Assembly: GCF_014205225.1 (NCBI RefSeq)
Contig: NZ_JACHNB010000001.1
Location: forward strand, 3,391,501-3,455,500
Reading direction: 5' to 3'
DNA from: Actinoplanes octamycinicus
GTDB taxonomy: Bacteria > Actinomycetota > Actinomycetes > Mycobacteriales > Micromonosporaceae
Length of the DNA: 64,000 nt
Part shown: positions 1 through 64,000 of the stretch, piece after piece
Layout of the letters: each line of letters begins with the position of its first letter
Numbering within the stretch: the first letter of the stretch is position 1
Position numbers and translations under genes: made by a program
Notes under the pieces: generated by a model
The model's input: only the letters and a program-made list of their open reading frames with translations
Databases searched by the model: none
Told to the model about the DNA's origin: nothing

Positions 1-973
1 CCAGCTCCGGGGTGCCGAGCCGGAGCAGCGTGCCGCGGTAGAGCAGGCGCAGCTCGGCCGGGCCGCCCGGGACCGCGTCGTGCGAGGCCCGCTCCAGCAC
101 CCGGCGCATCCGCAGCGAGCCCTTGATCGCGGCCACCTCGCCGGCGTCCACCCGGGTCGCGTCGTGACCCGGCACCAGCGAGCCGAGCGAGCGCAGCGTG
201 GCGGTCTCCTCGCCGAGCGAGGGCAGCACGGTGGCGATGTACTCCACGAAGACGCCGGACGGGCCGACCACCAGGATGCCGCCGCCGGCGAACCGGCTGC
301 GGTCCGAGTAGAGCAGGTAGGCGGCGCGGTGCAGGGCCACCGCGGTCTTGCCGGTGCCCGGGCCGCCGGTGACGATGGTCACCCCGGAGGCGGGGGAGCG
401 GATCGCCTCGTCCTGCTCGCGCTGGATGGTGGCGACGATGTCGCGCATCCCGCGGCCGGTCGCCTTGGCCAGGCTGGCCAGCAGCGCGCCGTCGCCGACC
501 ACCCGCATGCCGGGCGGGGCCGACTCCGGGTCGAGCAGGTCGTCCTCGATCCCGGTGACCCGCTCCCGGCTGGACTGGATCATCCGGCGCCGCACCACGC
601 CCAGCGGCTCGGCCGGGGTGGCCTGGTAGAACGCCGCGGCGGCGGGCGCCCGCCAGTCGACGACCAGCGGTTTCGAGCTGTCGTCGCGGATGCCCATCCG
701 GCCCACGTAGTGGGTGGCGCCGGTCTTCAGGTCGAGCCGGCCGAAGACCAGGCCCTCGTACTCGGTGTCCAGCGCGTGCCGGCGCCGGGCCGCGTGGTAC
801 ACCATCGCGTCGCGCTCGACCAGCGCGCCGAAGGTCCCCACCCCGGCGAGCTGATAGCCCTCCTTCTCGGCGCGGGACGCGTCCTGGCGCAGCTCGGCGA
901 GCCGGGCGTAGACCCGGTCCACGTGCTGCTGCTCGACCGCGATCTCCTGTTGCAGGACGGTGGCGTCGCTCAA
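1..973 (-). CDS. helD: HelD-type RNA polymerase recycling ATPase (partial)
   Basis: The 3' part lies outside the window; 324 codons are visible. Seen: a helical N-terminus (about residues 5-40), the family run VVDWRAP at about 104-110, and a Walker A loop GGPGTGKTA at about 203-211. HelD proteins are UvrD-like ATPases that enter RNA polymerase channels and release stalled enzyme from DNA; in actinobacteria relatives are linked to rifampicin tolerance (family knowledge). The N-terminus looks like the mycobacterial class II HelD rather than Streptomyces HelR. The start is TTG 973, preceded by GGGAG; an in-frame GTG 27 nt upstream would overlap that ribosome site. I see no rifampicin-associated element upstream. 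Confidence 0.85.
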   Translation of the reverse strand, partial: MSDATVLQQEIAVEQQHVDRVYARLAELRQDASRAEKEGYQLAGVGTFGALVERDAMVYHAARRRHALDTEYEGLVFGRLDLKTGATHYVGRMGIRDDSSKPLVVDWRAPAAAAFYQATPAEPLGVVRRRMIQSSRERVTGIEDDLLDPESAPPGMRVVGDGALLASLAKATGRGMRDIVATIQREQDEAIRSPASGVTIVTGGPGTGKTAVALHRAAYLLYSDRSRFAGGGILVVGPSGVFVEYIATVLPSLGEETATLRSLGSLVPGHDATRVDAGEVAAIKGSLRMRRVLERASHDAVPGGPAELRLLYRGTLLRLGTPEL

Positions 974-1128
974 GTCGGTCGTTCTCCCTTTCGTGCGCAC
1001 CACCAGCGCGCTCACGCGAAGGGGGCAATCGAACTTACTCCTGCCCGGCAACGCGCGTCGAAGCGGCCTGGTGTTCGCCGCATCGTTCGAGCCTTACAGA
1101 AACGACCGGAGGCTCGGGGATGTTCCGG

Positions 1129-2091
1129 CTAAGCGGCCTTGCGCAGGTGCGCGGGGCGCTGCGCCTTGCGGGTGCTGCGGTTCACCCGGCGGACGATGGT
1201 CAGCAGCGCGGCGGAGACCTCGTCCGGGCGCTCCAGCGGCAGCATGTGGCCGGCGCCGGGGCAGACGGTCAACTCCGCGCACGGCAGCGCGCCGGCGATC
1301 GACTCGGCGCAGGCCGGCGGGGTGAGCCGGTCCCGGTCGCCGACCAGCACCGCGGCCGGCACCTCGCCGACCGTGGCCAGGGTGTCCAGCCGCTGCTGGG
1401 CGCCGATCGAGGTGCGGAACCCGCCGATCGAGCGCAGCGACGCCCGGCCCACGCTGCGCAGGGTCAGGCCGAGGTCGTCCTCGGCGCACCGGTCGCCGAA
1501 GAGCAGCCAGCGCAGCGCCGGGGCCAGCGCGGGCAGCACCGCCCGGTGCGGGCGCCAGGCGCCGGAGCGGGCCAGCAGGCCGGCGCCGAGCGTCTCACCG
1601 GCCCGCAGCACGCCGGCCAGGGTGGGCGGCAGGCCGTACCGGGTGTGGGTGTGGCCCTCGGCGGTGGTGGAGACCAGCAGCAGGCCGGCCACCCGGGAGG
1701 CGAACTCGTCCGGGTGACGGTGCGCGTACTCCATGATCGTCATGCCGCCCATCGAGTGGCCGGCGAGCACCACCGGGCCGCTCGGAGCCAGCCGGCGCAG
1801 CACCTCGGCCAGGTCGTCGCCGAGCTGGTCCAGAGTGGCCGCGTGGCGCCGGGTGGCCGAGGAACGCCCGTGCCCCCGCGTGTCGTAGGCGATCACCCGG
1901 GGCGCGCGCCGGCCCAGCCCGCCCGCGCCGCCGTCTTGGCCGCAGAGGGCGCTCACCTGGTGCCGCCACGTGCGCCGATCCAAGCACCAGCCGTGCAGCA
2001 GCACCACGGTCACCGGGGCGTCGGCCGGGCCGGTGACCTCGGCGTACAGCCGCACGCCATCGGCCAGCAGGATCTCGGTTCGCTCCGACAT
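1129..2091 (-). CDS. alpha/beta hydrolase
   Basis: This 320-residue protein has the alpha/beta-hydrolase fold. Seen: an oxyanion motif HGW at 33-35, the nucleophile elbow GHSMGG with Ser at about 113, an acid candidate in VGDRDRLTP, and a C-terminal GAGHMLPLE that supplies the His. It has no signal peptide, so it is probably cytoplasmic. The substrate cannot be told; candidates are esters, lactones or peroxyacids. ATG 2091 was chosen because GGAGG lies 6 nt upstream; the open frame continues another 94 codons without a better site. It is divergent from the carbonic anhydrase. Confidence 0.85.
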   Translation of the reverse strand: MSERTEILLADGVRLYAEVTGPADAPVTVVLLHGWCLDRRTWRHQVSALCGQDGGAGGLGRRAPRVIAYDTRGHGRSSATRRHAATLDQLGDDLAEVLRRLAPSGPVVLAGHSMGGMTIMEYAHRHPDEFASRVAGLLLVSTTAEGHTHTRYGLPPTLAGVLRAGETLGAGLLARSGAWRPHRAVLPALAPALRWLLFGDRCAEDDLGLTLRSVGRASLRSIGGFRTSIGAQQRLDTLATVGEVPAAVLVGDRDRLTPPACAESIAGALPCAELTVCPGAGHMLPLERPDEVSAALLTIVRRVNRSTRKAQRPAHLRKAA

Positions 2092-2260
2092 GGGCACCTC
2101 CGCGTGTGTCACGCCCCCGTCGTACCCACGGGTAGTAATCATCACTCGCGATTCGCCCGAACGACCACTGTCTCTCCGGGTAGGGCCGAACGACCTCCGG
2201 TGACCGTGAGCTGCCTCCCAAATACTTTCCCCAGCCGTCCGGGCAGCGAGAATCGACGGC
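2092..2260. promoter_or_regulatory. divergent promoter region with short palindrome
   Basis: This is the 169-nt gap between the divergent hydrolase and carbonic anhydrase genes. It contains the small perfect palindrome TACCCACGGGTA at 2123-2134 next to the AT-richer TAGTAATCATCA. No convincing -35/-10 pair could be fixed on either strand. A shared operator is possible but is only an inference. Confidence 0.3.
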
Positions 2261-2869
2261 ATGACAGGCATCCACACCGCGCAGGCCCTCACCCCCGCCA
2301 CGGCCCTGGGTGAGCTGATCACCGGCAACAAACGGTTCGTGTACGGGAAGCCGCAGTACGGGCACAACGTCACCCAGGCCGCCGCGACGGCCGGTGGTCA
2401 GCAGCCGCACTCGGTCGTGCTCGGCTGCATCGACTCCCGGGTCCCGCTCGAGGCGGTCTTCGACCAGCCGTTCGGCGCGATCTGCGTGGCCCGCTCCGGC
2501 GCGCACGTGCTGGACCGGTCGGTGCTCGGCTCGGTGGAGTTCGCGGTCGACGCGCTCGGCGTCTCGCTCGCCCTGGTGGTCGGGCACAAGCGGTGCGGCG
2601 CGGTGACCGCCACGGTGGGCGCGGTGCGGTCCGGCGACCGGCCGGGCGGCGACGTCGGCTACCTGGTCGACGAGATCGCCCCGGCGGTCGACGGGGTCGA
2701 CCTGGACGACCCGGCGGCCCCCGAGGTGGCGATCCGGGCGCACGTGATCCGCACCGTCGAGCGGCTGCGCGAGACCCCCGGCCTGGCCGCCGGGATCGCC
2801 GAGGGCCGGCTCCGGGTGGTCGGCGCGATCTACGACCTGGACAGCGGCTGGGTCGAGTTCCTCGACTGA
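2261..2869 (+). CDS. beta-class carbonic anhydrase
   Basis: This 202-residue enzyme interconverts CO2 and bicarbonate. Seen: the beta-class zinc site CxDSR (Cys56, Asp58, Arg60) and HxxC (His109, Cys112), with normal family length and no signal peptide. In a cell whose acyl-CoA carboxylase gene lies 4 kb away, bicarbonate supply is a plausible role (inference). ATG 2261 has only a weak GCGAGAA upstream. The gene is monocistronic and convergent with the small gene at 3060-3386. Confidence 0.92.
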   Translation: MTGIHTAQALTPATALGELITGNKRFVYGKPQYGHNVTQAAATAGGQQPHSVVLGCIDSRVPLEAVFDQPFGAICVARSGAHVLDRSVLGSVEFAVDALGVSLALVVGHKRCGAVTATVGAVRSGDRPGGDVGYLVDEIAPAVDGVDLDDPAAPEVAIRAHVIRTVERLRETPGLAAGIAEGRLRVVGAIYDLDSGWVEFLD

Positions 2870-2929
2870 GCGGTCGCGGCGCTCATCGCGTACCGGGAAC
2901 CGGTCCGGTCCTGATCCTCGGGGCCGGGC

Positions 2930-2998
2930 CGGTCTCCGGATTTGAGTTGATCTTCGCGGTTTGCGGCCGGTCTTCTGGTTTGAGCTGATCTTCGCCAA
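2930..2998. repeat. imperfect direct repeat downstream of carbonic anhydrase
   Basis: Two imperfect copies of a roughly 30-bp string (CCGGTCT..., then TTTGAGYTGATCTTCGC) lie head to tail before the terminator. The core GAGCTGATCTT recurs near 12994. Function unknown. Confidence 0.5.
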
Positions 2999-3002
2999 AC
3001 GT

Positions 3003-3043
3003 GAAAAAGCACCTCCCGGCGGAACTGCCGGGAGGTGCTTTTC
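3003..3043. terminator. bidirectional rho-independent terminator
   Basis: A stem with AAAAGCACCTCCCGGC on one side and GCCGGGAGGTGCTTTT on the other surrounds a 6-nt loop. An A-run on the left and a T-run on the right allow it to end transcripts from both the carbonic anhydrase (+) and the small gene at 3060-3386 (-). Confidence 0.9.
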
Positions 3044-3059
3044 CGTGCCTGCGGGCTGA

Positions 3060-3386
3060 TCAGCCCTCGAAGACGCCGGCGTCGACGAGCCGCTGCTCGG
3101 CGGAGGCCCAGCCGTGCTCCGGGTTGGCGGCGTGCAGCGCGCCCAGCTCGGCGCGGATCTTGGCGCCGTGGCCGGCCGCGGCCAGCACGCGGATCTCCTC
3201 GACGAACGCGTCCGAGGAGGTGTTCAGGTGCGTGGTCTTGCCGTTGGTCAGGTTGCGCACGTACGCGAAGCGGCCGTTGGCGAGCGGGATGAGGTACTTG
3301 TACTCACCGAGCACGCTGAGGGCGCCACCGGTGCCCTGGCCGGCGCGGACTGATGCGCGGGCGGTCTTTGAGGTGTTGCTCGCCAC
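3060..3386 (-). CDS. small conserved actinobacterial protein, unknown function
   Basis: This is a 108-residue protein of mixed alpha/beta character with no signal peptide or membrane segment. Seen: a Ser/Thr/Gly-rich N-terminus, a central KYLIPLANGRFAYVRN stretch, and an acidic helical C-terminus. The start is GTG 3386 with AAGGAG 7 nt upstream. It resembles short hypothetical proteins seen in Micromonosporaceae, but I do not recognise a named family. It ends at the strong terminator at 3003-3043, so it is a stand-alone transcription unit. Confidence 0.75.
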   Translation of the reverse strand: MASNTSKTARASVRAGQGTGGALSVLGEYKYLIPLANGRFAYVRNLTNGKTTHLNTSSDAFVEEIRVLAAAGHGAKIRAELGALHAANPEHGWASAEQRLVDAGVFEG

Positions 3387-3630
3387 GGCGGTACTCCTTG
3401 AGAAAATGCTTCAGCAGAGAAAAAAGGCCGTGGCAACTCTACACGACGCCTGGTGAACCGCACCGTCGGAGCAGGTACGAGCGTTGGACCCGATATGCCA
3501 CTACGGCAGCTCCCATAGTCGATGTTGCGGATTCTCTGGCGCACCATCCGTACCAACCGGCATCATGGGACACGATCAACCGCGGTCGAGGTCGTAGGGG
3601 AAGACGCACCTCGGTCTCCGGGAGGTCACC

Positions 3631-4122
3631 GTGCCAACGTGTGGCGTCGTATACGTCCACTCATCCCCGCTCGCCGTGTGCCAGCACGTCGAGTGGGCCA
3701 TAGCGCGCGTCCTGACCGCGCCGGTCAATCTCCAATGGACCGTGCAGCCGGTCGATCCCAGCATGCGCCGAGCCGAGTGCAGCTGGACCGGACGTGCGGG
3801 AACTGGCGCCGAGCTGGCTGCTGCCCTCCGGCAGTGGCCCATGATCCGTTTCGAGGTGACCGAGGAACCGAGTCCCGGGCTCGACGGCGAGCGGTTCATG
3901 CACGTCCCGGGCCGGGGGCTGTTCCACGGCACGATGGGCGCCTCGGGCGACATCCAGATCGGCGAGGACCGGCTGCGGGCCATCATGGCCTCGGCCCGGG
4001 CTCCCGAGGCGCTGACGCACGCCCTGGAGAAGGCGCTCGGCACCGCCTGGGACGCGGAGCTGGAGCCGTATCGGTACGCCGGCGACGGTGCCCCGGTCAC
4101 CCTCCTCACCCGGGTCGGCTGA
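3631..4122 (+). CDS. DUF3145 domain protein
   Basis: This 163-residue protein matches the actinobacterial DUF3145 family: an N-terminal GVVYVHSSPLAVCQHVEWA run, a central RFEVTEEPSPG, and GDIQIGEDRLRAIM near residue 110. Members are about 160-170 residues and their function is unknown. GTG 3631 has GGGAGG directly upstream. It is cytoplasmic by sequence and is divergent from the gene at 3060-3386 across a 244-nt AT-richer gap with no clear promoter pair. Confidence 0.85.
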   Translation: MPTCGVVYVHSSPLAVCQHVEWAIARVLTAPVNLQWTVQPVDPSMRRAECSWTGRAGTGAELAAALRQWPMIRFEVTEEPSPGLDGERFMHVPGRGLFHGTMGASGDIQIGEDRLRAIMASARAPEALTHALEKALGTAWDAELEPYRYAGDGAPVTLLTRVG

Positions 4123-4212
4123 CCTTCGCGCCCGGGGCCGGCGGACTTTCTCGCTCGGGCCGGCTGACTTCTCGGCCGGGTCGGCGCACGCCGGTTTCCG
4201 CGACCTGATTCG

Positions 4213-5955
4213 ATGGATGATGTGAAAAAGCTGTCCCGTGTCGTATTTGTCGCCCCGCTGCTGCTGCTCGCCGGAGCCTGCGGCGACGATGCCGGCACGC
4301 CGGCGACCCCGCCGCCGAGCGCCGCTCCGCTGAGCGCCGCGGCGCCCACCCCGATCTCCGAGTCGGCGTCGGCGCCACCGGCGGACCCGGCGGCCCGGGC
4401 GGCGGCGACGGTGGCCACGCTCAGCGACGAGGACCTGGCCGGGCAGGTGCTGATGCCGTACGCATACGGCGGGTCGGCCACCCAGGTGGACGCCGGGTCG
4501 GCGGCCGGCAACCGGTCCCTGGCCGGGGTGGACACTCCGGCCCAGATGATCGCGAAGTACCGGCTGGGCGGGCTGATCCTGGTCTCCTTCACGCAGAACG
4601 ACCCGACCGGCAAGACCAACCCCACGTCGAACGTGGAGAACCCGAAACAGGTCCGGGCGCTCACCGACGGCCTGCAGGCGGCCGCCCGCCAGCTGCCGGC
4701 CGGCGCCCCGCTGATGATCGGCACCGACCAGGAGTACGGCATCGTGACCCGGGTCACCGACGGCGTCACCGCGCTCCCGTCCGCGCTGGCGATCGGCGCG
4801 GCCGGCAAGCCCGAGCTGACCGAGGCGGCCTGGCACGCGGCCGGCCGGGAGCTGGCCGCGATGGGGATCACCGTCGACTTCGCCCCGGTCGCCGACACGC
4901 TCGGCACGGCCGGCAGCTCGGTGATCGGCTCCCGGTCCTACGGGACGGACGCCCAGGCGAACGCCAACCAGGTGGCCGCGGCCGTCCGCGGGATGCAGGC
5001 GGCCGGGGTGGCGGCCGCGCTCAAGCACTTCCCCGGGCACGGGCACACCACCGGGGACAGCCACGACGAGCTGCCGGTGATCAAGCAGAACCTGGCCGCC
5101 TGGAAGGCGCAGGACCTGCCGCCGTTCCAGGCCGGGGTGCAGGCCGGCGCCGGCGTGGTGATGTCCGGCCACCTCAACCTGCAGGCGGTGGACAAGGGCA
5201 CCGCGGCCACCTTCTCCCACAAGATCATGACGGACGTGCTGCGCGGCCAGCTGAAGTTCACCGGGGTGGCGATCACCGACGCGATGAACATGGAGCCGGC
5301 GAAGAAGTGGCCGGCCGGCGAGGCCGCCGTCCGCGCCCTCAACGCGGGCAACGACATGCTGCTCATGCCGCCGGACATCGGCGCCGCCCGGGACGGCATC
5401 GTGTCCGGGCTGAAGAGCGGCTCGCTCAAGCGGGAGCGGCTGGTCGAGGCGGTCACCCGGATCCTCACCCTGAAGTTCCGCACCGCGGCCACCCCGCAGC
5501 CCGACCTGTCCGTGCTCGGCTCCGCCCCGCACCAGCAGGCGGTCTCCGCGCTGGACGCGGCCTCGATCACGGTGCTCCGCGGCAAGTGCGCCGGACCGCT
5601 GGTCAACGGCCCGGTCCGGGTGACCGCGCCGTCGTCGCGCGAGGTGGCCCGGGTCAACCTGGTGCACGCGCTGCAGGCCGCCGGGGTCCAGGTGCAGGCG
5701 GCCGGCGGCGCCGAGATCCGCCTGGTCGGTTACGGCGACAAGCCGGTCGACCTGTCCCCGGACGCGGCCGTGACGGTGATGATGGACCTGCCCGGGCTGC
5801 TCGCCTATGCCAAGTCGCCGACGCTGGTGGCGACCTACTCGTCCAGCAAGCTGTCGCTGACCGCGCTGGCGGCGGTGATCGCCGGCAAGACCACGGCGCC
5901 GGGGAAGTCGCCGATCGCGGTGGCCGGGCTGCCGCGGAGCGCCTGCGCGAAGTAG
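4213..5955 (+). CDS. glycoside hydrolase family 3 lipoprotein (beta-N-acetylhexosaminidase-like)
   Basis: This 580-residue exported lipoprotein is probably an exo-acting beta-N-acetylglucosaminidase of the GH3/NagZ type, acting on cell-wall or chitin fragments. Seen: a signal peptide ending in lipobox LLAGAC (lipid-carrying Cys about residue 24), a Pro/Ala-rich linker to about 60, then the GH3 core with the NagZ hallmark KHFPGHGHTTGDSH and the nucleophile region ITDAMNM. A shorter C-terminal domain follows with no obvious beta-sandwich motif. ATG 4213 is taken; GTG 4222 is equally possible because neither has a strong ribosome site. It fits functionally with the chitinase at 32.4 kb. Confidence 0.87.
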   Translation: MDDVKKLSRVVFVAPLLLLAGACGDDAGTPATPPPSAAPLSAAAPTPISESASAPPADPAARAAATVATLSDEDLAGQVLMPYAYGGSATQVDAGSAAGNRSLAGVDTPAQMIAKYRLGGLILVSFTQNDPTGKTNPTSNVENPKQVRALTDGLQAAARQLPAGAPLMIGTDQEYGIVTRVTDGVTALPSALAIGAAGKPELTEAAWHAAGRELAAMGITVDFAPVADTLGTAGSSVIGSRSYGTDAQANANQVAAAVRGMQAAGVAAALKHFPGHGHTTGDSHDELPVIKQNLAAWKAQDLPPFQAGVQAGAGVVMSGHLNLQAVDKGTAATFSHKIMTDVLRGQLKFTGVAITDAMNMEPAKKWPAGEAAVRALNAGNDMLLMPPDIGAARDGIVSGLKSGSLKRERLVEAVTRILTLKFRTAATPQPDLSVLGSAPHQQAVSALDAASITVLRGKCAGPLVNGPVRVTAPSSREVARVNLVHALQAAGVQVQAAGGAEIRLVGYGDKPVDLSPDAAVTVMMDLPGLLAYAKSPTLVATYSSSKLSLTALAAVIAGKTTAPGKSPIAVAGLPRSACAK

Positions 5956-6392
5956 AAGTCCGTCCCCAGCCGCGGCGCCCGCCGCTGGTCCCGGCCGCGG
6001 CTCCCGTTCCCGGCTGGCTCTCAGGGGTGCCTCAGAGGGCTTGAGGCACCCCTGAGAGCCAGCCGGGACACCGTGCGCGCTGCCGCGATGCCGCCCGCAT
6101 GCTCGCGGCTCTTTCTTTTCGGTACGACCGGCAGCTCAGTGGCAACCGGCCCGCGAGGCCCGGCCCGCTCCCGACCGCGGCGCGTGTCGTGCGGGTCCGC
6201 CCGGCGCACCGCGACGTCGGCCGGACCGCGGCGCGTGTCGTGCGGGCCCGCTCGGCGCACCGCGACGCCGGCCAGTCCGCGGCGCGGTCCCGGCTCGGCC
6301 GGCGAGGTCACGGACCCGCCGTGGCCACCGTCCACCGGGCACTCCGGAGGAACCGCCACCCGGGAAAGGGCGCCGCTGACGGCCGATCCGCG
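5956..6392. repeat. gene-free gap: 53-bp palindrome plus GGTACG module and 51-bp tandem repeat
   Basis: This convergent gap between the GH3 gene and accD holds no credible gene. It contains palindrome 6012-6064, a module at about 6080-6200 carrying TTTTCGGTACGACCG at 6117-6130, and about 2.3 tandem copies of a 51-bp unit from 6174 (second copy 6225). The module is similar in inverted orientation to 14190-14340. Short frames here end in Arg-His-Pro-stop because they read through the palindrome. Confidence 0.85.
6012..6064. repeat. 53-bp palindrome, copy A
   Basis: Perfect 23-bp arms surround a 7-nt loop. The inner core is CAGGGGTGCCTC with GAGGCACCCCTG. It may act as a bidirectional terminator, although no T-run follows. 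Confidence 0.95.
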
Positions 6393-7727
6393 CTACAGGG
6401 GGATGTTGCCGTGGGCGCCGCGGGCCGGCGGGGCGTCGGCCAGGGCCTCGGCGATCCGGCGGCGCGTCTCGTCCGGCTGGATGACCGCGTCCACCACGCC
6501 CGCCTCCAGAGCCGGCTGGACGCCGCCGGTGGCCTCGACCTGGGCGCGGATCAGCCGTTCGCGCAGCGCGTCGCGGGCGGCCGGCTCGGCGGCGGCCAGT
6601 TCCCGGCGGTGCAGCACGTGCACGGCGGCGCCCGGGTCCAGGACGGCCACTTCGGCGGCCGGCCAGGCGAAGACCGTGGAGGCGCCGAGGGCGCGGGAGT
6701 TCATCGCCAGGTAGCCGCCGCCGTAGGCGCGCCGGGTCACCAGGGTCACCCGGGGCACCACCGCGGCGGCGAAGGCGTGCAGCAGCTGGGCGCCGCGGCG
6801 GACCACCGCGTCCGGTTCCCGGTCGGGCAGGTAGCCGGGGGTGTCGACGAGGACCAGCAGGGGGACCGCCAGGGCGTCGCACATCCGGACGAACCGGGCG
6901 GCCTTCTCGGCGGCGGCCGCGTCCAGGCAGCCGTTGAGGTGCTCCGGGTTGCTGGCCACCACGCCGACCGTGCGGCCGGCGAGGCGGCCCAGGGTGGTCA
7001 CCACGTTCGGCGCCCAGCGCGGGTGGGACTCCAGGCCGGGCTCGTCGAGCAGGGCGCGGATCAATGGCCGTACGTCGTAATGATGCTCTTGGATGAAGGA
7101 GTCGAGCGGACGCCCGACCGTGCCGCCGGGCCGGACGTCGGACGGCGACAGCCGGCCCTGGTGGCCCAGCAGCCGGATCAGGCGGCGGGCCTCGGCCAGC
7201 GCGGCCGGCTCGTCCTCGGTGGTCACGTCCGCGAACGAGGTGGCGGTGCCGGACGGGACCAGCCGGCCGCCCCGGCTCATGATCACCAGGTCGGTGAGCG
7301 CGGGGCTGTACGCCGCGCTGCCCGCGGCCGGCCCGAGCACCACCGAGATCTGCGGGATCCGGCCGGAGGCCCGCACCATCGCGGCGAAGACCTGCCCGGC
7401 CGAGTCCAGCGAGCCCACGCCCTCGGCGAGCCGTGCCCCACCGGAGTGCCAGAGTCCGGTCACCGGGACCCGCTCCCGCACCGCGACGTCGATCGCCTCG
7501 ACGACCCGCCGGCACCCCGCCACGCCGATCGCGCCGCCCATCCGGGTGGCGTCGGTGGCGAAGGCGACGGCAGGGGTGCCGTCGACCGTGCCACGGGCGG
7601 GCAGCACGCCCGACTCGTCCCGGAGGGCGAGCAGGCGCAGGGTGCCGCGGTCGAAGAGGGTTCGCAGCCTCAGCTCGGGATCGCGCCGATCGGTGGCCGA
7701 ATCTGTCCCTCCGGGGGTGAAGGGCAC
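6393..7727 (-). CDS. acyl-CoA carboxylase carboxyltransferase (AccD-type beta subunit)
   Basis: This 444-residue subunit transfers CO2 from biotin to acetyl- or propionyl-CoA, making malonyl-CoA for the upstream fatty-acid genes. Seen: a carboxyltransferase N-half (TDATRMGGAIG, HSGGARLAEG, GPAAGSAAYSPALTD) and C-half (LVDTPGYLPD, RRAYGGGYLAMNS, WPAAEVAVL). It is shorter than typical 520-residue actinobacterial AccBs and corresponds positionally to AccD6 of mycobacteria. The start is GTG 7727 with AGGAGG 7 nt upstream and only 13 nt after the fabF stop, so it is the last gene of the fab operon. Confidence 0.9.
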   Translation of the reverse strand: MPFTPGGTDSATDRRDPELRLRTLFDRGTLRLLALRDESGVLPARGTVDGTPAVAFATDATRMGGAIGVAGCRRVVEAIDVAVRERVPVTGLWHSGGARLAEGVGSLDSAGQVFAAMVRASGRIPQISVVLGPAAGSAAYSPALTDLVIMSRGGRLVPSGTATSFADVTTEDEPAALAEARRLIRLLGHQGRLSPSDVRPGGTVGRPLDSFIQEHHYDVRPLIRALLDEPGLESHPRWAPNVVTTLGRLAGRTVGVVASNPEHLNGCLDAAAAEKAARFVRMCDALAVPLLVLVDTPGYLPDREPDAVVRRGAQLLHAFAAAVVPRVTLVTRRAYGGGYLAMNSRALGASTVFAWPAAEVAVLDPGAAVHVLHRRELAAAEPAARDALRERLIRAQVEATGGVQPALEAGVVDAVIQPDETRRRIAEALADAPPARGAHGNIPL

Positions 7728-7740
7728 GGCGTCCTCCTGG

Positions 7741-8967
7741 TCAGGGGCGCGTGAAGACCAGGGCCACGTTGTGGCCGCCGAACCCGAACGAGTTGTTGAC
7801 CGCGGCCGGGATGTCGAGCTGGCGGGGCTTGTGCGCCGCCACGTCGAGGTCCAGCCGCTCGTCCGGGTCGTCGAGGTTGATGGTCGGGGGAACGATGCTG
7901 TCGCGGATCGCCAGGATGGTGGCGATCGACTCCAGCGCGCCGGCCGCGCCCAGCAGGTGCCCGGTCATCGACTTGGTCGACGTGACCACCGGGTGGTCGC
8001 CGAGAGCGGCCCTGATGCCCTTGATCTCGCCCATGTCGCCGGCCGGGGTCGAGGTGGCGTGGGCGTTGACGTGCTTGATGTCGGCACCGGTCAGACCGGC
8101 GTCGCGAACCGCCATCTGCATCGCCCGGATCCCGCCCCGGCACTCCGGGTCGGGCTGGACGATGTCGTAGCCGTCCGAGGTGATCCCCGCGCCGGCCAGC
8201 CGGGCGTACACGGTGGCCCCACGGGCCGCCGCGTGGTCGGCACGCTCCAGGATGATCGCGCCGGCGCCCTCACCGAGGACGAACCCGTCTCGGTTCTTGT
8301 CCCACGGGCGGGACGCCCGCTCCGGGTCGTCGTTGCGCGTCGACATGGCGCGCATCGACGCGAAACCGGCGATCGGCAGCGGGTGGATGACGGCCTCGGT
8401 GCTGCCGGCCACCACCACGTCGGCCCGTCCGGCCCGGATCAGGTCCAGACCCAGGGCGACCGCCTCGGCGCCGGTGGCGCAGGCGCTGGCCATCGCCCGG
8501 ACGCCGGCCTTGGCGCCGAACTCCAGGCCGACATAGGCGGCCGGGCCGTTGGGCATCAGCATCGGCACGGTGTGCGGGCTGACCCGCCGCGGGCCGGACT
8601 GCTCCAGGATGTCGTCCTGGTCGAGCAGGGTGATCGCCCCGCCGATGCCGCTGCCGAAGCTGACCCCGAGCCGCTCCTGGTCGAGCTCGGCGCCCTCCAG
8701 GCCGGCGTCCGCCCAGGCCTGCTTCGCGGCGATGATGGCCATCGCCTCGCTGCGGTCCAGGCGGCGCATCCGGACCCGCTCGATGATCTCCGACGGTTCG
8801 ACGGCGAGTCGGGCGGCGATGCGTACGGGCAGCTGGCCGGCCCACTCCTCGGTGAGAGTTCGCACTCCGGAGCGGCCGGCGAGCATGGCGTCCCAAGTGG
8901 ACACGACGTCCCCGCCCAGCGGGGTCGTCGCGCCGAGCCCGGTGACGACGACGTCTACAGTGCTCAT
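7741..8967 (-). CDS. fabF: 3-oxoacyl-ACP synthase II (KAS II)
   Basis: This 408-residue condensing enzyme elongates acyl-ACP with malonyl-ACP. Seen: the nucleophile in SACATGAEA (Cys about 163), His in NAHATST, His in KSMTGHLLGAAG, and the glycine-rich FGFGGHN tail. The start ATG 8967 lies one base after the acpP stop, which suggests translational coupling, with GAGG inside the acpP end. Twelve extra codons upstream are open but overlap acpP. It is the fourth enzyme gene of fabD-fabH-acpP-fabF-accD. Confidence 0.95.
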   Translation of the reverse strand: MSTVDVVVTGLGATTPLGGDVVSTWDAMLAGRSGVRTLTEEWAGQLPVRIAARLAVEPSEIIERVRMRRLDRSEAMAIIAAKQAWADAGLEGAELDQERLGVSFGSGIGGAITLLDQDDILEQSGPRRVSPHTVPMLMPNGPAAYVGLEFGAKAGVRAMASACATGAEAVALGLDLIRAGRADVVVAGSTEAVIHPLPIAGFASMRAMSTRNDDPERASRPWDKNRDGFVLGEGAGAIILERADHAAARGATVYARLAGAGITSDGYDIVQPDPECRGGIRAMQMAVRDAGLTGADIKHVNAHATSTPAGDMGEIKGIRAALGDHPVVTSTKSMTGHLLGAAGALESIATILAIRDSIVPPTINLDDPDERLDLDVAAHKPRQLDIPAAVNNSFGFGGHNVALVFTRP

Positions 8968-8968
8968 C

Positions 8969-9211
8969 TCAGTGGTTCGCCTCGATGTAGGTGACCGCGT
9001 CACCGACGGTCTTCAGGTTCTGCACCTCGTTGTCCGGGATCTTGACGCCGAACTTCTCCTCGGCGGCCACCACGACCTCGACCATCGACAGCGAGTCGAC
9101 GTCCAGGTCGTCGGTGAAGGACTTGCCCTCGGCGACGTCGTCCGGGTTCACCCCGGCGACCTCCTCGAGGATCTCGGCGAGGCCGGAGGTGATCTCTTCG
9201 CGAGTAGCCAT
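8969..9211 (-). CDS. acpP: acyl carrier protein
   Basis: This 80-residue acidic four-helix protein carries growing acyl chains on phosphopantetheine. The attachment site is the Ser of DLDVDSLSMVEVV. ATG 9211 has GAGAGGA about 11 nt upstream. It lies between fabH and fabF as in Streptomyces, and its short C-terminus lacks the mycobacterial AcpM tail. Confidence 0.95.
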   Translation of the reverse strand: MATREEITSGLAEILEEVAGVNPDDVAEGKSFTDDLDVDSLSMVEVVVAAEEKFGVKIPDNEVQNLKTVGDAVTYIEANH

Positions 9212-9255
9212 GGTTGTTCTTTTCCTCTCGGTTTTACGGTTTTGTGCAGAGAACC

Positions 9256-10206
9256 TTACGGGCAGCGGACGACCTGACCGGCGTAGGTCAGGCCACCGCC
9301 GAAGCCGAACAGCAGCACCGGCGCCCCGGAGGGCACCTCGCGGCGCTCGATCAGCTTGGACAGGGCGAGCGGCACACTGGCCGCCGAGGTGTTGCCGGAC
9401 TCCACCAGGTCCTTGGCGACGATCGCGTCCGGGCTCAGGCCGAGCCGCTTCACGATCCCGTCGATGATCCGGGTGTTCGCCTGGTGCGGCACGAAGGCGG
9501 CCAGCTCGGACGGCTCGACGCCGGCCCGGCGGCACGTCTCGATGGCGAACGGGGCGAGCGCGGTGGTCGCCCAGCGGAAGACGATCTGGCCCTCCTGCTT
9601 GATGTAGGGCTGCCAGCCCTCGATCCGCAGCACGTCGCCCTTGTCCGGGGCGGAACCCCAGAGCACCGGGCCGACGCCGACCGCCTCCTCCTCGGTGACC
9701 CCGGTGACCACGGCCGCGCCGGCCGCGTCGCCGAAGAGCACCGCGGTGGTGCGGTCCGACCAGTCGGTGACGTCGGAGAGCTTCTCCGCGCCGATCACGA
9801 TCGCGTTCCGGGCGGCGCCGGCGCGGATCGCGTGGTCGGCGCTGGCCATCGCGTAGGAGAAGCCGGAGCAGGCGGTGTTCAGGTCGTACGCGGCCGGGGC
9901 GACGATGCCGAGCTTGCTGGCCACCCGGGTCGCCACGTTGGGGCAGCGGTCGATCGACGAGCAGGTCGCGACGATCACCAGGTCGATGTCGGCGGCGGTC
10001 AGGCCGGAGGCGGCGAGCGCCTTCTCGGCGGCGAAGGTGGCCATGTCGGCGACCGTCTCGGTGTCGGCGATCCGGCGTTCCGCGATGCCGACCCGGTCCC
10101 GGATCCACTCGTCGTTGGTGTCCAGCGTCTTGGTCAGATCGTCGTTGGTGACCACGCGCGAGGGCTGGTAGTGGCCCATCGCGACGATGCGGGAACCCGC
10201 AATCAT
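9256..10206 (-). CDS. fabH: 3-oxoacyl-ACP synthase III
   Basis: This 316-residue enzyme starts fatty-acid synthesis by condensing an acyl-CoA primer with malonyl-ACP. Seen: the Cys-His-Asn triad in TACSGF (Cys113), VPHQAN (His about 241) and SGNTSAAS (Asn about 272). ATG 10206 follows a strong GGAGGAACAGG. In actinomycetes FabH often accepts branched primers, which would give iso/anteiso acids (family knowledge, not visible here). Confidence 0.95.
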   Translation of the reverse strand: MIAGSRIVAMGHYQPSRVVTNDDLTKTLDTNDEWIRDRVGIAERRIADTETVADMATFAAEKALAASGLTAADIDLVIVATCSSIDRCPNVATRVASKLGIVAPAAYDLNTACSGFSYAMASADHAIRAGAARNAIVIGAEKLSDVTDWSDRTTAVLFGDAAGAAVVTGVTEEEAVGVGPVLWGSAPDKGDVLRIEGWQPYIKQEGQIVFRWATTALAPFAIETCRRAGVEPSELAAFVPHQANTRIIDGIVKRLGLSPDAIVAKDLVESGNTSAASVPLALSKLIERREVPSGAPVLLFGFGGGLTYAGQVVRCP

Positions 10207-10237
10207 CCTGTTCCTCCTTCAGTCGCGACTGCGCGCG

Positions 10238-11167
10238 TCAGTGCTGTGCCGTGCTGTGCCGGGCGATCAGATCGCGCGCGGCGGGCAGGTCGTCCGGCGT
10301 GTTCAGGGTGACGATCTCCGGTGCGCCGTCGCCCTTCAGCTCGCGCTTGACCAGGCCGGCCAGGGTGCCGGCCGGGGGCAGCTCGAGCACGCCGGTGACC
10401 CCGAGCTCCTTGAGCGTGCGCATGCACAGGTCCCAGCGGACCGGTGCGGTGACCTGGCGGATCAGGCGGTCCAGCATCGCCGTCCCACCGGCCACGGCGG
10501 TGCCGTCCAGGTTCGACAACAGTGTCCGGGCCGGGTCGGTGACGGCCACCCCGGCGGCGGCCGTGGCCAGCGCGGTCTCGGCGGGCGCCATGAACGGCGT
10601 GTGGAACGCCCCGGCGACGGCCAGCGTGATCACCCGGGCCTTGGCCGGCGGGGCGGCGGCGAACTCGGCGAGCGCGTCCAGCGCCCCGGCGGCCACGATC
10701 TGGCCGGCGCCGTTGCGGTTGGCCGGGAACAGCCCGTGCTTCTCGATGGTGGCGACCACCTCGTCCGGGTCGCCGCCGAGCACCGCGGACATGCCGGTGG
10801 GCTGCAGCGCGCAGGCGGCGGCCATCTCCCGGCCGCGGACACCGGCCAGCGTGATGGCGTCGGCCGGGGTCAGCACCCCGGCCACCGCGGCGGCGCCGAG
10901 CTCGCCGACGCTGTGGCCGGCGACCACGTCGACCCGCTCCAGCGGCAGCTGCTCGGCGGCCAGCAGCGCGGCGGCGATCAGCAGCGGCTGGGTCCGGGCG
11001 GTGTCCTTGATCTCCTCGGCGTCCGCGTCGGTGCCGAGGTGCACGAGATCGACGCCGGCGAGTGCGGACCACCCGGTCAGGCGGTCACGAGCACCGGGCA
11101 GATCGAGCCACGGGGTGAGGAAGCCGGGCTTCTGGGAACCCTGGCCGGGGGAAAGTACGGCGAGCAC
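10238..11167 (-). CDS. fabD: malonyl-CoA:ACP transacylase
   Basis: This 309-residue enzyme loads malonate on ACP. Seen: an N-terminal GQGSQKPGF, the nucleophile GHSVGE (Ser about 92), and a GAFHTPFM His motif. The start is GTG 11167 with a weak GAAGA site. It is the first enzyme gene of the fab operon, 31 nt before fabH. Two inverted repeats at 11222-11260, about 55-95 nt upstream, look like an operator. Confidence 0.94.
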   Translation of the reverse strand: MLAVLSPGQGSQKPGFLTPWLDLPGARDRLTGWSALAGVDLVHLGTDADAEEIKDTARTQPLLIAAALLAAEQLPLERVDVVAGHSVGELGAAAVAGVLTPADAITLAGVRGREMAAACALQPTGMSAVLGGDPDEVVATIEKHGLFPANRNGAGQIVAAGALDALAEFAAAPPAKARVITLAVAGAFHTPFMAPAETALATAAAGVAVTDPARTLLSNLDGTAVAGGTAMLDRLIRQVTAPVRWDLCMRTLKELGVTGVLELPPAGTLAGLVKRELKGDGAPEIVTLNTPDDLPAARDLIARHSTAQH

Positions 11168-11221
11168 GTCTTCGACTCTTCCGGATCGGGGAGCGTTCCG
11201 GGGTTGCCGGGCGCGACCAAA

Positions 11222-11265
11222 CCCTACGACCAGCCTTGTAGGGTTCCTACAAATCGTAGGGGAAC
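11222..11265 (-). promoter_or_regulatory. putative fabD operator: two nested inverted repeats
   Basis: CCCTAC (11222) pairs with GTAGGG (11238), and CCTAC (11246) pairs with GTAGG (11256). The block sits between the fasR stop and fabD start in an AT-richer island. A FasR-family regulator binding here is an inference from gene order; Streptomyces FasR controls the fab operon. Confidence 0.5.
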
Positions 11266-11321
11266 TTGCCCAGTTTCAGCACTATTTGACGCGCTGGTCG
11301 TTGGATGTTGTCCGCTGTGAG

Positions 11322-12530
11322 TCATGTCGCAGGTTCCAGCCTGCCGATGGTCAGCGCCAGCCGCAGCGCGAAGGCGTCCCGGCCGTCCAGCGGGGACAAT
11401 CCGGTCACCTCGGCCACCCGGCGCAGCCGGTACCGGACCGTGTTCGGGTGCACGTAGAGCTCCCGGGCGGCGCTCTCCAGCACCCCGCCCGCCGCGAAGA
11501 ACGCGTCCAGCGTCTCCAGCAGCCCGCCGCCGGCCCGGGCCAGCCCGGCGTAGACGTCGTTGCGCAGCTTGCGCCGGGCGTCCATGTCGCCGGCCAGGGT
11601 CCGCTCCGGCAGCAGGTCGTCGGCGGCCACCGGGGTCGGCGCGCCGGGCCAGGCCGGCGCGGCGCGGAACCCGGCCAGGGCCGCCCGGGCCGACTCGGTG
11701 GCCTGCTCCAGGGTGGGCACCGCCGGACCGGCCACGATCGGCCCGTCGCCGAAGCTGGCCCGCAGCGCAGCCGCGGTGGCCACCGGGTCGGCCGCGCCGC
11801 CGACCACCGCGACCAGCCGGTCGCCGTGCACGCCGCCGATCACTTCCAGCCGGGCCCGGCGGGCGGCCCGGTAGACCGCGTGCAGCACCGCGGTGATGTC
11901 GCCGCCGGGGGAGCGGCCGACCACCACCGCGACCGGCGGGGTGTCCACCCAGCCCAGCGCGGCCGCCCGGCTGGCCAGCACGTCCGACGAGTCGCCGCGC
12001 AGCAGGGCGTCCACCAGCAGCGCCTGCAGCCGGGCGTCCCAGGCGCCGCGCGACTCGGCGGCCCGCGCGTAGACCCGGGCGGCGGAGAACGCGATCTCCC
12101 GGGAGAACCGCAGGATCGCCTGCAGCAGCAGGTCGTCCTCGCCCTTGGCGGCGAAGCCGGGCACCTCGGCCTCGGCCACGTCGATGGTCACCTTGATCAG
12201 CTGGACGGTCTGGGTCAGCGTGATCGCCCGGGCCAGGGCGCGCGGGGCGGCCGCGAACACCTCGTCGGAGATCTCCTGGGTGCTGGCCGCCACGGTGGCG
12301 CCCGAGCGCAGCCACTCGACCAGGGACCGGACGCCGGCCTGTGCGACGAGCATCACCCAGGACCGTTGATCGGCCGGCAGGGCGCGGAACCACGGCAGGG
12401 TCTCCTCCATCCGGCCCACCGCGGAACTCGCCAGGGCGCCGGCGTGCCGCTCGATCCGCCGCAACGTCGCAGGTTGCAGCGGGTTCGCCGGGGCTTCCGG
12501 CGGGGTATCGGTGCTTCGGCTCTCGGCCAC
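11322..12530 (-). CDS. fasR: PucR/CdaR-type regulator of fatty-acid synthesis (FasR-like)
   Basis: This 402-residue DNA-binding protein has an N-terminal helical sensor-like region (about 20-150), a middle GGDEF-like remnant (about 190-270), and a C-terminal PucR helix-turn-helix with LLETLDAFFAAGG and VHPNTVRYRLRRV (about 325-375). Its position directly before fabD matches SCO2386 FasR of S. coelicolor and Rv2242 of M. tuberculosis (recalled synteny). GTG 12530 has no strong ribosome site; the open frame offers no better start. It probably activates the operon in response to long-chain acyl-CoA, as reported for Streptomyces FasR. Confidence 0.85.
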   Translation of the reverse strand: MAESRSTDTPPEAPANPLQPATLRRIERHAGALASSAVGRMEETLPWFRALPADQRSWVMLVAQAGVRSLVEWLRSGATVAASTQEISDEVFAAAPRALARAITLTQTVQLIKVTIDVAEAEVPGFAAKGEDDLLLQAILRFSREIAFSAARVYARAAESRGAWDARLQALLVDALLRGDSSDVLASRAAALGWVDTPPVAVVVGRSPGGDITAVLHAVYRAARRARLEVIGGVHGDRLVAVVGGAADPVATAAALRASFGDGPIVAGPAVPTLEQATESARAALAGFRAAPAWPGAPTPVAADDLLPERTLAGDMDARRKLRNDVYAGLARAGGGLLETLDAFFAAGGVLESAARELYVHPNTVRYRLRRVAEVTGLSPLDGRDAFALRLALTIGRLEPAT

Positions 12531-12577
12531 GCGCCCAGCGTGTCACGCCACGATCGGCTGACGCGAACCGCGCCGGT

Positions 12578-12602
12578 TTCATTATTTTTATGACATTTGT
12601 CC
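12578..12602. promoter_or_regulatory. AT-rich island, candidate promoter of fasR
   Basis: A run rich in A and T (TTTCATTATTTTTATGACAT) stands out in more than 70% GC sequence, about 50-70 nt upstream of the fasR start. On the minus strand it offers TATAAT-like strings. The exact -35/-10 cannot be fixed. Confidence 0.3.
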
Positions 12603-12761
12603 GGTGTAGCGGTGCGCCCCTCCCGCGATTCCGGTCGGTGACCTGGCATCGTGTCCGACTAGTGCGTCCCGGCTGGGGTTCAACCCGGCGCCGGGCGTGC
12701 CGATGAAGAGACGGTGCCGAACAACCTGTCGACAGCCGAACCCGCGGATCGAGGAGGCGAG

Positions 12762-12995
12762 ATGATGGACCGGGACGATGCGCTGCGGGCCGAGATCGAC
12801 CCGACCCTCGAGGACCTGCCACCGGTGGCCGAGGAGGAGCCGTTGCTCCTGTCGGACCAGGTCATCGGCTCGGAGCCGGGCCGGGTCGGATGCCGGACCG
12901 AGCTGCGTGGCTGGGCCGGCGCGCATCTGCACGGCGCGGTGCGGCCGCGTCGCCGGGCCGCCGGGCGGGGTCGCCCGCCGGGCCGCTGGTGCTGA
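12762..12995 (+). CDS. small hypothetical protein with Arg-rich tail
   Basis: This 77-residue reading frame starts at ATG 12762 directly after a near-ideal GAGGAGG site. The N-terminal 45 residues are acidic (EIDPTLEDLPPVAEEEP) and the tail is Arg/Gly-rich and basic. No known family was recognised, and no membrane segment is present. The strong ribosome site is the main evidence that it is translated. Confidence 0.5.
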   Translation: MMDRDDALRAEIDPTLEDLPPVAEEEPLLLSDQVIGSEPGRVGCRTELRGWAGAHLHGAVRPRRRAAGRGRPPGRWC

Positions 12996-13195
12996 GCTGA
13001 TCTTTCCGGCTTCGATCCGCCGGGCCGCGGCCGGCTCGGGCCGCCCGGCGGGTCACGGTTCCCTTCGCGCTTCGCGCCCCTGAGGTACGCCCCGCGCCGC
13101 GCGCCCAGCGTTTCACGACTTTTCCGTACGGACCGCGCGGAACGGTCGCCCTTCGTGCGTGGCCTGCGGATAGTTTCTTTTCGGGCGTCGCTCGC

Positions 13196-13867
13196 GTGAC
13201 GGCCCCGGTGGCCGGCTCACCCCGACGGGTGAGTGGCGGCGGTGGCCCGGGCGCGTTCCCCCGGCCGGAGCGCCCGGACTGGTCAGGTGAACAGGTGGAC
13301 GACAAGAGACGGCTGATCCTCGACCAGGCGCTCGCCCTGGTGGACGAACGTGGTCTGGCCGCCATGTCGATGCGGGCGGTGGCCGAGCGGGTGGGGCTCA
13401 CCTCGATGGCGCTCTACCCGTACGTCGGCGGCAAGGACGCCCTGCTCGACGGCCTGGTCGACCTGCTGCACCTGGAACTGGGCACCGCGGTCGGCGACGA
13501 CCTGGCGGACATCGACTGGCGGCGCCGGCTGCGGGCGCTGGGCCGGGCCGTGCGCTCGCTCGCCCACGCCCACCCCAGCGCCTTCCCGCTGCTGCTGAAC
13601 CGTTCCGCGGCCGGCGCCTCGGCGTCCTGGCTGATCGCGGCGCTGCGCGGCATCCTGCACGACGCCGGGGTGCCGGACGGCGCGGTGCCCCGGCTGGCCC
13701 GGCTGATCTGCGCGTTCCTGCTCGGCTACACCACCGGCGAGGTCACCGGCGGCCTGCCCGCGGTGGAGCCGGCCGCCTGCCCGGGCGACGCCGAGTTCGA
13801 CGCCGACCTGGAGGACCTGCTCGGCCTGGTGGAGCAGGCAGCCGCCCGCGCCCACCAGCCCCGCTAG
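13196..13867 (+). CDS. TetR/AcrR family transcriptional regulator
   Basis: A 223-residue frame, or about 190 residues if it begins at GTG 13295. The helix-turn-helix lies at about 38-85 (LILDQALALVDERGLAAMS, then RAVAERVGLTSMALYPYV). The C-terminal half is a TetR_C-like ligand domain. The first 33 residues are Gly/Pro-rich and may not be translated, and neither start has a clear ribosome site. The regulated genes cannot be inferred: the neighbours are a small hypothetical and a repeat-filled gap. Confidence 0.85.
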   Translation: MTAPVAGSPRRVSGGGGPGAFPRPERPDWSGEQVDDKRRLILDQALALVDERGLAAMSMRAVAERVGLTSMALYPYVGGKDALLDGLVDLLHLELGTAVGDDLADIDWRRRLRALGRAVRSLAHAHPSAFPLLLNRSAAGASASWLIAALRGILHDAGVPDGAVPRLARLICAFLLGYTTGEVTGGLPAVEPAACPGDAEFDADLEDLLGLVEQAAARAHQPR

Positions 13868-13897
13868 CCACCGGACCGCACCGCGCGTCACGGTCCC

Positions 13898-13950
13898 GGC
13901 TGGCCCTCACGGGTGTCTCGACCGCTGCGAGGCACCCCTCACGCCCAGCC
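13898..13950. repeat. 53-bp palindrome, copy B (imperfect)
   Basis: Same length and outer GGCTGG/CCAGCC ends as the other copies, but the arms carry several mismatches. First of the 104-bp tandem units. Confidence 0.85.
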
Positions 13951-14001
13951 GAGGCCGCGACGCGCGTTGTGGCCCGGACCGCGGCGCGCCTCGCGGCCGT
14001 C

Positions 14002-14054
14002 GGCTGGTTGTCAGGGGTGTCTCGAGGGGTCTGAGGCACCCGTGAGGCCCAGCC
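14002..14054. repeat. 53-bp palindrome, copy C (imperfect)
   Basis: It has the core CAGGGGTGTCTC on the left and GAGGCACCCGTGA on the right. It is identical to copy D 104 bp further on. Confidence 0.85.
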
Positions 14055-14105
14055 GGGGCCGCGACGCGCGTTGTGGCCTGGACCGCGGCGTGCCTCGCGG
14101 CCGTC

Positions 14106-14158
14106 GGCTGGTTGTCAGGGGTGTCTCGAGGGGTCTGAGGCACCCGTGAGGCCCAGCC
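14106..14158. repeat. 53-bp palindrome, copy D (imperfect)
   Basis: Sequence-identical to copy C; the flanking spacer differs by only a few bases, so the duplication is recent. Confidence 0.85.
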
Positions 14159-14408
14159 GGGACCGTGACGCGCGGTGCGGTCGTGAGCGGGCGCGGGCCT
14201 TGCGTTTCCGCCCGCGGGCCCGCATGACACGCGCTGCGGTCTGGAGTGGGCCGGGGCATCGCGGGCCGGTTGCCACGGGGCTGCGAGTCGTACCAGAAAA
14301 AGATGCGTGGGAATCGGGGGGCATCGCGGCAGCGGGGATGGTTTTCGCCGGAAAGACGAACGCCCTGGCTCGCGGAGGGTCCGGAGCCAGGGCGGGTGGT
14401 GCGGTGAG

Positions 14409-15140
14409 TCAGACGCGGCGGCGGATCAGGAACGCCATGCCGGCCAGGCCGGTCAGGATGACCAGCAGGACCGCGCCGTTGAGCAGCAGCAGCTGGCGCA
14501 TCTGGCCGAACAGCTGGCCGGCGCCGCCGACCGGGTCGAGCTCGGACTGGTCCAAGGTCTCGCCCACGCCGCCGCCGATGCCGCCGTTGACCACGTCCGG
14601 TTTCGCCTTCAGCGGGACGCCGCTGAGCCGCAGCGACTCGGACATCGACTGCCGGCCGTAGAACCAGCCGTCCGTCTGCCGTTTGCCGGCGGCCGGCTGG
14701 GTCGCCGGCCGGTGCGCCCGCGGACCGCCGGTGGCCAGCGGGTACAGCTCGTACTCCTGGGCGGCCTTCTCGCCGATCAACACCTGGACCAGGTATTTCG
14801 GGCCGAGCTTGGCGGACTTGCCCGGAGGCGAGGCCTGCGGCTGCGCGGTGGCCAGCCAGCCCACCTCGGTGATCAGCATCCGGAACAGTTTCGGGTCCTC
14901 GCCCTGCAGGACCTTGATCCCCTCCTCCGGCACGCCCTGGCCGGTGATGTGGATCCCGTTCGGCTGCGCTTTCGGTGCGGCCGGCGGCTTGGCCGTCGGT
15001 TTGGTCGCCGGGATCGTGCCGCTCTGCCCGGCGGTCTCGGCCTGCGCCGCCGCCGGGGTGGTGCCGAGTGCCAGTGCCGCCGCGATCGTCAACGCGCCGG
15101 CCGCCGTCGCCACCCGTTTCATCGCTCGTCGAACCACCAT
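14409..15140 (-). CDS. secreted, membrane-anchored protein of unknown function
   Basis: This 243-residue protein has an N-terminal signal peptide (MVVRRAMKRVATAAGALTIA then AAALALGTTPAAAQA), a Pro/Lys/Thr-rich linker, an extracellular domain of about 150 residues, and a C-terminal membrane helix LLLLNGAVLLVILTGLAGMA followed by RRRV. The topology is exported domain, membrane anchor, short basic tail. ATG 15140 is chosen over an upstream ATG because GGGGGAGG lies just before it. The domain was not recognised. Confidence 0.8.
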   Translation of the reverse strand: MVVRRAMKRVATAAGALTIAAALALGTTPAAAQAETAGQSGTIPATKPTAKPPAAPKAQPNGIHITGQGVPEEGIKVLQGEDPKLFRMLITEVGWLATAQPQASPPGKSAKLGPKYLVQVLIGEKAAQEYELYPLATGGPRAHRPATQPAAGKRQTDGWFYGRQSMSESLRLSGVPLKAKPDVVNGGIGGGVGETLDQSELDPVGGAGQLFGQMRQLLLLNGAVLLVILTGLAGMAFLIRRRV

Positions 15141-15444
15141 CCGACCTCCCCCGCCCGTGGATGACATGGTTTCGTGAACCGCTGCTCATGCGCCGGCGAT
15201 GACCGGCACGCGGCATCGCTCTCCAGCCTTCCCGAGCACCGGCCCCGTCGCATCCGGAGACAGGGTTATTTGGAGCTATGTGGGGGGACGACCGCGGAGG
15301 ACGGTAAAGCCGTTGATCAGCGGCCGAATATTACCCAGTCGCCGCAACGCGTGGGGGCGGCGGCCACCCATGTAGCGGACCGCATCACCGCATTCGACGA
15401 CCAGCTATGGCGGCCGGCCGCCGAATGCGGTAAAAGGGGGTCGA
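15141..15444. other. intergenic region upstream of the membrane-anchored gene
   Basis: No gene is supported in these 304 bases; short frames are shadows. It contains an AT-richer patch near 15265-15285 that may hold the promoter of the minus-strand gene, and an inverted repeat at 15387-15431. Confidence 0.6.
15387..15431 (-). terminator. inverted repeat, possible gltX terminator
   Basis: ACCGCATTCG (15387-15396) and CGAATGCGGT (15422-15431) are perfect 10-bp arms with a GC-rich interior, just 3' of gltX. There is no T-run, so a terminator role is tentative. Confidence 0.5.
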
Positions 15445-16857
15445 TCAGGCGGAAAGCCGTGCGCGGGCGGCGGCGATCCGGGCCAGCGTGCGCTCCCGGC
15501 CGAGCAGCTCGATCGACTCGAAGAGCGGCAGGCCGACGGTCCGCCCGGTCACCGCGACCCGGACCGGCGCCTGGGTCTTGCCCAGTTTCAGCCCGCGGGC
15601 CTCGCCGACCTGCTCCAACGCCGCCTTGAGCGGCTCGGCGGTCCAGTCGGTGAGCGCGGCGAAGGCCTCGGCGGCGCCGTCCAGGATGTCGGCCGCGCCC
15701 TCCTTCATCGCTTTGGCCCAGGACGCCTCGTCGTCGACCGGCTGGTCGAGGAAGAGGAAGTCCACGTTCTCCACGATCTCGGAGAGCACCGCGATCCGGG
15801 TCTGCGCGAGCGGGGCGATCGTGGTGAAGATCTCCGCGTCGAACGCCGCCGGGTCCCACGGCGGGGCCGGGATGGTGTCGGTGCCGGTCAGCCACGGCGC
15901 GCAGACCTGGGTGAACTCGCTCGGGGTGAGCGCCCGGATGTACTCCCCGTTGAACGCGCGGAGCTTCTTGACGTCGAAGAAGGCCGGGGCGTGGTTGACG
16001 TCCTCGATCCGGTACTCCTCCTCGACCACCGACCACGGGACGATCTCCCGGTCGCCGCTGGGCGCCCAGCCGAGCAGCATCAGGTAGTTGCGCATCGCGG
16101 CGGCGAGGTAGCCCTCGTCCCGGTACGACTCCAGCGCCACCTTGTCCCGCCGCTTCGACAGTTTCTGCCGCTTCTCGTTGACGATGACCGGGACGTGGCC
16201 CCAGACCGGCGGGGTGACGCCGAGCGCCTCCCAGAGCAGCTGCTGCTTCGGCGTGTTCGGCAGGTGCTCCTCGGCGCGGAACACGTGGGTGATCCCCATG
16301 CTCATGTCGTCGACCACGTTGGCCAGCAGGAAGACCGCCGAGCCGTCGGAGCGGGCGATGACGAAGTCCTCGATCAACTTGTTCTCGAAGGTGGGCTTGC
16401 CGCGGACCAGGTCGACGACCACCGTCTCGCCCTCGTCCGGCGTGCGGAAACGCAGCGCGCGGCCCTCGCCCGGGCCGAGCGCCCGCTCGCGGCAGAAGCC
16501 GTCGTAGCCGGTGTGCGTGTTGCCGGTCCGGGCGACCACGTCCTCGCGCTTGCAGTCGCAGTAGTAGGCCTTGCCCTCGCCGTAGAGCCGGGTGGCGGCG
16601 GCGGTGTGGTCGGCCGCGTAGGACGACTGGTAGTAGGGGCCCTCGTACGTCCCGCGCTCGATGCCGATCCAGTCCAGCGCCGAGATGATGCCCTCGGTCC
16701 ACTCGGGCTTGTTGCGGGCCGCGTCGGTGTCCTCGATCCGGAGCACGAAGACACCGCCGTGCTGCTGGGCGTAGATCCAGTTCTGCAGCGCCGAGCGGGC
16801 GCCGCCGACGTGGAACATGCCGGTGGGGGAGGGAGCGAAACGTACGCGAACAGTCAC
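15445..16857 (-). CDS. gltX: glutamyl-tRNA synthetase
   Basis: This 470-residue class I aminoacyl-tRNA synthetase charges tRNA-Glu (and tRNA-Gln for later amidation in actinobacteria). Seen: the HIGH-type motif in [18 protein letters not shown] near the N-terminus, a zinc-binding-like CDCKRED region, the KMSKS-type loop KLSKR, and a helical anticodon-binding C-half. Length is normal. The start is GTG 16857, with no strong ribosome site; it may be leaderless. Confidence 0.95.
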
Positions 16858-16888
16858 GGGCCCAGCCTACCGAGGTCGTCGAGTGCCG

Positions 16889-16927
16889 CTTGACACACGC
16901 CGGTCGAGAGGCTTACTTTACCGAGGC
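16889..16927 (+). promoter_or_regulatory. candidate sigma-70-type promoter
   Basis: TTGACA at 16889 is followed after 17 nt by TTACTT, about 45-55 nt before the reductase-like gene. The nearby GTTAATTAAC is palindromic. The -35 match is perfect; the -10 is weak. Confidence 0.45.
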
Positions 16928-16965
16928 GTTAATTAACTAGATCGTCAAATACAGAGGTGAGCGAG

Positions 16966-17499
16966 ATGGGCAAGGTTGTCGCGGTGGAGTACGTGACGCT
17001 CGACGGCGTTTTCGAGGAGCCGGCCTGGAGCGGGCCGTACTTCAACGACGAGCTGAGCGCCTGGCAGGCGGAGAACCTGCGGGAGGCCGACGCGCTGCTG
17101 CTCGGCCGCCGCACCTACGAGGGCTTCAAGTCCGCCTGGCCGCAGATGGAGGAGGCGACCGGCGACTTCGGCGTCAAGATGAACACGATGCCCAAGCACG
17201 TGGCCACCACGACGCTGACCCAGCCGGAGTGGAACGCGACCTTCGTCGAGGGCGAGGTGGCCGACGCGGTGGCCAAGCTCAAGACCGAGCCGGGGACGCT
17301 GCTGATCAACGGCAGCGGCTCCCTGGTGAACTACCTGACCCGGCACAACCTGATCGACGAGTACCGGATCATGATCTACCCGGTGGTGCAGGGCGAGGGC
17401 CGCCGGCTCTGGGACGACGGCACCAAGATCGCTCTGTCGGTCACCAAGTCCTGGCAGACCTCGACCGGCGTGCAGGTCGTCACCTACGTCCCGGCCTGA
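16966..17499 (+). CDS. dihydrofolate reductase / RibD C-terminal family protein
   Basis: This 177-residue protein has the DHFR-like fold used by RibD C-terminal domains. Seen: an N-terminal GKVVAVEYVTLDGVFEEP, the nucleotide-contacting LLLGRRTYEGF, and NGSGSLVNYLTRHNLIDEYR. Such stand-alone members are NADPH-binding reductases of unknown substrate. ATG 16966 is preceded by AGAGGTGAG; GTG 16957 is a possible alternative. Divergent from gltX, with its own promoter candidate. Confidence 0.85.
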   Translation: MGKVVAVEYVTLDGVFEEPAWSGPYFNDELSAWQAENLREADALLLGRRTYEGFKSAWPQMEEATGDFGVKMNTMPKHVATTTLTQPEWNATFVEGEVADAVAKLKTEPGTLLINGSGSLVNYLTRHNLIDEYRIMIYPVVQGEGRRLWDDGTKIALSVTKSWQTSTGVQVVTYVPA

Positions 17500-17515
17500 A
17501 TCGCCGACACGACGA

Positions 17516-17542
17516 GGGCCCGCCGCGAAACGCGACGGGCCC
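17516..17542. terminator. bidirectional hairpin between convergent genes
   Basis: GGGCCCG and CGGGCCC arms with an inner CGCG/CGCG pair and AAA loop lie between the reductase-like gene and aceE. There is no T-run, typical for high-GC actinomycetes. Confidence 0.7.
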
Positions 17543-17558
17543 CGAAATGATCAGACGA

Positions 17559-20297
<2,739 letters not shown>

Positions 20298-20449
20298 AGG
20301 CAATCCTCTTGGTTGAGTGTCGGAACCGGTGCGATCCAGGTGGCGTATCGCCCGGAGGTCTCCATCCTGCCTCTTAACGGTGGGCATCGTCACGCCTAAC
20401 GGTCGGCGCAGCGATGCGCGACACATGTACTGACCAGTAACTTCTTCGG

Positions 20450-20854
20450 TCACCCGTTGAGGAACGAGAAGCGCACCTGGCGGGACGGGTTGTCGCCGTT
20501 CGGGTCGACCAGGCAGATCGACTGCCAGGTGCCCAGCGCGATCCGGCCGCCGAGCACCGGGAGGGTGGCGTACGGCGGGATCCAGGCCGGCAGCACGTGA
20601 TCGCGCCCGTGCCCGCGGGAGCCGTGCCGGTGCCGCCACTTGTCCACGGCCGGCAGCAGGTCGTCGATCGCGGTCAGCAGGTCGTCGTCGGAGCCGGCGC
20701 CGGTCTCGATGACGGCCAGCCCGGCCGTCGCGTGCGGCACGAAGACGTGCAGCAGGCCGTCCTGCTCGGACGCCACGAACTCCTCGGCCTGCCGGGTGAT
20801 GTCGACGACGACCGGCCGGTCCCCGGTCCGTACCGTGATCACTTCACTACGCAT
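20450..20854 (-). CDS. YjbQ family protein (secondary thiamine-phosphate synthase type)
   Basis: This 134-residue UPF0047 protein has the signature His cluster [14 protein letters not shown] and [10 protein letters not shown], ending [10 protein letters not shown]. Family members show weak thiamine-phosphate synthase activity in vitro; the true role is uncertain. It lies between two ThDP-enzyme genes, aceE and the fused E1-like gene, an interesting context. ATG 20854 is the only sensible start. Confidence 0.88.
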
Positions 20855-20863
20855 CGGACGAGC

Positions 20864-20935
20864 CTATGTGTAGAGATCCAGCACGAGGAACGCCACCGCC
20901 ACCAGCACCAGGCAGGTGGCGCACCTCATGATCAT
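20864..20935 (-). CDS. possible 23-residue membrane peptide
   Basis: A mini-frame starting at ATG 20935 (or 20929) encodes a single hydrophobic helix, CLVLVAVAFLVLDLY, and stops 9 nt before the yjbQ-type gene. It could be a small membrane protein or a leader peptide. There is no strong ribosome site, so it is tentative. Confidence 0.3.
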   Translation of the reverse strand: MIMRCATCLVLVAVAFLVLDLYT

Positions 20936-21040
20936 CCCGATATCGCACCACGGATCCGGCCCGGCCCGCTGGAAGATCGACAAGGGTGATCGGGTCACCG
21001 GTGGGTGGCAGCGTTCGCCGCGGTCCGTAATGCTGATTCG

Positions 21041-23260
21041 GTGACCACCCCGCAAAGCCTCGACGAGCGGTTCCGCGATGCGGTCTCGGCCCTGCGACCC
21101 CCGGAGCAGCGGCGCGCTCCCGGAGATCCGGTCCGCGACGGCGTCACGCTGACCGGCGCCCGTGCCCTCGAGCTCTTCGACGCCCAGCTGACCAGCCGCC
21201 ACCTCGACCTCGCGGCCCGCTGGCTGCGCAGCTTCAACGAGGGTTTCCACACGGTCGGCTCGGCCGGCCACGAGGGGAACGCGGCGGTCGCCGCGGCGCT
21301 GCGCGGCGACGATCCGGCGCTGCCGCACGACCGGGCCGCGGCGTTCTACTGCGCCCGCGCCGCCGCGTCCGCCCCGGAGAGCCGCGTGCAGCGCCTGGAG
21401 GACGCCGCCCAGGACATCCTGCGTGGCGTGGTGGCCTCGGTCCGCGACCCGATCAGTGGCGGCCGGGACAAGGTCTTCGGCAATGCCGGACTGCATCTGG
21501 TCCCGGTGGTCTCGACGCCGGCGGGTCACCTGCCGCGAGCGGTCGGTCTGGCGTACGGGCTGAGCCGGTCGCCGGATCCGCGCTGGCCGTCCGACGCGAT
21601 CGTGGCGGCCACCTTCGGCGACGACGGCGTCGACCAGCCCGGCGCGTCCGCGGCGTTGCACGCGGCCGGCTGGCACGACCGCGCCGACCAGCGAATCCCG
21701 CTGCTGCTGGTGTGCGAGGACGACGCGCCCGGCGGCCCCGACCCGGACGGCTGGGTGGCCTCGGTGCTGCGCGCCCGCCCCGGCGTCCGCTACTCCTACG
21801 CCGACGGCTGCGACCTGGCCGCCACCTACGACGCCGCCACCGAGGCCGCCGAGTACGTCCGCCGTGAGCGCCGCCCGGCCGTGCTGCACCTGGGCACGGT
21901 GCTGCTGCTGGGCCGCCCCGGCGATCCGGAGCCCGGCCCGGACCTGGACCGGGATCCGCTGGTCGGCACCGCCCGGCTGCTGGTCGAGGCCGGCCTGCTC
22001 GGCCCGGACGACGTGATCACCCGGTACGACGAGGTCGGCTGGCAGGTCCGCAAGGCCGCCGAGGAGGTGCTCGGCGAGCCGAAACTGGCCACCGTCGGGG
22101 AGATCGTCGCCTCGCTGGCCCCGCGCCGCCCGCTGCGGGTGGCGCACGCGATCACCGACGCGGCGAGCCGGGCCGCCGGGCCGGGCGCGGCCGGCCGGTC
22201 CCGGGTCTTCGGCGGGAGCCTGCCCGAGCAGGCCGGGCCGATGACCCTGGCGCAGACCGTCAACGCGGCCCTCACCGACGCCCTGGCCGCCCGGCCCGGG
22301 CTGCTGGTCTTCGGGCCGGGCACCACTCGCGGCGGGCGGCACGGGGTGACCGCCGGGCTGCGCGAGCGCGGCGGCGACCGGGTCTTCGACACCCCGCCGG
22401 ACGCGACCAGCGTGCTCGGGCTGGCCCTGGGCGCCGGGCTGGCCGGCCTGCTCCCGGTCGCCGAGCTGCCCGACCTGGCCGGCCTGCACAGCGGCGAGGA
22501 CCAGCTGCGCGGCGAGGCGGCGACCCTGTCGTTCCTCTCCTCGGGCGCCTACCGCAACCCGCTGGTGCTGCGCCTGCCCGCCCTCGCCGACCCGTACGGG
22601 ATGGGCGGCCACCTGGCCAACGACAACTCGGTGGCGGTGCTGCGCGACGTGCCCGGCCTGGTCGTCGCGGTGCCGGCCCGGGCCGAGGACGCCGCGCCGA
22701 TGCTGCGCACCTGCCTGGCCGCCGCCGAGGTGGACGGGAGCGTTTGCGTCTTCCTGGAGCCGGCCTCGCTGTATCAGACGAGGGACCTCTATCAGCAAGG
22801 CGACAACGAGTGGCTGGCCCCCTACGCTCCGCCGGAACGGTGGACCGGTGAGCACGCCCCGATCGGCCGGGCGCGGATCTACCCCATGGGCAGCGCGCAG
22901 GACTTGACCATCGTCACGTACGGTGGCGGGGTGCGGATGTCCCTTCGGGTGGCGGCCCGGCTGGCCGCCGACGGGTACGGCACCCGGGTCGTCGACCTGC
23001 GCTGGCTGAGCCCGCTCCCGGTCGCTGACCTGGTGCGGGAGAGCCTGGCCACCGGCCGGGTGCTGATCGTCGACGAGACCCGCCGCTCCGGCGGGGTCGG
23101 CGAGGGGGTGCTCGCGGCCCTGGTCGACGGGGCGTTCGTCGGATCCGCGCGCCGGGTGGCCGCGGCCGACGCACCGGTTCCGCTGGGTCCGGCGGCCCAG
23201 CACGTGCTGGTGGGAGAGGATGCCATCACACAGGGTGCCCACGCCCTGCTGGCGCGGTAA
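21041..23260 (+). CDS. fused E1 alpha-beta 2-oxoacid dehydrogenase-like / transketolase-like protein
   Basis: This 739-residue protein fuses an E1-alpha-like half (residues about 1-370) and an E1-beta-like half (about 400-739). Seen: VGSAGHEGNAAVAAALRGDD and PHDRAAAFYCARAA, as in branched-chain E1 alpha; in the C-half, GGHLANDNSVAVLRDVPGL and RVLIVDETRRSGGVGEGVLA, as in E1 beta. The ThDP motif is degenerate: FGDDGVDQ, with a downstream CEDD where NN is expected. It may bind cofactor weakly or have another role. GTG 21041 is chosen; an upstream GTG 21005 adds 12 residues. No E2 or E3 gene lies nearby. Confidence 0.8.
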   Translation: MTTPQSLDERFRDAVSALRPPEQRRAPGDPVRDGVTLTGARALELFDAQLTSRHLDLAARWLRSFNEGFHTVGSAGHEGNAAVAAALRGDDPALPHDRAAAFYCARAAASAPESRVQRLEDAAQDILRGVVASVRDPISGGRDKVFGNAGLHLVPVVSTPAGHLPRAVGLAYGLSRSPDPRWPSDAIVAATFGDDGVDQPGASAALHAAGWHDRADQRIPLLLVCEDDAPGGPDPDGWVASVLRARPGVRYSYADGCDLAATYDAATEAAEYVRRERRPAVLHLGTVLLLGRPGDPEPGPDLDRDPLVGTARLLVEAGLLGPDDVITRYDEVGWQVRKAAEEVLGEPKLATVGEIVASLAPRRPLRVAHAITDAASRAAGPGAAGRSRVFGGSLPEQAGPMTLAQTVNAALTDALAARPGLLVFGPGTTRGGRHGVTAGLRERGGDRVFDTPPDATSVLGLALGAGLAGLLPVAELPDLAGLHSGEDQLRGEAATLSFLSSGAYRNPLVLRLPALADPYGMGGHLANDNSVAVLRDVPGLVVAVPARAEDAAPMLRTCLAAAEVDGSVCVFLEPASLYQTRDLYQQGDNEWLAPYAPPERWTGEHAPIGRARIYPMGSAQDLTIVTYGGGVRMSLRVAARLAADGYGTRVVDLRWLSPLPVADLVRESLATGRVLIVDETRRSGGVGEGVLAALVDGAFVGSARRVAAADAPVPLGPAAQHVLVGEDAITQGAHALLAR

Positions 23261-23264
23261 ATTG

Positions 23265-23310
23265 CCACACACTCGGTGCGCCACTTGCGCCCGGGGCCCG
23301 GAGTGTGTGG
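23265..23310. promoter_or_regulatory. 10-bp inverted repeat, operator or terminator
   Basis: CCACACACTC (23265-23274) pairs perfectly with GAGTGTGTGG (23301-23310) across a GC-rich 26-nt centre. It sits just after the E1-like stop and 59 nt before the DUF3052 start. Confidence 0.5.
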
Positions 23311-23368
23311 ACTACCCCCAGGTTCCGGTACATTTTCGCGGCATTTCACGGCTAGGAGGATTTGGACA

Positions 23369-23803
23369 GTGAGCGCGACCGCGGGTCAGGCCGACGGCGT
23401 ACGCAGCCTGGCGGACCGGTTCGGCTTCGAGCCGAACATGGTGGTCATGGAGATGGGATACGACGACGACGTCGACGAGGATCTCCGTGACGCCCTGACC
23501 GAACGCGTCGGTGATTTGGTGGACGAGGACACCGACGAGGTCGTCGACGCGGTGCTGTTGTGGTACCGCGATGGCGACGGTGATCTGTTCGAGCTGCTCA
23601 CCGATGCTCTCGGCCCCCTCGCCGACAACGGCGTGGTGTGGCTGCTGACCCCGAAAGCCGGGCGCGACGGGCACGTCGAGCCGAGCGAGATCAGCGAGTC
23701 GGCGCCGACCGCCGGCCTGCAGCAGACCTCGACGGTGAACGCCGGCAAGGACTGGACCGGGGCACGGCTGGTCTCTCCTCGAGGCGCCGCCAAGAAGAAG
23801 TAG
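23369..23803 (+). CDS. DUF3052 family protein
   Basis: This 144-residue acidic actinobacterial protein is of unknown function. Seen: LADRFGFEPNMVVMEMGYDDD, VDEDTDEVVDAVLLWYRDGDG and VWLLTPKAGRDGHVEPSEI, ending in a basic AAKKK tail. GTG 23369 follows TAGGAGGA. It is adjacent to ahpE as in M. tuberculosis (Rv2239c/Rv2238c, recalled). No membrane segment is present. Confidence 0.85.
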   Translation: MSATAGQADGVRSLADRFGFEPNMVVMEMGYDDDVDEDLRDALTERVGDLVDEDTDEVVDAVLLWYRDGDGDLFELLTDALGPLADNGVVWLLTPKAGRDGHVEPSEISESAPTAGLQQTSTVNAGKDWTGARLVSPRGAAKKK

Positions 23804-24026
23804 CTCACTGCCGTCACCGCCCCAGGTCGGCGTCCCTCCGGGCGCCGGCCGTATCGGTGTGACCGGAACCGCCGCTGCGCGGGAGCCCGGGTCGCCGCTG
23901 ACCATGACCGGATCGCCGCCGGGCGCGGCCGGATCGCCGCCGGGCGCGGCCGGATCGCCGCTGCGCGGGCCGGGCGGACCGGTGGGGTCGTGGCGCGGCC
24001 CGCCGGCCGGGGCCTAGGCTGGGACG
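23804..24026. repeat. short GC-rich direct repeats
   Basis: Near-identical 20-bp units (CGGATCGCCGCCGGGCGCGG) recur three to four times between 23908 and 23965. There is no gene. Confidence 0.6.
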
Positions 24027-24491
24027 GTGCCGATCGAGGTGGGCGCGCCGGCGCCGGATTTCCTGCTCAAGGACCAGAACAACCAAGAGGTCCGCCTGTC
24101 CGCCTTCGGCGGCCGCAAGGCGGTCCTGCTGGTCTTCTACCCGCTCGCCTTCAGCCGCCGCTGCCACGGCGAGCTGACCGAGATCCAGGAGCACCTGGCG
24201 GACTACGCCAACGAGCGGGTCCAGGTGCTCACCCTCAGCGTCGACTCGGTCTACAGCCACAAGGTCTGGGCCGAGCAGGAGGGCTTCGACTTCCCGCTGC
24301 TCGCCGACTTCTGGCCGCACGGCGGCGTGGCCCGCGATTACGGCGTGTTCAACGAGGAGACCGGCTTCGCCAACCGCGGCACCTTCCTGGTCGACCCGGC
24401 CGGCACGATCCGCTTCGCCGAGATGACCGGCCCGGGCGAGTCCCGCGACCAGTCCGCCTGGCGGGCCGCCCTGGCCGGCCTCACCGCCTGA
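24027..24491 (+). CDS. ahpE: AhpE-type one-cysteine peroxiredoxin
   Basis: This 154-residue thiol peroxidase reduces hydrogen peroxide, peroxynitrite and fatty-acid hydroperoxides. Seen: the peroxidatic motif PLAFSRRC (Cys46; Ser replaces the usual Thr at 43), PLLADFWPHGGVARDYGVF, ANRGTFLVDPAGTIRFAEM and the C-terminal PGESRDQ. These match mycobacterial AhpE closely. No resolving Cys is visible, as expected for the one-Cys group. The start is GTG 24027. Confidence 0.92.
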   Translation: MPIEVGAPAPDFLLKDQNNQEVRLSAFGGRKAVLLVFYPLAFSRRCHGELTEIQEHLADYANERVQVLTLSVDSVYSHKVWAEQEGFDFPLLADFWPHGGVARDYGVFNEETGFANRGTFLVDPAGTIRFAEMTGPGESRDQSAWRAALAGLTA

Positions 24492-24520
24492 CCCACCCCG
24501 CGCCGGTGCCCCCGGCCGTG

Positions 24521-24643
24521 GGCAGGACCGGACCTGGGCTCGCCTGCGTGCTCCGGCGGCGGGCAGGATCGGACCCCGGGCTCACCTGCGTGCTCCGGCG
24601 GCGGGCAGGATCGGACCCGGGCCCGCCGGCGTCCTTCGGCGAC
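24521..24643. repeat. three tandem 41-bp repeats before the tRNA
   Basis: Copies start at 24521, 24562 and 24603 with GGCAGGAYCGGACC. They fill most of the 306-nt gap between ahpE and tRNA-Val; nothing else is recognisable there. Confidence 0.8.
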
Positions 24644-24797
24644 GACCCGACTGGACCTCCGGGCCTGCGCCGGCGTTCTCTGGCGACGGCCCGGACCGGT
24701 CCGGGCCGCGTGCTCCCGTCGCATGGGGACGTGCCGGATCGCCGCCCGCGCCGGGTGCGATCAGGGGCAGGGTAGGATGACCACTCCGGTGTGTCCC

Positions 24798-24872
24798 GGG
24801 CGCGTAGCTCAGTGGGAGAGCACTCGCCTTACAAGCGAGGGGTCGTAGGTTCGAAACCTACCGCGCCCACCA
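24798..24872 (+). tRNA. tRNA-Val (anticodon UAC)
   Basis: A full cloverleaf can be drawn: acceptor GGGCGCG with CGCGCCC, D arm GCTCAGTGGGAGAGC, anticodon stem CTCGC/GCGAG around loop CTTACAA (anticodon TAC), and T arm GTAGG-TTCGAAA-CCTAC. The CCA end is encoded. It reads GUA and GUG codons. Confidence 0.97.
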
Positions 24873-24964
24873 CACGCAGTGCCTCCAGGCCGTGGCCTGG
24901 AGGCACTCGTCGTTTCCGCACCCGGACGCGGGTCGGCCGGGCCGGTGCCGGAGCGGCCCGCGCC

Positions 24965-25126
24965 GGGTCAGCCGGCGCGGGAGTCCGGTGGGTCGGCTCG
25001 GGGCGGATCAGCCGCGCGCGGGACTCCGGCGGGTCGGCTCGGGGCGGGTCAGGCGGCGCGGGACTCCGGTGGGCCGGCCCGGGGCGGATCAGCCGGCGCC
25101 CGGGGCCGGTGGGTCGGCCCGGGATG
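24965..25126. repeat. four tandem 40-41-bp repeats after the tRNA
   Basis: Copies start at 24965, 25005, 25046 and 25086 (GGRTCAGCCG... CGGGACTCCGG). The last runs into the 3' end of the convergent gene at 25089-25586, coding its Pro-rich tail. The unit sequence differs from the array on the other side of the tRNA. Confidence 0.8.
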
Positions 25127-25586
25127 GGCGCCAGCGGCCGCCCGGCGGGATCTCGCCGAGGTGCTCCAGCCGGGCCCGGACACCGCCGGTGGTGCGGCCG
25201 AACTCGGTGGCCAGCTCGGCCTGGCCGGCGCCCTGCCGATAGCGGGCGCGGAGCCGCTCGTCGTCCGCCGGGGTCCAGCGGGCGCCCCGGTTGGGCGGAT
25301 GGTGGCGCGGGGCCGGGACCCGGGCCGGGCCGGCGCCGGGCGGGCCGGTCATCGCGATCAGGCCGGCCAGTGTGGAGGCGAGCACCTCGGTGAGGCCGGC
25401 CAGGTCGGCCGGCGCGAGGCTGCCGCTGATCTCGCTCACCACCTGGCCGTCGGCGTCGCTGCTCACGATGCAGAGGTCGAGCCGCCGGTCCTCGGTGGGG
25501 AAGACGGTGACCTGGTAGTCCGTCTCGTCGAGCAGCAGACGGCGGTCGAGGGTGATCGGGGAGTTCCGGAGTGCTGTGTCGGTCAT
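25089..25586 (-). CDS. hypothetical protein with C-terminal Myb/SANT-like helix-turn-helix
   Basis: This 165-residue protein has an N-terminal alpha/beta domain (residues 10-85: TDYQVTVFPTEDRRLDLCIV), a Pro-rich linker, and a C-terminal helix-turn-helix, RWTPADDERLRARYRQG then AELATEFGRTTGGVRARLEHL (about 103-148). This looks DNA-binding. The last 15 residues are encoded by the tandem repeat. ATG 25586 has no ribosome site; TACGGT five bases upstream suggests a leaderless message. Confidence 0.7.
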   Translation of the reverse strand: MTDTALRNSPITLDRRLLLDETDYQVTVFPTEDRRLDLCIVSSDADGQVVSEISGSLAPADLAGLTEVLASTLAGLIAMTGPPGAGPARVPAPRHHPPNRGARWTPADDERLRARYRQGAGQAELATEFGRTTGGVRARLEHLGEIPPGGRWRPSRADPPAPGAG

Positions 25587-25856
25587 GGGGTGACCGTAGG
25601 GTTACCCTCTGACAGTTTTCCGGGGCGTGTCCCGCGGTGGCCGGTCAGCGAGACCGGGGTCACCGACGGCCCGCCCGGGCGGCCGCCGGAGCCGTCACCC
25701 GGGTCGCACCGACAGCGCAACCGGGGGCGTCTCAACTCACCCGGCTCGGCTCCGATCCCTACTGGTACCTGCGGGAAGCACCGCAGATGGGCGGGTCCGG
25801 CCGGTTTCCCCTCGGCGGTTCGGGCCCGCCCGGACGGCGACGGCGAGGGAGCCCCG

Positions 25857-26696
25857 GTGAGCACGGACCTTTACATCGGCGCCGACGACGAGAAAGTCGT
25901 GGTCTCGCCCCGCCCGGTGCGGGCCCGGACCGGCCGCGCCCGCGCCCGGCGTACCGGAACTCTGGTGCAGGCCGTGCCGCGCCCGCCTGCCGTGCGCCCC
26001 CGCGAGGTCCGGCTGGCGCGCACCGCGCGCCTGGCGCTGGGTCTGATCCTCGCCACCGCCGCGCTCTCCGCCACCGGGCTGACCTGGTGGTTGCCGGCCG
26101 CCGTGAGCGCCGCCCTGGTCGTCTGGTTCTGGCGCGGGCAGGCCCGGGCCGCGCAGCCGGCCGTGTTCGCGACGCCGCGGGACCCGGAGTCCCGGGTGCT
26201 CTGGACCGAGCCGGAGCGGCGGGCCTTCGGGCGCGCCCTGGCCGCCTCGCACCGGGTGCGCCGGACCTGGCCCGCGCTGGGCGGCATGATCGACCCGGCG
26301 CTGGCCGACCGCTCGCTGACCCGGGCCCTGGACGAGTTGGCCACCCTGCTGGCCCGGCGCCAGGAGCTGCGCCGGGTGCGGGCCGGCCTGGAGGCCACCC
26401 GGGACGCCGACATCCCGGCCGACAGCCCCGCCCGGATCGCCGCGGACCTGCAGCGGGAGCGGGCCGACGAGCTGTGGCGGGAGACCGGCGCGGCGGCCGA
26501 CGCGATCCTGCGGGCGGTCGAGGCGGCGGCCCGGGCCGGCGAGAGCTTCATCCGGGAGCAGCGGGTGGCGGCCACCGCCCGGCACGCCGAGCGGGCGCTG
26601 GCCCGGGTCGGCGGCGCGCCGGCCGCGGCGAGCGGGCCGGAGCTGGCCGACCGCACCGCCGCGGTGATCGCCGCCTACCGCGATCTGGCCGCCTGA
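25857..26696 (+). CDS. membrane protein of unknown function
   Basis: This 279-residue protein has a basic N-terminus (RARTGRARARR), two adjacent membrane helices (about 62-95: LALGLILATAALSATGLTWW and LPAAVSAALVVWFW), then a long helical, Arg/Ala/Glu-rich cytoplasmic region likely to form coiled coil. GTG 25857 is preceded by GAGGGAG. No family was recognised. Confidence 0.7.
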   Translation: MSTDLYIGADDEKVVVSPRPVRARTGRARARRTGTLVQAVPRPPAVRPREVRLARTARLALGLILATAALSATGLTWWLPAAVSAALVVWFWRGQARAAQPAVFATPRDPESRVLWTEPERRAFGRALAASHRVRRTWPALGGMIDPALADRSLTRALDELATLLARRQELRRVRAGLEATRDADIPADSPARIAADLQRERADELWRETGAAADAILRAVEAAARAGESFIREQRVAATARHAERALARVGGAPAAASGPELADRTAAVIAAYRDLAA

Positions 26697-26843
26697 TTTT
26701 CATTCATCCGCGTCAACCGTTCGGGTGACTCGCCCCACGCCAGGGTCCGGGATAGCTTGTCGGATGACATGTGTTCCCGTGCCCACGCCCGGCAACCGGT
26801 CGCCGGAGTCGACGAGGTGGCCGGGAGCGCGGACGTGTCCGGG

Positions 26844-27512
26844 TCAGGCGGCCCGGCGCAGCGTCGAGAGCTGACGGGGCACCAGCGGCCGGCCGGTGGC
26901 CCGGCCGGCGTTCGCGGCCAGCATCTCCTGCACCTTCTCCGCGTCCGGCAGCGTCCAGCCCACCTGGCCGGGCGGGATCGCCCAGCGCACCGGGCCCTCC
27001 ACCATCCGGCTCGGTGGGGCCGGGATCCACGAGCCCTGCCCATGGCGGACCACGTCCTGGCGCAGGTCGAGTTCGGCCCGCAGCGGGCAGCCGGGCCGGA
27101 CCAGGAACATCCAGCGACCGGCCGCGGTGACCGCGACCGGCCCGGCCGCGTCGCCGAGCCGGTCGGTGACCGGCCGGCCCAGCGCGGCCGGCACCTCCAG
27201 CACGTCGAAGGCGTCGCCGGTGGTGAGCAGCACGTTGTGCGGTCGGCGCCGCCACCACCCGGCCACCCGGCCGGGGTCGGTGGTGGCCGACTCGGCGAGG
27301 GAGTCGACGGCCGGATGGCACCCGGTGATCGGGCACCCGGGGCGCCCGCAGTCGAAGCGCGGTCCGGTCAGCACCGCTCCGGGTGCGACCGCCCAGCCGT
27401 GCTCGGCGAAGGCCTGTGCGGCCCGGCGCAGGCGCACCCGGTCGAGGCGGCCGAGCAGCGCCGGTGGGACGAACGGCTGACGGACGAACGGCTGACGGTT
27501 GGTCCACTGCAT
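26844..27512 (-). CDS. bifunctional DNA primase/polymerase-like (AEP) protein
   Basis: This 222-residue protein resembles N-terminal prim-pol domains of actinomycetes. Seen: GWAVAPGAVL, a Cys-rich FDCGRPGCPITGCHPAVD, VAGWWRRRPHNVLLTTGDAFDVLEVP, and a C-terminal VRWAIPPGQVGWTLPDA. No helicase part is present, so replication activity is uncertain. ATG 27512 has GGGGGA upstream; the frame is open further (ATG 27575). A 15-bp tandem duplication (27467-27496) repeats the pentapeptide RQPFV near the N-terminus. Confidence 0.65.
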   Translation of the reverse strand: MQWTNRQPFVRQPFVPPALLGRLDRVRLRRAAQAFAEHGWAVAPGAVLTGPRFDCGRPGCPITGCHPAVDSLAESATTDPGRVAGWWRRRPHNVLLTTGDAFDVLEVPAALGRPVTDRLGDAAGPVAVTAAGRWMFLVRPGCPLRAELDLRQDVVRHGQGSWIPAPPSRMVEGPVRWAIPPGQVGWTLPDAEKVQEMLAANAGRATGRPLVPRQLSTLRRAA

Positions 27513-27754
27513 GGCCTGATTCCCCCAGGATCCGGTTCTGCTGCCGTCGAGTCGGGTGTCGTGGCCGTATCCCATCGAGAAGTTCGTCGTTGGGCCGATC
27601 AGATCCACCCTTTGCAACTTGCACAAAAACTACGAGCATCGGTGAGCAGGCGATCACACACGTTGTGCGATCTGTGCACACGTGAGCGGTTCAGACTGCA
27701 GGTCACCGGATGGCTCACCGGCGGACGGGCCGCCGGGTGAGTGGGGGAGGCACC
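27513..27754. promoter_or_regulatory. divergent control region with TGCAACTTGCACAA site
   Basis: This 242-nt AT-richer gap lies between the prim-pol-like gene and the XRE regulator. The palindromic TGCAACTTGCACAA at 27613-27626 recurs exactly at 39336-39349. It is a plausible operator for the adjacent XRE protein (inference). Confidence 0.5.
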
Positions 27755-28981
27755 GTGGACGAGCTGCCGATCGGCCGCCGCGTCGCCTACTGGCGGGGCA
27801 GGCGCAAGATGTCCCAGCAGGTCTTCGCAGACCGGCTGGGCAAGAGCAAGAGCTGGGTCGACAAGGTGGAGCGGGGGGTCCGCCGGCTCGACAAGTTCTC
27901 CGTGGTCTACGACATCGCGGACGTGCTCCAGGTCGATGTCCAGCTGCTGCTGGGCAAGGAGGTGGAGCGCAAACCGGAGACGCAGAACTGTATCGACCAG
28001 GTGGAGGTCGAGGAGATTCGAGCGGCTCTGGAGCGATATGACCAGATGAGCGCGTTCTTCCAGGCGGTGCCGCAGTCGCCACCGCTGGCGGAGATGCACA
28101 AAGCGGTCAGCCACGCCTGGCTGACCTACCAGCACGCGAAGTACGGCGTGCTGGCCCGGGCGCTGCCCAAGCTGCTCCGCGACGCGCAGGCGGCGGACAG
28201 CGCGCACGCCAACAGCGACCAGGCGCCGAAGGCCGCGCACCTGCTCGGCCAGGTCTACCAGATCGCCTCCTCGGCGCTGCGGAAAGTGGGCGAGCACGAG
28301 CTCTCCTGGCTGGCCGCGGACCGATCGATCGCGGTCTCCCAGCGGGCCGGCGACCAGTTGCTGGCCGGGCTGGCCAGCTACCGCGTGGGCAGCGCGCTGC
28401 TCGCCCTCGGCCGGGTCCGCCCGTCGCTCGAGGTCAACGTGAACATCGCGAACCGGCTGGCTCCCGGGCCGTCCCGGCCCGAGGCCGAACAGCTCTCGGT
28501 GTACGGGATGCTGCTGCTCAACGGGGCGATGTCGGCCTCCCGGATCGGCGACAGCGCGACCGTCCGGGACCTGCTCAGCGGCGCCGAGCAGGCGGCCTTG
28601 GAGCTGGGCGGCGACTACAACCACTACTGGACGTCCTTCGGCCCGACCAACGTCCAGCTGCACCGGTGCGCGACCGCGGTGGAGCTCGGCGACGGGCGGA
28701 CCGCGGTGGAGACGCACGAGCGGATGGAGAAAGCCGGGTTCCACGCCCTGCTGCCGGAGCGCCGGGCGCACCACTACCTGGACATCGCTCGTGGCTACAC
28801 ACAGATCGGCGACGTGGAGAAAGCCGGCGAGATGCTGCTGGAGGGCGACCGGCTCGCCCCCTCGGAGATCCGCTGCCGCCCGCTCGCCCACGAAGTCCTT
28901 TCCGACGTGCTCCGGCGTACCCGGGGCACGCCGCCGGCTCCGATCGCGGAGCTGGCCGAACAGATGGGAGTCGGCGTATGA
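27755..28981 (+). CDS. XRE-family regulator with TPR-like C-terminus
   Basis: This 408-residue protein has an N-terminal Cro/C1 helix-turn-helix (about 4-62: RVAYWRGRRKMSQQVFADRL, KSKSWVDKVERG) followed by some 330 residues of helical TPR-like repeats, a layout common in actinomycete signalling regulators that sense peptides or small ligands. GTG 27755 has GGGGGAGG upstream. It is followed after 16 nt by the flavoprotein gene, so the two are probably co-transcribed. Confidence 0.85.
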   Translation: MDELPIGRRVAYWRGRRKMSQQVFADRLGKSKSWVDKVERGVRRLDKFSVVYDIADVLQVDVQLLLGKEVERKPETQNCIDQVEVEEIRAALERYDQMSAFFQAVPQSPPLAEMHKAVSHAWLTYQHAKYGVLARALPKLLRDAQAADSAHANSDQAPKAAHLLGQVYQIASSALRKVGEHELSWLAADRSIAVSQRAGDQLLAGLASYRVGSALLALGRVRPSLEVNVNIANRLAPGPSRPEAEQLSVYGMLLLNGAMSASRIGDSATVRDLLSGAEQAALELGGDYNHYWTSFGPTNVQLHRCATAVELGDGRTAVETHERMEKAGFHALLPERRAHHYLDIARGYTQIGDVEKAGEMLLEGDRLAPSEIRCRPLAHEVLSDVLRRTRGTPPAPIAELAEQMGVGV

Positions 28982-28997
28982 GGTGGGTCCGCGCGTG

Positions 28998-29582
28998 ATG
29001 ACGGGTAACCCCTCACCCGGTGTGCTGTACGTCCTCGTGTGCGGCTCACCGATGGCCCGGGACGTCGGGATCCTCGTCAGCCTCGCCCAGCGGGACGGCT
29101 GGGAGGTCTGCGTGATCACGACACCGGACGGCCGCAAGTTCGTCGACGTGGCGGCCCTGCAGAATCAGACCGGACATCCGGTGCGCACCTTCTACAAGAG
29201 TCCCGGTGACCCGGACGTGCTGCCGCCGGCGGACGCGATGATCGTCGCGCCGGCCACCGTCAACACGGTCAACAAGTGGGCCGCCGGGATCACCGACACG
29301 CTGGTGCTCGGCCTGCTCGTGGAGGGGTACGGCTACGGCGTCCCGACCGCCGTGGTCCCGTACACCAACAAGGTCATGGCGCTGCACCCGGCGCTGCACG
29401 AGAGCCTCGCCAAGCTCCGGGACTGGGGCGTGCACGTGCTCTACGGCGAGGACGTGTGCCGGCTGGGCGGCCCGGGGCAGACCGACCGGTTCCGCGGCCA
29501 GTTCCCGTGGCGCCGCGCGCTGCAGGCGGTCAGCAACCCGATCACCGCGGCGAGCCGAGTCGAGCCTGGGGCGGTTTCCTAG
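28998..29582 (+). CDS. flavoprotein (CoaC/PPC-decarboxylase-like fold)
   Basis: This 194-residue protein has the FMN-binding flavoprotein fold of phosphopantothenoylcysteine and peptidyl-cysteine decarboxylases. Seen: YVLVCGSPMARD at the N-terminus, the PADAMIVAPATVNTVNKWAAG motif, and the VPYTNKVMALHPALHESL region. The residue set differs from housekeeping CoaBC, and the substrate is unknown. ATG 28998 or GTG 28995 with AGGTGG upstream. It forms a pair with the XRE/TPR regulator, a recurrent actinomycete arrangement (from memory). Confidence 0.82.
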   Translation: MTGNPSPGVLYVLVCGSPMARDVGILVSLAQRDGWEVCVITTPDGRKFVDVAALQNQTGHPVRTFYKSPGDPDVLPPADAMIVAPATVNTVNKWAAGITDTLVLGLLVEGYGYGVPTAVVPYTNKVMALHPALHESLAKLRDWGVHVLYGEDVCRLGGPGQTDRFRGQFPWRRALQAVSNPITAASRVEPGAVS

Positions 29583-29601
29583 ACGTATAGAGTTTGCGGT
29601 C

Positions 29602-30453
29602 GTGACGGGTCCTGCGGCTGTACCGACCGTTCGCCAGGTGGTGGACGCCCTGGACGGGCGTTATCCCCGGAGCTGGGCGGAGTCCTGGGACCGGGTCGGC
29701 CTGGTCCTCGGCGAGCCCGACCACGCCGTCTCCCGCATCCTCTGCGTGGTGGACTGCGTGCCGGAGACCGTCGACCAGGCGCTCGCGATCGGCGCCGACC
29801 TGATCGTCGCGCACCACCCGCTGCTGCTCAAACCGGTGTCCTCGCTCGCCCCGGACACCTTCAAGGGCCGGATCGTGCACCGGCTGATCCGCGCCGAGGT
29901 GGCGCTCTACACCGCGCACACCAACGCGGACGTGGCGAACCCCGGCGTCTCCGACGCGCTCGCCGCCCGGCTCGGCCTGACCGGGCTGCGCCCGCTGGTG
30001 CCGGCCGAGGGCGCGGCCGCCGGCGAGGGCCGCGGCGTCGGCCGGATCGGTGACCTCCCCGAGCCGCTCACCCTGGCCGCGCTGACCGCGCTGGCCGCCG
30101 ACCGGCTGCCGGCCACCGCCGCCGGAGTGCGTGCCGCCGGCGACCCGGAGCGGGTGATCCGCACGGTCGCGGTCTGCGGTGGCGCCGGCGACTCGTTCCT
30201 GGCCGATGCCACCCGCGCCGGGGTGGACGCGTATCTTTGCGCGGACCTGCGGCACCATCCGGTGAGCGAGCACCTCGCGGACGACGGCCCGGCGGTGCTC
30301 GATGCCGCCCACTGGGCCACCGAGCGACCCTGGCTCGACGAGGTGGCGTCCTGGCTGCGTTCCCAGTCACCCGTCGAAGTGGTGGTGTCCGACCTGGACA
30401 CGGACCCCTGGACGGTTCATGTCGCTTCTGCGTCGAAGGAGACCCACCCGTGA
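29602..30453 (+). CDS. Nif3-like dinuclear metal-centre protein
   Basis: This 283-residue NIF3/DUF34 protein has metal ligands in LIVAHHPLLL and near the C-terminal DAAHWATERPW, plus TAHTNADVANPGVSDAL. The family binds two metal ions, and its function is unsettled (often misnamed GTP cyclohydrolase). TAGAGT eight bases before GTG 29602 suggests a leaderless transcript. It overlaps the zinc-ribbon gene by 4 nt (GTGA), as in the mycobacterial Rv2230c-Rv2229c-Rv2228c block. Confidence 0.9.
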   Translation: MTGPAAVPTVRQVVDALDGRYPRSWAESWDRVGLVLGEPDHAVSRILCVVDCVPETVDQALAIGADLIVAHHPLLLKPVSSLAPDTFKGRIVHRLIRAEVALYTAHTNADVANPGVSDALAARLGLTGLRPLVPAEGAAAGEGRGVGRIGDLPEPLTLAALTALAADRLPATAAGVRAAGDPERVIRTVAVCGGAGDSFLADATRAGVDAYLCADLRHHPVSEHLADDGPAVLDAAHWATERPWLDEVASWLRSQSPVEVVVSDLDTDPWTVHVASASKETHP

Positions 30454-31184
30454 AGGCCGCCCCGGAAGCCCAGCGCCGCCTGCTCGACCTGCAGGCCGTC
30501 GACACCGCCCTGGCCCAGCTGGCGCACCGCCGCAAGAGCCTGCCCGAGCTCGCCGAGATCGAGGCGGTGGCCCGGGAGATCTCCGCGCTCGAGGACGAGC
30601 GGGTCCGCGCCCAGGTCGCGGTCGACGACCTGGACCGGGACATCGCCCGGTTCGAGAAGGACATCGACCAGGTGCGGCAGCGCAAGGCGAAGGACCAGAA
30701 ACAGCTGGACGCGGGCGGCTCGCTGAAGCAGGTCGAGGGCCTGCAGCACGAGCTGGCCACGCTGAACCGGCGGCAGTCCGAGCTGGAGGACGCCGAGCTG
30801 GAGCTGATGGAGCAGCGCGAGGCGGCGGCCGCGGCGCTGACCGAGGTGCAGGACCGGATCACCGCGGCGGTGCGCCGGCGGGATGACGCCGAGCGGCGCC
30901 GCGACGAGACGTCCGCCGAGATCGTCAAGGAGCAGGAGTTCAAGGCGGCGTCCCGGGCCCCGCTCGCCAACGACCTGCCGGCCGACCTGGTCACCCTGTA
31001 CGACAAGATCCGCACCGAGACCGGGATGGGCGCGGCGCTGGTCTACGCCGGCCGCTGCGGCGCCTGCCGGATCGAGCTGTACGGCGCCGACCTGAACCGG
31101 GTGAAGTCCGCCCCGGCCGACGAGGTGGTGCGCTGTGAGGAGTGCCGCCGGATCATGGTGCGTACCTCGGAGTCGGGCCTGTGA
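30450..31184 (+). CDS. C4 zinc-ribbon coiled-coil protein
   Basis: This 244-residue protein is mainly a long antiparallel coiled coil (about 5-180, rich in Glu/Arg/Leu heptads) with a C-terminal zinc ribbon made by CGAC and CEEC pairs (about 200-235). It belongs to the CT398/DUF164-type family, of unknown function, possibly a nucleic-acid or secretion chaperone. The GTG start overlaps the previous stop, and its own stop overlaps the RNase H fusion start, so translation of the three is coupled. Confidence 0.88.
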   Translation: MKAAPEAQRRLLDLQAVDTALAQLAHRRKSLPELAEIEAVAREISALEDERVRAQVAVDDLDRDIARFEKDIDQVRQRKAKDQKQLDAGGSLKQVEGLQHELATLNRRQSELEDAELELMEQREAAAAALTEVQDRITAAVRRRDDAERRRDETSAEIVKEQEFKAASRAPLANDLPADLVTLYDKIRTETGMGAALVYAGRCGACRIELYGADLNRVKSAPADEVVRCEECRRIMVRTSESGL

Positions 31185-32275
31185 GTGGCGGTGACCTGCG
31201 GGTTGTCGTCGAGGCGGACGGTGGGTCGCGGGGCAACCCCGGCCCGGCCGGGTACGGCGCGGTGGTCAAGGACACGGCCGGCGAGGTGCTGCTGGAGCGG
31301 TTCGCCGCGCTGGGCACCACCACGAACAACGTCGCCGAGTACTCCGGGCTGATCGCCGGCCTGCGTGCCGCGCTCGAGCTGAACGCCACCCGGGTGGACG
31401 TCCGGATGGACTCCAAGCTGGTGATCGAGCAGATGGCCGGCCGCTGGCAGATCAAGAACGCCGGTCTGCGCCCGCTGGCCGCCGAGGCGGCCGGGCTGGT
31501 CGCCAAGTTCCGCGAGGTCACCTGGAGCTGGATCCCGCGGGAGCGGAACAAGGACGCGGACGCCCTGGCCAACCGGGCGATGGACGGCGAGACCGAGTCC
31601 GCGCGGGAGCCGCGGGAGGCGCCGGCGCCGAAGTCGTGGGCGCCGCCCGAGCTGGAGAACGCCACCCGGCTGATCCTGGTCCGGCACGGCGCGACCGCGA
31701 TGACCGCGCAGGGCCGCTACTCCGGGCGCGGCGACGTGCCGCTCACCGACGAGGGTGAGGCCCAGGCGATGGCCGCGGCCGGCCGGGTGGCCGGGCTGTC
31801 CCGGGACGTCGGCGCGGTGCTGGCCTCGCCGCTGGCCCGCTGCGTGCGGACCGCCGAGCTGATCGCCGCCGAGGTGGGCGGGCTCCCGGTGACCGTGATG
31901 GACGACCTGATCGAGTGCGACTTCGGGCTCTGGGAGGGCAAGACCTTCGCCGAGGTGCAGGAGGGCTGGCCGCGGGAGATGGCCGCCTGGCTGGAGTCGA
32001 CCAGCGTGGCGCCGCCGCGGGGGGAGTCGTTCCAGGCGGTGGCCAAGCGGGTGCGCGGCGCGATGGCGAAGATCGTGCAGGCGTACCCCGGACAGGTCGT
32101 CGTGGTGGTCTCGCACGTGTCGCCGATCAAGCTGATCCTCCGCGATGCCCTCGCCGCCGGCGACGCCTTCCTGCACCGGCTGTTCCTGGACGCAGCGGGC
32201 GTTTCCACCATGGACATCTGGCCGGACGGCAACATCGCGGTGCGGTCGGTGAACGAGACCGCCCATCTTCGATAG
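31181..32275 (+). CDS. bifunctional RNase HI / histidine phosphatase
   Basis: This 364-residue fusion has RNase HI at about 6-135, with the acidic catalytic residues in EADGGSRGNPG, NNVAEYSGL, MDSKLVIEQM and NKDADALA, and a phosphoglycerate-mutase-like phosphatase at about 165-360, with catalytic RHGAT and SHVSPIK. It removes RNA from hybrids and carries an alpha-ribazole-phosphatase-like activity, as shown for M. tuberculosis Rv2228c (family knowledge). The start GTG 31181 overlaps the upstream stop by 4 nt. Confidence 0.95.
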   Translation: MSGGDLRVVVEADGGSRGNPGPAGYGAVVKDTAGEVLLERFAALGTTTNNVAEYSGLIAGLRAALELNATRVDVRMDSKLVIEQMAGRWQIKNAGLRPLAAEAAGLVAKFREVTWSWIPRERNKDADALANRAMDGETESAREPREAPAPKSWAPPELENATRLILVRHGATAMTAQGRYSGRGDVPLTDEGEAQAMAAAGRVAGLSRDVGAVLASPLARCVRTAELIAAEVGGLPVTVMDDLIECDFGLWEGKTFAEVQEGWPREMAAWLESTSVAPPRGESFQAVAKRVRGAMAKIVQAYPGQVVVVVSHVSPIKLILRDALAAGDAFLHRLFLDAAGVSTMDIWPDGNIAVRSVNETAHLR

Positions 32276-32281
32276 AAGGCA

Positions 32282-32327
32282 TTGACCCTCCCGGGGCGAA
32301 ACGTTTAGTTTCCTCGATCAGGAAACG
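32282..32327 (+). promoter_or_regulatory. chitinase promoter with operator-like palindrome
   Basis: TTGACC at 32282 and TTAGTT after 17 nt form a promoter candidate. Immediately downstream GTTTCCT-CGATC-AGGAAAC is a perfect 7-bp inverted repeat covering the likely transcription start, which suggests repression by a dimeric regulator. Confidence 0.5.
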
Positions 32328-32356
32328 TTCTTAACCGTTTCGCTCCTGGGGGGCTC

Positions 32357-33649
32357 ATGAAGGGTTTCACCCGCAGTCTCGTCGCGGTCGCCGCGGCCGT
32401 CACCGCCGTCGTGGCGGGCGCGCCGGCACCGGCCTCTGCTTCTCATAACGACTACGTCAAAGTCGGATACTTCACCCAGTGGGGCATCTACGGCCGCGAC
32501 TTCCAGCTGGCCAAGGTGCAGAAATCGGGCGCCGCCGCCCGGCTCACCCACCTCAACTACGCGTTCGGCCCGGTGACCGCGGACGGCGTCTGCGCCTCCG
32601 CCGACCCGTGGGCCGACTGGCAGACCCCGTTCTCCGACGCGAACAGTGTGGACGGTGTCGGTGACGTGGCCGGCCAGCCGATCGCCGGCAACCTCAACCA
32701 GCTCGCCGAGCTGAAGAAGAAGAACCCCAAGCTGCGCGTGCTGATCTCGCTGGGCGGCTGGAGCGGCTCGGCGTACTTCTCGGACGCGGCGCTGACCGAC
32801 GCCTCCCGCAAGAAGCTGGTGTCGTCCTGTGTCGACCTCTGGATCAAGGGCAACCTGCCCGGCCTGACCGAGGGCGTGGCGGCCGGCATCTTCGACGGCG
32901 TCGACCTGGACTGGGAGTGGCCCGGCTCGGCCGGCAACGACGGCAACGTGATCCGGCCCGAGGACAAGCAGAACTTCACCCTGCTCGCCGCGGAGTTCCG
33001 GGCCCAGCTGGACCGGCTCGGCAAGACCACCCGCAAGCACTACGACCTGACCGCGTTCCTGCCGGCCGCCCCGGCCAAGATCGAAGCTGGGTTCGAGGTC
33101 GCCAAGATCTTCAAGTACCTGGACTTCGGCACCCTGCAGGGCTACGACTTCCACGGCACCTGGGAGGCGAAGACCAACCAGCAGTCGGCGCTGCGGGTGC
33201 CGGCCGGCGCGCCGGACAACCCGGACTTCTCCGGGGAGAACACGGTCAACGCGTGGCTGGCCGGCGGCGCGCCGAAGCGCAAGCTGGTGCTCGGCCTGCC
33301 CTACTACGGCCAGGGCTGGACCGGGGTGACCGGCGCCGGCAACGGGCTCTTCCAGCCGGCCACCGGCCCGGCGCCCGGCGTCTTCGCCGCCGGCACCGAG
33401 GACTACAAGACCCTCAAGAAACTGCCGGCACAGGGTTTCACCGTGCACCGGGATCTGCGGGCCGGTCACGCGTGGCTCTTCGACGGCACCACCTTCTGGA
33501 CGTACGACGATCCGGCCGTGCTGCTCCAGAAGACTCTCTACATCCGCAGCCGTGGCCTCGGTGGCGCGATGATGTGGTCGCTCGACGGCGACGACGAGAA
33601 CGCCACGCTCACCAAGACCGTGGCGGTCGGCCTGTTCACCGGGCGCTGA
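32357..33649 (+). CDS. secreted chitinase, GH18
   Basis: This 430-residue exported endochitinase-like enzyme has a signal peptide (about 1-29, ending ASAS), a GH18 barrel with the catalytic DGVDLDWEW (proton donor Glu187), SLGGWSGSAYFSD, and the late barrel strand GLGGAMMWSLDGDD. No carbohydrate-binding module is fused. ATG 32357 has a G-rich site upstream. It degrades chitin outside the cell; the GH3 lipoprotein at 4.2 kb could process its products (inference). Confidence 0.93.
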   Translation: MKGFTRSLVAVAAAVTAVVAGAPAPASASHNDYVKVGYFTQWGIYGRDFQLAKVQKSGAAARLTHLNYAFGPVTADGVCASADPWADWQTPFSDANSVDGVGDVAGQPIAGNLNQLAELKKKNPKLRVLISLGGWSGSAYFSDAALTDASRKKLVSSCVDLWIKGNLPGLTEGVAAGIFDGVDLDWEWPGSAGNDGNVIRPEDKQNFTLLAAEFRAQLDRLGKTTRKHYDLTAFLPAAPAKIEAGFEVAKIFKYLDFGTLQGYDFHGTWEAKTNQQSALRVPAGAPDNPDFSGENTVNAWLAGGAPKRKLVLGLPYYGQGWTGVTGAGNGLFQPATGPAPGVFAAGTEDYKTLKKLPAQGFTVHRDLRAGHAWLFDGTTFWTYDDPAVLLQKTLYIRSRGLGGAMMWSLDGDDENATLTKTVAVGLFTGR

Positions 33650-33671
33650 GCCCGGCCCGTTCGGGAGGAAT

Positions 33672-33701
33672 GAGGCGGTGTGCCGTTCGGCGCACCGCCT
33701 C
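33672..33701 (+). terminator. hairpin after chitinase
   Basis: GAGGCGGTG and CACCGCCTC arms surround a short loop, 22 nt after the chitinase stop. There is no T-run. Confidence 0.6.
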
Positions 33702-33795
33702 GCCCGTTCGGCGCACTTTGATCGCCAATGCCCCGGCTGCCTCGTTAGCGTGACGGAGACCACACGCACTGTCTCGCTGTTGAGGGAGGCGGATC

Positions 33796-34026
33796 ATGGC
33801 GGAGCCGAAATCCCCACCACCCCGTACCGATAGCAGTCCCTGGAACTGGTTGCTGCTGGTGCCGATCGTGGTGCCGCTGCTGACCCCGTTGTACAACCAC
33901 GTCGAGCCGCGGCTCGGCGGATTCCCGCTCTTCTACTGGCTGCAGCTGGCCTTCATCCTGCTCGGCGTCGGCACCACCACGCTGGTCTACCAGATGACCA
34001 GGAAGCGTCGGGGTGACCGGCCATGA
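33796..34026 (+). CDS. DUF3311 small membrane protein
   Basis: This 76-residue protein has two membrane helices (about 17-32 and 45-65) and basic ends, matching DUF3311, the usual small partner of certain sodium:solute symporters. ATG 33796 follows GGGAGG. Its stop overlaps the symporter start (ATGA), so the two are made together. Confidence 0.88.
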   Translation: MAEPKSPPPRTDSSPWNWLLLVPIVVPLLTPLYNHVEPRLGGFPLFYWLQLAFILLGVGTTTLVYQMTRKRRGDRP

Positions 34027-35669
34027 GCGACCACATCACCGAGATCGTCATCTTCACGGTCCTCTTCCTGCTGGTCAGCGGGATGGGCTTCGTGGCCGCC
34101 CGGTGGCGCGCCCCGCAGGACATGGCCCACCTCGACGAGTGGGGGCTGGGCGGGCGCAGCTTCGGCGGCTGGATCACCTGGTTCCTGGTCGGCGGTGACC
34201 TCTACACGGCGTACACGTTCGTCGCCGTCCCCGCGCTGATGTTCGGCGCCGGCGCCGCCGGGTTCTTCGCGGTGCCCTACACCGTGGTGATCTACCCGCT
34301 GTTCTTCCTGGTGCTGATCCGGCTCTGGTCGGTGTCGCACCGGCACGGCTTCGTGACCCCGGCCGACTTCGTCCGCACCCGGTACGACTCGCCGACGCTG
34401 GCCCTGCTGATCGCGATCACCGGGATCGTGGCCACCATGCCGTACATCGCGCTGCAGCTGGTCGGCATCGAGGCGGTGCTCAAGACGATGGGGGTGACCG
34501 GGGACAGCCCGCTGGCCCGGCACGCGCCGATCATCATCGCGTTCGCCATCCTGGCGGCCTACACCTACCAGTCCGGGCTGCGGGCGCCGGCGCTGATCGC
34601 CTTCGTCAAGGACACCCTGATCTACATCGTGATCGCGGTGGCGGTCATCTACCTGCCGTACAAGCTGGGCGGCTGGGGCGCGATCTTCGACGCGGCGGAC
34701 GCCAAGTTCACCGCGTCACCGGCGCCCGGCGACGGGATCATCCTGAACGCCAACAACCAGGTGCAGTACTTCACCCTGGCGCTCGGCTCGGCGCTCGCGC
34801 TCTTCCTCTACCCGCACAGCATCACCGGCGTGCTGGCCAGCCGGAACCGGGACGTGATCAAGCGGAACATGTCCGCGCTGCCGGCCTACAGCTTCCTGCT
34901 CGGCCTGATCGCGCTGCTCGGCTTCATGGCCATCGCGGCCGGGGTGAAGCCGCTGCCCGGCGGCAAGCCCGGGACGGTGGACAGCAACACGGTCGTGCCG
35001 CTGCTGTTCGACATGCAGTTCCCGGCCTGGTTCGCCGGCGTCGCCTTCGCCGCGATCGGGATCGGCGCCCTGGTGCCGGCCGCGATCATGTCGATCGCCG
35101 CGGCCAACCTGTTCACCCGCAACATCTACAAGGAGTACCTGAAGCGGGACGCCACCCCGGCCCAGGAGGCCGGCGTCGCCAAGATCACCTCGTTGGTGGT
35201 GAAGATCGGGGCGGTCGCCTTCATCGTCTTCCTCGACCCGCAGTTCTCCATCGACCTGCAGCTGATCGGCGGCGTGATCATCCTGCAGACCGCGCCGTCG
35301 GTGATCCTCGGCCTCTACGGCCGCTGGTTGCACCGGGGCGCGCTGATCATCGGCTGGGTGGCCGGCATGCTGCTGGCGTTCTGGATGCTCTGGCAGATCC
35401 CGAACGCGGCCACCAAGCGCGCGCACTTCGGCGGGTCGGCCTTCCCGCTCTCCGAGTTCGGCCTGGACTCCTCCAAGACCATCTACGTGGGCTTCGTGGC
35501 GGTGCTGGTGAACCTGGTGGTTGCGGTGCTGGCCACCTGGTGGCTGCGGGTGATGAAGGTGAACCCGGGAACGGACGGCACCACGCCGGACGACTACTTC
35601 GCCGACGAGGGCGACCCGCGGATCTCCAAGGAGCGGGCCGGCACCGTGGACACGGTCTCCTCCACCTGA
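34023..35669 (+). CDS. sodium:solute symporter family transporter (monocarboxylate type)
   Basis: This 548-residue SSS-family permease has about 13 membrane helices. Seen: the family stretch WGLGGRSFGGWITWFLVGGD near the N-terminus, YQSGLRAPALIAFVKD, and LYPHSITGVLASR. With a DUF3311 partner, uptake of short-chain monocarboxylates is the best guess, by analogy with actinobacterial MctC-like systems. The acidic cytoplasmic C-terminus ends after the last helix. It is followed by a strong hairpin. Confidence 0.9.
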   Translation: MSDHITEIVIFTVLFLLVSGMGFVAARWRAPQDMAHLDEWGLGGRSFGGWITWFLVGGDLYTAYTFVAVPALMFGAGAAGFFAVPYTVVIYPLFFLVLIRLWSVSHRHGFVTPADFVRTRYDSPTLALLIAITGIVATMPYIALQLVGIEAVLKTMGVTGDSPLARHAPIIIAFAILAAYTYQSGLRAPALIAFVKDTLIYIVIAVAVIYLPYKLGGWGAIFDAADAKFTASPAPGDGIILNANNQVQYFTLALGSALALFLYPHSITGVLASRNRDVIKRNMSALPAYSFLLGLIALLGFMAIAAGVKPLPGGKPGTVDSNTVVPLLFDMQFPAWFAGVAFAAIGIGALVPAAIMSIAAANLFTRNIYKEYLKRDATPAQEAGVAKITSLVVKIGAVAFIVFLDPQFSIDLQLIGGVIILQTAPSVILGLYGRWLHRGALIIGWVAGMLLAFWMLWQIPNAATKRAHFGGSAFPLSEFGLDSSKTIYVGFVAVLVNLVVAVLATWWLRVMKVNPGTDGTTPDDYFADEGDPRISKERAGTVDTVSST

Positions 35670-35690
35670 TCCCGGTCCGTTTCTGATCGG

Positions 35691-35724
35691 CGCGCGCCGC
35701 GTTCCCCCGGGGACGCGGCGCGCG
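35691..35724 (+). terminator. 12-bp perfect hairpin after the symporter
   Basis: CGCGCGCCGCGT pairs with ACGCGGCGCGCG across a 10-nt loop. It is very stable, with no T-run. Confidence 0.75.
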
Positions 35725-35863
35725 TGCTGTGGGCGTACCCGAATCGGGTTTCTGATTTATTGCGGACCTTGCGGTCCGTTGCGAACCTTGCCCCGCTCCG
35801 TCCGACTCTCCGGTAGCGTCTGGCCTGTCATCCGAAGGTTCTTCGCGTCGAGGGGGTCGTGCG

Positions 35864-36595
35864 TTGCCGGCGCAGATGACGCTGACGCAGCAGTTCGCCA
35901 CCGAATACGCCAAGGGCGCGGTGCCGGGCATGCTGAAAGCGATCCGGACCATCAAACGCGCCAACAACGGGATCCTGGCCGGCGCGCTCGCCGCCAGCTA
36001 CCTGCATCAGGGGCACTACCTGGTGAGCCTCGGCGCCGGACTCTTCTCGTGGATCGTGCCGGCCGTTTTTGATCTGGCCATGCTGTCCATGCTGACGATC
36101 AGCCAGACCGCCGGGATGGCCCAGGACGCGCGCAAGGCCGCGCTCAAGGTGCTGGTCCTGGTGGTCAGCATCTCCGCCGCGGTCAACTTCGCGGCGCCCG
36201 GACCGCTCGGTCTGCGGGTCATCTTCGCCCTGGTCGTCGGCCTGGTCGCGGGCGTCGAATGGGTGGCCGCCAAGATCCGCCCGGACTTCGCCGCGATCGA
36301 GGCCCGCGAGGTCGAGGCGACCGCGGACGTGCGGCCCGCCCGGCGCCTCGACCCCGAGGTGGCCCGGCAGCGGGCGGCGAAGGCCGCGGTCACCCGCCGC
36401 GCGAACCAGGCGGCCAAGGCCGCCGAGGACGCCGCCCGGTCGCGGGGGGCCAAGGCCGCCGAAAGGGCTCGGGTACGCGCGGCGAAGGACGTTCTGGAAC
36501 AGGCGGAACTGGAGGGCTTCTTCGCGCAGCCGGCATATCCGCAGGGGGCCTATCCGCACCCCGAGGTGACCCAGCAGGTCCGGGTCCGGCAGTGA
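35864..36595 (+). CDS. DUF2637-like membrane protein
   Basis: This 243-residue protein has about four membrane helices (residues 35-135), a conserved-looking IVPAVFDLAMLSML and an Asn in SISAAVNF, then a basic Ala/Arg-rich helical tail of about 90 residues. It resembles DUF2637/Spd-like transfer-associated membrane proteins of actinomycetes, but the match is loose. TTG 35864 is chosen because GAGGGGG precedes it; ATG 35876 lacks a site. Confidence 0.6.
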   Translation: MPAQMTLTQQFATEYAKGAVPGMLKAIRTIKRANNGILAGALAASYLHQGHYLVSLGAGLFSWIVPAVFDLAMLSMLTISQTAGMAQDARKAALKVLVLVVSISAAVNFAAPGPLGLRVIFALVVGLVAGVEWVAAKIRPDFAAIEAREVEATADVRPARRLDPEVARQRAAKAAVTRRANQAAKAAEDAARSRGAKAAERARVRAAKDVLEQAELEGFFAQPAYPQGAYPHPEVTQQVRVRQ

Positions 36596-36815
36596 TCCCG
36601 AGCCGGTGGAGTGCCGCCGCCTCGACGTAGTACGTGACCGTGCAGCCGAAAGTCCCGTCCGGGTGCTGCACGCGCGGCGCGACGACCATCGTCTCGCCGG
36701 GGCGGAACGGATCCCAGTCGATGCCCCAGCTGCGCAGTCAAGCCTGCCAGCGGACCCGGGGATGCGGGTGTCGCCCGTCGTTGCGGTGCGAGATCACCGC
36801 GACCCATCCGATCAT
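36590..36815 (-). pseudogene. small gene interrupted by an in-frame TGA
   Basis: From ATG 36815 the frame reads MIGWVAVISHRNDGRHPHPR to a TGA at 36738-36740, then continues in the same frame with LRSWGIDWDPFRPGETMVVA and a plausible GTFGCTVTYYVEAAALHRLG. One base change (TGA to TGG or CGA) would join them. It is either a recent pseudogene, a sequencing error, or a re-initiated product at ATG 36689. The 3' end cannot be fixed and overlaps the convergent gene ending at 36595. Confidence 0.5.
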
Positions 36816-37008
36816 GGAGCGACCCTAGCGGCGCGCGGGCACCCCCAGGAACCGAATATCAGCCGACGAATGTGAGACACAGGCTTTCGGGGTACGACCA
36901 GAGGCCAGCAGCCGCGGCTCCCTCGTCGGCCGTGCTCAGCGCGGCGTCCTCTTGTCGGCGTCCTTCACACTTCGTGGTCGCCTTTCTGGACGGCCCGAGG
37001 GCGGCGGA

Positions 37009-37400
37009 CGAGCCGGCCTGTACGCCGGATTCTGTGGCCGGGACCTTGCGGTCCGCGGTGGCGGCCATCCATCTCGGCCTGCCGTTGCCGGCAGGCTCAT
37101 GCGGCCTACCCGCAGGATCAGGCGAGCAGCCCTCGAACCCTGCGCCGGCCGTGACCTCGCGGTCGCGGCCTTGCTTGGCCTTGCTCCGGGTGGGGTTTAC
37201 CGAGCCGCCCCGGTCACCCGGGACGCTGGTGAGCTCTTACCTCACCGTTTCACCCTTACCGGCTCGCGCCGGCGGTCTGTTTTCTGTGGCACTTTCCCGC
37301 GGGTCGCCCCGGGTTGCCGTTAACAACCACCCTGCTCTGCGGAGTCCGGACGTTCCTCGGCGATGCCCGGAGGCACCGACGCGGCCGCCCAGCCGACTCG
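37009..37400 (-). ncRNA. rnpB: RNase P RNA (bacterial class A)
   Basis: Read on the minus strand this 392-nt stretch shows the class A hallmarks in order: GAGGAACGTCCGGACTCC near the 5' end, GCCACAGAAAACAGACCGCC, GGTAAGGGTGAAACGGTGAG, GTAAACCCCACCCGGAGCAA, AGATGGATGGCCGCC, and the 3' ACAGAATCCGGCGTACAG. The 5' CGAGTCGGC pairs with the 3' GCCGGCTCG, setting the ends. It processes the 5' ends of tRNAs. Translated frames across it are spurious. Confidence 0.96.
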
Positions 37401-37542
37401 TCCGTCGCGCCGCAATAGTACGTCCCGGCCGGTCACCGGCCGTGCACCCGGTCCCCGTTTCGATCACCCGGGTCGGGGCGGGCGGTGATGTCGGCGGGAA
37501 GAACGGCGAGGGGCGGGGGGAGGCCGTAGATTCGCTCGCATC

Positions 37543-38307
37543 ATGGATGTGACGCACGTGGTGTTGCTGGTGGTCGCCGGGGTGGCGGCCGGTGGGGTGA
37601 ACGCGATCGCCGGGGGCGGGTCGCTGATCACGTTCCCCAGTCTGATCGCCACCGGGCTGCCGTCGGTCACGGCGAACGTGACGAACTCGGTGTCGGTGTT
37701 CCCGGGGTACGTCTCCAGCGTCGCCGGGAGCCGGGCCGACCTCGCCGGGCAGGGGCGGCGGGTGCGCGCGGTGCTGCCCGGCGCGGTGCTCGGCTCGGTG
37801 GGTGGCTGTGCGCTGCTGCTGTCGACGCCCGGGCGGGTGTTCGAGGTGATCGTGCCGTTCCTGGTGCTCGGGGCGGCGGCGACGCTGGCCTTCCAGGAGC
37901 GGCTGCGCGGGCTGGTCGGGCATCCGCGGGCGATGTCGCCGCGGCGGGCCGCGATCACCACCCAGGCCGTGGTGTTCGTCGGGGCGGTGTACGGCGGGTA
38001 CTTCGGGGCGGCCCTCGGCGTGATGTACGTGGCGGCGCTCGCCCTGGTCCTGGACGAGCCCTTGAAGCGGATCAACGCGTTGAAGAACGTGCTGTCGGCG
38101 ACGGTGGGACTGGTCACCGTGCTGGTCTTCGGGTTCTTCGCGGACGTGGACTGGGGCGCGGTGGCGGTGCTGGCGCCGGCCACGATCGTCGGCGGCTACG
38201 TGGGGGCGCGGCTGGCCCGGCGACTGCCGGCCCGGGTGCTCAAGTGGGTGATCGTGACGTTCGGAACGACGATCGGCCTGATCCTGCTCTACCGCGCCTT
38301 CGCCTGA
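37543..38307 (+). CDS. TauE/SafE family sulfite/anion exporter
   Basis: This 254-residue protein has about eight membrane helices. Seen: the family N-terminal AGVAAGGVNAIAGGGSLITF with TANVTNSVSVFPG, and its internal repeat GYFGAALGVMYVAAL with LKRINALKNVLSA. The probable role is export of sulfite or small sulfonates/organic anions. The start is ATG 37543. It is a single-gene unit with rnpB divergent upstream. Confidence 0.9.
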   Translation: MDVTHVVLLVVAGVAAGGVNAIAGGGSLITFPSLIATGLPSVTANVTNSVSVFPGYVSSVAGSRADLAGQGRRVRAVLPGAVLGSVGGCALLLSTPGRVFEVIVPFLVLGAAATLAFQERLRGLVGHPRAMSPRRAAITTQAVVFVGAVYGGYFGAALGVMYVAALALVLDEPLKRINALKNVLSATVGLVTVLVFGFFADVDWGAVAVLAPATIVGGYVGARLARRLPARVLKWVIVTFGTTIGLILLYRAFA

Positions 38308-38869
38308 CTCGAGCGCAGGCCGCACGGTGGAGGGCCGGAAGCCTGACCGTCCAGGACGCGGGTCCGCCGGGGAAGCCGTGGACGGGCGGGACGGCTGGGC
38401 GGGGTGTCAGGCGACGTGGCGGCCGGTGGCCGCGGGCCAGGCAGGAGAGGGGCTCGCCTCCGCGGCGGCCGGAGGGGCACCTGACCGGCAGTTACCGGGA
38501 CCGCGGCGGATGGCGGCAAGGGGCGTGCGGCCGCAGATGGAGCGGATGGCGGCAAGGGGCGCGCGGCCGCAGCTGGAGCGGATTGCGGTAAGGGGCGCGC
38601 GGCCGCAGCTGGGGCGGATGACGGCAAGGGGCGCGCGGCCGCAGCTGGGGCGGATGGCAGGAAGGGCGGACGGCCGCGAAAGGGCGGATGGCGGCAAGGC
38701 GGCCGGGAGGAGCGGGTGTCGGAAAGGCCCCGGAAGCGCTGGAATCCGACAGGGCCCGGAACACGGAAACCCCGCGCCGAGCGGACACTGGAATCGGGTC
38801 CGAAAGTGGTCGCGCCCCGGCTAGTTGATCTTGATACCCCGGTTCCGCGGAAATCAAACCCGCCCGCAA
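38308..38869. repeat. gene-free gap with five 36-bp tandem repeats
   Basis: Between the TauE gene and the convergent TIR gene, five copies of a 36-bp unit start at 38506, 38542, 38578, 38614 and 38650, with decayed copies to about 38700. Each contains CGCGGCCGCAG, a NotI site. Because 36 is a multiple of three, all frames stay open; the longest (38327-38824) has no ribosome site and low-complexity content, so I do not call a gene. Confidence 0.85.
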
Positions 38870-39304
38870 TCACGGCGTACGCGAAAAGGGCTTTTGCGGG
38901 CCGCCGACAGCGACCATCAAGACCTCCAAAGCCTCCTCTTCGTCCAGCTCAAAGAGGCTTTTCCAGTTCGTGGCGCGAAGCGCCGCGGGCGGCGATCCGG
39001 AATCCAGCAGAAGCACCACGAGACCGGGCGCATGGGGCATCCCAGCCCAGTCCGATTCGGACGCCCGGTGCTCCCGGGAGACCAGAACGATCACCCGGTC
39101 CGGTCCGGATAGCGCGACCGCTATCCGATCGGCGAAGTCGACCCCGGCCGGCTGCTTTTTCACGACATGGCCCGCGGCCTGCAGGGATCGGTCGATCCAC
39201 TGTGCCCACGGGGCGTCCGAGGGAGCGTAGGAGAGGAGGATGGGCACGTCCTCCAGCATGCCGGAACAGGCTCCACATTGTTCCCGGGCTTTGATGGTCA
39301 TCAT
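38870..39304 (-). CDS. stand-alone TIR-domain protein, probably catalytically dead
   Basis: This 144-residue protein is a single TIR domain of the kind found at the N-terminus of actinomycete NB-ARC proteins. Seen: the first strand and helix ILLSYAPSDAPWAQWID, LQAAGHVV, GPDRVIVLVSREH, then SDWAGMP, and the late LFELDEEEALEVLMVAVGG. The catalytic Glu, expected just after the Trp, seems absent (Trp-Ala-Gly-Met-Pro). ATG 39304 lacks a ribosome site; ATG 39259 is an alternative. No NB-ARC partner lies nearby. Confidence 0.7.
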   Translation of the reverse strand: MMTIKAREQCGACSGMLEDVPILLSYAPSDAPWAQWIDRSLQAAGHVVKKQPAGVDFADRIAVALSGPDRVIVLVSREHRASESDWAGMPHAPGLVVLLLDSGSPPAALRATNWKSLFELDEEEALEVLMVAVGGPQKPFSRTP

Positions 39305-39335
39305 TTCTGCGGTGTGACATTGTCATCCGTTGACG

Positions 39336-39349
39336 TGCAACTTGCACAA
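39336..39349. promoter_or_regulatory. second TGCAACTTGCACAA site
   Basis: The same 14-mer as at 27613-27626 lies between the divergent TIR and GAPDH-like genes. Here its core GTGCAAcTTGCAC is a perfect palindrome. It is a likely operator for one of these genes. Confidence 0.5.
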
Positions 39350-39454
39350 CTCATAGTGTCGGAGCCGTGACGCCGAGTGGACTCTTGTGTAAAACGGGGG
39401 TGTCCTGGGCGCACGGGGAAACGCACAAACAGAAGCGGAGTCGAGGAGCGCTCG

Positions 39455-40513
39455 ATGACTGTCGCGATCGGGATCAACGGCCTAGGGCGGATCGGTCGCA
39501 GCTTGACCCGAATCGTCGCGGCGGCCCCGAACCCGGGTGTCTCGATTGCCGCGGTGAACGACATCGCGCCCACCGAGAAACTGGCGTACGGGCTGCGCCG
39601 GGACAGTGTCCGGGGAGCTTTCCCGGGCACGGTGACCGCCCGCGGTGACCACCTGGTGGTGAACGACCACGCCATCCGGGCCTACCACCACGAGCGGCCG
39701 GAACGCATCCCGTGGGCCGACCAGGGGGTGGACGTGGTGATCGAGGCGACCGGCCGGTTCCGGGCCGGCACCACGGCGCGCACCCACATCACCCACGGCG
39801 GCGCCCGCAAGGTGGTGATCAGCGCGTCGGCCGACGACCCGGACGCCTTCCTGGTCTACGGCGCCAACCACCTCAGCTACAACCCGGCCGTGCACGACGT
39901 GGTCTCCCCGGCCTCCTGCGGGGTGAACGCGCTCACCGTGATGGCGAAGGTGCTGCTCGACCGGTTCGGCCTGCACTCGGTGAACACCTCGGTGATGCTG
40001 GCCACCCAGGGCTGGCAGCGGGTGCAGGACTCGCTGATCGGCACCTCGCGGGACGATCCGCGGCTGGGCCGGGCCACCGGGGAGAGCATCATCCCGCACA
40101 ACCACGTGGTCGGCGACCTGGTCCGGGTGGCGCTGCCGGAGATCGGCGAGATGCGCTACAGCTACTACTGCGTGCCCACCCCGGTCGGCTCGCTCGCCGA
40201 GCTCTCCGGGCAGACCGACCGGCCGGTGACGGTCGAGGAGGTGAACCGGGCGATGGCCGAGGCGGCCGCCGGCCCGCTGCGCGGCATTCTGGCGTACGAC
40301 CCGGACCCGACCGTCTCGATCGACGTCAAGAACAATCCGGCGTCCTGCCTCTTCGACCCGTCCGGCACCCAGGCCACCGCGGACGGCGGGGTGAAGGTGC
40401 GCGGCTGGTTCGACAACGAGTGGGGCTTCTCGAACCGGCTGCTCGACCTCGCCCGGCTGATCGGGGAGCGGTTACCCGTCCCGTCCACGCAGGTGAGTTG
40501 GAGCGTCGCCTAG
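39455..40513 (+). CDS. GAPDH-like protein lacking the catalytic histidine
   Basis: This 352-residue protein has the glyceraldehyde-3-phosphate dehydrogenase fold: a Rossmann start INGLGRIGRSLTR, VIEATGRF, the nucleophile SPASCGVN (Cys155) and the C-terminal WFDNEWGFSNRLLDL. The histidine that activates the Cys (VHAT or VHSY in true enzymes) is Met181 here (SVMLATQ), and the phosphate-site PTSTGAA is PHNHVVG. So it is probably not glycolytic; it may be another aldehyde enzyme or a regulatory paralogue. ATG 39455 has CGAGGAG upstream. The PLP enzyme follows after 10 nt. Confidence 0.85.
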   Translation: MTVAIGINGLGRIGRSLTRIVAAAPNPGVSIAAVNDIAPTEKLAYGLRRDSVRGAFPGTVTARGDHLVVNDHAIRAYHHERPERIPWADQGVDVVIEATGRFRAGTTARTHITHGGARKVVISASADDPDAFLVYGANHLSYNPAVHDVVSPASCGVNALTVMAKVLLDRFGLHSVNTSVMLATQGWQRVQDSLIGTSRDDPRLGRATGESIIPHNHVVGDLVRVALPEIGEMRYSYYCVPTPVGSLAELSGQTDRPVTVEEVNRAMAEAAAGPLRGILAYDPDPTVSIDVKNNPASCLFDPSGTQATADGGVKVRGWFDNEWGFSNRLLDLARLIGERLPVPSTQVSWSVA

Positions 40514-40523
40514 GTTGGTTCGC

Positions 40524-41411
40524 GTGATCACCCTTGCTGACGTGGAAGCCGCCGCCCGGCGGATCGACGGCCGGGTCCGGCGCACCCCGCTGGTCGAGGT
40601 CGAGCCGGACCGGTTCTTCAAGCTGGAGTACCTGCAGCACACCGGCACCTTCAAGACCCGCGGCATGATGAACAAGATCCTCAGCAGCGAGGTCCCGGAG
40701 GCCGGGATCGTCGCCGCCTCCGGGGGCAACGCCGGGCTGGCGGCGGCCTACGCGGCGCGCGAGCTGGGCGTGCCCGCCGAGGTGTTCGTGCCGGTCACCG
40801 CGCCCGCGGTGAAGGTGGCGAAACTCGGGAAGCTGGGTGCCCGGGTGGTGCAGGTCGGCAACGAGTACGCCGAGGCGTACGCGGCCGCCCGGGAGCGGAC
40901 CGGCGCGCTGTTCTGCCACGCCTACGACGACCCGGCGATGGTCGCCGGAAACGGCACGCTAGGTCTTGAGATCTCCGGGAGATCGGACACGGTGCTCGTG
41001 GCGGTCGGCGGCGGTGGCCTCATCGCCGGGGTGATCGCCGCCCTGCGCGACACGGCCAAGGTCGTCGCCGTCGAGTCGGCGAACGCGCAGGCCCTGCACG
41101 CCGCGCTGCAGAACGGCGCGCCGGTCGACGTCCCGGTGTCCGGGGTGGCCGCCGACTCCCTCGGCGCCCGCCGGGTCGGCGACCTCGCCTTCGAGCTGGC
41201 CACCGACGCCGGGATCGAGTCCCTGCTGGTCGAGGACGACGCGATCGTCGACGCCCGGCGACGGCTCTGGGACGACTACCGGATCGTCGTCGAGCACGGC
41301 ACCGCCGCCGCGTACGCCGCCCTCACCTCCGGCGTCTACCGCCCGGCCCCCGGCGAGCGGGTCATCACCCTGCTCTGCGGGGCGAACACGAACCCGGCCG
41401 ATCTGGGCTGA
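40524..41411 (+). CDS. PLP-dependent threonine dehydratase-like enzyme
   Basis: This 295-residue fold-type II PLP enzyme has the Schiff-base Lys in GTFKTRGMMN, an Asn-containing ASGGNAG, and the phosphate loop VGGGGLIAG. There is no C-terminal ACT domain, so it resembles catabolic threonine/serine dehydratases or racemases. GTG 40524 is preferred; TTG 40515 is an alternative. It is 10 nt after the GAPDH-like gene, and the two probably form an operon of linked but unknown function. Confidence 0.85.
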   Translation: MITLADVEAAARRIDGRVRRTPLVEVEPDRFFKLEYLQHTGTFKTRGMMNKILSSEVPEAGIVAASGGNAGLAAAYAARELGVPAEVFVPVTAPAVKVAKLGKLGARVVQVGNEYAEAYAAARERTGALFCHAYDDPAMVAGNGTLGLEISGRSDTVLVAVGGGGLIAGVIAALRDTAKVVAVESANAQALHAALQNGAPVDVPVSGVAADSLGARRVGDLAFELATDAGIESLLVEDDAIVDARRRLWDDYRIVVEHGTAAAYAALTSGVYRPAPGERVITLLCGANTNPADLG

Positions 41412-41441
41412 TTCGTCCCCGAACAGTGGCAGGCTCGTGGG

Positions 41442-42719
41442 GTGGCCGAGGAGACCGAGATCCAGTCGGGGCGTCAGTTCCGCCGCTTCGCCCTCGCCGT
41501 CTGTGTGATCGGCGTACTGGTCCAGCTCGGGCTGACCGCCTACTACCTGGGCATGGGTCACAAGGCCGCCCCGCACCACCTGCCGGTCGGCCTGGTCGCC
41601 GGCGCCGAGCAGCGCGCCGAGGTGCTCGGCATGCTGGAGGAGGGCGGCCGCTTCCGGGTCACCGACTACGCCGACGCCCCGGCGCTCGTCACCGCGATCA
41701 AACGCCGTGCGGTGTACGGCGGGGTCGACCTCTCCGGCGACGCCCCGCACCTCTACGTGGCCGGCGCCGCCGGGCCGGCCGCCGCCTCGCTGCTCCGCAG
41801 CACCTACACCTCGGTCCTGCAGCAGCGGACCGCGGCGCAGGTGACCCAGCTGGCCCGGTCCACCGACCAGGTCGGCATCGTGGTCGTCCAGTCGCTGACC
41901 ACCCCGCCGCGGGTGACCGACGTGGTGCCGCTGCCGGCCGACGACGTGAACGGGGTGTCGCTCGGCTTCCTCACCCAGGCGCTGTCGCTCGGTGGAACGG
42001 TCGCCTCGATGGGCCTGGGGCGGCTGATCCCGCGGACCCGGCGCAGCTGGCGTCGCGGCGTCGCGCACCTCTCCACGCTGATCGTCTACGCGATCGGCTC
42101 GGGCGCCGCGGTGCTCTGGTCGATGAGCTGGTTCGGCATCGGCAGCGACGCGAACCACGGGGAGATGCTCGGCATCTTCTCGCTGATCTCGCTCGCCGTG
42201 ACCGGGTCGACGGCCGGCGCGGTGGCCCTGATCGGCCCGGCCGGCGCCGCGGTCGGCGCGTTCTACTTCATGATCGGCACGGTCATCTCCGGCGCCAGCA
42301 TCCTGCCCGAGTTCCTGCCCGCCTTCGGGCAGCGGCTCGGCGAGAACCTGCCGACCGGCGCCGGCGTGCAGGCCGTCCGGCAGGACCTCTACTTCCCGGA
42401 GGCGCCGATCGCGGGGCACCTGTGGGTGCTCGCCGCCTACGCGATCGTCGGCTGCCTGCTCGTCCTGGTCACCAACGTGCTGCCGAACCGGAAGGACAGC
42501 ACGTCCGAGCTCGATCTCGACCTGACCGTCCGGCTGGAAGGCGTTCCGGCTGAGGTAATTTCCCGGAGCGACTCAGATTTCCACGGCCACGCCGAACCAG
42601 TAGAACGTGGGAATCGAGGGAGTGAACTCGCGCATCGCCGACATCCAGAGCCGGATCCTGGCGCTGCAGACTCAGCAGGCGACCACGTCGACCGCGACCC
42701 GGACCGCGGGGTCCGCTAG
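41442..42719 (+). CDS. YhgE/Pip-like (ABC-2-type topology) membrane protein
   Basis: This 425-residue protein has one N-terminal membrane helix (about 16-37), an outside domain of about 150 residues with APHHLPVGLVAG and VVPLPADDVNGVSLGF, then about five helices (about 175-345). The last 45 residues (from about 380) are polar, His/Asp/Arg-rich, and overlap the start of the next gene by 113 nt, suggesting the natural stop was lost. It may export something or shape the envelope. The start is GTG 41442. Confidence 0.75.
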   Translation: MAEETEIQSGRQFRRFALAVCVIGVLVQLGLTAYYLGMGHKAAPHHLPVGLVAGAEQRAEVLGMLEEGGRFRVTDYADAPALVTAIKRRAVYGGVDLSGDAPHLYVAGAAGPAAASLLRSTYTSVLQQRTAAQVTQLARSTDQVGIVVVQSLTTPPRVTDVVPLPADDVNGVSLGFLTQALSLGGTVASMGLGRLIPRTRRSWRRGVAHLSTLIVYAIGSGAAVLWSMSWFGIGSDANHGEMLGIFSLISLAVTGSTAGAVALIGPAGAAVGAFYFMIGTVISGASILPEFLPAFGQRLGENLPTGAGVQAVRQDLYFPEAPIAGHLWVLAAYAIVGCLLVLVTNVLPNRKDSTSELDLDLTVRLEGVPAEVISRSDSDFHGHAEPVERGNRGSELAHRRHPEPDPGAADSAGDHVDRDPDRGVR

Positions 42720-43212
42720 CGCCAGCAGCAGCACCTTCGCCAGCCACCTGCAGGGCGCCCTCGCCGCCCAGGGGACGCCGGCGGCGGACAAGGCGTACAA
42801 ACTCAACGGCAAGGGCATCCCGGAGGACCTCGCCGCCTACGGGAACGGCAAGATCCCGGCGGACGCGCTGGAGCAGGTCGGCGGCACCCGGCACAAGCTC
42901 TGGGCCCCGGCCGCCGAGAAGCTCACCCAGCTGATCGCCGACGCCAAGGCCGACGGCGTCAAGATCGGCATCACCGACTCGTACCGCCCCTACACCGAGC
43001 AGGTCGACCTGGCCCGGCGCAAGGGGCTCTACTCGCAGGGCGGGCTGGCGGCCAAGCCCGGCACCAGCGAGCACGGCTGGGGCATGGCCACCGACCTGGA
43101 CCTCAACGCGGACGCCCTGGCCTGGATGCGCAAGAACGGCGGCCGCTACGGCTTCGTCGAGAACGTCCGCCGGGAGAGCTGGCACTGGGCCTTCCGCCCC
43201 AACTCACTCTGA
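42607..43212 (+). CDS. M15-family D-alanyl-D-alanine carboxypeptidase
   Basis: This 201-residue peptidoglycan peptidase of the VanY/M15B type has SYRPYTEQ, the zinc-binding SEHGWGMATDLDL and the final ESWHWAF with the third His. The first 60 residues are a helical, Ala/Ser-rich segment (GVNSRIADIQSRILALQTQQ) with no classical signal peptide, so export may need another route. GTG 42607 overlaps the preceding frame by 113 nt. Confidence 0.87.
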   Translation: MGIEGVNSRIADIQSRILALQTQQATTSTATRTAGSASASSSTFASHLQGALAAQGTPAADKAYKLNGKGIPEDLAAYGNGKIPADALEQVGGTRHKLWAPAAEKLTQLIADAKADGVKIGITDSYRPYTEQVDLARRKGLYSQGGLAAKPGTSEHGWGMATDLDLNADALAWMRKNGGRYGFVENVRRESWHWAFRPNSL

Positions 43213-43374
43213 CCACCGAAGGACCACACCGGGGGGAGATGCGGGACCGCGGCGATGCGTCGCGGTCCCGCGCCGCTTCTCCGACACCACATGCCTTCGG
43301 TACGACCGCAGCCCCCGGGCCGGCGCAGACTCGCGGCGGGGCGCGGCGGTCGTACCGAAAAATCCGGTCCTGAA
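43213..43374. repeat. inverted GGTACGACC repeat between convergent genes
   Basis: CCTTCGGTACGACCGC at 43294 and GCGGTCGTACCGAAAAA ending at 43362 form an inverted pair 69 bp across, 12 nt from the methyltransferase stop. The ends match those of the composite at 57916-58255. The remainder is GC-rich, with no gene. Confidence 0.8.
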
Positions 43375-45294
<1,920 letters not shown>

Positions 45295-45304
45295 TCCGTC
45301 GTTC

Positions 45305-45349
45305 CACCAAGCCGCCCCGGTCGCGTCTCGCGGCCGGGGCGGCTTGGTG
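45305..45349 (+). terminator. hairpin after asd
   Basis: Perfect 16-bp arms (CACCAAGCCGCCCCGG and its complement) directly follow the asd stop. There is no T-run. Confidence 0.8.
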
Positions 45350-45604
45350 TTCCGGGCCCATCGAGGCTTCTGCCGTGTCTCTCCGGCGCATCGAGGCTTC
45401 TGCCTGTCTCTCCGGCCCATCGAGGCTTCTGCCGGGCTCGATGAGGTCTCTGTGGTGTGAATGCGAGAGGGAACCCGCGCGAATTGACCGGGTGGTTCGT
45501 TCCGATGAGGTATGACGGTCAATCCTCTCGGCTCCACAATGGAAATCTTGGGCATTTTGCCCGAATCGGTAGCGCATGGTCGTTTTTAGTTGCACAGTGA
45601 TGGA
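45350..45604. repeat. gap with three direct repeats upstream of the small SPOR-like gene
   Basis: CATCGAGGCTTCTGCC occurs at 45359, 45389 and 45418 (spacing 30 and 29). The remainder, including TTTTTAGTTGCACAG just before ATG 45605, is AT-richer and likely holds the promoter. No gene is supported here. Confidence 0.7.
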
Positions 45605-45811
45605 ATGAACGACAGTGGGCTCGGCGCGGCGGGCTACTTCTGGTGCCTCCGACACCACCGGGTCGAGACCGGCGACGACGTGTGTCCCGCCCAATTCCGG
45701 CTCGGCCCGTTCGCCACGGCTGACGAGGCGACGCGAGCCCTCGAAACGGTCGAGAAGCGCAATGCCGAGTGGGATGCCGAGGACGCCCGCTGGACCGGAG
45801 AGAGCAGCTAG
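45605..45811 (+). CDS. small conserved hypothetical protein
   Basis: This 68-residue protein begins GAAGYFWCLRHHRVE, has two Cys (in WCLRHH and DVCPA), a TADEATRALETV helix and a C-terminal RNAEWDAEDARW. It looks like the short SPOR-like actinobacterial proteins of unknown function. The start is ATG 45605. The giant repeat gene begins 75 nt after its stop. Confidence 0.7.
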   Translation: MNDSGLGAAGYFWCLRHHRVETGDDVCPAQFRLGPFATADEATRALETVEKRNAEWDAEDARWTGESS

Positions 45812-45885
45812 ACCGTCACCTCGCTCCATGTCCGACATCCCTGGCGCAGACGTGCCCGCAGTCATTCGCAAGGAGGAACACCTCG

Positions 45886-48800
45886 ATGCCCGCTGCCAAA
45901 AAGGCTCCGACCAGATCCGCCGCCTCCGGCGCCGATGCCAAACCAGTTTCCGGTACGACGAAACGCGCTGCCGCCGTGAGTGAGCCGGCGAGCGCGACCG
46001 TGCGGGGTGGGGGAGCGCGGGCTGTGGGCGGTGCGGCGGGATCGCGGGGGACCGCCGGGGGCGGGAACGGGACGACCGGGAGCGCGGCCGGCGTGGCCGC
46101 GGCCGGGGGTAAGCGGGCGCCTGCGCCTCGGGCCGGGGCTCGGGGGACGACGGGTACGCCGAAGACGGCAGTGGCGGGACGGGCCGCCGCGAAGGTGGGG
46201 AGTGGAGTCGCGGTGGCGGCCAAGTCGAAGGTTGCGGCGGGTGTGACGGCTCGGGTTGCCGGCAAGCCTGAGGTCAAGGCGGGATCGGTTCGGGGGAAGG
46301 CGGCGGGGGGCAAGCCGGTCGCGGTGAAGACTGTGGCGCCCAAGGCGGCGGCTAAGTCCACGGCGTCCAAGACTGCGGCGTCCAAGACTGCGGTGACGAA
46401 GACTGCGGCTAAGACTGCGGTGACGAAGACTGCGGCTAAGAGCGCTGCGCCTAAGGCGGCGTTGGTCAAAGCTGCGGGCAAAGCGGGCGTGACCAAGGTG
46501 GGGGCTGCGAAGGTGGCGGTGACCCCGAAGGTGGCGGCTTCGAAAGTCACGGCGGCTGCGTCCCGGAAGACTGCGGTGGTCAAGGCTGCTCCGGTCAAGA
46601 CCGCGGCGGTCAAGGGGGCCAAGGTCGCTCCGGCCAAGAGTGCGGTGACCAAGGTGGCTGCTGGCAAGGCGGCGCCGGCGAAGAGCGTTGTGGCGAAGAC
46701 CGCTGGGGCCAAGGCCGGTGCGAAGGTGACGGCGGCCAAGGTGCCGGTGGCTCGGGCGGGGAACGGGTCCGCCACGGTCAAGGCTGCGCCCGGGAAGAAG
46801 GCGGCGGTGGTGCCGGCGGCTCGGAAGGCGACTTCTGTGCCGGCCAAGCCGGCTGGTGCCTCCGGTAAGGCTGGAGCTTCCGGAAAGGCCGCGGCCAAGC
46901 CGGCTGCGGTGGGGAAGGCCGGGACGGTCAAGGCGGTTGCGGCGGCCAAGGGCGGGGCCAAGGGTGGCTCGGCCAAGGCGGTGACCGGGCGGGTGACCGG
47001 GGCGGCGCCGGGTGCCAAGGCGGCTGGGCGGGTGACGGCGGGTAAGCCGGTGGCGGCCAAGACCTCGGGTGGGAAAGCCAAGGCGGATGCTGCGGCCGTG
47101 AAGGTGCCGGCCGCACGTTCGGGAGTGGCCAAGGCTTCGGCAACTAAGGCTGGAGCTGCGAAGGGCAGCACGTCGGTGGGGTCCGCGGGCAAGGCGAGCG
47201 TGGGCAAGGCCGGCACCGCGAAAGCGGTCATGGGCAAGGCGAGCACGGTCAAGGCGAGCACGGTCAAGGCGGGTGCGGCCAAGGCGAGCCCGGCGAAGGC
47301 GACCGTGGCGAAGGCGACCGTGGCGAAGGCGACCGTGGGCAAGGTGAGCTCGGCGAAGGCGGGCGCTGGTAAGGCGGTCGTTGGCAAGACGGGTGCGGTG
47401 AAGGTGGGCGCGGCCAAGGCGGCGGCTACCAAGGTGGCCGGGGTCAAGGCGGGGACGGCTAGGGCGGCTGCGGGTAAGGCGGCCGCTGCGGGCAAGGCTG
47501 CCGCGGGTAAGGCGAGTGCCGCCAAGGCCAGTGCCGCCAAGACCGGTGCTGCCAAGACGAGTGTTGCCAAGACGAGTGCTGCCAAGGGCGCCGGTGCTGG
47601 GGCGAAGAGTGGATCGGGGCGGGGCGCCGGGCAGGTGCGGGTGCCGGTGGCGCGCGCTGCGGGCGTACCGAAAACTGTGGTGTCGCAGCGGAAAGCCGTG
47701 GGCGCGGCAGCGGCCCGGAGTGGGCGGCGCGTCGCGGCGGCCAGCAGCAACGTTCCGAACAAGATGCAGGTGACGGTGTCGGCGGATGCCGACGACAAGG
47801 ACGGGAACCGGGAGGCCTCGGCGGCCTGGCCGGAGTCGGCTTCGGCCGGGGCGCGGCCGCAGGAGAGCGAGTCCGGGGTGTCGCCCAGCGAGCTGACCGA
47901 CCGGCCGTTCCTCGGCGGATGGTTCGCGCCGCCCCGGGACGCGGCCAGCCCCGAACGGGAATCGGACCAGTGGGGTGCCGACCGGCCCGACCTGGAGGCG
48001 CTCGAGGCTCCCGAGGAGGAGACCGCCGAGGCGCCCGGGTCGGACCTGGCGTCGGCGCGGATGGCGGCGTTCGCGAAGAGCGCCCGGGCGCGCGGGCAGC
48101 TGTTCCTCTCGCCGGAGGAACCGGCCGTCGAGGTCGAGGACGACGGGACGGTCCGGAGCACGCCGGTGCGGAAGCGGACGTCGACCGCGGCGGCCTCCGG
48201 GCCGGGGGCGGCTTCCGGGCCGGGGGCGGCCGAGACGGCGGCCACCCGGGCGGCGCAGGCGGAGATGGCGGCCAGCCGGGCGGCGCAGGCGGGGACCGCG
48301 GCGGTGGGACGGTTCGGGCCGGAACATCCGGAACCTCCGGCTACGCAGGTCGCGGTCGGTGCCGGGACGGTGCCGGGTTCAGGGACCGGGGCGGTGCCGG
48401 GTTCGGGGGCCGGGCGGATCGCGGCTGTTCCGGCGGCTGCCGTGGCTGGCGGTGGACGCGACGTGGCGGGGGACATCGGGGGTGCGTCGGTCGAGCCGGG
48501 AGCCGCGGAAGAGGCGGCGGCCAGTTCCGAGCCGGCGCCGTCCCGGATGACGCGGCGGCAGGCGGCGGCTCAGCGGGCGGCTGCCCGGGCCGCCGAACGG
48601 ACCGGGCGGGCGGGCGGCCGGGCGCCGGTCTCGCCCGCGCCCGCGATGGTCGCCTCCGAGGACGACGGCGACGAGTGGGACGCCAAGCCGGCGGCGGACG
48701 TCGAGGACGAATCGGCGGGGGGTGCGCCGGCTTCCCGAGGTAAGGCTTCGCGGGGGACGGTGCGGGCTGCTCGCGGGGCGGCGGCCAAGGCGGCTGAGGC

Positions 48801-51261
48801 TGCGGAGGCGGCCGCGCTGGCGGCGGAACTGGCCGACGAAGCGGTGATGTCCGCTGTGGCGGAGCAGGGTGGTGAGGACGCTTCTCGTGGGGCTGGTTCC
48901 GGGGGCGGTGGGTCCCGTGGGGCGGGTTCCGGTGGCGGTGCCTCCCGCGCAACCTCTTCCCGCGGAGCTTCTTCCCGTGCAGCTTCTGCTCGCGGGGGTG
49001 CTTCTGGTGGGGCTGCCTCTCGCGGGACTGCTTCCGGTGGCGCTGCTTCTTCTGGGGCGAAGGGTGGGAAGGCGCCGGTCAAAGCGGTCGGGGCCAAGGT
49101 GGCAGCTGGTAAGGCTCGGCCGGTGAAAGCGGTCGGATCCCAGGCGGCCGGGGCCAAGAAAGCGGCGCCGGTCAAGACTGTGGCCGGCAAGGCGGCGGCT
49201 TCGGCGGCTCGGGCGGCGGTGGCGGCTGAGGAGGCGGCTTCCGTCGCGGGTGGGTCGGCCCGGCGTGGTAGCGGGGGTTCCAAGGCGGCGGGTGCGCGGA
49301 AGGCTGCTGGGGTGAAGGCGGCTGGTGGCCGGGCTTCAGGTGCCAAGGCTGTGGCGGGTAAGGCGGCGGCCAGGGCGACTGGGGCGGCTTCTGGGACGGC
49401 GGCCAAGGCGACGGCGACCAAGGCGACGGCGACCAAGGCGACGGCGACCAAGGCGACGGCGACCAAGGCGACGGCGAGCAAGGCCACGGCGAGCAAGGCC
49501 ACGGCTGGTGGCGCAGTGGCGAAGCAGAGCGCTGCAAAGGCGACGGCTGCGAAGGCTGCGGGCGCGAAGGCGACGGGCACGAAGGCGACGGCTGCGAAGG
49601 CGACCGCCGCGAAGGCGACGGGCACGAAGGCTACGGCCGCGAAGGCGACCGCCGCGAAGGCTACGGGCACGAAGGCTGCGGGCACGAAGGCGACGGCTGC
49701 GAAGGCGACGGCTGCGAAGGCGACGGGCGCGAAGGCGACGGCTGCGAAGGCGACGGGCGCGAAGGCTACGGCCGCGAAGGCGACGGGCACGAAGGCTACG
49801 GCCACGAAGGCGACCGCCGCGAAGGCGACGGGCGCGAAAGCTACGGGCACGAAGGCGACCGCCGCGAAGGCGACGGGCGCGAAAGCTACGGGCACGAAGG
49901 CTACGGGCGCGAAGGCTACGGGCACGAAGGCGACGGCTGCGAAGGCTACGACCGCGAAGGCGACGGGCACGAAGGCGACCGCCGCGAAGGCTACGGGCGC
50001 GAAGGCTGCGGGCACGAAGGCTGCGGGCACGAAGGCTACGGCCGCGAAGGCTACGGGCACGAAGGCGACTGCTGCGAAGGCTGCGGGCGCGAAGGCTGCG
50101 GGCGCGAAGGCTGCGGGCACGAAGGCTACGGCCGCGAAGGCTACGGGCACGAAGGCGACTGCTGCGAAGGCTGCGGGCACGAAGGCTACGGCCGCGAAGG
50201 CTACGGGCACGAAGGCGACTGCTGCGAAGGCTGCGGGCACGAAGGCTACGGCCGCGAAGGCTACGGGCACGAAGGCGACTGCTGCGAAGGCTGCGGGCAC
50301 GAAGGCTACGGCCGCGAAGGCTGCGGGCACGAAGGCGACTGCTGCGAAGGCTGGTGCTGGAAGGGCGACGGCCACTAAGGCTGCCGGGACCAAGAAGGCG
50401 ACAGGTGCGCCGGCGAAAGCGACTGGAGCCAAGGCCGCTGCCACGCGGTTGACCGGCTCGAAGGCGACCGGGACCAAGGCTACGGCTGCCAAGGCGGGTG
50501 GAGCCAAAGCGACGGCGGCCAAGGCCACCGGCACCAAGGCCGCGGGTGGGAAGGCGACCGGCGCTAAAGCCGCGGGCGCCGGGGTGACCGGGGCGAAGGT
50601 GACGGGCACTAAGGCTGCGGCGAAGGCTGCCGGGGCGAAGACGACTGCCGTGAAGGCCACGGCCGCGAAGGCGGCCGGGTCGAAGGCGGCCGGGACCAAG
50701 GCAGCCGGGACCAAGGCGGGCGGGGCCAAGGGCGGCGCGGCGAAGGTGGCTGGGCGGGCTGGTTCGGCCAAGGCGGCTGCGGCGGCGGAGGCACGGCTGG
50801 CCAAGGCGGCTGCGGCGGAGGCGGCGGCTACCGAGGTTGCGGTGGCGAAGGCGGCGAAGGCGATGGCCACCGCCAACGCGGCGGCTGCCTCGGCGGCGGC
50901 GGCCAGGAGCGCGGCGGCGAAGGTGGCCAAGACCGCGGCCAGCACGCGGGCGGCGGCCACCAAGGCGGCCAAGAGCACCAAGGCGGCGGCGGCCAAGGCC
51001 GCGAAGACCGCCGCGGCGATCGAGGTGGGACCGGCCCGGAAGGCGCCGGCGAAGAAGGCCGCCAACAAGTCGGCGGCCACCACCGCCGGCCGGCCCACCG
51101 GCAACGCGGCCAAGGCCACCAAGGTCACCCGCACCTCGGGTACGAACAGTGGCGCCGGGGGTGGCAGCGCCCGCGGCTCGCGGAACGCGGCCACCGCGGC
51201 GACTCCGTCCCGAGCCCGCGCGGTGCGCGCGCCGGCCGGTGCTTCCCGCCGTACCCGATAG
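45886..51261 (+). CDS. giant histone-H1-like Lys/Ala repeat protein
   Basis: This 1,791-residue basic protein starts MPAAKKAPTRS after a clear AAGGAGG. Regions: residues about 80-620 are loose (A/V)KAxxxK repeats; about 624-975 form a distinct acidic part with ESASAGARPQESESGVSPSE, DRPFLGGWFAPPRD and FAKSARARGQLFLSPEEPA; about 1169-1488 are strict five-residue repeats KAT-G/A-T/A built from 15-bp DNA units; the end is again Ala/Lys with KAPAKKA. Such tails resemble bacterial H1-like nucleoid proteins (HupS, Hc1 type) but on a giant scale. No globular DNA-binding fold is visible. Role: probably DNA compaction or scaffold (inference). Confidence 0.85.
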   Translation: MPAAKKAPTRSAASGADAKPVSGTTKRAAAVSEPASATVRGGGARAVGGAAGSRGTAGGGNGTTGSAAGVAAAGGKRAPAPRAGARGTTGTPKTAVAGRAAAKVGSGVAVAAKSKVAAGVTARVAGKPEVKAGSVRGKAAGGKPVAVKTVAPKAAAKSTASKTAASKTAVTKTAAKTAVTKTAAKSAAPKAALVKAAGKAGVTKVGAAKVAVTPKVAASKVTAAASRKTAVVKAAPVKTAAVKGAKVAPAKSAVTKVAAGKAAPAKSVVAKTAGAKAGAKVTAAKVPVARAGNGSATVKAAPGKKAAVVPAARKATSVPAKPAGASGKAGASGKAAAKPAAVGKAGTVKAVAAAKGGAKGGSAKAVTGRVTGAAPGAKAAGRVTAGKPVAAKTSGGKAKADAAAVKVPAARSGVAKASATKAGAAKGSTSVGSAGKASVGKAGTAKAVMGKASTVKASTVKAGAAKASPAKATVAKATVAKATVGKVSSAKAGAGKAVVGKTGAVKVGAAKAAATKVAGVKAGTARAAAGKAAAAGKAAAGKASAAKASAAKTGAAKTSVAKTSAAKGAGAGAKSGSGRGAGQVRVPVARAAGVPKTVVSQRKAVGAAAARSGRRVAAASSNVPNKMQVTVSADADDKDGNREASAAWPESASAGARPQESESGVSPSELTDRPFLGGWFAPPRDAASPERESDQWGADRPDLEALEAPEEETAEAPGSDLASARMAAFAKSARARGQLFLSPEEPAVEVEDDGTVRSTPVRKRTSTAAASGPGAASGPGAAETAATRAAQAEMAASRAAQAGTAAVGRFGPEHPEPPATQVAVGAGTVPGSGTGAVPGSGAGRIAAVPAAAVAGGGRDVAGDIGGASVEPGAAEEAAASSEPAPSRMTRRQAAAQRAAARAAERTGRAGGRAPVSPAPAMVASEDDGDEWDAKPAADVEDESAGGAPASRGKASRGTVRAARGAAAKAAEAAEAAALAAELADEAVMSAVAEQGGEDASRGAGSGGGGSRGAGSGGGASRATSSRGASSRAASARGGASGGAASRGTASGGAASSGAKGGKAPVKAVGAKVAAGKARPVKAVGSQAAGAKKAAPVKTVAGKAAASAARAAVAAEEAASVAGGSARRGSGGSKAAGARKAAGVKAAGGRASGAKAVAGKAAARATGAASGTAAKATATKATATKATATKATATKATASKATASKATAGGAVAKQSAAKATAAKAAGAKATGTKATAAKATAAKATGTKATAAKATAAKATGTKAAGTKATAAKATAAKATGAKATAAKATGAKATAAKATGTKATATKATAAKATGAKATGTKATAAKATGAKATGTKATGAKATGTKATAAKATTAKATGTKATAAKATGAKAAGTKAAGTKATAAKATGTKATAAKAAGAKAAGAKAAGTKATAAKATGTKATAAKAAGTKATAAKATGTKATAAKAAGTKATAAKATGTKATAAKAAGTKATAAKAAGTKATAAKAGAGRATATKAAGTKKATGAPAKATGAKAAATRLTGSKATGTKATAAKAGGAKATAAKATGTKAAGGKATGAKAAGAGVTGAKVTGTKAAAKAAGAKTTAVKATAAKAAGSKAAGTKAAGTKAGGAKGGAAKVAGRAGSAKAAAAAEARLAKAAAAEAAATEVAVAKAAKAMATANAAAASAAAARSAAAKVAKTAASTRAAATKAAKSTKAAAAKAAKTAAAIEVGPARKAPAKKAANKSAATTAGRPTGNAAKATKVTRTSGTNSGAGGGSARGSRNAATAATPSRARAVRAPAGASRRTR
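49380..50370 (+). repeat. coding tandem repeats, 15-bp unit with 60-bp higher order
   Basis: Inside the giant gene, units of GCGAAGGC(G/T)(A/G)CGGGCAC alternate. From 50101 to 50340 they form four near-identical 60-bp lines with only a handful of differences, so the array is homogenising. Frames on both strands stay open as a side effect. Confidence 0.95.
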
Positions 51262-51277
51262 CAAGCAGCAGCAGCCC

Positions 51278-51308
51278 AGCGGACCGTGCCCTTCCGGCAC
51301 GGTCCGCT
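51278..51308 (+). terminator. hairpin after the giant repeat gene
   Basis: AGCGGACCGTGCC and GGCACGGTCCGCT are perfect 13-bp arms with a 5-nt loop, 17 nt past the stop. Confidence 0.85.
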
Positions 51309-51578
51309 CTGCGTTTCCGATGGAAACGGCCCCGCCGGAGGTGTGCTGCGGCGGGCCGCTGGGTGTTCCGGGTGGGAACGCGGACGGGCATGGGTGCGGG
51401 TTGGACGGACCGCTGGGTGTTCTTGCCGGCAGTGGTGGGCGGGGTGTGGTGCGGGCTGGTGGTCCGGTGTCTGTTGCGGACGGGATGGCGCGCTTCAGGT
51501 GTGTGTCGCGGGCTGTGTGTTTCCGGTGGGGTCGGCGCGGCGGGGGTGTGGTTCGGGGCGGGCTGGTAGGAATGGGCG
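51309..51578. other. G/T-rich intergenic stretch
   Basis: No gene is supported. The plus strand is strongly enriched in G and T (for example GTGTGTGTCGCGGGCTGTGT), unlike the neighbours. It precedes the RNB nuclease gene. Confidence 0.6.
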
Positions 51579-53003
51579 GTGCCGATCAAACGGGTGTGGG
51601 CGCCGCAGATTGACTTCTCCGTGTTGCGGCGGGAGCTGGGGTTGCCGGGGGAGTTCCCGGCGGCCGTGATCGCCGAGGCGGAACGGGCGGCCGCCGAGAC
51701 GCCGGGCGGGGTGGACCGGACGGACGTGCCGTTCGTGACCATCGACCCGGCCGGGTCGCAGGACCTGGACCAGGCGATGCACCTGAGCCGGCGGGACGGT
51801 GGCGGCTACCGGGTGCGGTACGCGATCGCGGACGTGGCCTCGTTCGTCCGGCCGGGCGGGGCGATCGAGGCGGAGAGCTGGGTGCGCGGGCAGACGATGT
51901 ATCTGCCGGACGGGCGGATCCCGCTGCACCCGCCGGTGCTCAGCGAGGGCGCGGTCAGCCTGTTCGCGGACGTGGACCGGGCGGCGGTGGTGTGGACCAT
52001 CGACCTGGACGCCGACGGGGCGACCACCGCGACCCACCTGGAACGGGCCCGGGTACGCAGCCGGGCCAAGCTGGACTACCCGGGCGTGCAGCGGGAGCTG
52101 GACGGCGGGAATCCGTCCGAGCCGGTGGCGCTGCTCGCCGAGATCGGGACCCTGCTGGCCCGGCGGGCGGCCGACCGGGGCGCGGTCAACCTGCCGCTGC
52201 CGGCGCAGGAGGTGGAGCGGGACGGCGGCGGCTGGCGGCTGGTGCTGCGGGCACCGCTGCCGGTGGAGGAGCACAACGCGCAGATCTCGCTGCTCACCGG
52301 GATGGCCGCGGCGCGGATCATGCTGGACGGCGGGGTCGGCATGCTGCGCACCATGCCGGGGCCGAAACCGGAGGCGGTCGACGGGCTGCGGGCCGCGGCG
52401 GCGTCGCTCGGGGTGGACTGGCCGGCCGGGGCGAGCGTCGGGGCGGTGGTCTCCTCGGTCGATCCGGGCAGCCCGCGCGGCGCGGCGTTCCTCGATCAGG
52501 CCGCGGAGTTGTTGCGGGGTGCGGCGTACTCCGCGTTCGGCGGGACGGCCGGCCCGGTGCCGGAGGACGCCGGCCACGGTGGGGTGGGCGCGCCGTACGC
52601 GCATGTCACCGCGCCGCTGCGCCGGCTGGCCGACCGGTATGTCACGGAGACCTGCCTGGCCCTGTACGAGAACCGGCCGGTCCCGCCGTGGGTGCTCGAC
52701 GCCCTGCCGCGCCTGCCGAAGCAGATGAGCGCCACCGACCGGCTCGCCTCGGCCGCCGACCGGGGTGCGATCGACCTGGCCGAGGCGGTGCTGCTGCAGG
52801 GCCGGGTGGGGGAGTGCTTCGACGCCGCGGTGCTGGACCGGGAGGAGGCGTCCGGGAAGCGACCGGCCGGCGGGATGGTGGCGCTCGACGACCCGGCGGT
52901 GCGGGCCCGCTGCCTCGGCGACCTGCCGCTGGGCGAGCGGATCCAGGCCCGCCTGAGGGCGGCCGACCCGGCGACCCGGACGGTCCGCTTCGAACGCGCC
53001 TGA
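51579..53003 (+). CDS. RNB-domain ribonuclease (RNase II/R family)
   Basis: This 474-residue exoribonuclease-like protein has an RNB core beginning with the metal-binding TIDPAGSQDLDQAM (Asp cluster about 56-65), YRVRYAIADVASFV, and GAPYAHVTAPLRRLADRYV. There are no N-terminal cold-shock domains and no obvious C-terminal S1 domain, so it is a short form. It degrades RNA 3' to 5'. GTG 51579 has GGTAGGA upstream. The final codons and stop lie in a 29-bp tandem duplication. Confidence 0.9.
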   Translation: MPIKRVWAPQIDFSVLRRELGLPGEFPAAVIAEAERAAAETPGGVDRTDVPFVTIDPAGSQDLDQAMHLSRRDGGGYRVRYAIADVASFVRPGGAIEAESWVRGQTMYLPDGRIPLHPPVLSEGAVSLFADVDRAAVVWTIDLDADGATTATHLERARVRSRAKLDYPGVQRELDGGNPSEPVALLAEIGTLLARRAADRGAVNLPLPAQEVERDGGGWRLVLRAPLPVEEHNAQISLLTGMAAARIMLDGGVGMLRTMPGPKPEAVDGLRAAAASLGVDWPAGASVGAVVSSVDPGSPRGAAFLDQAAELLRGAAYSAFGGTAGPVPEDAGHGGVGAPYAHVTAPLRRLADRYVTETCLALYENRPVPPWVLDALPRLPKQMSATDRLASAADRGAIDLAEAVLLQGRVGECFDAAVLDREEASGKRPAGGMVALDDPAVRARCLGDLPLGERIQARLRAADPATRTVRFERA

Positions 53004-53031
53004 CCCGGACGGTCCGCTTCGAACGCGCCTG
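52974..53031. repeat. 29-bp tandem duplication across the RNB stop codon
   Basis: Two exact copies (52974-53002 and 53003-53031) of the last coding bases and most of the stop region lie head to tail. The second copy is outside the gene. Confidence 0.95.
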
Positions 53032-53166
53032 ACCCGACCGGCCCGCCCACCCAGGGGGCCACCGCCGCCCTCAGTGTGGCGGAGGATCGGAGGCCGTGCC
53101 AGGCGGCTTGTGGACAACGTGCTGGTGTGGATGACGGGGGCCGGGAGGCCTGTGGACAGGGCTCCC

Positions 53167-53181
53167 GGCCGTACCGAAAAT
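53167..53181. repeat. solitary CGTACCGAAAA motif
   Basis: This single end motif, like those at 43362 and 58255, lies seven bases from the panB stop in the convergent gap. Confidence 0.6.
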
Positions 53182-53187
53182 CGGGCT

Positions 53188-54018
53188 TTAGAAGGTGTGC
53201 TCCGCGGCCGGGAACTCGCCGTTGCGCACCTCGTCGGCGAACTGCCGGGTGGCCTCGGTGAGCGCGCCGGCCAGGTCGGCGTAACGCTTGACGAAGCGGG
53301 GCGCCTTGCCGGTGCGCAGGCCGGCCATGTCCTGCCAGACCAGGACCTGGGCGTCGGTGTCCGGGCCGGCGCCGATGCCGACCGTGGGGATCGGCAGCTC
53401 CTTGGTGATCTGCTTGGCCACCTCGCCCGGCACCATCTCCAGGACCACGGCGAAGGCGCCCGCGTCGACGACCGCGCGGGCGTCCGAGATCACCTCGGCG
53501 CCCTCGTTCTCCCGGCCCTGGACGCGGTAGCCGCCGATCACGTGCTCGCGCTGCGGGGTGAACCCGATGTGCGCCATCACCGGGATGCCGGCGCTGGTGA
53601 TCGCCTCGATCTGCGGCGCCATCTTCCGGCCGCCCTCCAGCTTGACCGCGTGGCAGCCGCCCTCCTTCATGAACCGGACGGCGGTGCGCAGCGCCTGGGT
53701 GGGGCCCTCCTCGTAGCTGCCGAACGGCAGGTCGCCCACGATCAGCGCGGTCTTGGTGGCCCGGACCACCGCGCGGACCAGCGGCAGCAGCTCGTCGACG
53801 GTGACCGGGACGGTGGTCTCGTAGCCGAAGACGTTGTTGGCGGCGGAGTCGCCGACCAGCAGGACCGGTACGCCGGACTGGTCGAAGATCGACGCGGTGT
53901 ACTGGTCGTAGGACGTGAGCATCGGCCAGCGGTCGCCGCGGACCTTGGCGTTGAGCAGGTCGCGGGTGCGGACCCGGCGGACAGCGGGGCCGCCGTACAG
54001 GGTCGGGATTTCCGACAT
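53188..54018 (-). CDS. panB: ketopantoate hydroxymethyltransferase
   Basis: This 276-residue enzyme makes ketopantoate for pantothenate and CoA. Seen: [36 protein letters not shown], the metal and substrate residues in [13 protein letters not shown] [19 protein letters not shown], and [17 protein letters not shown] 54018 has GAGGGAGGAG upstream, better than the longer frame. The gene is monocistronic. Confidence 0.95.
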
Positions 54019-54092
54019 GGTGGTACTCCTCCCTCGAGGCCGCGCGGATGCGGTCCCCGGGTCCGCCCATAGTCGCACCGGGGACCGCGCTT

Positions 54093-55868
54093 TCATACCC
54101 CTTCGCGGAACCTGTTGGTGATGGGCAGGCGGCGGTCCCGGCCGAACGCCTTGCCCGAGATCTTGGTGCCGGGCGCGGACTGGCGGCGCTTGTACTCCGC
54201 CAGGTCGACCATCCGCAGCACCCGGTCGACCAGGGCCGGATCGTTGCCGGCCGCGATCAGCTCGGCGCGGCCGAGGTCGTGGTCCACATACCCCTTGATG
54301 ATCGGGTCAAGCACCTCGTAGTCCGGCAGCGAGTCCGAGTCCTTCTGGTCCGGGCGCAGCTCGGCGCTCGGTGGCTTGCTGATCGAGTTCTCCGGGATGG
54401 GCGGGTCGCCCTGCGTGTTCCGCCAGCGGGCGAGCTGCCAGACCATGGTTTTCGGCACGTCCTTGAGCGGGTTGTAGCCGCCGACCGAGTCGCCGTAGAG
54501 GGTGGAGTAGCCGACCGCCAGCTCGCTCTTGTTGCCGGTGGTGAGCACCAGGTGCCCGTCCTGGTTGGAGAGCGCCATCAGGATCACCCCGCGGACCCGG
54601 GCCTGCAGGTTCTCCACGGCCAGGCCGGACAGCGACATGTTCGCCAGGAAGGCGTCGACCATCGGCTGGATCGGCTCCACGCGGTAGCTCAGACCGGTGC
54701 GTTTGGCCAGGTCGGCGGCGTCGTCCTTGGAGTGCTCGGAGGAGTAGCCGCTGGACAGCGAGACGCCGGTGACCCGCTCCGGGCCGAGGGCGTCGACGGC
54801 GATCGCGGCGACCACGGCGGAGTCGATGCCGCCGGAGAGGCCGAGCACCACGGACCGGAAGCCGTTCTTGTTGACGTAGTCGCGCAGGCCCATCACCAGG
54901 GCGGTCCAGACCTCCGCCTCGTCGGCGATGCGATCGGCGACCCCGCCGCTCCGGTGATCGGACAAAGCGTGCAAATCGCCGGTGAGTGAGACGCGATTTA
55001 TCGCCATGTCATCGGAGATTTCCGTTTCGACCTGCGGCTTCGCCGCGTCGGTCGAGCCCTCCGCGTTCGGCGCCGCGTCGGCACCGGGCAGATCCAGATC
55101 GTGGACGAGCAACTCCTCGGTGAACTGCCCGGCTCGAGCCAGCAGCGAACCGTCGGGACCCACCACCATCGAATCCCCGTCGAAGACCAGCTCGTCCTGC
55201 CCGCCGATCATGTTCACGTACGCCACGGTGGCGCCCGCCTCCGCGGCCCGGCGCTGCACCAGCGGCAGCCGCACGTCGTCCTTGTTCAGCTCGTAGGGCG
55301 AGGCGTTGATGGTGACGACCAGCCCCACCCCGGCCCGCCGCGCCGCGGTGAACGGCCCGCCGGCCTGCCAGATGTCCTCGCACACGGTCAGCGCGACGTC
55401 CACGCCGCCGAACCGGACCACGGTCAGCGCGTCGCCTGGCTCGAAGTAGCGGTCCTCGTCGAAGACCCCGTAGTTCGGCAGGTGGTGCTTGAAGTAGGTG
55501 GCCACCACCTCACCCCGGTGGAGCAGCGCGGAGGCGTCCCGGCGGCCGCTGCCCGGGGACGCGTCGGAGCTGATCGCGGCCGGGCCGTCGGCGTCCACGT
55601 AACCCACCACCACGGCCAGCTCGCCCAGGCCGTCGGCGGCCAGGTCGGCGGCGAGCGCGCGGAGCGCCCGCTGGGAGGCGGCGACGAACGAGTTGCGGAA
55701 GACCAGGTCCTCGATCGGATAACCGGTCAGCATCATCTCGGGGAAGGCGACCAGGTGGGCGCCGGCGTCCGAGGCGGCCCTCGACCAGCGGCGCACCGCG
55801 GCCGCGTTACCGGCGATGTCGCCGACCGTCGAGTTCACCTGGGCGAGGGCGATGCGCAGCGTGGGCAT
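54093..55868 (-). CDS. nadE: glutamine-dependent NAD+ synthetase
   Basis: This 591-residue two-domain enzyme has an N-terminal C-N hydrolase (glutaminase) with Glu in [10 protein letters not shown], Lys in [14 protein letters not shown] and Cys in LTVCEDIW, and a C-terminal NAD synthase with the ATP loop [13 protein letters not shown] and [12 protein letters not shown]. It makes the last step of NAD synthesis using ammonia from glutamine. ATG 55868 is chosen, with GGGGAGA upstream; ATG 55877 is possible. Divergent from glnA2. Confidence 0.95.
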
Positions 55869-55981
55869 GGACGTCATTCTCCCCCCGGGACGGGGCTTCG
55901 GATCCGGACCCGGGCCCACGTCACAGCGCCGGGCCAGCGTACTCTCGGCTCGACGGATCGACACCGGGGCAAGGGGTGGAA

Positions 55982-57334
55982 GTGGACCGACAGCAGGAGT
56001 TCGTGCTTCGCACGCTCGAGGAGCGCGACATCCGTTTCGTCCGTCTCTGGTTCACCGACGTGCTCGGCACGCTGAAGAGCGTGTCGGTGGCCCCGGCCGA
56101 GCTCGAGTCGGCCTTCGAGGAGGGCATCGGCATCGACGGCTCGGCGATCGAGGGCTTCGCCCGGGTCTTCGAGTCGGACATGGTCGCCATGCCGGACCCG
56201 ACCACCTTCCAGGTCTTCCCGTTCGAGGGCGGCGGCAGCGGCGAGAGCGCCCGGATGTTCTGCGACATCCTGCTCCCCGACGGCAGCCCGGCCTGGGCCG
56301 ACCCGCGTCACGTGCTGCGCCGCGCGCTGGCCCGGGCCGCGGAGAAGGGCTTCACCTTCTACACCCACCCCGAGGTCGAGTTCTTCCTGGTCCAGGACGG
56401 GGACAACGACGGCTCGGTGCCGATCCCGGTGGACACCGGCGGCTACTTCGACCACACCACCCACGCGGTGGCCCGAGACTTCCGCCGCCAGGCCGTGCTG
56501 GCCCTGGAGCGGATCGGCATCTCGGTCGAGTTCAGCCACCACGAGGTCGCCCCCGGCCAGCAGGAGATCGACCTGCGGTACGCGGACGCGCTGACCACCG
56601 CGGACAACATCATGACGTTCCGGCACGTGGTCAAGGAGGTGGCGCTCTCCCAGGGGGTCAAGGCCACCTTCATGCCGAAGCCGTACACCGACCAGCCCGG
56701 CTCCGGCATGCACACCCACCTGTCGCTGTTCGAGGGCGAGCGCAACGCGTTCTACGACAGCGAGGACCCGCAGAAGCTGTCCAAGACGGCGCGGGCGTTC
56801 ATCGCCGGCCTGCTGGTGCACGCCCGGGAGTACACCGCGGTGACGAACCAGTGGGTGAACTCCTACAAGCGGCTCTTCCCGCTGCAGCTGCCGGACCGGA
56901 TCACCGAGTCGCCGGCCTTCGTCAGCTGGGGCCACCTGAACCGGTCCGCCCTGGTCCGGGTGCCCGCCTTCGGCAAGCCGAACTCGGCCCGGGTGGAGGT
57001 GCGCTCGATCGACTCGGCGGCCAACCCCTACCTGGCCTTCGCGGTCATGCTGGGCGCCGGCCTCAAGGGCATCGAGGAGGGCTACGAGCTGCCCCCCGGC
57101 GCCGAGGACGACGTCTGGTCGCTGTCCCCGGCCGAGCGCAAGGCCGCCGGCTACGAGGCGCTCCCGGAGAACCTGTCCGAGGCGATCGAGGTGATGGCCG
57201 GCTCCGAGCTGATCGCCGAGGTGCTCGGCGAGCACGTCTTCGACTTCTTCCTGCGCAACAAGCGGGCCGAGTGGGAGCAGTTCCGCCGCGAGGTCACCCC
57301 CTACGAGCGCCAGCGCTACCTGGGCGCCCTCTGA
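55982..57334 (+). CDS. glnA2: glutamine synthetase, GlnA2 type
   Basis: This 450-residue type I glutamine synthetase-like protein starts MDRQQEFVLRTLEERDIRFV, almost as M. tuberculosis GlnA2 (Rv2222c, recalled). Seen: the metal-binding EVEFFL, HHEVAPGQQEIDLRY, KPYTDQPGSGMHTHLSLF, and NRSALVRVPAFGKP with the catalytic Arg. The adenylylation Tyr loop NPYLAFAVMLGAGLKGI differs from canonical GlnA. GTG 55982 is preferred (AAGGGG 5 nt upstream) over 55976. GlnE follows at 61.8 kb. Confidence 0.93.
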   Translation: MDRQQEFVLRTLEERDIRFVRLWFTDVLGTLKSVSVAPAELESAFEEGIGIDGSAIEGFARVFESDMVAMPDPTTFQVFPFEGGGSGESARMFCDILLPDGSPAWADPRHVLRRALARAAEKGFTFYTHPEVEFFLVQDGDNDGSVPIPVDTGGYFDHTTHAVARDFRRQAVLALERIGISVEFSHHEVAPGQQEIDLRYADALTTADNIMTFRHVVKEVALSQGVKATFMPKPYTDQPGSGMHTHLSLFEGERNAFYDSEDPQKLSKTARAFIAGLLVHAREYTAVTNQWVNSYKRLFPLQLPDRITESPAFVSWGHLNRSALVRVPAFGKPNSARVEVRSIDSAANPYLAFAVMLGAGLKGIEEGYELPPGAEDDVWSLSPAERKAAGYEALPENLSEAIEVMAGSELIAEVLGEHVFDFFLRNKRAEWEQFRREVTPYERQRYLGAL

Positions 57335-57465
57335 TCGACACCGGCGTCAGGCGGCGGCCCGTGCGGCCCGTCGCCTGACCGGGACAGCTGTCCACAGCGC
57401 CGCGTCACGAAGTTTTGTCACACGGGGTACGGTCTCCTTCGACGTCATGCGACAAGGGAGAGGCC

Positions 57466-57891
57466 GTGCTGCAAGAGTTGTTGGAGGGTGCCGGGCGGAG
57501 CATCGCCTTCGGTGCGATCGGGATCGGTCTGATGGCCCTCGGTTTTGTGCTGATCGACATGCTCACGCCGGGCAAGCTGCGCGACCTGATCTGGACCGAG
57601 CGCAACCCGAACGCGTCGCTGCTGCTGGCCGCCAACCAGCTCGGCATCGCGCTGATCGTGTTCACCTCGATCTGGACCACCTACGACTCGTTCGGCCAGG
57701 GCGTCGCGTCGACCGCGCTGTTCGGCGTGCTCGGCATCGTGATCATGGGGCTCGCCTTCCTGGTCCTGGACTGGATGACCCCGGGCAAGCTCGGCGAGGT
57801 CATCTGCACCGCCGACTACCACGGTGGCGCGCTGGTCAGCGCGGCCTCGCACTTCGGCGCCGCGCTCATCGTCTGCGCCTGCATCGCCTGA
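57466..57891 (+). CDS. DUF350 membrane protein
   Basis: This 141-residue protein has four membrane helices in two similar halves: each contains DMLTPGKL or DWMTPGKL after a helix, typical of DUF350. These proteins are often next to spermidine-synthase-like or other membrane genes; the function is unknown. GTG 57466 follows AAGGGAG. Confidence 0.88.
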   Translation: MLQELLEGAGRSIAFGAIGIGLMALGFVLIDMLTPGKLRDLIWTERNPNASLLLAANQLGIALIVFTSIWTTYDSFGQGVASTALFGVLGIVIMGLAFLVLDWMTPGKLGEVICTADYHGGALVSAASHFGAALIVCACIA

Positions 57892-58011
57892 TCACCACCG
57901 GACAGACCCCCACCCTTTTCGGTACGCCCGGAGCCCCGCCGCGCCCACACTCCCGTGGCATCCCCACGCGAGGCCGCCCGGGGCCCGGACCGCAGCGCGC
58001 CCCCAGACCCG

Positions 58012-58064
58012 GGCTGTGCCTCAGGGGTGTCTCAGCACGGCTGAGACACCCCTGAGGCACAGCC
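58012..58064. repeat. 53-bp palindrome, copy E
   Basis: Perfect 25-bp arms with a 3-nt centre. The outer bases (GGCTGTGCCT/AGGCACAGCC) differ from other copies but still pair. Confidence 0.95.
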
Positions 58065-58121
58065 GGGGCCGTGAGCCGCGAGGCCGCCTGAAGCACGGAC
58101 CGCGCCGCGGCTTCTCCCGTT

Positions 58122-58174
58122 GGCTGGGTGTCAGGGGTGTCTCCAGGGACTGGAGACACCCCTGACACCCAGCC
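58122..58174. repeat. 53-bp palindrome, copy F
   Basis: Perfect 24-bp arms with a 5-nt centre. The outer bases (GGCTGGGTGT/ACACCCAGCC) are again compensated. Confidence 0.95.
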
Positions 58175-58260
58175 GGGGGTCCGGGCGCGCTGCGGTCCGG
58201 ACCAGGGCGGACCTCGCGTGGGGACGACGGCGGGTGCTTCGGGCGTACCGGAAAGGGGTC

Positions 58261-59403
58261 TCAGGCTCCCCGGCCGAAGTCACCGATGGCTTCGGCGAGG
58301 CTGGAGCGGCGGATCCGGCGGACGTCCTCGAGGATCGCGCCGCCGGCCATCACGACCGCGACCGCGGCCAGCTGGGCCACCGCGAGCGCGTGCCCGAGCG
58401 GCGCGGTCGCCAGGCACAGGGCCGCGACGCCGACCCGGAAGGCGGCGCCCGGCAGCCGGAGCAGCCGCAGGAAGGCGGCGTGCCCGAGCAGGTAGATCGC
58501 GACGCCGCCGCCGAGCGTCAGTGCCTCGCCCCAGTGCAGGCCCTCGAACGCGTGCCCCACGGTCTTCTTGATCCCGACCGCGGTGACCACGACGCCGAGC
58601 AGGATCGGGATGTGCGCGTAGCCCCAGGCGTTCAGCGCCAGCCGGGCCCGCCGGCCCGGATCGCCGGCCTCGGCCAGCACGTGCTCGGAGCGTCGGTCGC
58701 CGTCGGCGAAGTAGGCCCACCAGAGGTAGTAGGCGACGCAGAGGCCGAGCACCGCGGCCAGGATCACGCCGCCGGACAGGTCGGAGCCGACCCCGACGCC
58801 GATCGCGATGATCGACTCACCGATCGCGATGATGGTGACCAGGCTGTGCCGCTCCACGAAGTGCGCGGCCGAGATGTGGTGCAGCTCCATCGGGTGCAGG
58901 TAACCGGCCGAGATCTGCACCAGCGGGGCGGCCAGCCAGCACAGGTGCCGCCACGGCTCGGGCAGCAGGCCGCCGGTCAGCACCAGCAGCGCGGCCAGCA
59001 GGTTCATCGGGCCGAGCGTCCGCATCACCCGCACCGCCGCCGGGCCGGCCTGCAGGAACATCACCGAGTGGCTGAGGTTCACCACCACGTAGGCGACGCC
59101 GAAGATCCAGCCGTACTTCCCGAACGCCTGCGGGATGGCCAGCGCCATCACCAGGAAGCCGGCCATCCCGACCAGCAGCAGGGTGCGCCGGGTGGTGGTG
59201 GTCGGGGCGACCGCGTTGGTGAGCCAGGCGTAACCCGAGTACATCCACCAGACCACGACCAGGATCAGCACCACGTCCAGCAGGCCCGCGGGGGTCAGGT
59301 GGTGCGCGAGCGAGTCGGCGAGCTGGGTCACCGTGAAGACGAAGACCAGATCGAAGAAGAGTTCCAGCGTGGACACCCGGACACCGGGCGACTCCTGCGT
59401 CAT
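58261..59403 (-). CDS. LtrA-family membrane protein
   Basis: This 380-residue low-temperature-requirement A family protein has about ten membrane helices. Seen: the N-terminal signature STLELFFDLVFVFTVTQLA, HPMELHHISAAHFVERHSL, and AIGESIIAIGVG. The function is unknown (Listeria LtrA aids cold growth). ATG 59403. It is divergent from the WYL regulator, which may control it (inference). Confidence 0.92.
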   Translation of the reverse strand: MTQESPGVRVSTLELFFDLVFVFTVTQLADSLAHHLTPAGLLDVVLILVVVWWMYSGYAWLTNAVAPTTTTRRTLLLVGMAGFLVMALAIPQAFGKYGWIFGVAYVVVNLSHSVMFLQAGPAAVRVMRTLGPMNLLAALLVLTGGLLPEPWRHLCWLAAPLVQISAGYLHPMELHHISAAHFVERHSLVTIIAIGESIIAIGVGVGSDLSGGVILAAVLGLCVAYYLWWAYFADGDRRSEHVLAEAGDPGRRARLALNAWGYAHIPILLGVVVTAVGIKKTVGHAFEGLHWGEALTLGGGVAIYLLGHAAFLRLLRLPGAAFRVGVAALCLATAPLGHALAVAQLAAVAVVMAGGAILEDVRRIRRSSLAEAIGDFGRGA

Positions 59404-59443
59404 GCCGGAGAGATTGTCATACCCCCGCTCTACGGTGCGAGGT

Positions 59444-60142
59444 GTGAACCGTACCGATCGGCTCTACGCCCTCGTCGAGGAGTTGCGGGCGGTCGCGCCC
59501 CGGCCGCGCAGCGCCCGCTGGCTGGCCGACCGCTTCGAGGTGAGCACCCGCACGGTGGAGCGGGACATCGCCGCGTTGCAGCAGTCCGGCACCCCGGTCT
59601 ACGCCGAGCCGGGGCGCACCGGTGGTTACTGCCTGGACCGCGCGCACACCCTGCCCCCGGTCAACCTGACGCCGGAGGAGGCGGTGGCGATGGTGCTGGC
59701 CCTGCGCCGGCTCGACGGGACGCCGTTCCGGCAGTCCGCGGCGAGCGCGCTGCGCAAGCTGGTGGCCGCGATGCGGGCCGACGACGCGGCCGCCGCGCAG
59801 GCCCTGGCCGACCGGATCCACCTGGTCGGCCAGGCGGCGCCGGCCACGATGCCCACCGCGCTGCCGGTCGGCCAGGTGGTCCGGATCGGTTATCAGGACC
59901 GGTCCGGCGCGGTGACCAGGCGCGACATCGAGCCGCTGGGCTATGTGGCGGTCCGCGACAGTTGGTATCTGATCGCCTGGTGCCGGTTGCGCGACTCGGC
60001 GCGGATCTTCCGGGTCGACCGGATCAGCGGGGTGACTCCGATGCGGGAGCTGGCGCCCCCGCGCGTCCTTTCCGACGCCGACCTGGACATTCCGCCCCAG
60101 AAGCGAGAGCGCCTCACCCTCTTTGCCAAGATCTCTCAATGA
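59444..60142 (+). CDS. WYL-domain transcriptional regulator
   Basis: This 232-residue protein has an N-terminal DeoR-like helix-turn-helix (RTDRLYALVEELRAVA, RWLADRFEVSTRTVERDIAAL) and a C-terminal WYL domain (GQVVRIGYQDRSGAVTRRDI, RDSWYLIAWCRLR, IFRVDRISG). WYL domains sense ligands or nucleic acids. The start GTG 59444 with TACGGT 8 nt upstream suggests a leaderless message. It overlaps the GNAT gene by 4 nt. Confidence 0.93.
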   Translation: MNRTDRLYALVEELRAVAPRPRSARWLADRFEVSTRTVERDIAALQQSGTPVYAEPGRTGGYCLDRAHTLPPVNLTPEEAVAMVLALRRLDGTPFRQSAASALRKLVAAMRADDAAAAQALADRIHLVGQAAPATMPTALPVGQVVRIGYQDRSGAVTRRDIEPLGYVAVRDSWYLIAWCRLRDSARIFRVDRISGVTPMRELAPPRVLSDADLDIPPQKRERLTLFAKISQ

Positions 60143-60582
60143 CTTCCGAGGATCTGCGCCTGGAGCCGGTCACCGCCGGCAACTGGCGGGACTGCGCCGC
60201 GCTCACCGTCCACGAGGACCAGAAGCGGTTCGTCGCCGACGTGACCTATTACCTCTGCATGTGCCACTACGGCGACACCTGGCACCCGCTCGCCGCGGTG
60301 CGCGGCGACGAGGTGGTCGGCTTCGCCATCTGGGGTGTCGACGACGACGGCAGCCGGTGGATCGGCGGCCTGGTCGTCGACGCGAAGCACCAGCGCCAGG
60401 GCGTCGGCCGGGAGCTGGTCCGGCAGCTGCGGGAGCGGCTGATCGCCGAGCCCGGCACGCCGAACGTCGCGCTCAGCTACCAGCCGGAGAACACCGCGGC
60501 CCGCTCGCTCTACCTGGCGCTGGGCTTCGTCGAGACCGGCGAGACCGAGGGCGACGAGGTCGTCGCCCGCTGGGTCGGCTGA
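60139..60582 (+). CDS. GNAT-family N-acetyltransferase
   Basis: This 147-residue acetyl-CoA-dependent enzyme has the acceptor region MCHYGDTWHPLAAV and the pyrophosphate-binding QRQGVGRELVRQL motif, then NTAARSLYLALGF. It resembles diamine or spermidine acetyltransferases (BltD-like). The ATGA overlap with the WYL gene marks an operon. Confidence 0.9.
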   Translation: MTSEDLRLEPVTAGNWRDCAALTVHEDQKRFVADVTYYLCMCHYGDTWHPLAAVRGDEVVGFAIWGVDDDGSRWIGGLVVDAKHQRQGVGRELVRQLRERLIAEPGTPNVALSYQPENTAARSLYLALGFVETGETEGDEVVARWVG

Positions 60583-60595
60583 GCCGGCCGGCGTT

Positions 60596-60970
60596 TCACC
60601 TGGCCGGTGGGGTGAAGACGCCGAAGAGGTTGCCCAGCGGGTCGCTGAGCCGGGCGTAGACCAGCCCGCTCGCTTCCCGCTGCGGCCCGACCAGGACCTT
60701 CGCGCCGTGCGCCTCGGCCTGCCGGCACGCCTCCGCGGTGTCGGCCACCACGATCAGGAAGATCGCCTGGTCCGGGGCCTTGCCGCCGGTGCCGTAGAAC
60801 CCGCCGAACGGCGCGCCGCCGTCCGGCCCGGTGATCATCCGGTACGGCTTGCCGTCCAGCCCCACCGAGTTGTCGTCGTCGGCGAACGTCCAGCCGAACA
60901 CCTCGCCGTAGAACCGCTCGGCCTCCTCCGGACGCTCGGTGCCGACTTCGATCCAGCCGATGTTGTTCAT
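60596..60970 (-). CDS. VOC/glyoxalase-family protein
   Basis: This 124-residue protein has the vicinal-oxygen-chelate fold: IGWIEVGTERPEEAERFYGEVFGW, then YARLSDPLGNLFGVF. The metal-binding pattern is incomplete, so its activity is unclear. ATG 60970 with GGAGGACAGG upstream is preferred. It is convergent with GNAT, with only 13 nt between. Confidence 0.88.
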   Translation of the reverse strand: MNNIGWIEVGTERPEEAERFYGEVFGWTFADDDNSVGLDGKPYRMITGPDGGAPFGGFYGTGGKAPDQAIFLIVVADTAEACRQAEAHGAKVLVGPQREASGLVYARLSDPLGNLFGVFTPPAR

Positions 60971-61067
60971 CCTGTCCTCCTTCAAAGGTGTCAGGAGGAA
61001 CTCTCGCGGGCCGCCCCGACACCGTCCTGTCGGTGTTTGTCGCGCGGTAATTCGTTAGCCTCGTCAC

Positions 61068-61841
61068 GTGAGCACAGCGCTTGTCATCCAGAACGACCCG
61101 ACCGACGACCTCCGGCGCCTCGGCGACTGGCTGACCGAAGCCGGCCTGGAGCTCACCGTGCTCCGGCCCTACGCCGGCGACGAGCTGCCCGAGGCGCTCG
61201 ACGGTTACCTGGCGCTGATCGTGCTCGGCGGCGACCAGAGCGCCTACCCGGACCTGGCCGGCGCGCCCGGCGCCCCGTGGTTCCCGGCCCTGGAGGGCCT
61301 GCTGCGCAAGGCGGTCCGGCACCGGGTGCCGACGCTCGGCGTCTGCCTCGGCGGGCAGCTGCTCGCCGCCGCGCACGGCGGGCTGGTCGAGCGCAGCCCG
61401 TCCGGCCCGGAGATCGGTCCCGGCCTGGTCGGCAAGCGCGACGCGGCGGACACCGACCCGCTGTTCAAGTGGGTGCCGCTGCTGCCCGACGTGATCCAGT
61501 GGCACCGTGACGAGATCACCGAGCTGCCGCTGAGCGCCACCCTGCTGGCCGCCTCCAGCCGGTACCCGCACCAGGCCTTCCGGATCGGCGACCGGGCCTG
61601 GGGCCTACAGTTCCACATCGAGTGCGACGCCGCGATGATGGCCGACTGGACCCGCCTCGGCGCCGACGACCTGGCCGAGCTGGGCTACGACGCGGAGGCG
61701 GTGGTGCTGGCCGTCGCCGAGATCCTGCCGGACGTCGAGGAGGTGTGGCAGCCGTTCGCCGCCCGGTTCGCGGCGCTGGCCCTGGGCACCCTGCCGGACG
61801 CCGACATCCCGGCGAAGAACCTGCCGCTGCTGGGGCACTGA
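61068..61841 (+). CDS. class I glutamine amidotransferase-like protein
   Basis: This 257-residue protein has the triad: nucleophile GVCLGGQ (Cys about 93), and His-Glu in LQFHIECD. It belongs to the GuaA-like/GMP-synthase-glutaminase-like group found alone; the partner is unknown. TAGCCT before GTG 61068 suggests a leaderless start. It ends one base before glnE and is likely co-transcribed with it, linking it to glutamine metabolism. Confidence 0.88.
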   Translation: MSTALVIQNDPTDDLRRLGDWLTEAGLELTVLRPYAGDELPEALDGYLALIVLGGDQSAYPDLAGAPGAPWFPALEGLLRKAVRHRVPTLGVCLGGQLLAAAHGGLVERSPSGPEIGPGLVGKRDAADTDPLFKWVPLLPDVIQWHRDEITELPLSATLLAASSRYPHQAFRIGDRAWGLQFHIECDAAMMADWTRLGADDLAELGYDAEAVVLAVAEILPDVEEVWQPFAARFAALALGTLPDADIPAKNLPLLGH

Positions 61842-61842
61842 G

Positions 61843-64000
61843 GTGACCCGGCCCACCCGGCTGGCGCGGTACGGCTTCGCCGACAACGGCGCCGCCCTGC
61901 TCGGCGCCCAGGGCCTGCGGCTGTGGGACGCCGAGCACGGCCCGGTCAGCACCGAGGCGGCCGAGCTGATCCACGCCCTGTCCCGGGCCGCCGACCCGGA
62001 CCTGGCGTTGCGGCAGTTCCACCGGCTGGTCGACGCGGTCTCCCGGGCCGCCGAGCGGGCCAACGGCGGCCGGCCCACCGGCCCGACCGGCGAGATCACC
62101 GAGAACGCGGCGACCCGGGAGCTGACCGAGCAGCTGTACCAGGACCACGGGTTGCGCCGCCGGCTGGTCGCGGTGCTCGGCGCCTCGTCCACGCTCGGCG
62201 ATCACCTGGTCGCCAACGAGCAGGACTGGCGCACCCTGGCCACCGAGAAGAGCGGGCTGCCCCCGGACCCGGAGGGCCACCTGGAGCTGGACGCGCCGAC
62301 CGTGCCGGCGCTGCGCCGGGCGTACCGGATCGCGCTGTTGCGGATCGCCGCCGCCGACCTGACCGGCGGTCGCGGGCTGGAGCCGACCATGGCCGCGCTC
62401 TCCACGCTCGCCGACGAGACCCTGGCGGCGGCGTACGCGATCGCCGTGGCCGCCCTGCCGGAGGGCACCCCGGAGCCCCGCCTCGCGGTGGTGGCGATGG
62501 GCAAGTGCGGCGGCAACGAGCTGAACTACGTCTCCGACGTCGACGTGATCTTCGTGGCCGCCGGCGACGAGGACCTGCCGGCCGGGACCACGGTCGCGGC
62601 CCGGCTGATCGAGATCTGCGGGCAGGTGGCCTGGCCGGTGGACGCCGCGCTGCGCCCGGAGGGCAGCCGCGGTCCGCTGGTCCGCACCCTCGCCAGCCAC
62701 CAGGCCTACTACCGGCGCTGGGCGCGCACCTGGGAGTTCCAGGCGCTGCTCAAGGCCCGCCCGGCGGCCGGCGACCTGGCGCTGGCCGGCGAGTGGCTGG
62801 CCGACCTGGCGCCGCTGATCTGGCACGCCGCGGAGCGGCCCGAGGCGGTCGCCGACGTGCGCGACATGCGCCGCAAGATCATCGACAACGTGCCGCCCGC
62901 CGAGCGGGACCGGGAGATCAAGCGCGGGCCGGGCGGGCTGCGCGACATCGAGTTCGCGGTCCAGCTGCTGCAGCTGGTGCACGGCCGGGTGGACGAGACG
63001 CTGCGGCTGCCCGGCACCCTGCCGGCGCTGCGCGCGCTGGTCGCCGGCGGCTACGTGGGCCGGCAGGACGGCGAGACGCTGCTGCGCGGGTACCGCTTCC
63101 TGCGCGCCGTCGAGCACCGCCTGCAACTGCAGCAGCTGCGGCGGACGCACACCGTCCCGGACGACCCGGCCGGGGTGCGCTGGCTGGCGGCCGCCCTCGG
63201 CTACACCCCGCTGCCCGGGCAGGACGCCGTCGAGGCGTTCCGCTCGGACTGGGTCGGGCACGCCGCCAACGTCCGCCGGCTGCACGTCAAGCTGCTCTAC
63301 CAGCCGCTGCTGGAGGCGGTGGCCCGGGTGCCCGCCGAGGCCCTGCGGATGACCCCGGCGTCGGCCCGGAAACGGCTGGAGATCCTCGGGTTCGCCGACC
63401 CGGCCGGCGCGCTGCGCCACCTGGAGGCGCTGACCGGCGGGGTGACCCGCACCGCGGCGATCCAGCGGACCCTGCTGCCGATGCTGCTGCAGGACTTCTC
63501 CGACGCCCCGGAGCCGGACCGCGGCCTGCTCAACTACCGCCAGGTGTCGGACAAGCTGGGCAGCACGCCGTGGTACCTGCGGCTGCTCCGCGACGGCGGC
63601 CCGGTCGCCCGCCGGCTGGCCCGGGTGATCAGCCTCTCCCGGTACGCCACCGACCTGCTCACCCGCGACCCGGAGGCGCTCCGGCTGCTCGCCGACGACC
63701 CGGAGCTGCAGCCCCGCTCCCGGGAGAAGCTGCGGGACGGGTTCGCCGCCGCGGCCGAGCGGCACGCCGACGACCCGGTCAAGGCGATCGCCGCGGTCCG
63801 CGCGCTGCGCCGCCGTGAGCTGTTCCGGCTGGCCTGCGCCGACATCCTGAGCCAGGGCGGTGACCTGGCCCCGGCCCAGCCGATCGACGTGCACGCGCTC
63901 GGCATCGCGCTCTCCGACGTCACCGACGCCACCCTGAACGCCGCCCTGCGGATCGCCCGCCGGTCCAAGCCGGGCCCGGCCGGGATGCGGTTCGCGATCA
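61843..64000 (+). CDS. glnE: glutamine-synthetase adenylyltransferase/deadenylylase (partial)
   Basis: 719 codons are visible; the 3' part is outside the window. Seen: the N-terminal adenylyl-removase nucleotidyltransferase motif GGNELNYVSDVDVIFV (Gly-rich plus DxD, about residue 225), RPEGSRGPLVRTL, EIKRGPGGLRDIEF, and the helical linker. GlnE adds AMP to, or removes it from, glutamine synthetase I. The GTG start follows the previous stop by one base. In M. tuberculosis glnE lies beside glnA2 (Rv2221c/Rv2222c), as here. Confidence 0.93.
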   Translation, partial: MTRPTRLARYGFADNGAALLGAQGLRLWDAEHGPVSTEAAELIHALSRAADPDLALRQFHRLVDAVSRAAERANGGRPTGPTGEITENAATRELTEQLYQDHGLRRRLVAVLGASSTLGDHLVANEQDWRTLATEKSGLPPDPEGHLELDAPTVPALRRAYRIALLRIAAADLTGGRGLEPTMAALSTLADETLAAAYAIAVAALPEGTPEPRLAVVAMGKCGGNELNYVSDVDVIFVAAGDEDLPAGTTVAARLIEICGQVAWPVDAALRPEGSRGPLVRTLASHQAYYRRWARTWEFQALLKARPAAGDLALAGEWLADLAPLIWHAAERPEAVADVRDMRRKIIDNVPPAERDREIKRGPGGLRDIEFAVQLLQLVHGRVDETLRLPGTLPALRALVAGGYVGRQDGETLLRGYRFLRAVEHRLQLQQLRRTHTVPDDPAGVRWLAAALGYTPLPGQDAVEAFRSDWVGHAANVRRLHVKLLYQPLLEAVARVPAEALRMTPASARKRLEILGFADPAGALRHLEALTGGVTRTAAIQRTLLPMLLQDFSDAPEPDRGLLNYRQVSDKLGSTPWYLRLLRDGGPVARRLARVISLSRYATDLLTRDPEALRLLADDPELQPRSREKLRDGFAAAAERHADDPVKAIAAVRALRRRELFRLACADILSQGGDLAPAQPIDVHALGIALSDVTDATLNAALRIARRSKPGPAGMRFAI

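Follow-up and report, generated by a model that had tools for sequence, protein, structure and literature searches.

A 53-bp palindromic repeat family in part of the genus Actinoplanes, probably of the REP/REPIN kind

What are the six palindromes of exactly 53 bp found in a 64,000-nucleotide stretch of the Actinoplanes octamycinicus genome (10.28 Mb; the whole stretch is called here the window), and what keeps their arms complementary while the sequence of these arms changes? On balance we think it probable, if modestly so, that these 53-mers are a non-coding repeat confined to one clade and akin to REP/REPIN elements, and that both its spread and its symmetry arise at the level of DNA.

The six-palindrome observation, reported in an earlier note on this DNA, is real; all copies, running from GGCTG to CAGCC and recorded without strand, were found again where the note had placed them. 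Copy A (6012–6064) is solitary, with a 24-pair RNA stem of −53.7 kcal/mol, and lies between a glycoside hydrolase family 3 gene (4222–5955, + strand) and a carboxyltransferase-domain gene (6393–7727, − strand). Copies B (13898–13950), C (14002–14054), and D (14106–14158) form, in this order, a tandem array of three with a 104-bp unit and imperfect arms, flanked by a TetR-family regulator gene (13295–13867, +) and a called gene with no Pfam match (14409–15122, −); since C and D have the same sequence, they are not independent. Copies E (58012–58064) and F (58122–58174) have perfect 25-bp arms and a 3-nt loop, with folds of −56.1 and −56 kcal/mol, respectively, and E carries the foot GGCTGT in place of GGCTGG. 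They lie between a DUF350 gene (57466–57891, +), preceded by a glutamine synthetase gene (55976–57334), and an LtrA-family gene (58261–59403, −). Gene assignments come from domain searches and from a codon-usage caller made for this analysis, the starts of which are approximate; these independent calls bear out the placement between convergent genes at all three sites. The number of complementary pairs, out of 26, is 23 in A and 25 in both E and F, in agreement with the 23–25 bp arms described for them, and 18, 17, and 17 in B, C, and D. The kept core is also present, its exact form being CASGGGTGYCTC and not strictly CAGGGGTGYCTC.

Two of the three sites are enclosed in further inverted repeats. 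The array B–D is bounded by the arm CCGGACCGCACCGCGCGTCACGGTCCC (13871–13897, +) and its partner GGGACCGTGACGCGCGGTGCGGTC (14159–14182, −), and the nested repeats around E and F extend from CTTTTCGGTACGCCCG (57915–57930, +) to CGGGCGTACCGGAAAG (58240–58255, −). Outward layers resembling those of the array are enriched around the 71 clusters of the host, A. octamycinicus, and a related genome, G051, has a matching hairpin at the place of the left outermost E–F arm, with no 53-mer. As in a MITE, there are terminal inverted repeats, the entire 53-mer being one and outer layers surrounding some copies. No known RNA family scored above the Rfam gathering threshold at the 53-mers of the window, where its matches were RNase P and a tRNA only. 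A covariance model, built partly from the family itself, recovered all six copies, the sole further match in the window up to E = 1 scoring 14 bits.

The note had made its case depend on further copies elsewhere in the genome, and the family is genuine, with 301 host sites within 3 mismatches and 0 for the reversed pattern. A scan of 1.26 Mb of the host genome gave 141 matches with at most 10 mismatches to the 53-bp pattern, the reversed control having none below 13; these controls rule out an origin by chance. Sites of the form GGCTGG-N41-CCAGCC number 768 in G051, 597 in G035, 554 in G013, 437 in G060, 272 in G066, and 246 in the host (controls in the same genomes, 9–18). Such counts presuppose a length of 53 bp, so the length was assessed in two ungapped searches that left it free. 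With a loop of 2–20 nt allowed, every site listed, a part of 92, has 9 nt between 12-bp cores; with a total length of 30–70 bp allowed, 53 bp gave 11, 7, and 14 sites, and each other length 0–2. The unit consists of a 6-bp foot, a 19-bp stem, and a 3-nt loop, the foot being nearly constant as GGCTGG/CCAGCC, or GGCTGT/ACAGCC in some species and copies. Among 44 single copies, pairing is 0.80–1.0 in the outer 22 pairs and 0.57–0.66 in the innermost three, and the symmetry stops sharply at the 53-bp edge, falling to 0.68, 0.66, and 0.45 beyond it and then to about the random level of 0.33. Tandem arrays reach 10 copies.

The covariance-model search of the host and its relatives that the note had suggested gave matches in 26 of the 67 genomes of the genus and none in the other 41. 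In a sample of 296 genomes of the class, only two weak matches were found besides the host, and in 287 genomes of other genera the GGCTGG-N41-CCAGCC pattern has 0–11 matches each; the model counts are to be read as presence or absence, since 87 candidates per genome were scored in the genus and 19 in the class. The family is not actinomycete-wide; the two weak matches aside, these searches place the 53-mers in part of one genus alone. Among the matches listed, the named records that bear the pattern are those of A. palleronii and one of A. siamensis; the A. palleronii set used below comprises loci L022–L141, which take in the A. siamensis locus, L076, and some loci beyond the titles listed. 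The core type of the host is common in G013 (487 sites), and G035 and G051 have only 2 such sites each. The identity of LtrA to that of the host is 92% in G035, 90% in G051, and 86% in G013, and that of glutamine synthetase, at 96%, 94%, and 95%, is too similar among the three to rank them. Being common in G013 despite its lower LtrA identity, the core type does not follow relatedness neatly.

The inner arms mostly change in sequence from one species to the next and retain their complementarity, and the compensation pointed out in the window is borne out in the wider family. The cleanest test is provided by G066, where the first 50 of the 272 sites, taken with exact feet only and no selection for pairing, have 670 of 836 cells paired versus 544.9 after shuffling. 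Variable pairs 6–11 and 13 are compensated in the host (z 4.7–7.5), whose copies were found through a symmetric consensus that left pairs 7–9 free. In a 56-copy alignment, where pairing is inflated by preselection of the G035 and G051 copies for pairing at 10 of 16 inner positions, further pair types are not above shuffles (49 versus 47.5).

The note had also taken the compensatory changes as a sign of selection acting on the fold or the dyad symmetry; for the fold, this is not supported in the form given. Host copies with exactly one mismatched pair are scarce, 2 being observed versus 24.1 expected from a Poisson fit, although copies of differing age in one sample, some young and some old, may also, in part, account for this deficit. 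Some imperfect copies join two arms that are each known from a perfect palindrome (3 of 34, 11 of 99, and 2 of 24; null 0.4–1.2%), most imperfect copies not being explicable as such a combination. A test for selection on an RNA strand, which took array copies into its tandem-context class, showed no sense-strand preference for G-U (mismatches: 122 GU versus 138 AC). The single-mismatch deficit, the recombined arms, and the lack of a G-U excess point to arms that change in blocks at the DNA level; template switching or gene conversion can yield compensated arms with no selection on RNA.

The copies avoid genes. None of the 141 host copies is centred inside a called gene, genes making up 85% of that sequence, and 13 of 187 copies overlap a called gene in the A. 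palleronii set. The 52 host stretches were picked for strict sites and are therefore biased, and 8 arbitrary stretches held 0 copies; unbiased locations are given by gap counts in three genomes, where a copy is present in 17 of 133 convergent gaps versus 3 of 573 others, none of 193 divergent gaps holding one. This strong preference for convergent gene ends, suggested already by the window, is what would be expected if each hairpin were a selected, U-less two-way terminator or 3′-end barrier serving both convergent genes, a reading that we consider possible and yet rather unlikely. The nearer stop codon lies at a median distance of 53 bp (44 convergent clusters), close to the transcript-end medians of 66–76 nt reported for Streptomyces, where U-poor terminators have been described (PMC12207403). 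The folds are also very stable (median −50 kcal/mol, 71 clusters), and a strict scan found U-tract terminators to be rare: where the gap contains a 53-mer they follow 1 of 109 gene ends, and where it contains none, 15 of 424. The hairpins are GC-rich, as in a canonical intrinsic terminator, but 0 of 142 flanks have at least 4 T in the first 9 nt, which rules out that class. A terminator would need neither a single fixed length nor arrays of up to 10 copies, a copy is lacking in 116 of 133 convergent gaps, and the model has no match in 41 of the 67 genomes; the lack of a G-U preference also counts against it, although a stem of 25 bp could accommodate both kinds of mismatch. Function as a U-less two-way stop or 3′-end barrier is plausible as a secondary role of the repeat, though we doubt that the family owes its origin to it.

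That the 53-mers are palindromic sites bound by a nucleoid or regulatory protein, with a specificity drifting between species, appears improbable. Such a role would suit the inner core, where pairs 14–18 and 20–22 are nearly invariant within species (71 clusters in the host and 128 in the A. palleronii set) and differ between them, but the inner core of G066 varies within the genome, the compensation at pairs 6–11 and 13 in the host would not be needed by a protein that reads double-stranded DNA, and the divergent gaps of the unbiased stretches are empty.

That the family consists of REPINs proper, moved by a RAYT (Y1) transposase, is very improbable, although the likeness is close: the copies are many, short, palindromic, and extragenic, REPINs too have a fixed length, a capacity to form hairpins, and common compensatory changes, and REPs too favour convergent and unidirectional gaps (PMC3116915, PMC3733652). 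PF01797 has a match in 21 of the 67 genomes of the genus, among them the host (5 matches), G013 (3), G060 (1), G066 (2), G031 (4), G044 (2), and G018 (4), but has none at E ≤ 0.001 in G051, G035, G052, G007, G058, G045, G015, and G063, which carry from 768 down to 18 sites (the larger of two counts). Nor are the REPIN foot tags enriched: GTAG and CGTC occur 1 and 13 times in 196 host flanks (shuffled, 0.9 and 11.6) and 3 and 12 times in 374 flanks of the A. palleronii set (2.0 and 19.8); 62 flanks of G051 gave 1 and 10, as counts with no shuffle control. RAYT/REPIN membership was rejected on the absence of PF01797 from eight copy-bearing genomes and on the missing tags. Because the repeat thrives in G051 and G035, both single-contig genomes with no Y1 match, its spread must depend, or once have depended, on some other machinery. 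A search for an autonomous partner beside the copies showed no paralogue enrichment among flanking genes (7 versus 9 control pairs, 138 each). The sole high-identity pair is an IS110-family transposase adjoining two clusters; a reading of this pair as one locus duplicated, its 53-mer then rewritten, was rejected, as the identity falls about 90 bp before the 53-mer.

In the reading that we favour, a repeat spread at the DNA level, the copied unit would be the 53-nt hairpin itself; a putative machine would recognise the foot of the folded strand and spread copies through the genome. Conversion or template switching, acting among the copies as well as from one arm of a copy to the other, would swap whole arm blocks, keeping the palindromes symmetric as the sequence drifts. 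Copies would persist where a hairpin is least harmful, chiefly in convergent gaps and sometimes within other inverted repeats. In a more specific form, a possibility and not a likelihood, this would be a replicating hairpin independent of RAYT, copied in one Actinoplanes clade through its GGCTGG/CCAGCC foot, with arms rewritten together and each species fairly homogeneous, giving a concerted palindrome population at gene 3′ ends. No transposition event was seen in comparisons of one genome per species. Comparable host loci are also occupied at 3 of 6 places in G051 and 2 of 5 in G035; old insertions would account for this, but so would a hotspot or selection for the site. Orthologous gaps with no 53-mer exist, but their junctions do not align, which makes loss no less possible than gain; no target duplication came to light. 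The closed junction ACGGTCC/GGACCGT, sought as a regular expression, was matched once, within a called gene.

No description of this family was found in the open-licence literature, as judged by titles and the openings of abstracts. The U-poor terminators of Streptomyces are, to our knowledge, not copies of one fixed-length repeat family. They resemble the 53-mers in their very stable, long-stemmed, GC-rich hairpins with few U, tens of nucleotides past the stop codon (PMC12207403). Accounts of REPINs and REPs describe hundreds of short extragenic palindromes of fixed length, compensated hairpins, clustered copies, and gaps downstream of genes, all shared with the 53-mers (PMC3116915, PMC3733652, PMC8266576). 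Unlike those elements, a 53-mer is one symmetric 53-bp hairpin with a GGCTGG/CCAGCC foot in place of a GTAG/CGTC tag, occurs in eight genomes with no Y1 match, strongly prefers convergent gaps, and is sometimes nested. It is a REP-like repeat abundant in two single-contig genomes that have no Y1 transposase match.

The enterobacterial elements RU-1 to RU-3 are ERIC. At 127, 168, and 103 bp, they approach the length of a 53-mer with its outer arms and likewise form many intergenic, MITE-like copies (PMC2759123), whereas conservation here is limited to the 53-bp unit, its outer inverted arms varying from copy to copy and often being absent. Hairpins maintained by template switching share with the 53-mers compensated multi-base stem changes made in one event; those described are in RNA genes (PMC8794818), whereas the 53-mers are dispersed in hundreds and have arms that are shared or recombined among them. 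As each genome can carry hundreds of copies, and compensated stem changes are traceable across species and loci, the family lets selection on an RNA fold be weighed against block copying of DNA arms.

The 53-mers, palindromes with a GGCTGG/CCAGCC foot, a 19-bp stem, and a 3-nt loop (pairs numbered from the foot inward), form a real, large, and clade-restricted repeat family. All six copies described in the earlier note are present in the window (6012, 13898, 14002, 14106, 58012, and 58122), and a covariance model located no further convincing ones there. As claimed, the arms of the copies at 6012, 58012, and 58122 have 23–25 complementary pairs of 26, and these copies fold with energies between roughly −54 and −56 kcal/mol (z −8 to −11). 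The three copies of the array at 13898–14158, two of them identical to each other, have 17–18 pairs of 26, and the two tested gave −28 and −36 kcal/mol (z −3.4 and −5.0). Gene calls and neighbour searches also bore out convergent genes around every site. The window additionally carries a class A RNase P RNA (37005–37400, minus strand) and a tRNA-Val(TAC) gene (24798–24872, plus strand).

The single 10,277,926-base contig of the host genome contains 92 sites of the strict core pattern and 301 at no more than 3 mismatches, with 0 in the reversed control. Copies are dense except within C1:1557321–2851911 (1.3 Mb), where no strict copy is found among the matches listed. Once most letters of the core are left free, matches appear in 22 of the 67 genomes of the genus; the covariance model matches 26 of the 67, some with only 1–8 matches, the matches per genome counting as presence or absence only. 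The foot-only pattern GGCTGG-N41-CCAGCC is found at 768 sites in G051, 597 in G035, 554 in G013, 437 in G060, 272 in G066, and 246 in the host (controls in these six genomes, 9–18), and at 0–11 sites in 287 genomes of other genera (controls 0–39). In a class-wide sample, 3 of 296 genomes match the covariance model, namely the host and two at no more than 42.2 bits. Outside the genus, G303 has three weak matches in tandem with 73-bp spacing (C4:394877–395075, 42.2 bits), and G434 has a single weak one (C253:299–352, 38.6 bits). No published description of the family was found, judging by titles and the beginnings of abstracts.

When total length was left free between 30 and 70 bp in three genomes, 53 bp gave 11, 7, and 14 sites, and every other length 0–2. 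In 44 single-copy clusters the Watson-Crick fraction is 0.80–1.0 over the outer 22 pairs and 0.57–0.66 in the innermost three, and beyond the 53-bp edge it falls through 0.68, 0.66, and 0.45 to an approximately random 0.33. A minority of host copies carry extra inverted layers outward; in 142 flanks, GGACCGTGA occurs 12 times outward and 0 inward, GCGGTCCGG 20 and 6, GGCCTCGCG 11 and 2, and CGTACCGG 32 and 2 times. Arrays are common, with 2–9 copies in 27 of 71 host clusters, 10 copies at one G051 locus, and units of about 61 to 116 bp.

Those 71 clusters comprise 141 copies within 1.26 Mb of host sequence, and 44 of them are convergent, 21 tandem, and 6 divergent; convergent gaps make up 24% of the intergenic length of this sample (binomial p 7e-12). 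No copy is centred in a called gene (0/141), genes covering 85% of the sampled sequence, and in 14 of the 21 tandem clusters the upstream stop is the nearer one. In syntenic stretches of the host, G035, and G051, picked without regard to copies apart from the host stretch including the window, copies occur in 17 of the 133 convergent gaps of at least 30 bp, in 3 of the 380 tandem ones, and in none of the 193 divergent ones, one G051 copy overlapping a called gene being left out (convergent against all other gaps, Fisher p 1e-10). The 187 copies of the A. palleronii set, which includes one A. siamensis locus, are divided into 90 convergent, 60 tandem, and 5 divergent, with 13 overlapping a called gene and 19 at locus edges.

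The covariation of the arms holds well beyond the window. In G066, 44 distinct copies picked by their feet alone, among 50 of 272 matches listed, have Watson-Crick pairs in 670 of 836 cells of pairs 7–25, against a shuffled mean of 544.9 (sd 8.7) and a maximum of 578 in 1000 shuffles. In a five-genome alignment of 56 copies (8–12 drawn at random per set), both-sided changes affect 208 cells versus 92.6 shuffled, and the covariation score is 0.369 versus 0.149 shuffled, with slid partners scoring no higher than 0.136; pairing there is inflated, as the G035 and G051 copies had been pre-selected for inner pairing (10/16). In this alignment 18 pairs are changed on both sides versus 15.2, a value reached by 16 of 500 shuffles, and further pair types (49 versus 47.5) are not above chance. 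Pairs 6–11 and 13 covary within the host (z 4.7–7.5), and pairs 8–12 and 16 within the A. palleronii set (z 5.0–13.5), where pair 19 (z 3.9) and, weakly, pair 7 (z 1.8) follow. Most of the genomes with listed sites differ from one another in their arm letters (CACCGCTGTCTC in G007, CAGTGCTGTCTC in G018, CACGGTGGTCTC in G035, CATGGCCCTATCC in G051); one core is common to the host and G013, and several cores occur within G045 and within G066.

The compensated arms stand, but the earlier conclusion that compensation implies selection for the fold is not supported as a simple reading at the RNA level. Mismatches of copies in tandem contexts, array copies included and oriented by the upstream gene, are G-U in 47 and A-C in 73 cases in the host; the A. 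palleronii set has 75 G-U and 65 A-C, and there is no G-U excess when both are pooled (122 versus 138, p 0.35). Copies with a single mismatched pair are scarce relative to a Poisson expectation fitted to the perfect class (2 versus 24.1 in the host, 16 versus 44.0 in the A. palleronii set, and 6 versus 17.0 in G066), a scarcity that a mix of copy ages could also explain. Both arms are known from perfect palindromes in 3 of 34, 11 of 99, and 2 of 24 imperfect copies, where a mutation null gives 0.4, 1.2, and 1.0%, and mismatch positions track the differences among perfect copies (correlation 0.86, 0.84, and 0.45); most imperfect copies are not explained as combinations of two known perfect arms. 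Taken together, the G-U, single-mismatch, and arm-combination results fit an exchange of whole arms with restoration at the DNA level.

A role as terminator, also raised earlier, loses its U-tract form, since none of 142 flanks has at least 4 T in the first 9 nt past the hairpin; a strict scan assigned a U-tract terminator to 1 of the 109 gene ends with a 53-mer in the gap and to 15 of the 424 without. The 53-mers may act as a U-less transcription stop, because Streptomyces terminators are reported to be U-poor and long-stemmed (PMC12207403). Terminators of Bacillus cereus are reported to evolve by compensation (PMC5381666). Against a U-less stop being selected as RNA speaks the lack of G-U excess, though a 25-bp stem may tolerate either mismatch.

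Of eight clusters in a 464-kb host stretch, six are comparable with G051, three of these being occupied, and five with G035, two being occupied. The TetR locus carries 3 copies in the host, 4 in G035, and 10 in G051, with arms and spacers specific to each species. The DUF350/LtrA locus of G051 contains no 53-mer, just a hairpin formed by CGGTACGCC and GGCGTACCG, and the 53-mers of the host and G035 sit within the loop of a matching hairpin; in G066, DUF350 is followed by a 53-mer with quite different arms, the gene on its right side not being identified. Occupancy of orthologous sites by copies with the species' own arms thus means that sites can be old and arm letters young, although independent insertion at a hotspot may account for the shared sites.

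Another intergenic motif, in which TTTCCGGTACGCC pairs with GGCGTACCGGAAA (window 57915–57930 and 58240–58255), ranks among the most over-represented 9-mers of intergenic DNA in the host, G035, and G051. Its T side is 5' and its A side 3', the opposite of a two-way terminator. GGCGTACCGGAAA is counted on both strands 138, 211, and 128 times in these genomes, 0–38 times in 63 others of the genus, and 0–3 times in 44 members of the order; GTACCGGAA is seen 18 times versus 0.36 expected in intergenic parts of the host stretch. By eye, a transposase-like insertion with inverted ends (G051 C1:6458301–6459400) appears to split the CGGTACGCC motif; four 53-mers lie in the same gap. Two IS110-family transposase genes, L198:8409–9626 and L209:8495–9673, 94% identical over 392 aa, are separated from a 53-mer cluster by some 325 and 370 bp; IS110 relatives target REP palindromes.

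Most likely, the family is spread, and its arms are rewritten at the DNA level, by a putative machine; we infer both the machine and the spreading step. Copies would be carried through the genome, their arms would be rewritten, and those at gene 3' ends would be tolerated or later put to use.

A RAYT-linked REP was rejected, as two defining features fail: the Y1 transposase family PF01797 has no match in eight copy-bearing genomes (G051, G035, G052, G007, G058, G045, G015, and G063; matches are present in the host, G013, G060, G066, G031, G044, and G018), and neither the host nor the A. palleronii set shows enrichment of GTAG/CGTC at 53-mer ends. The family therefore behaves like a REP family, yet without these two RAYT-linked features. 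The suggested DNA-level restoration of compensated arms would resemble the template switching proposed for RNA stems (PMC8794818). With REPINs (PMC3116915) the 53-mers share a fixed length, a hairpin form, and compensatory changes.
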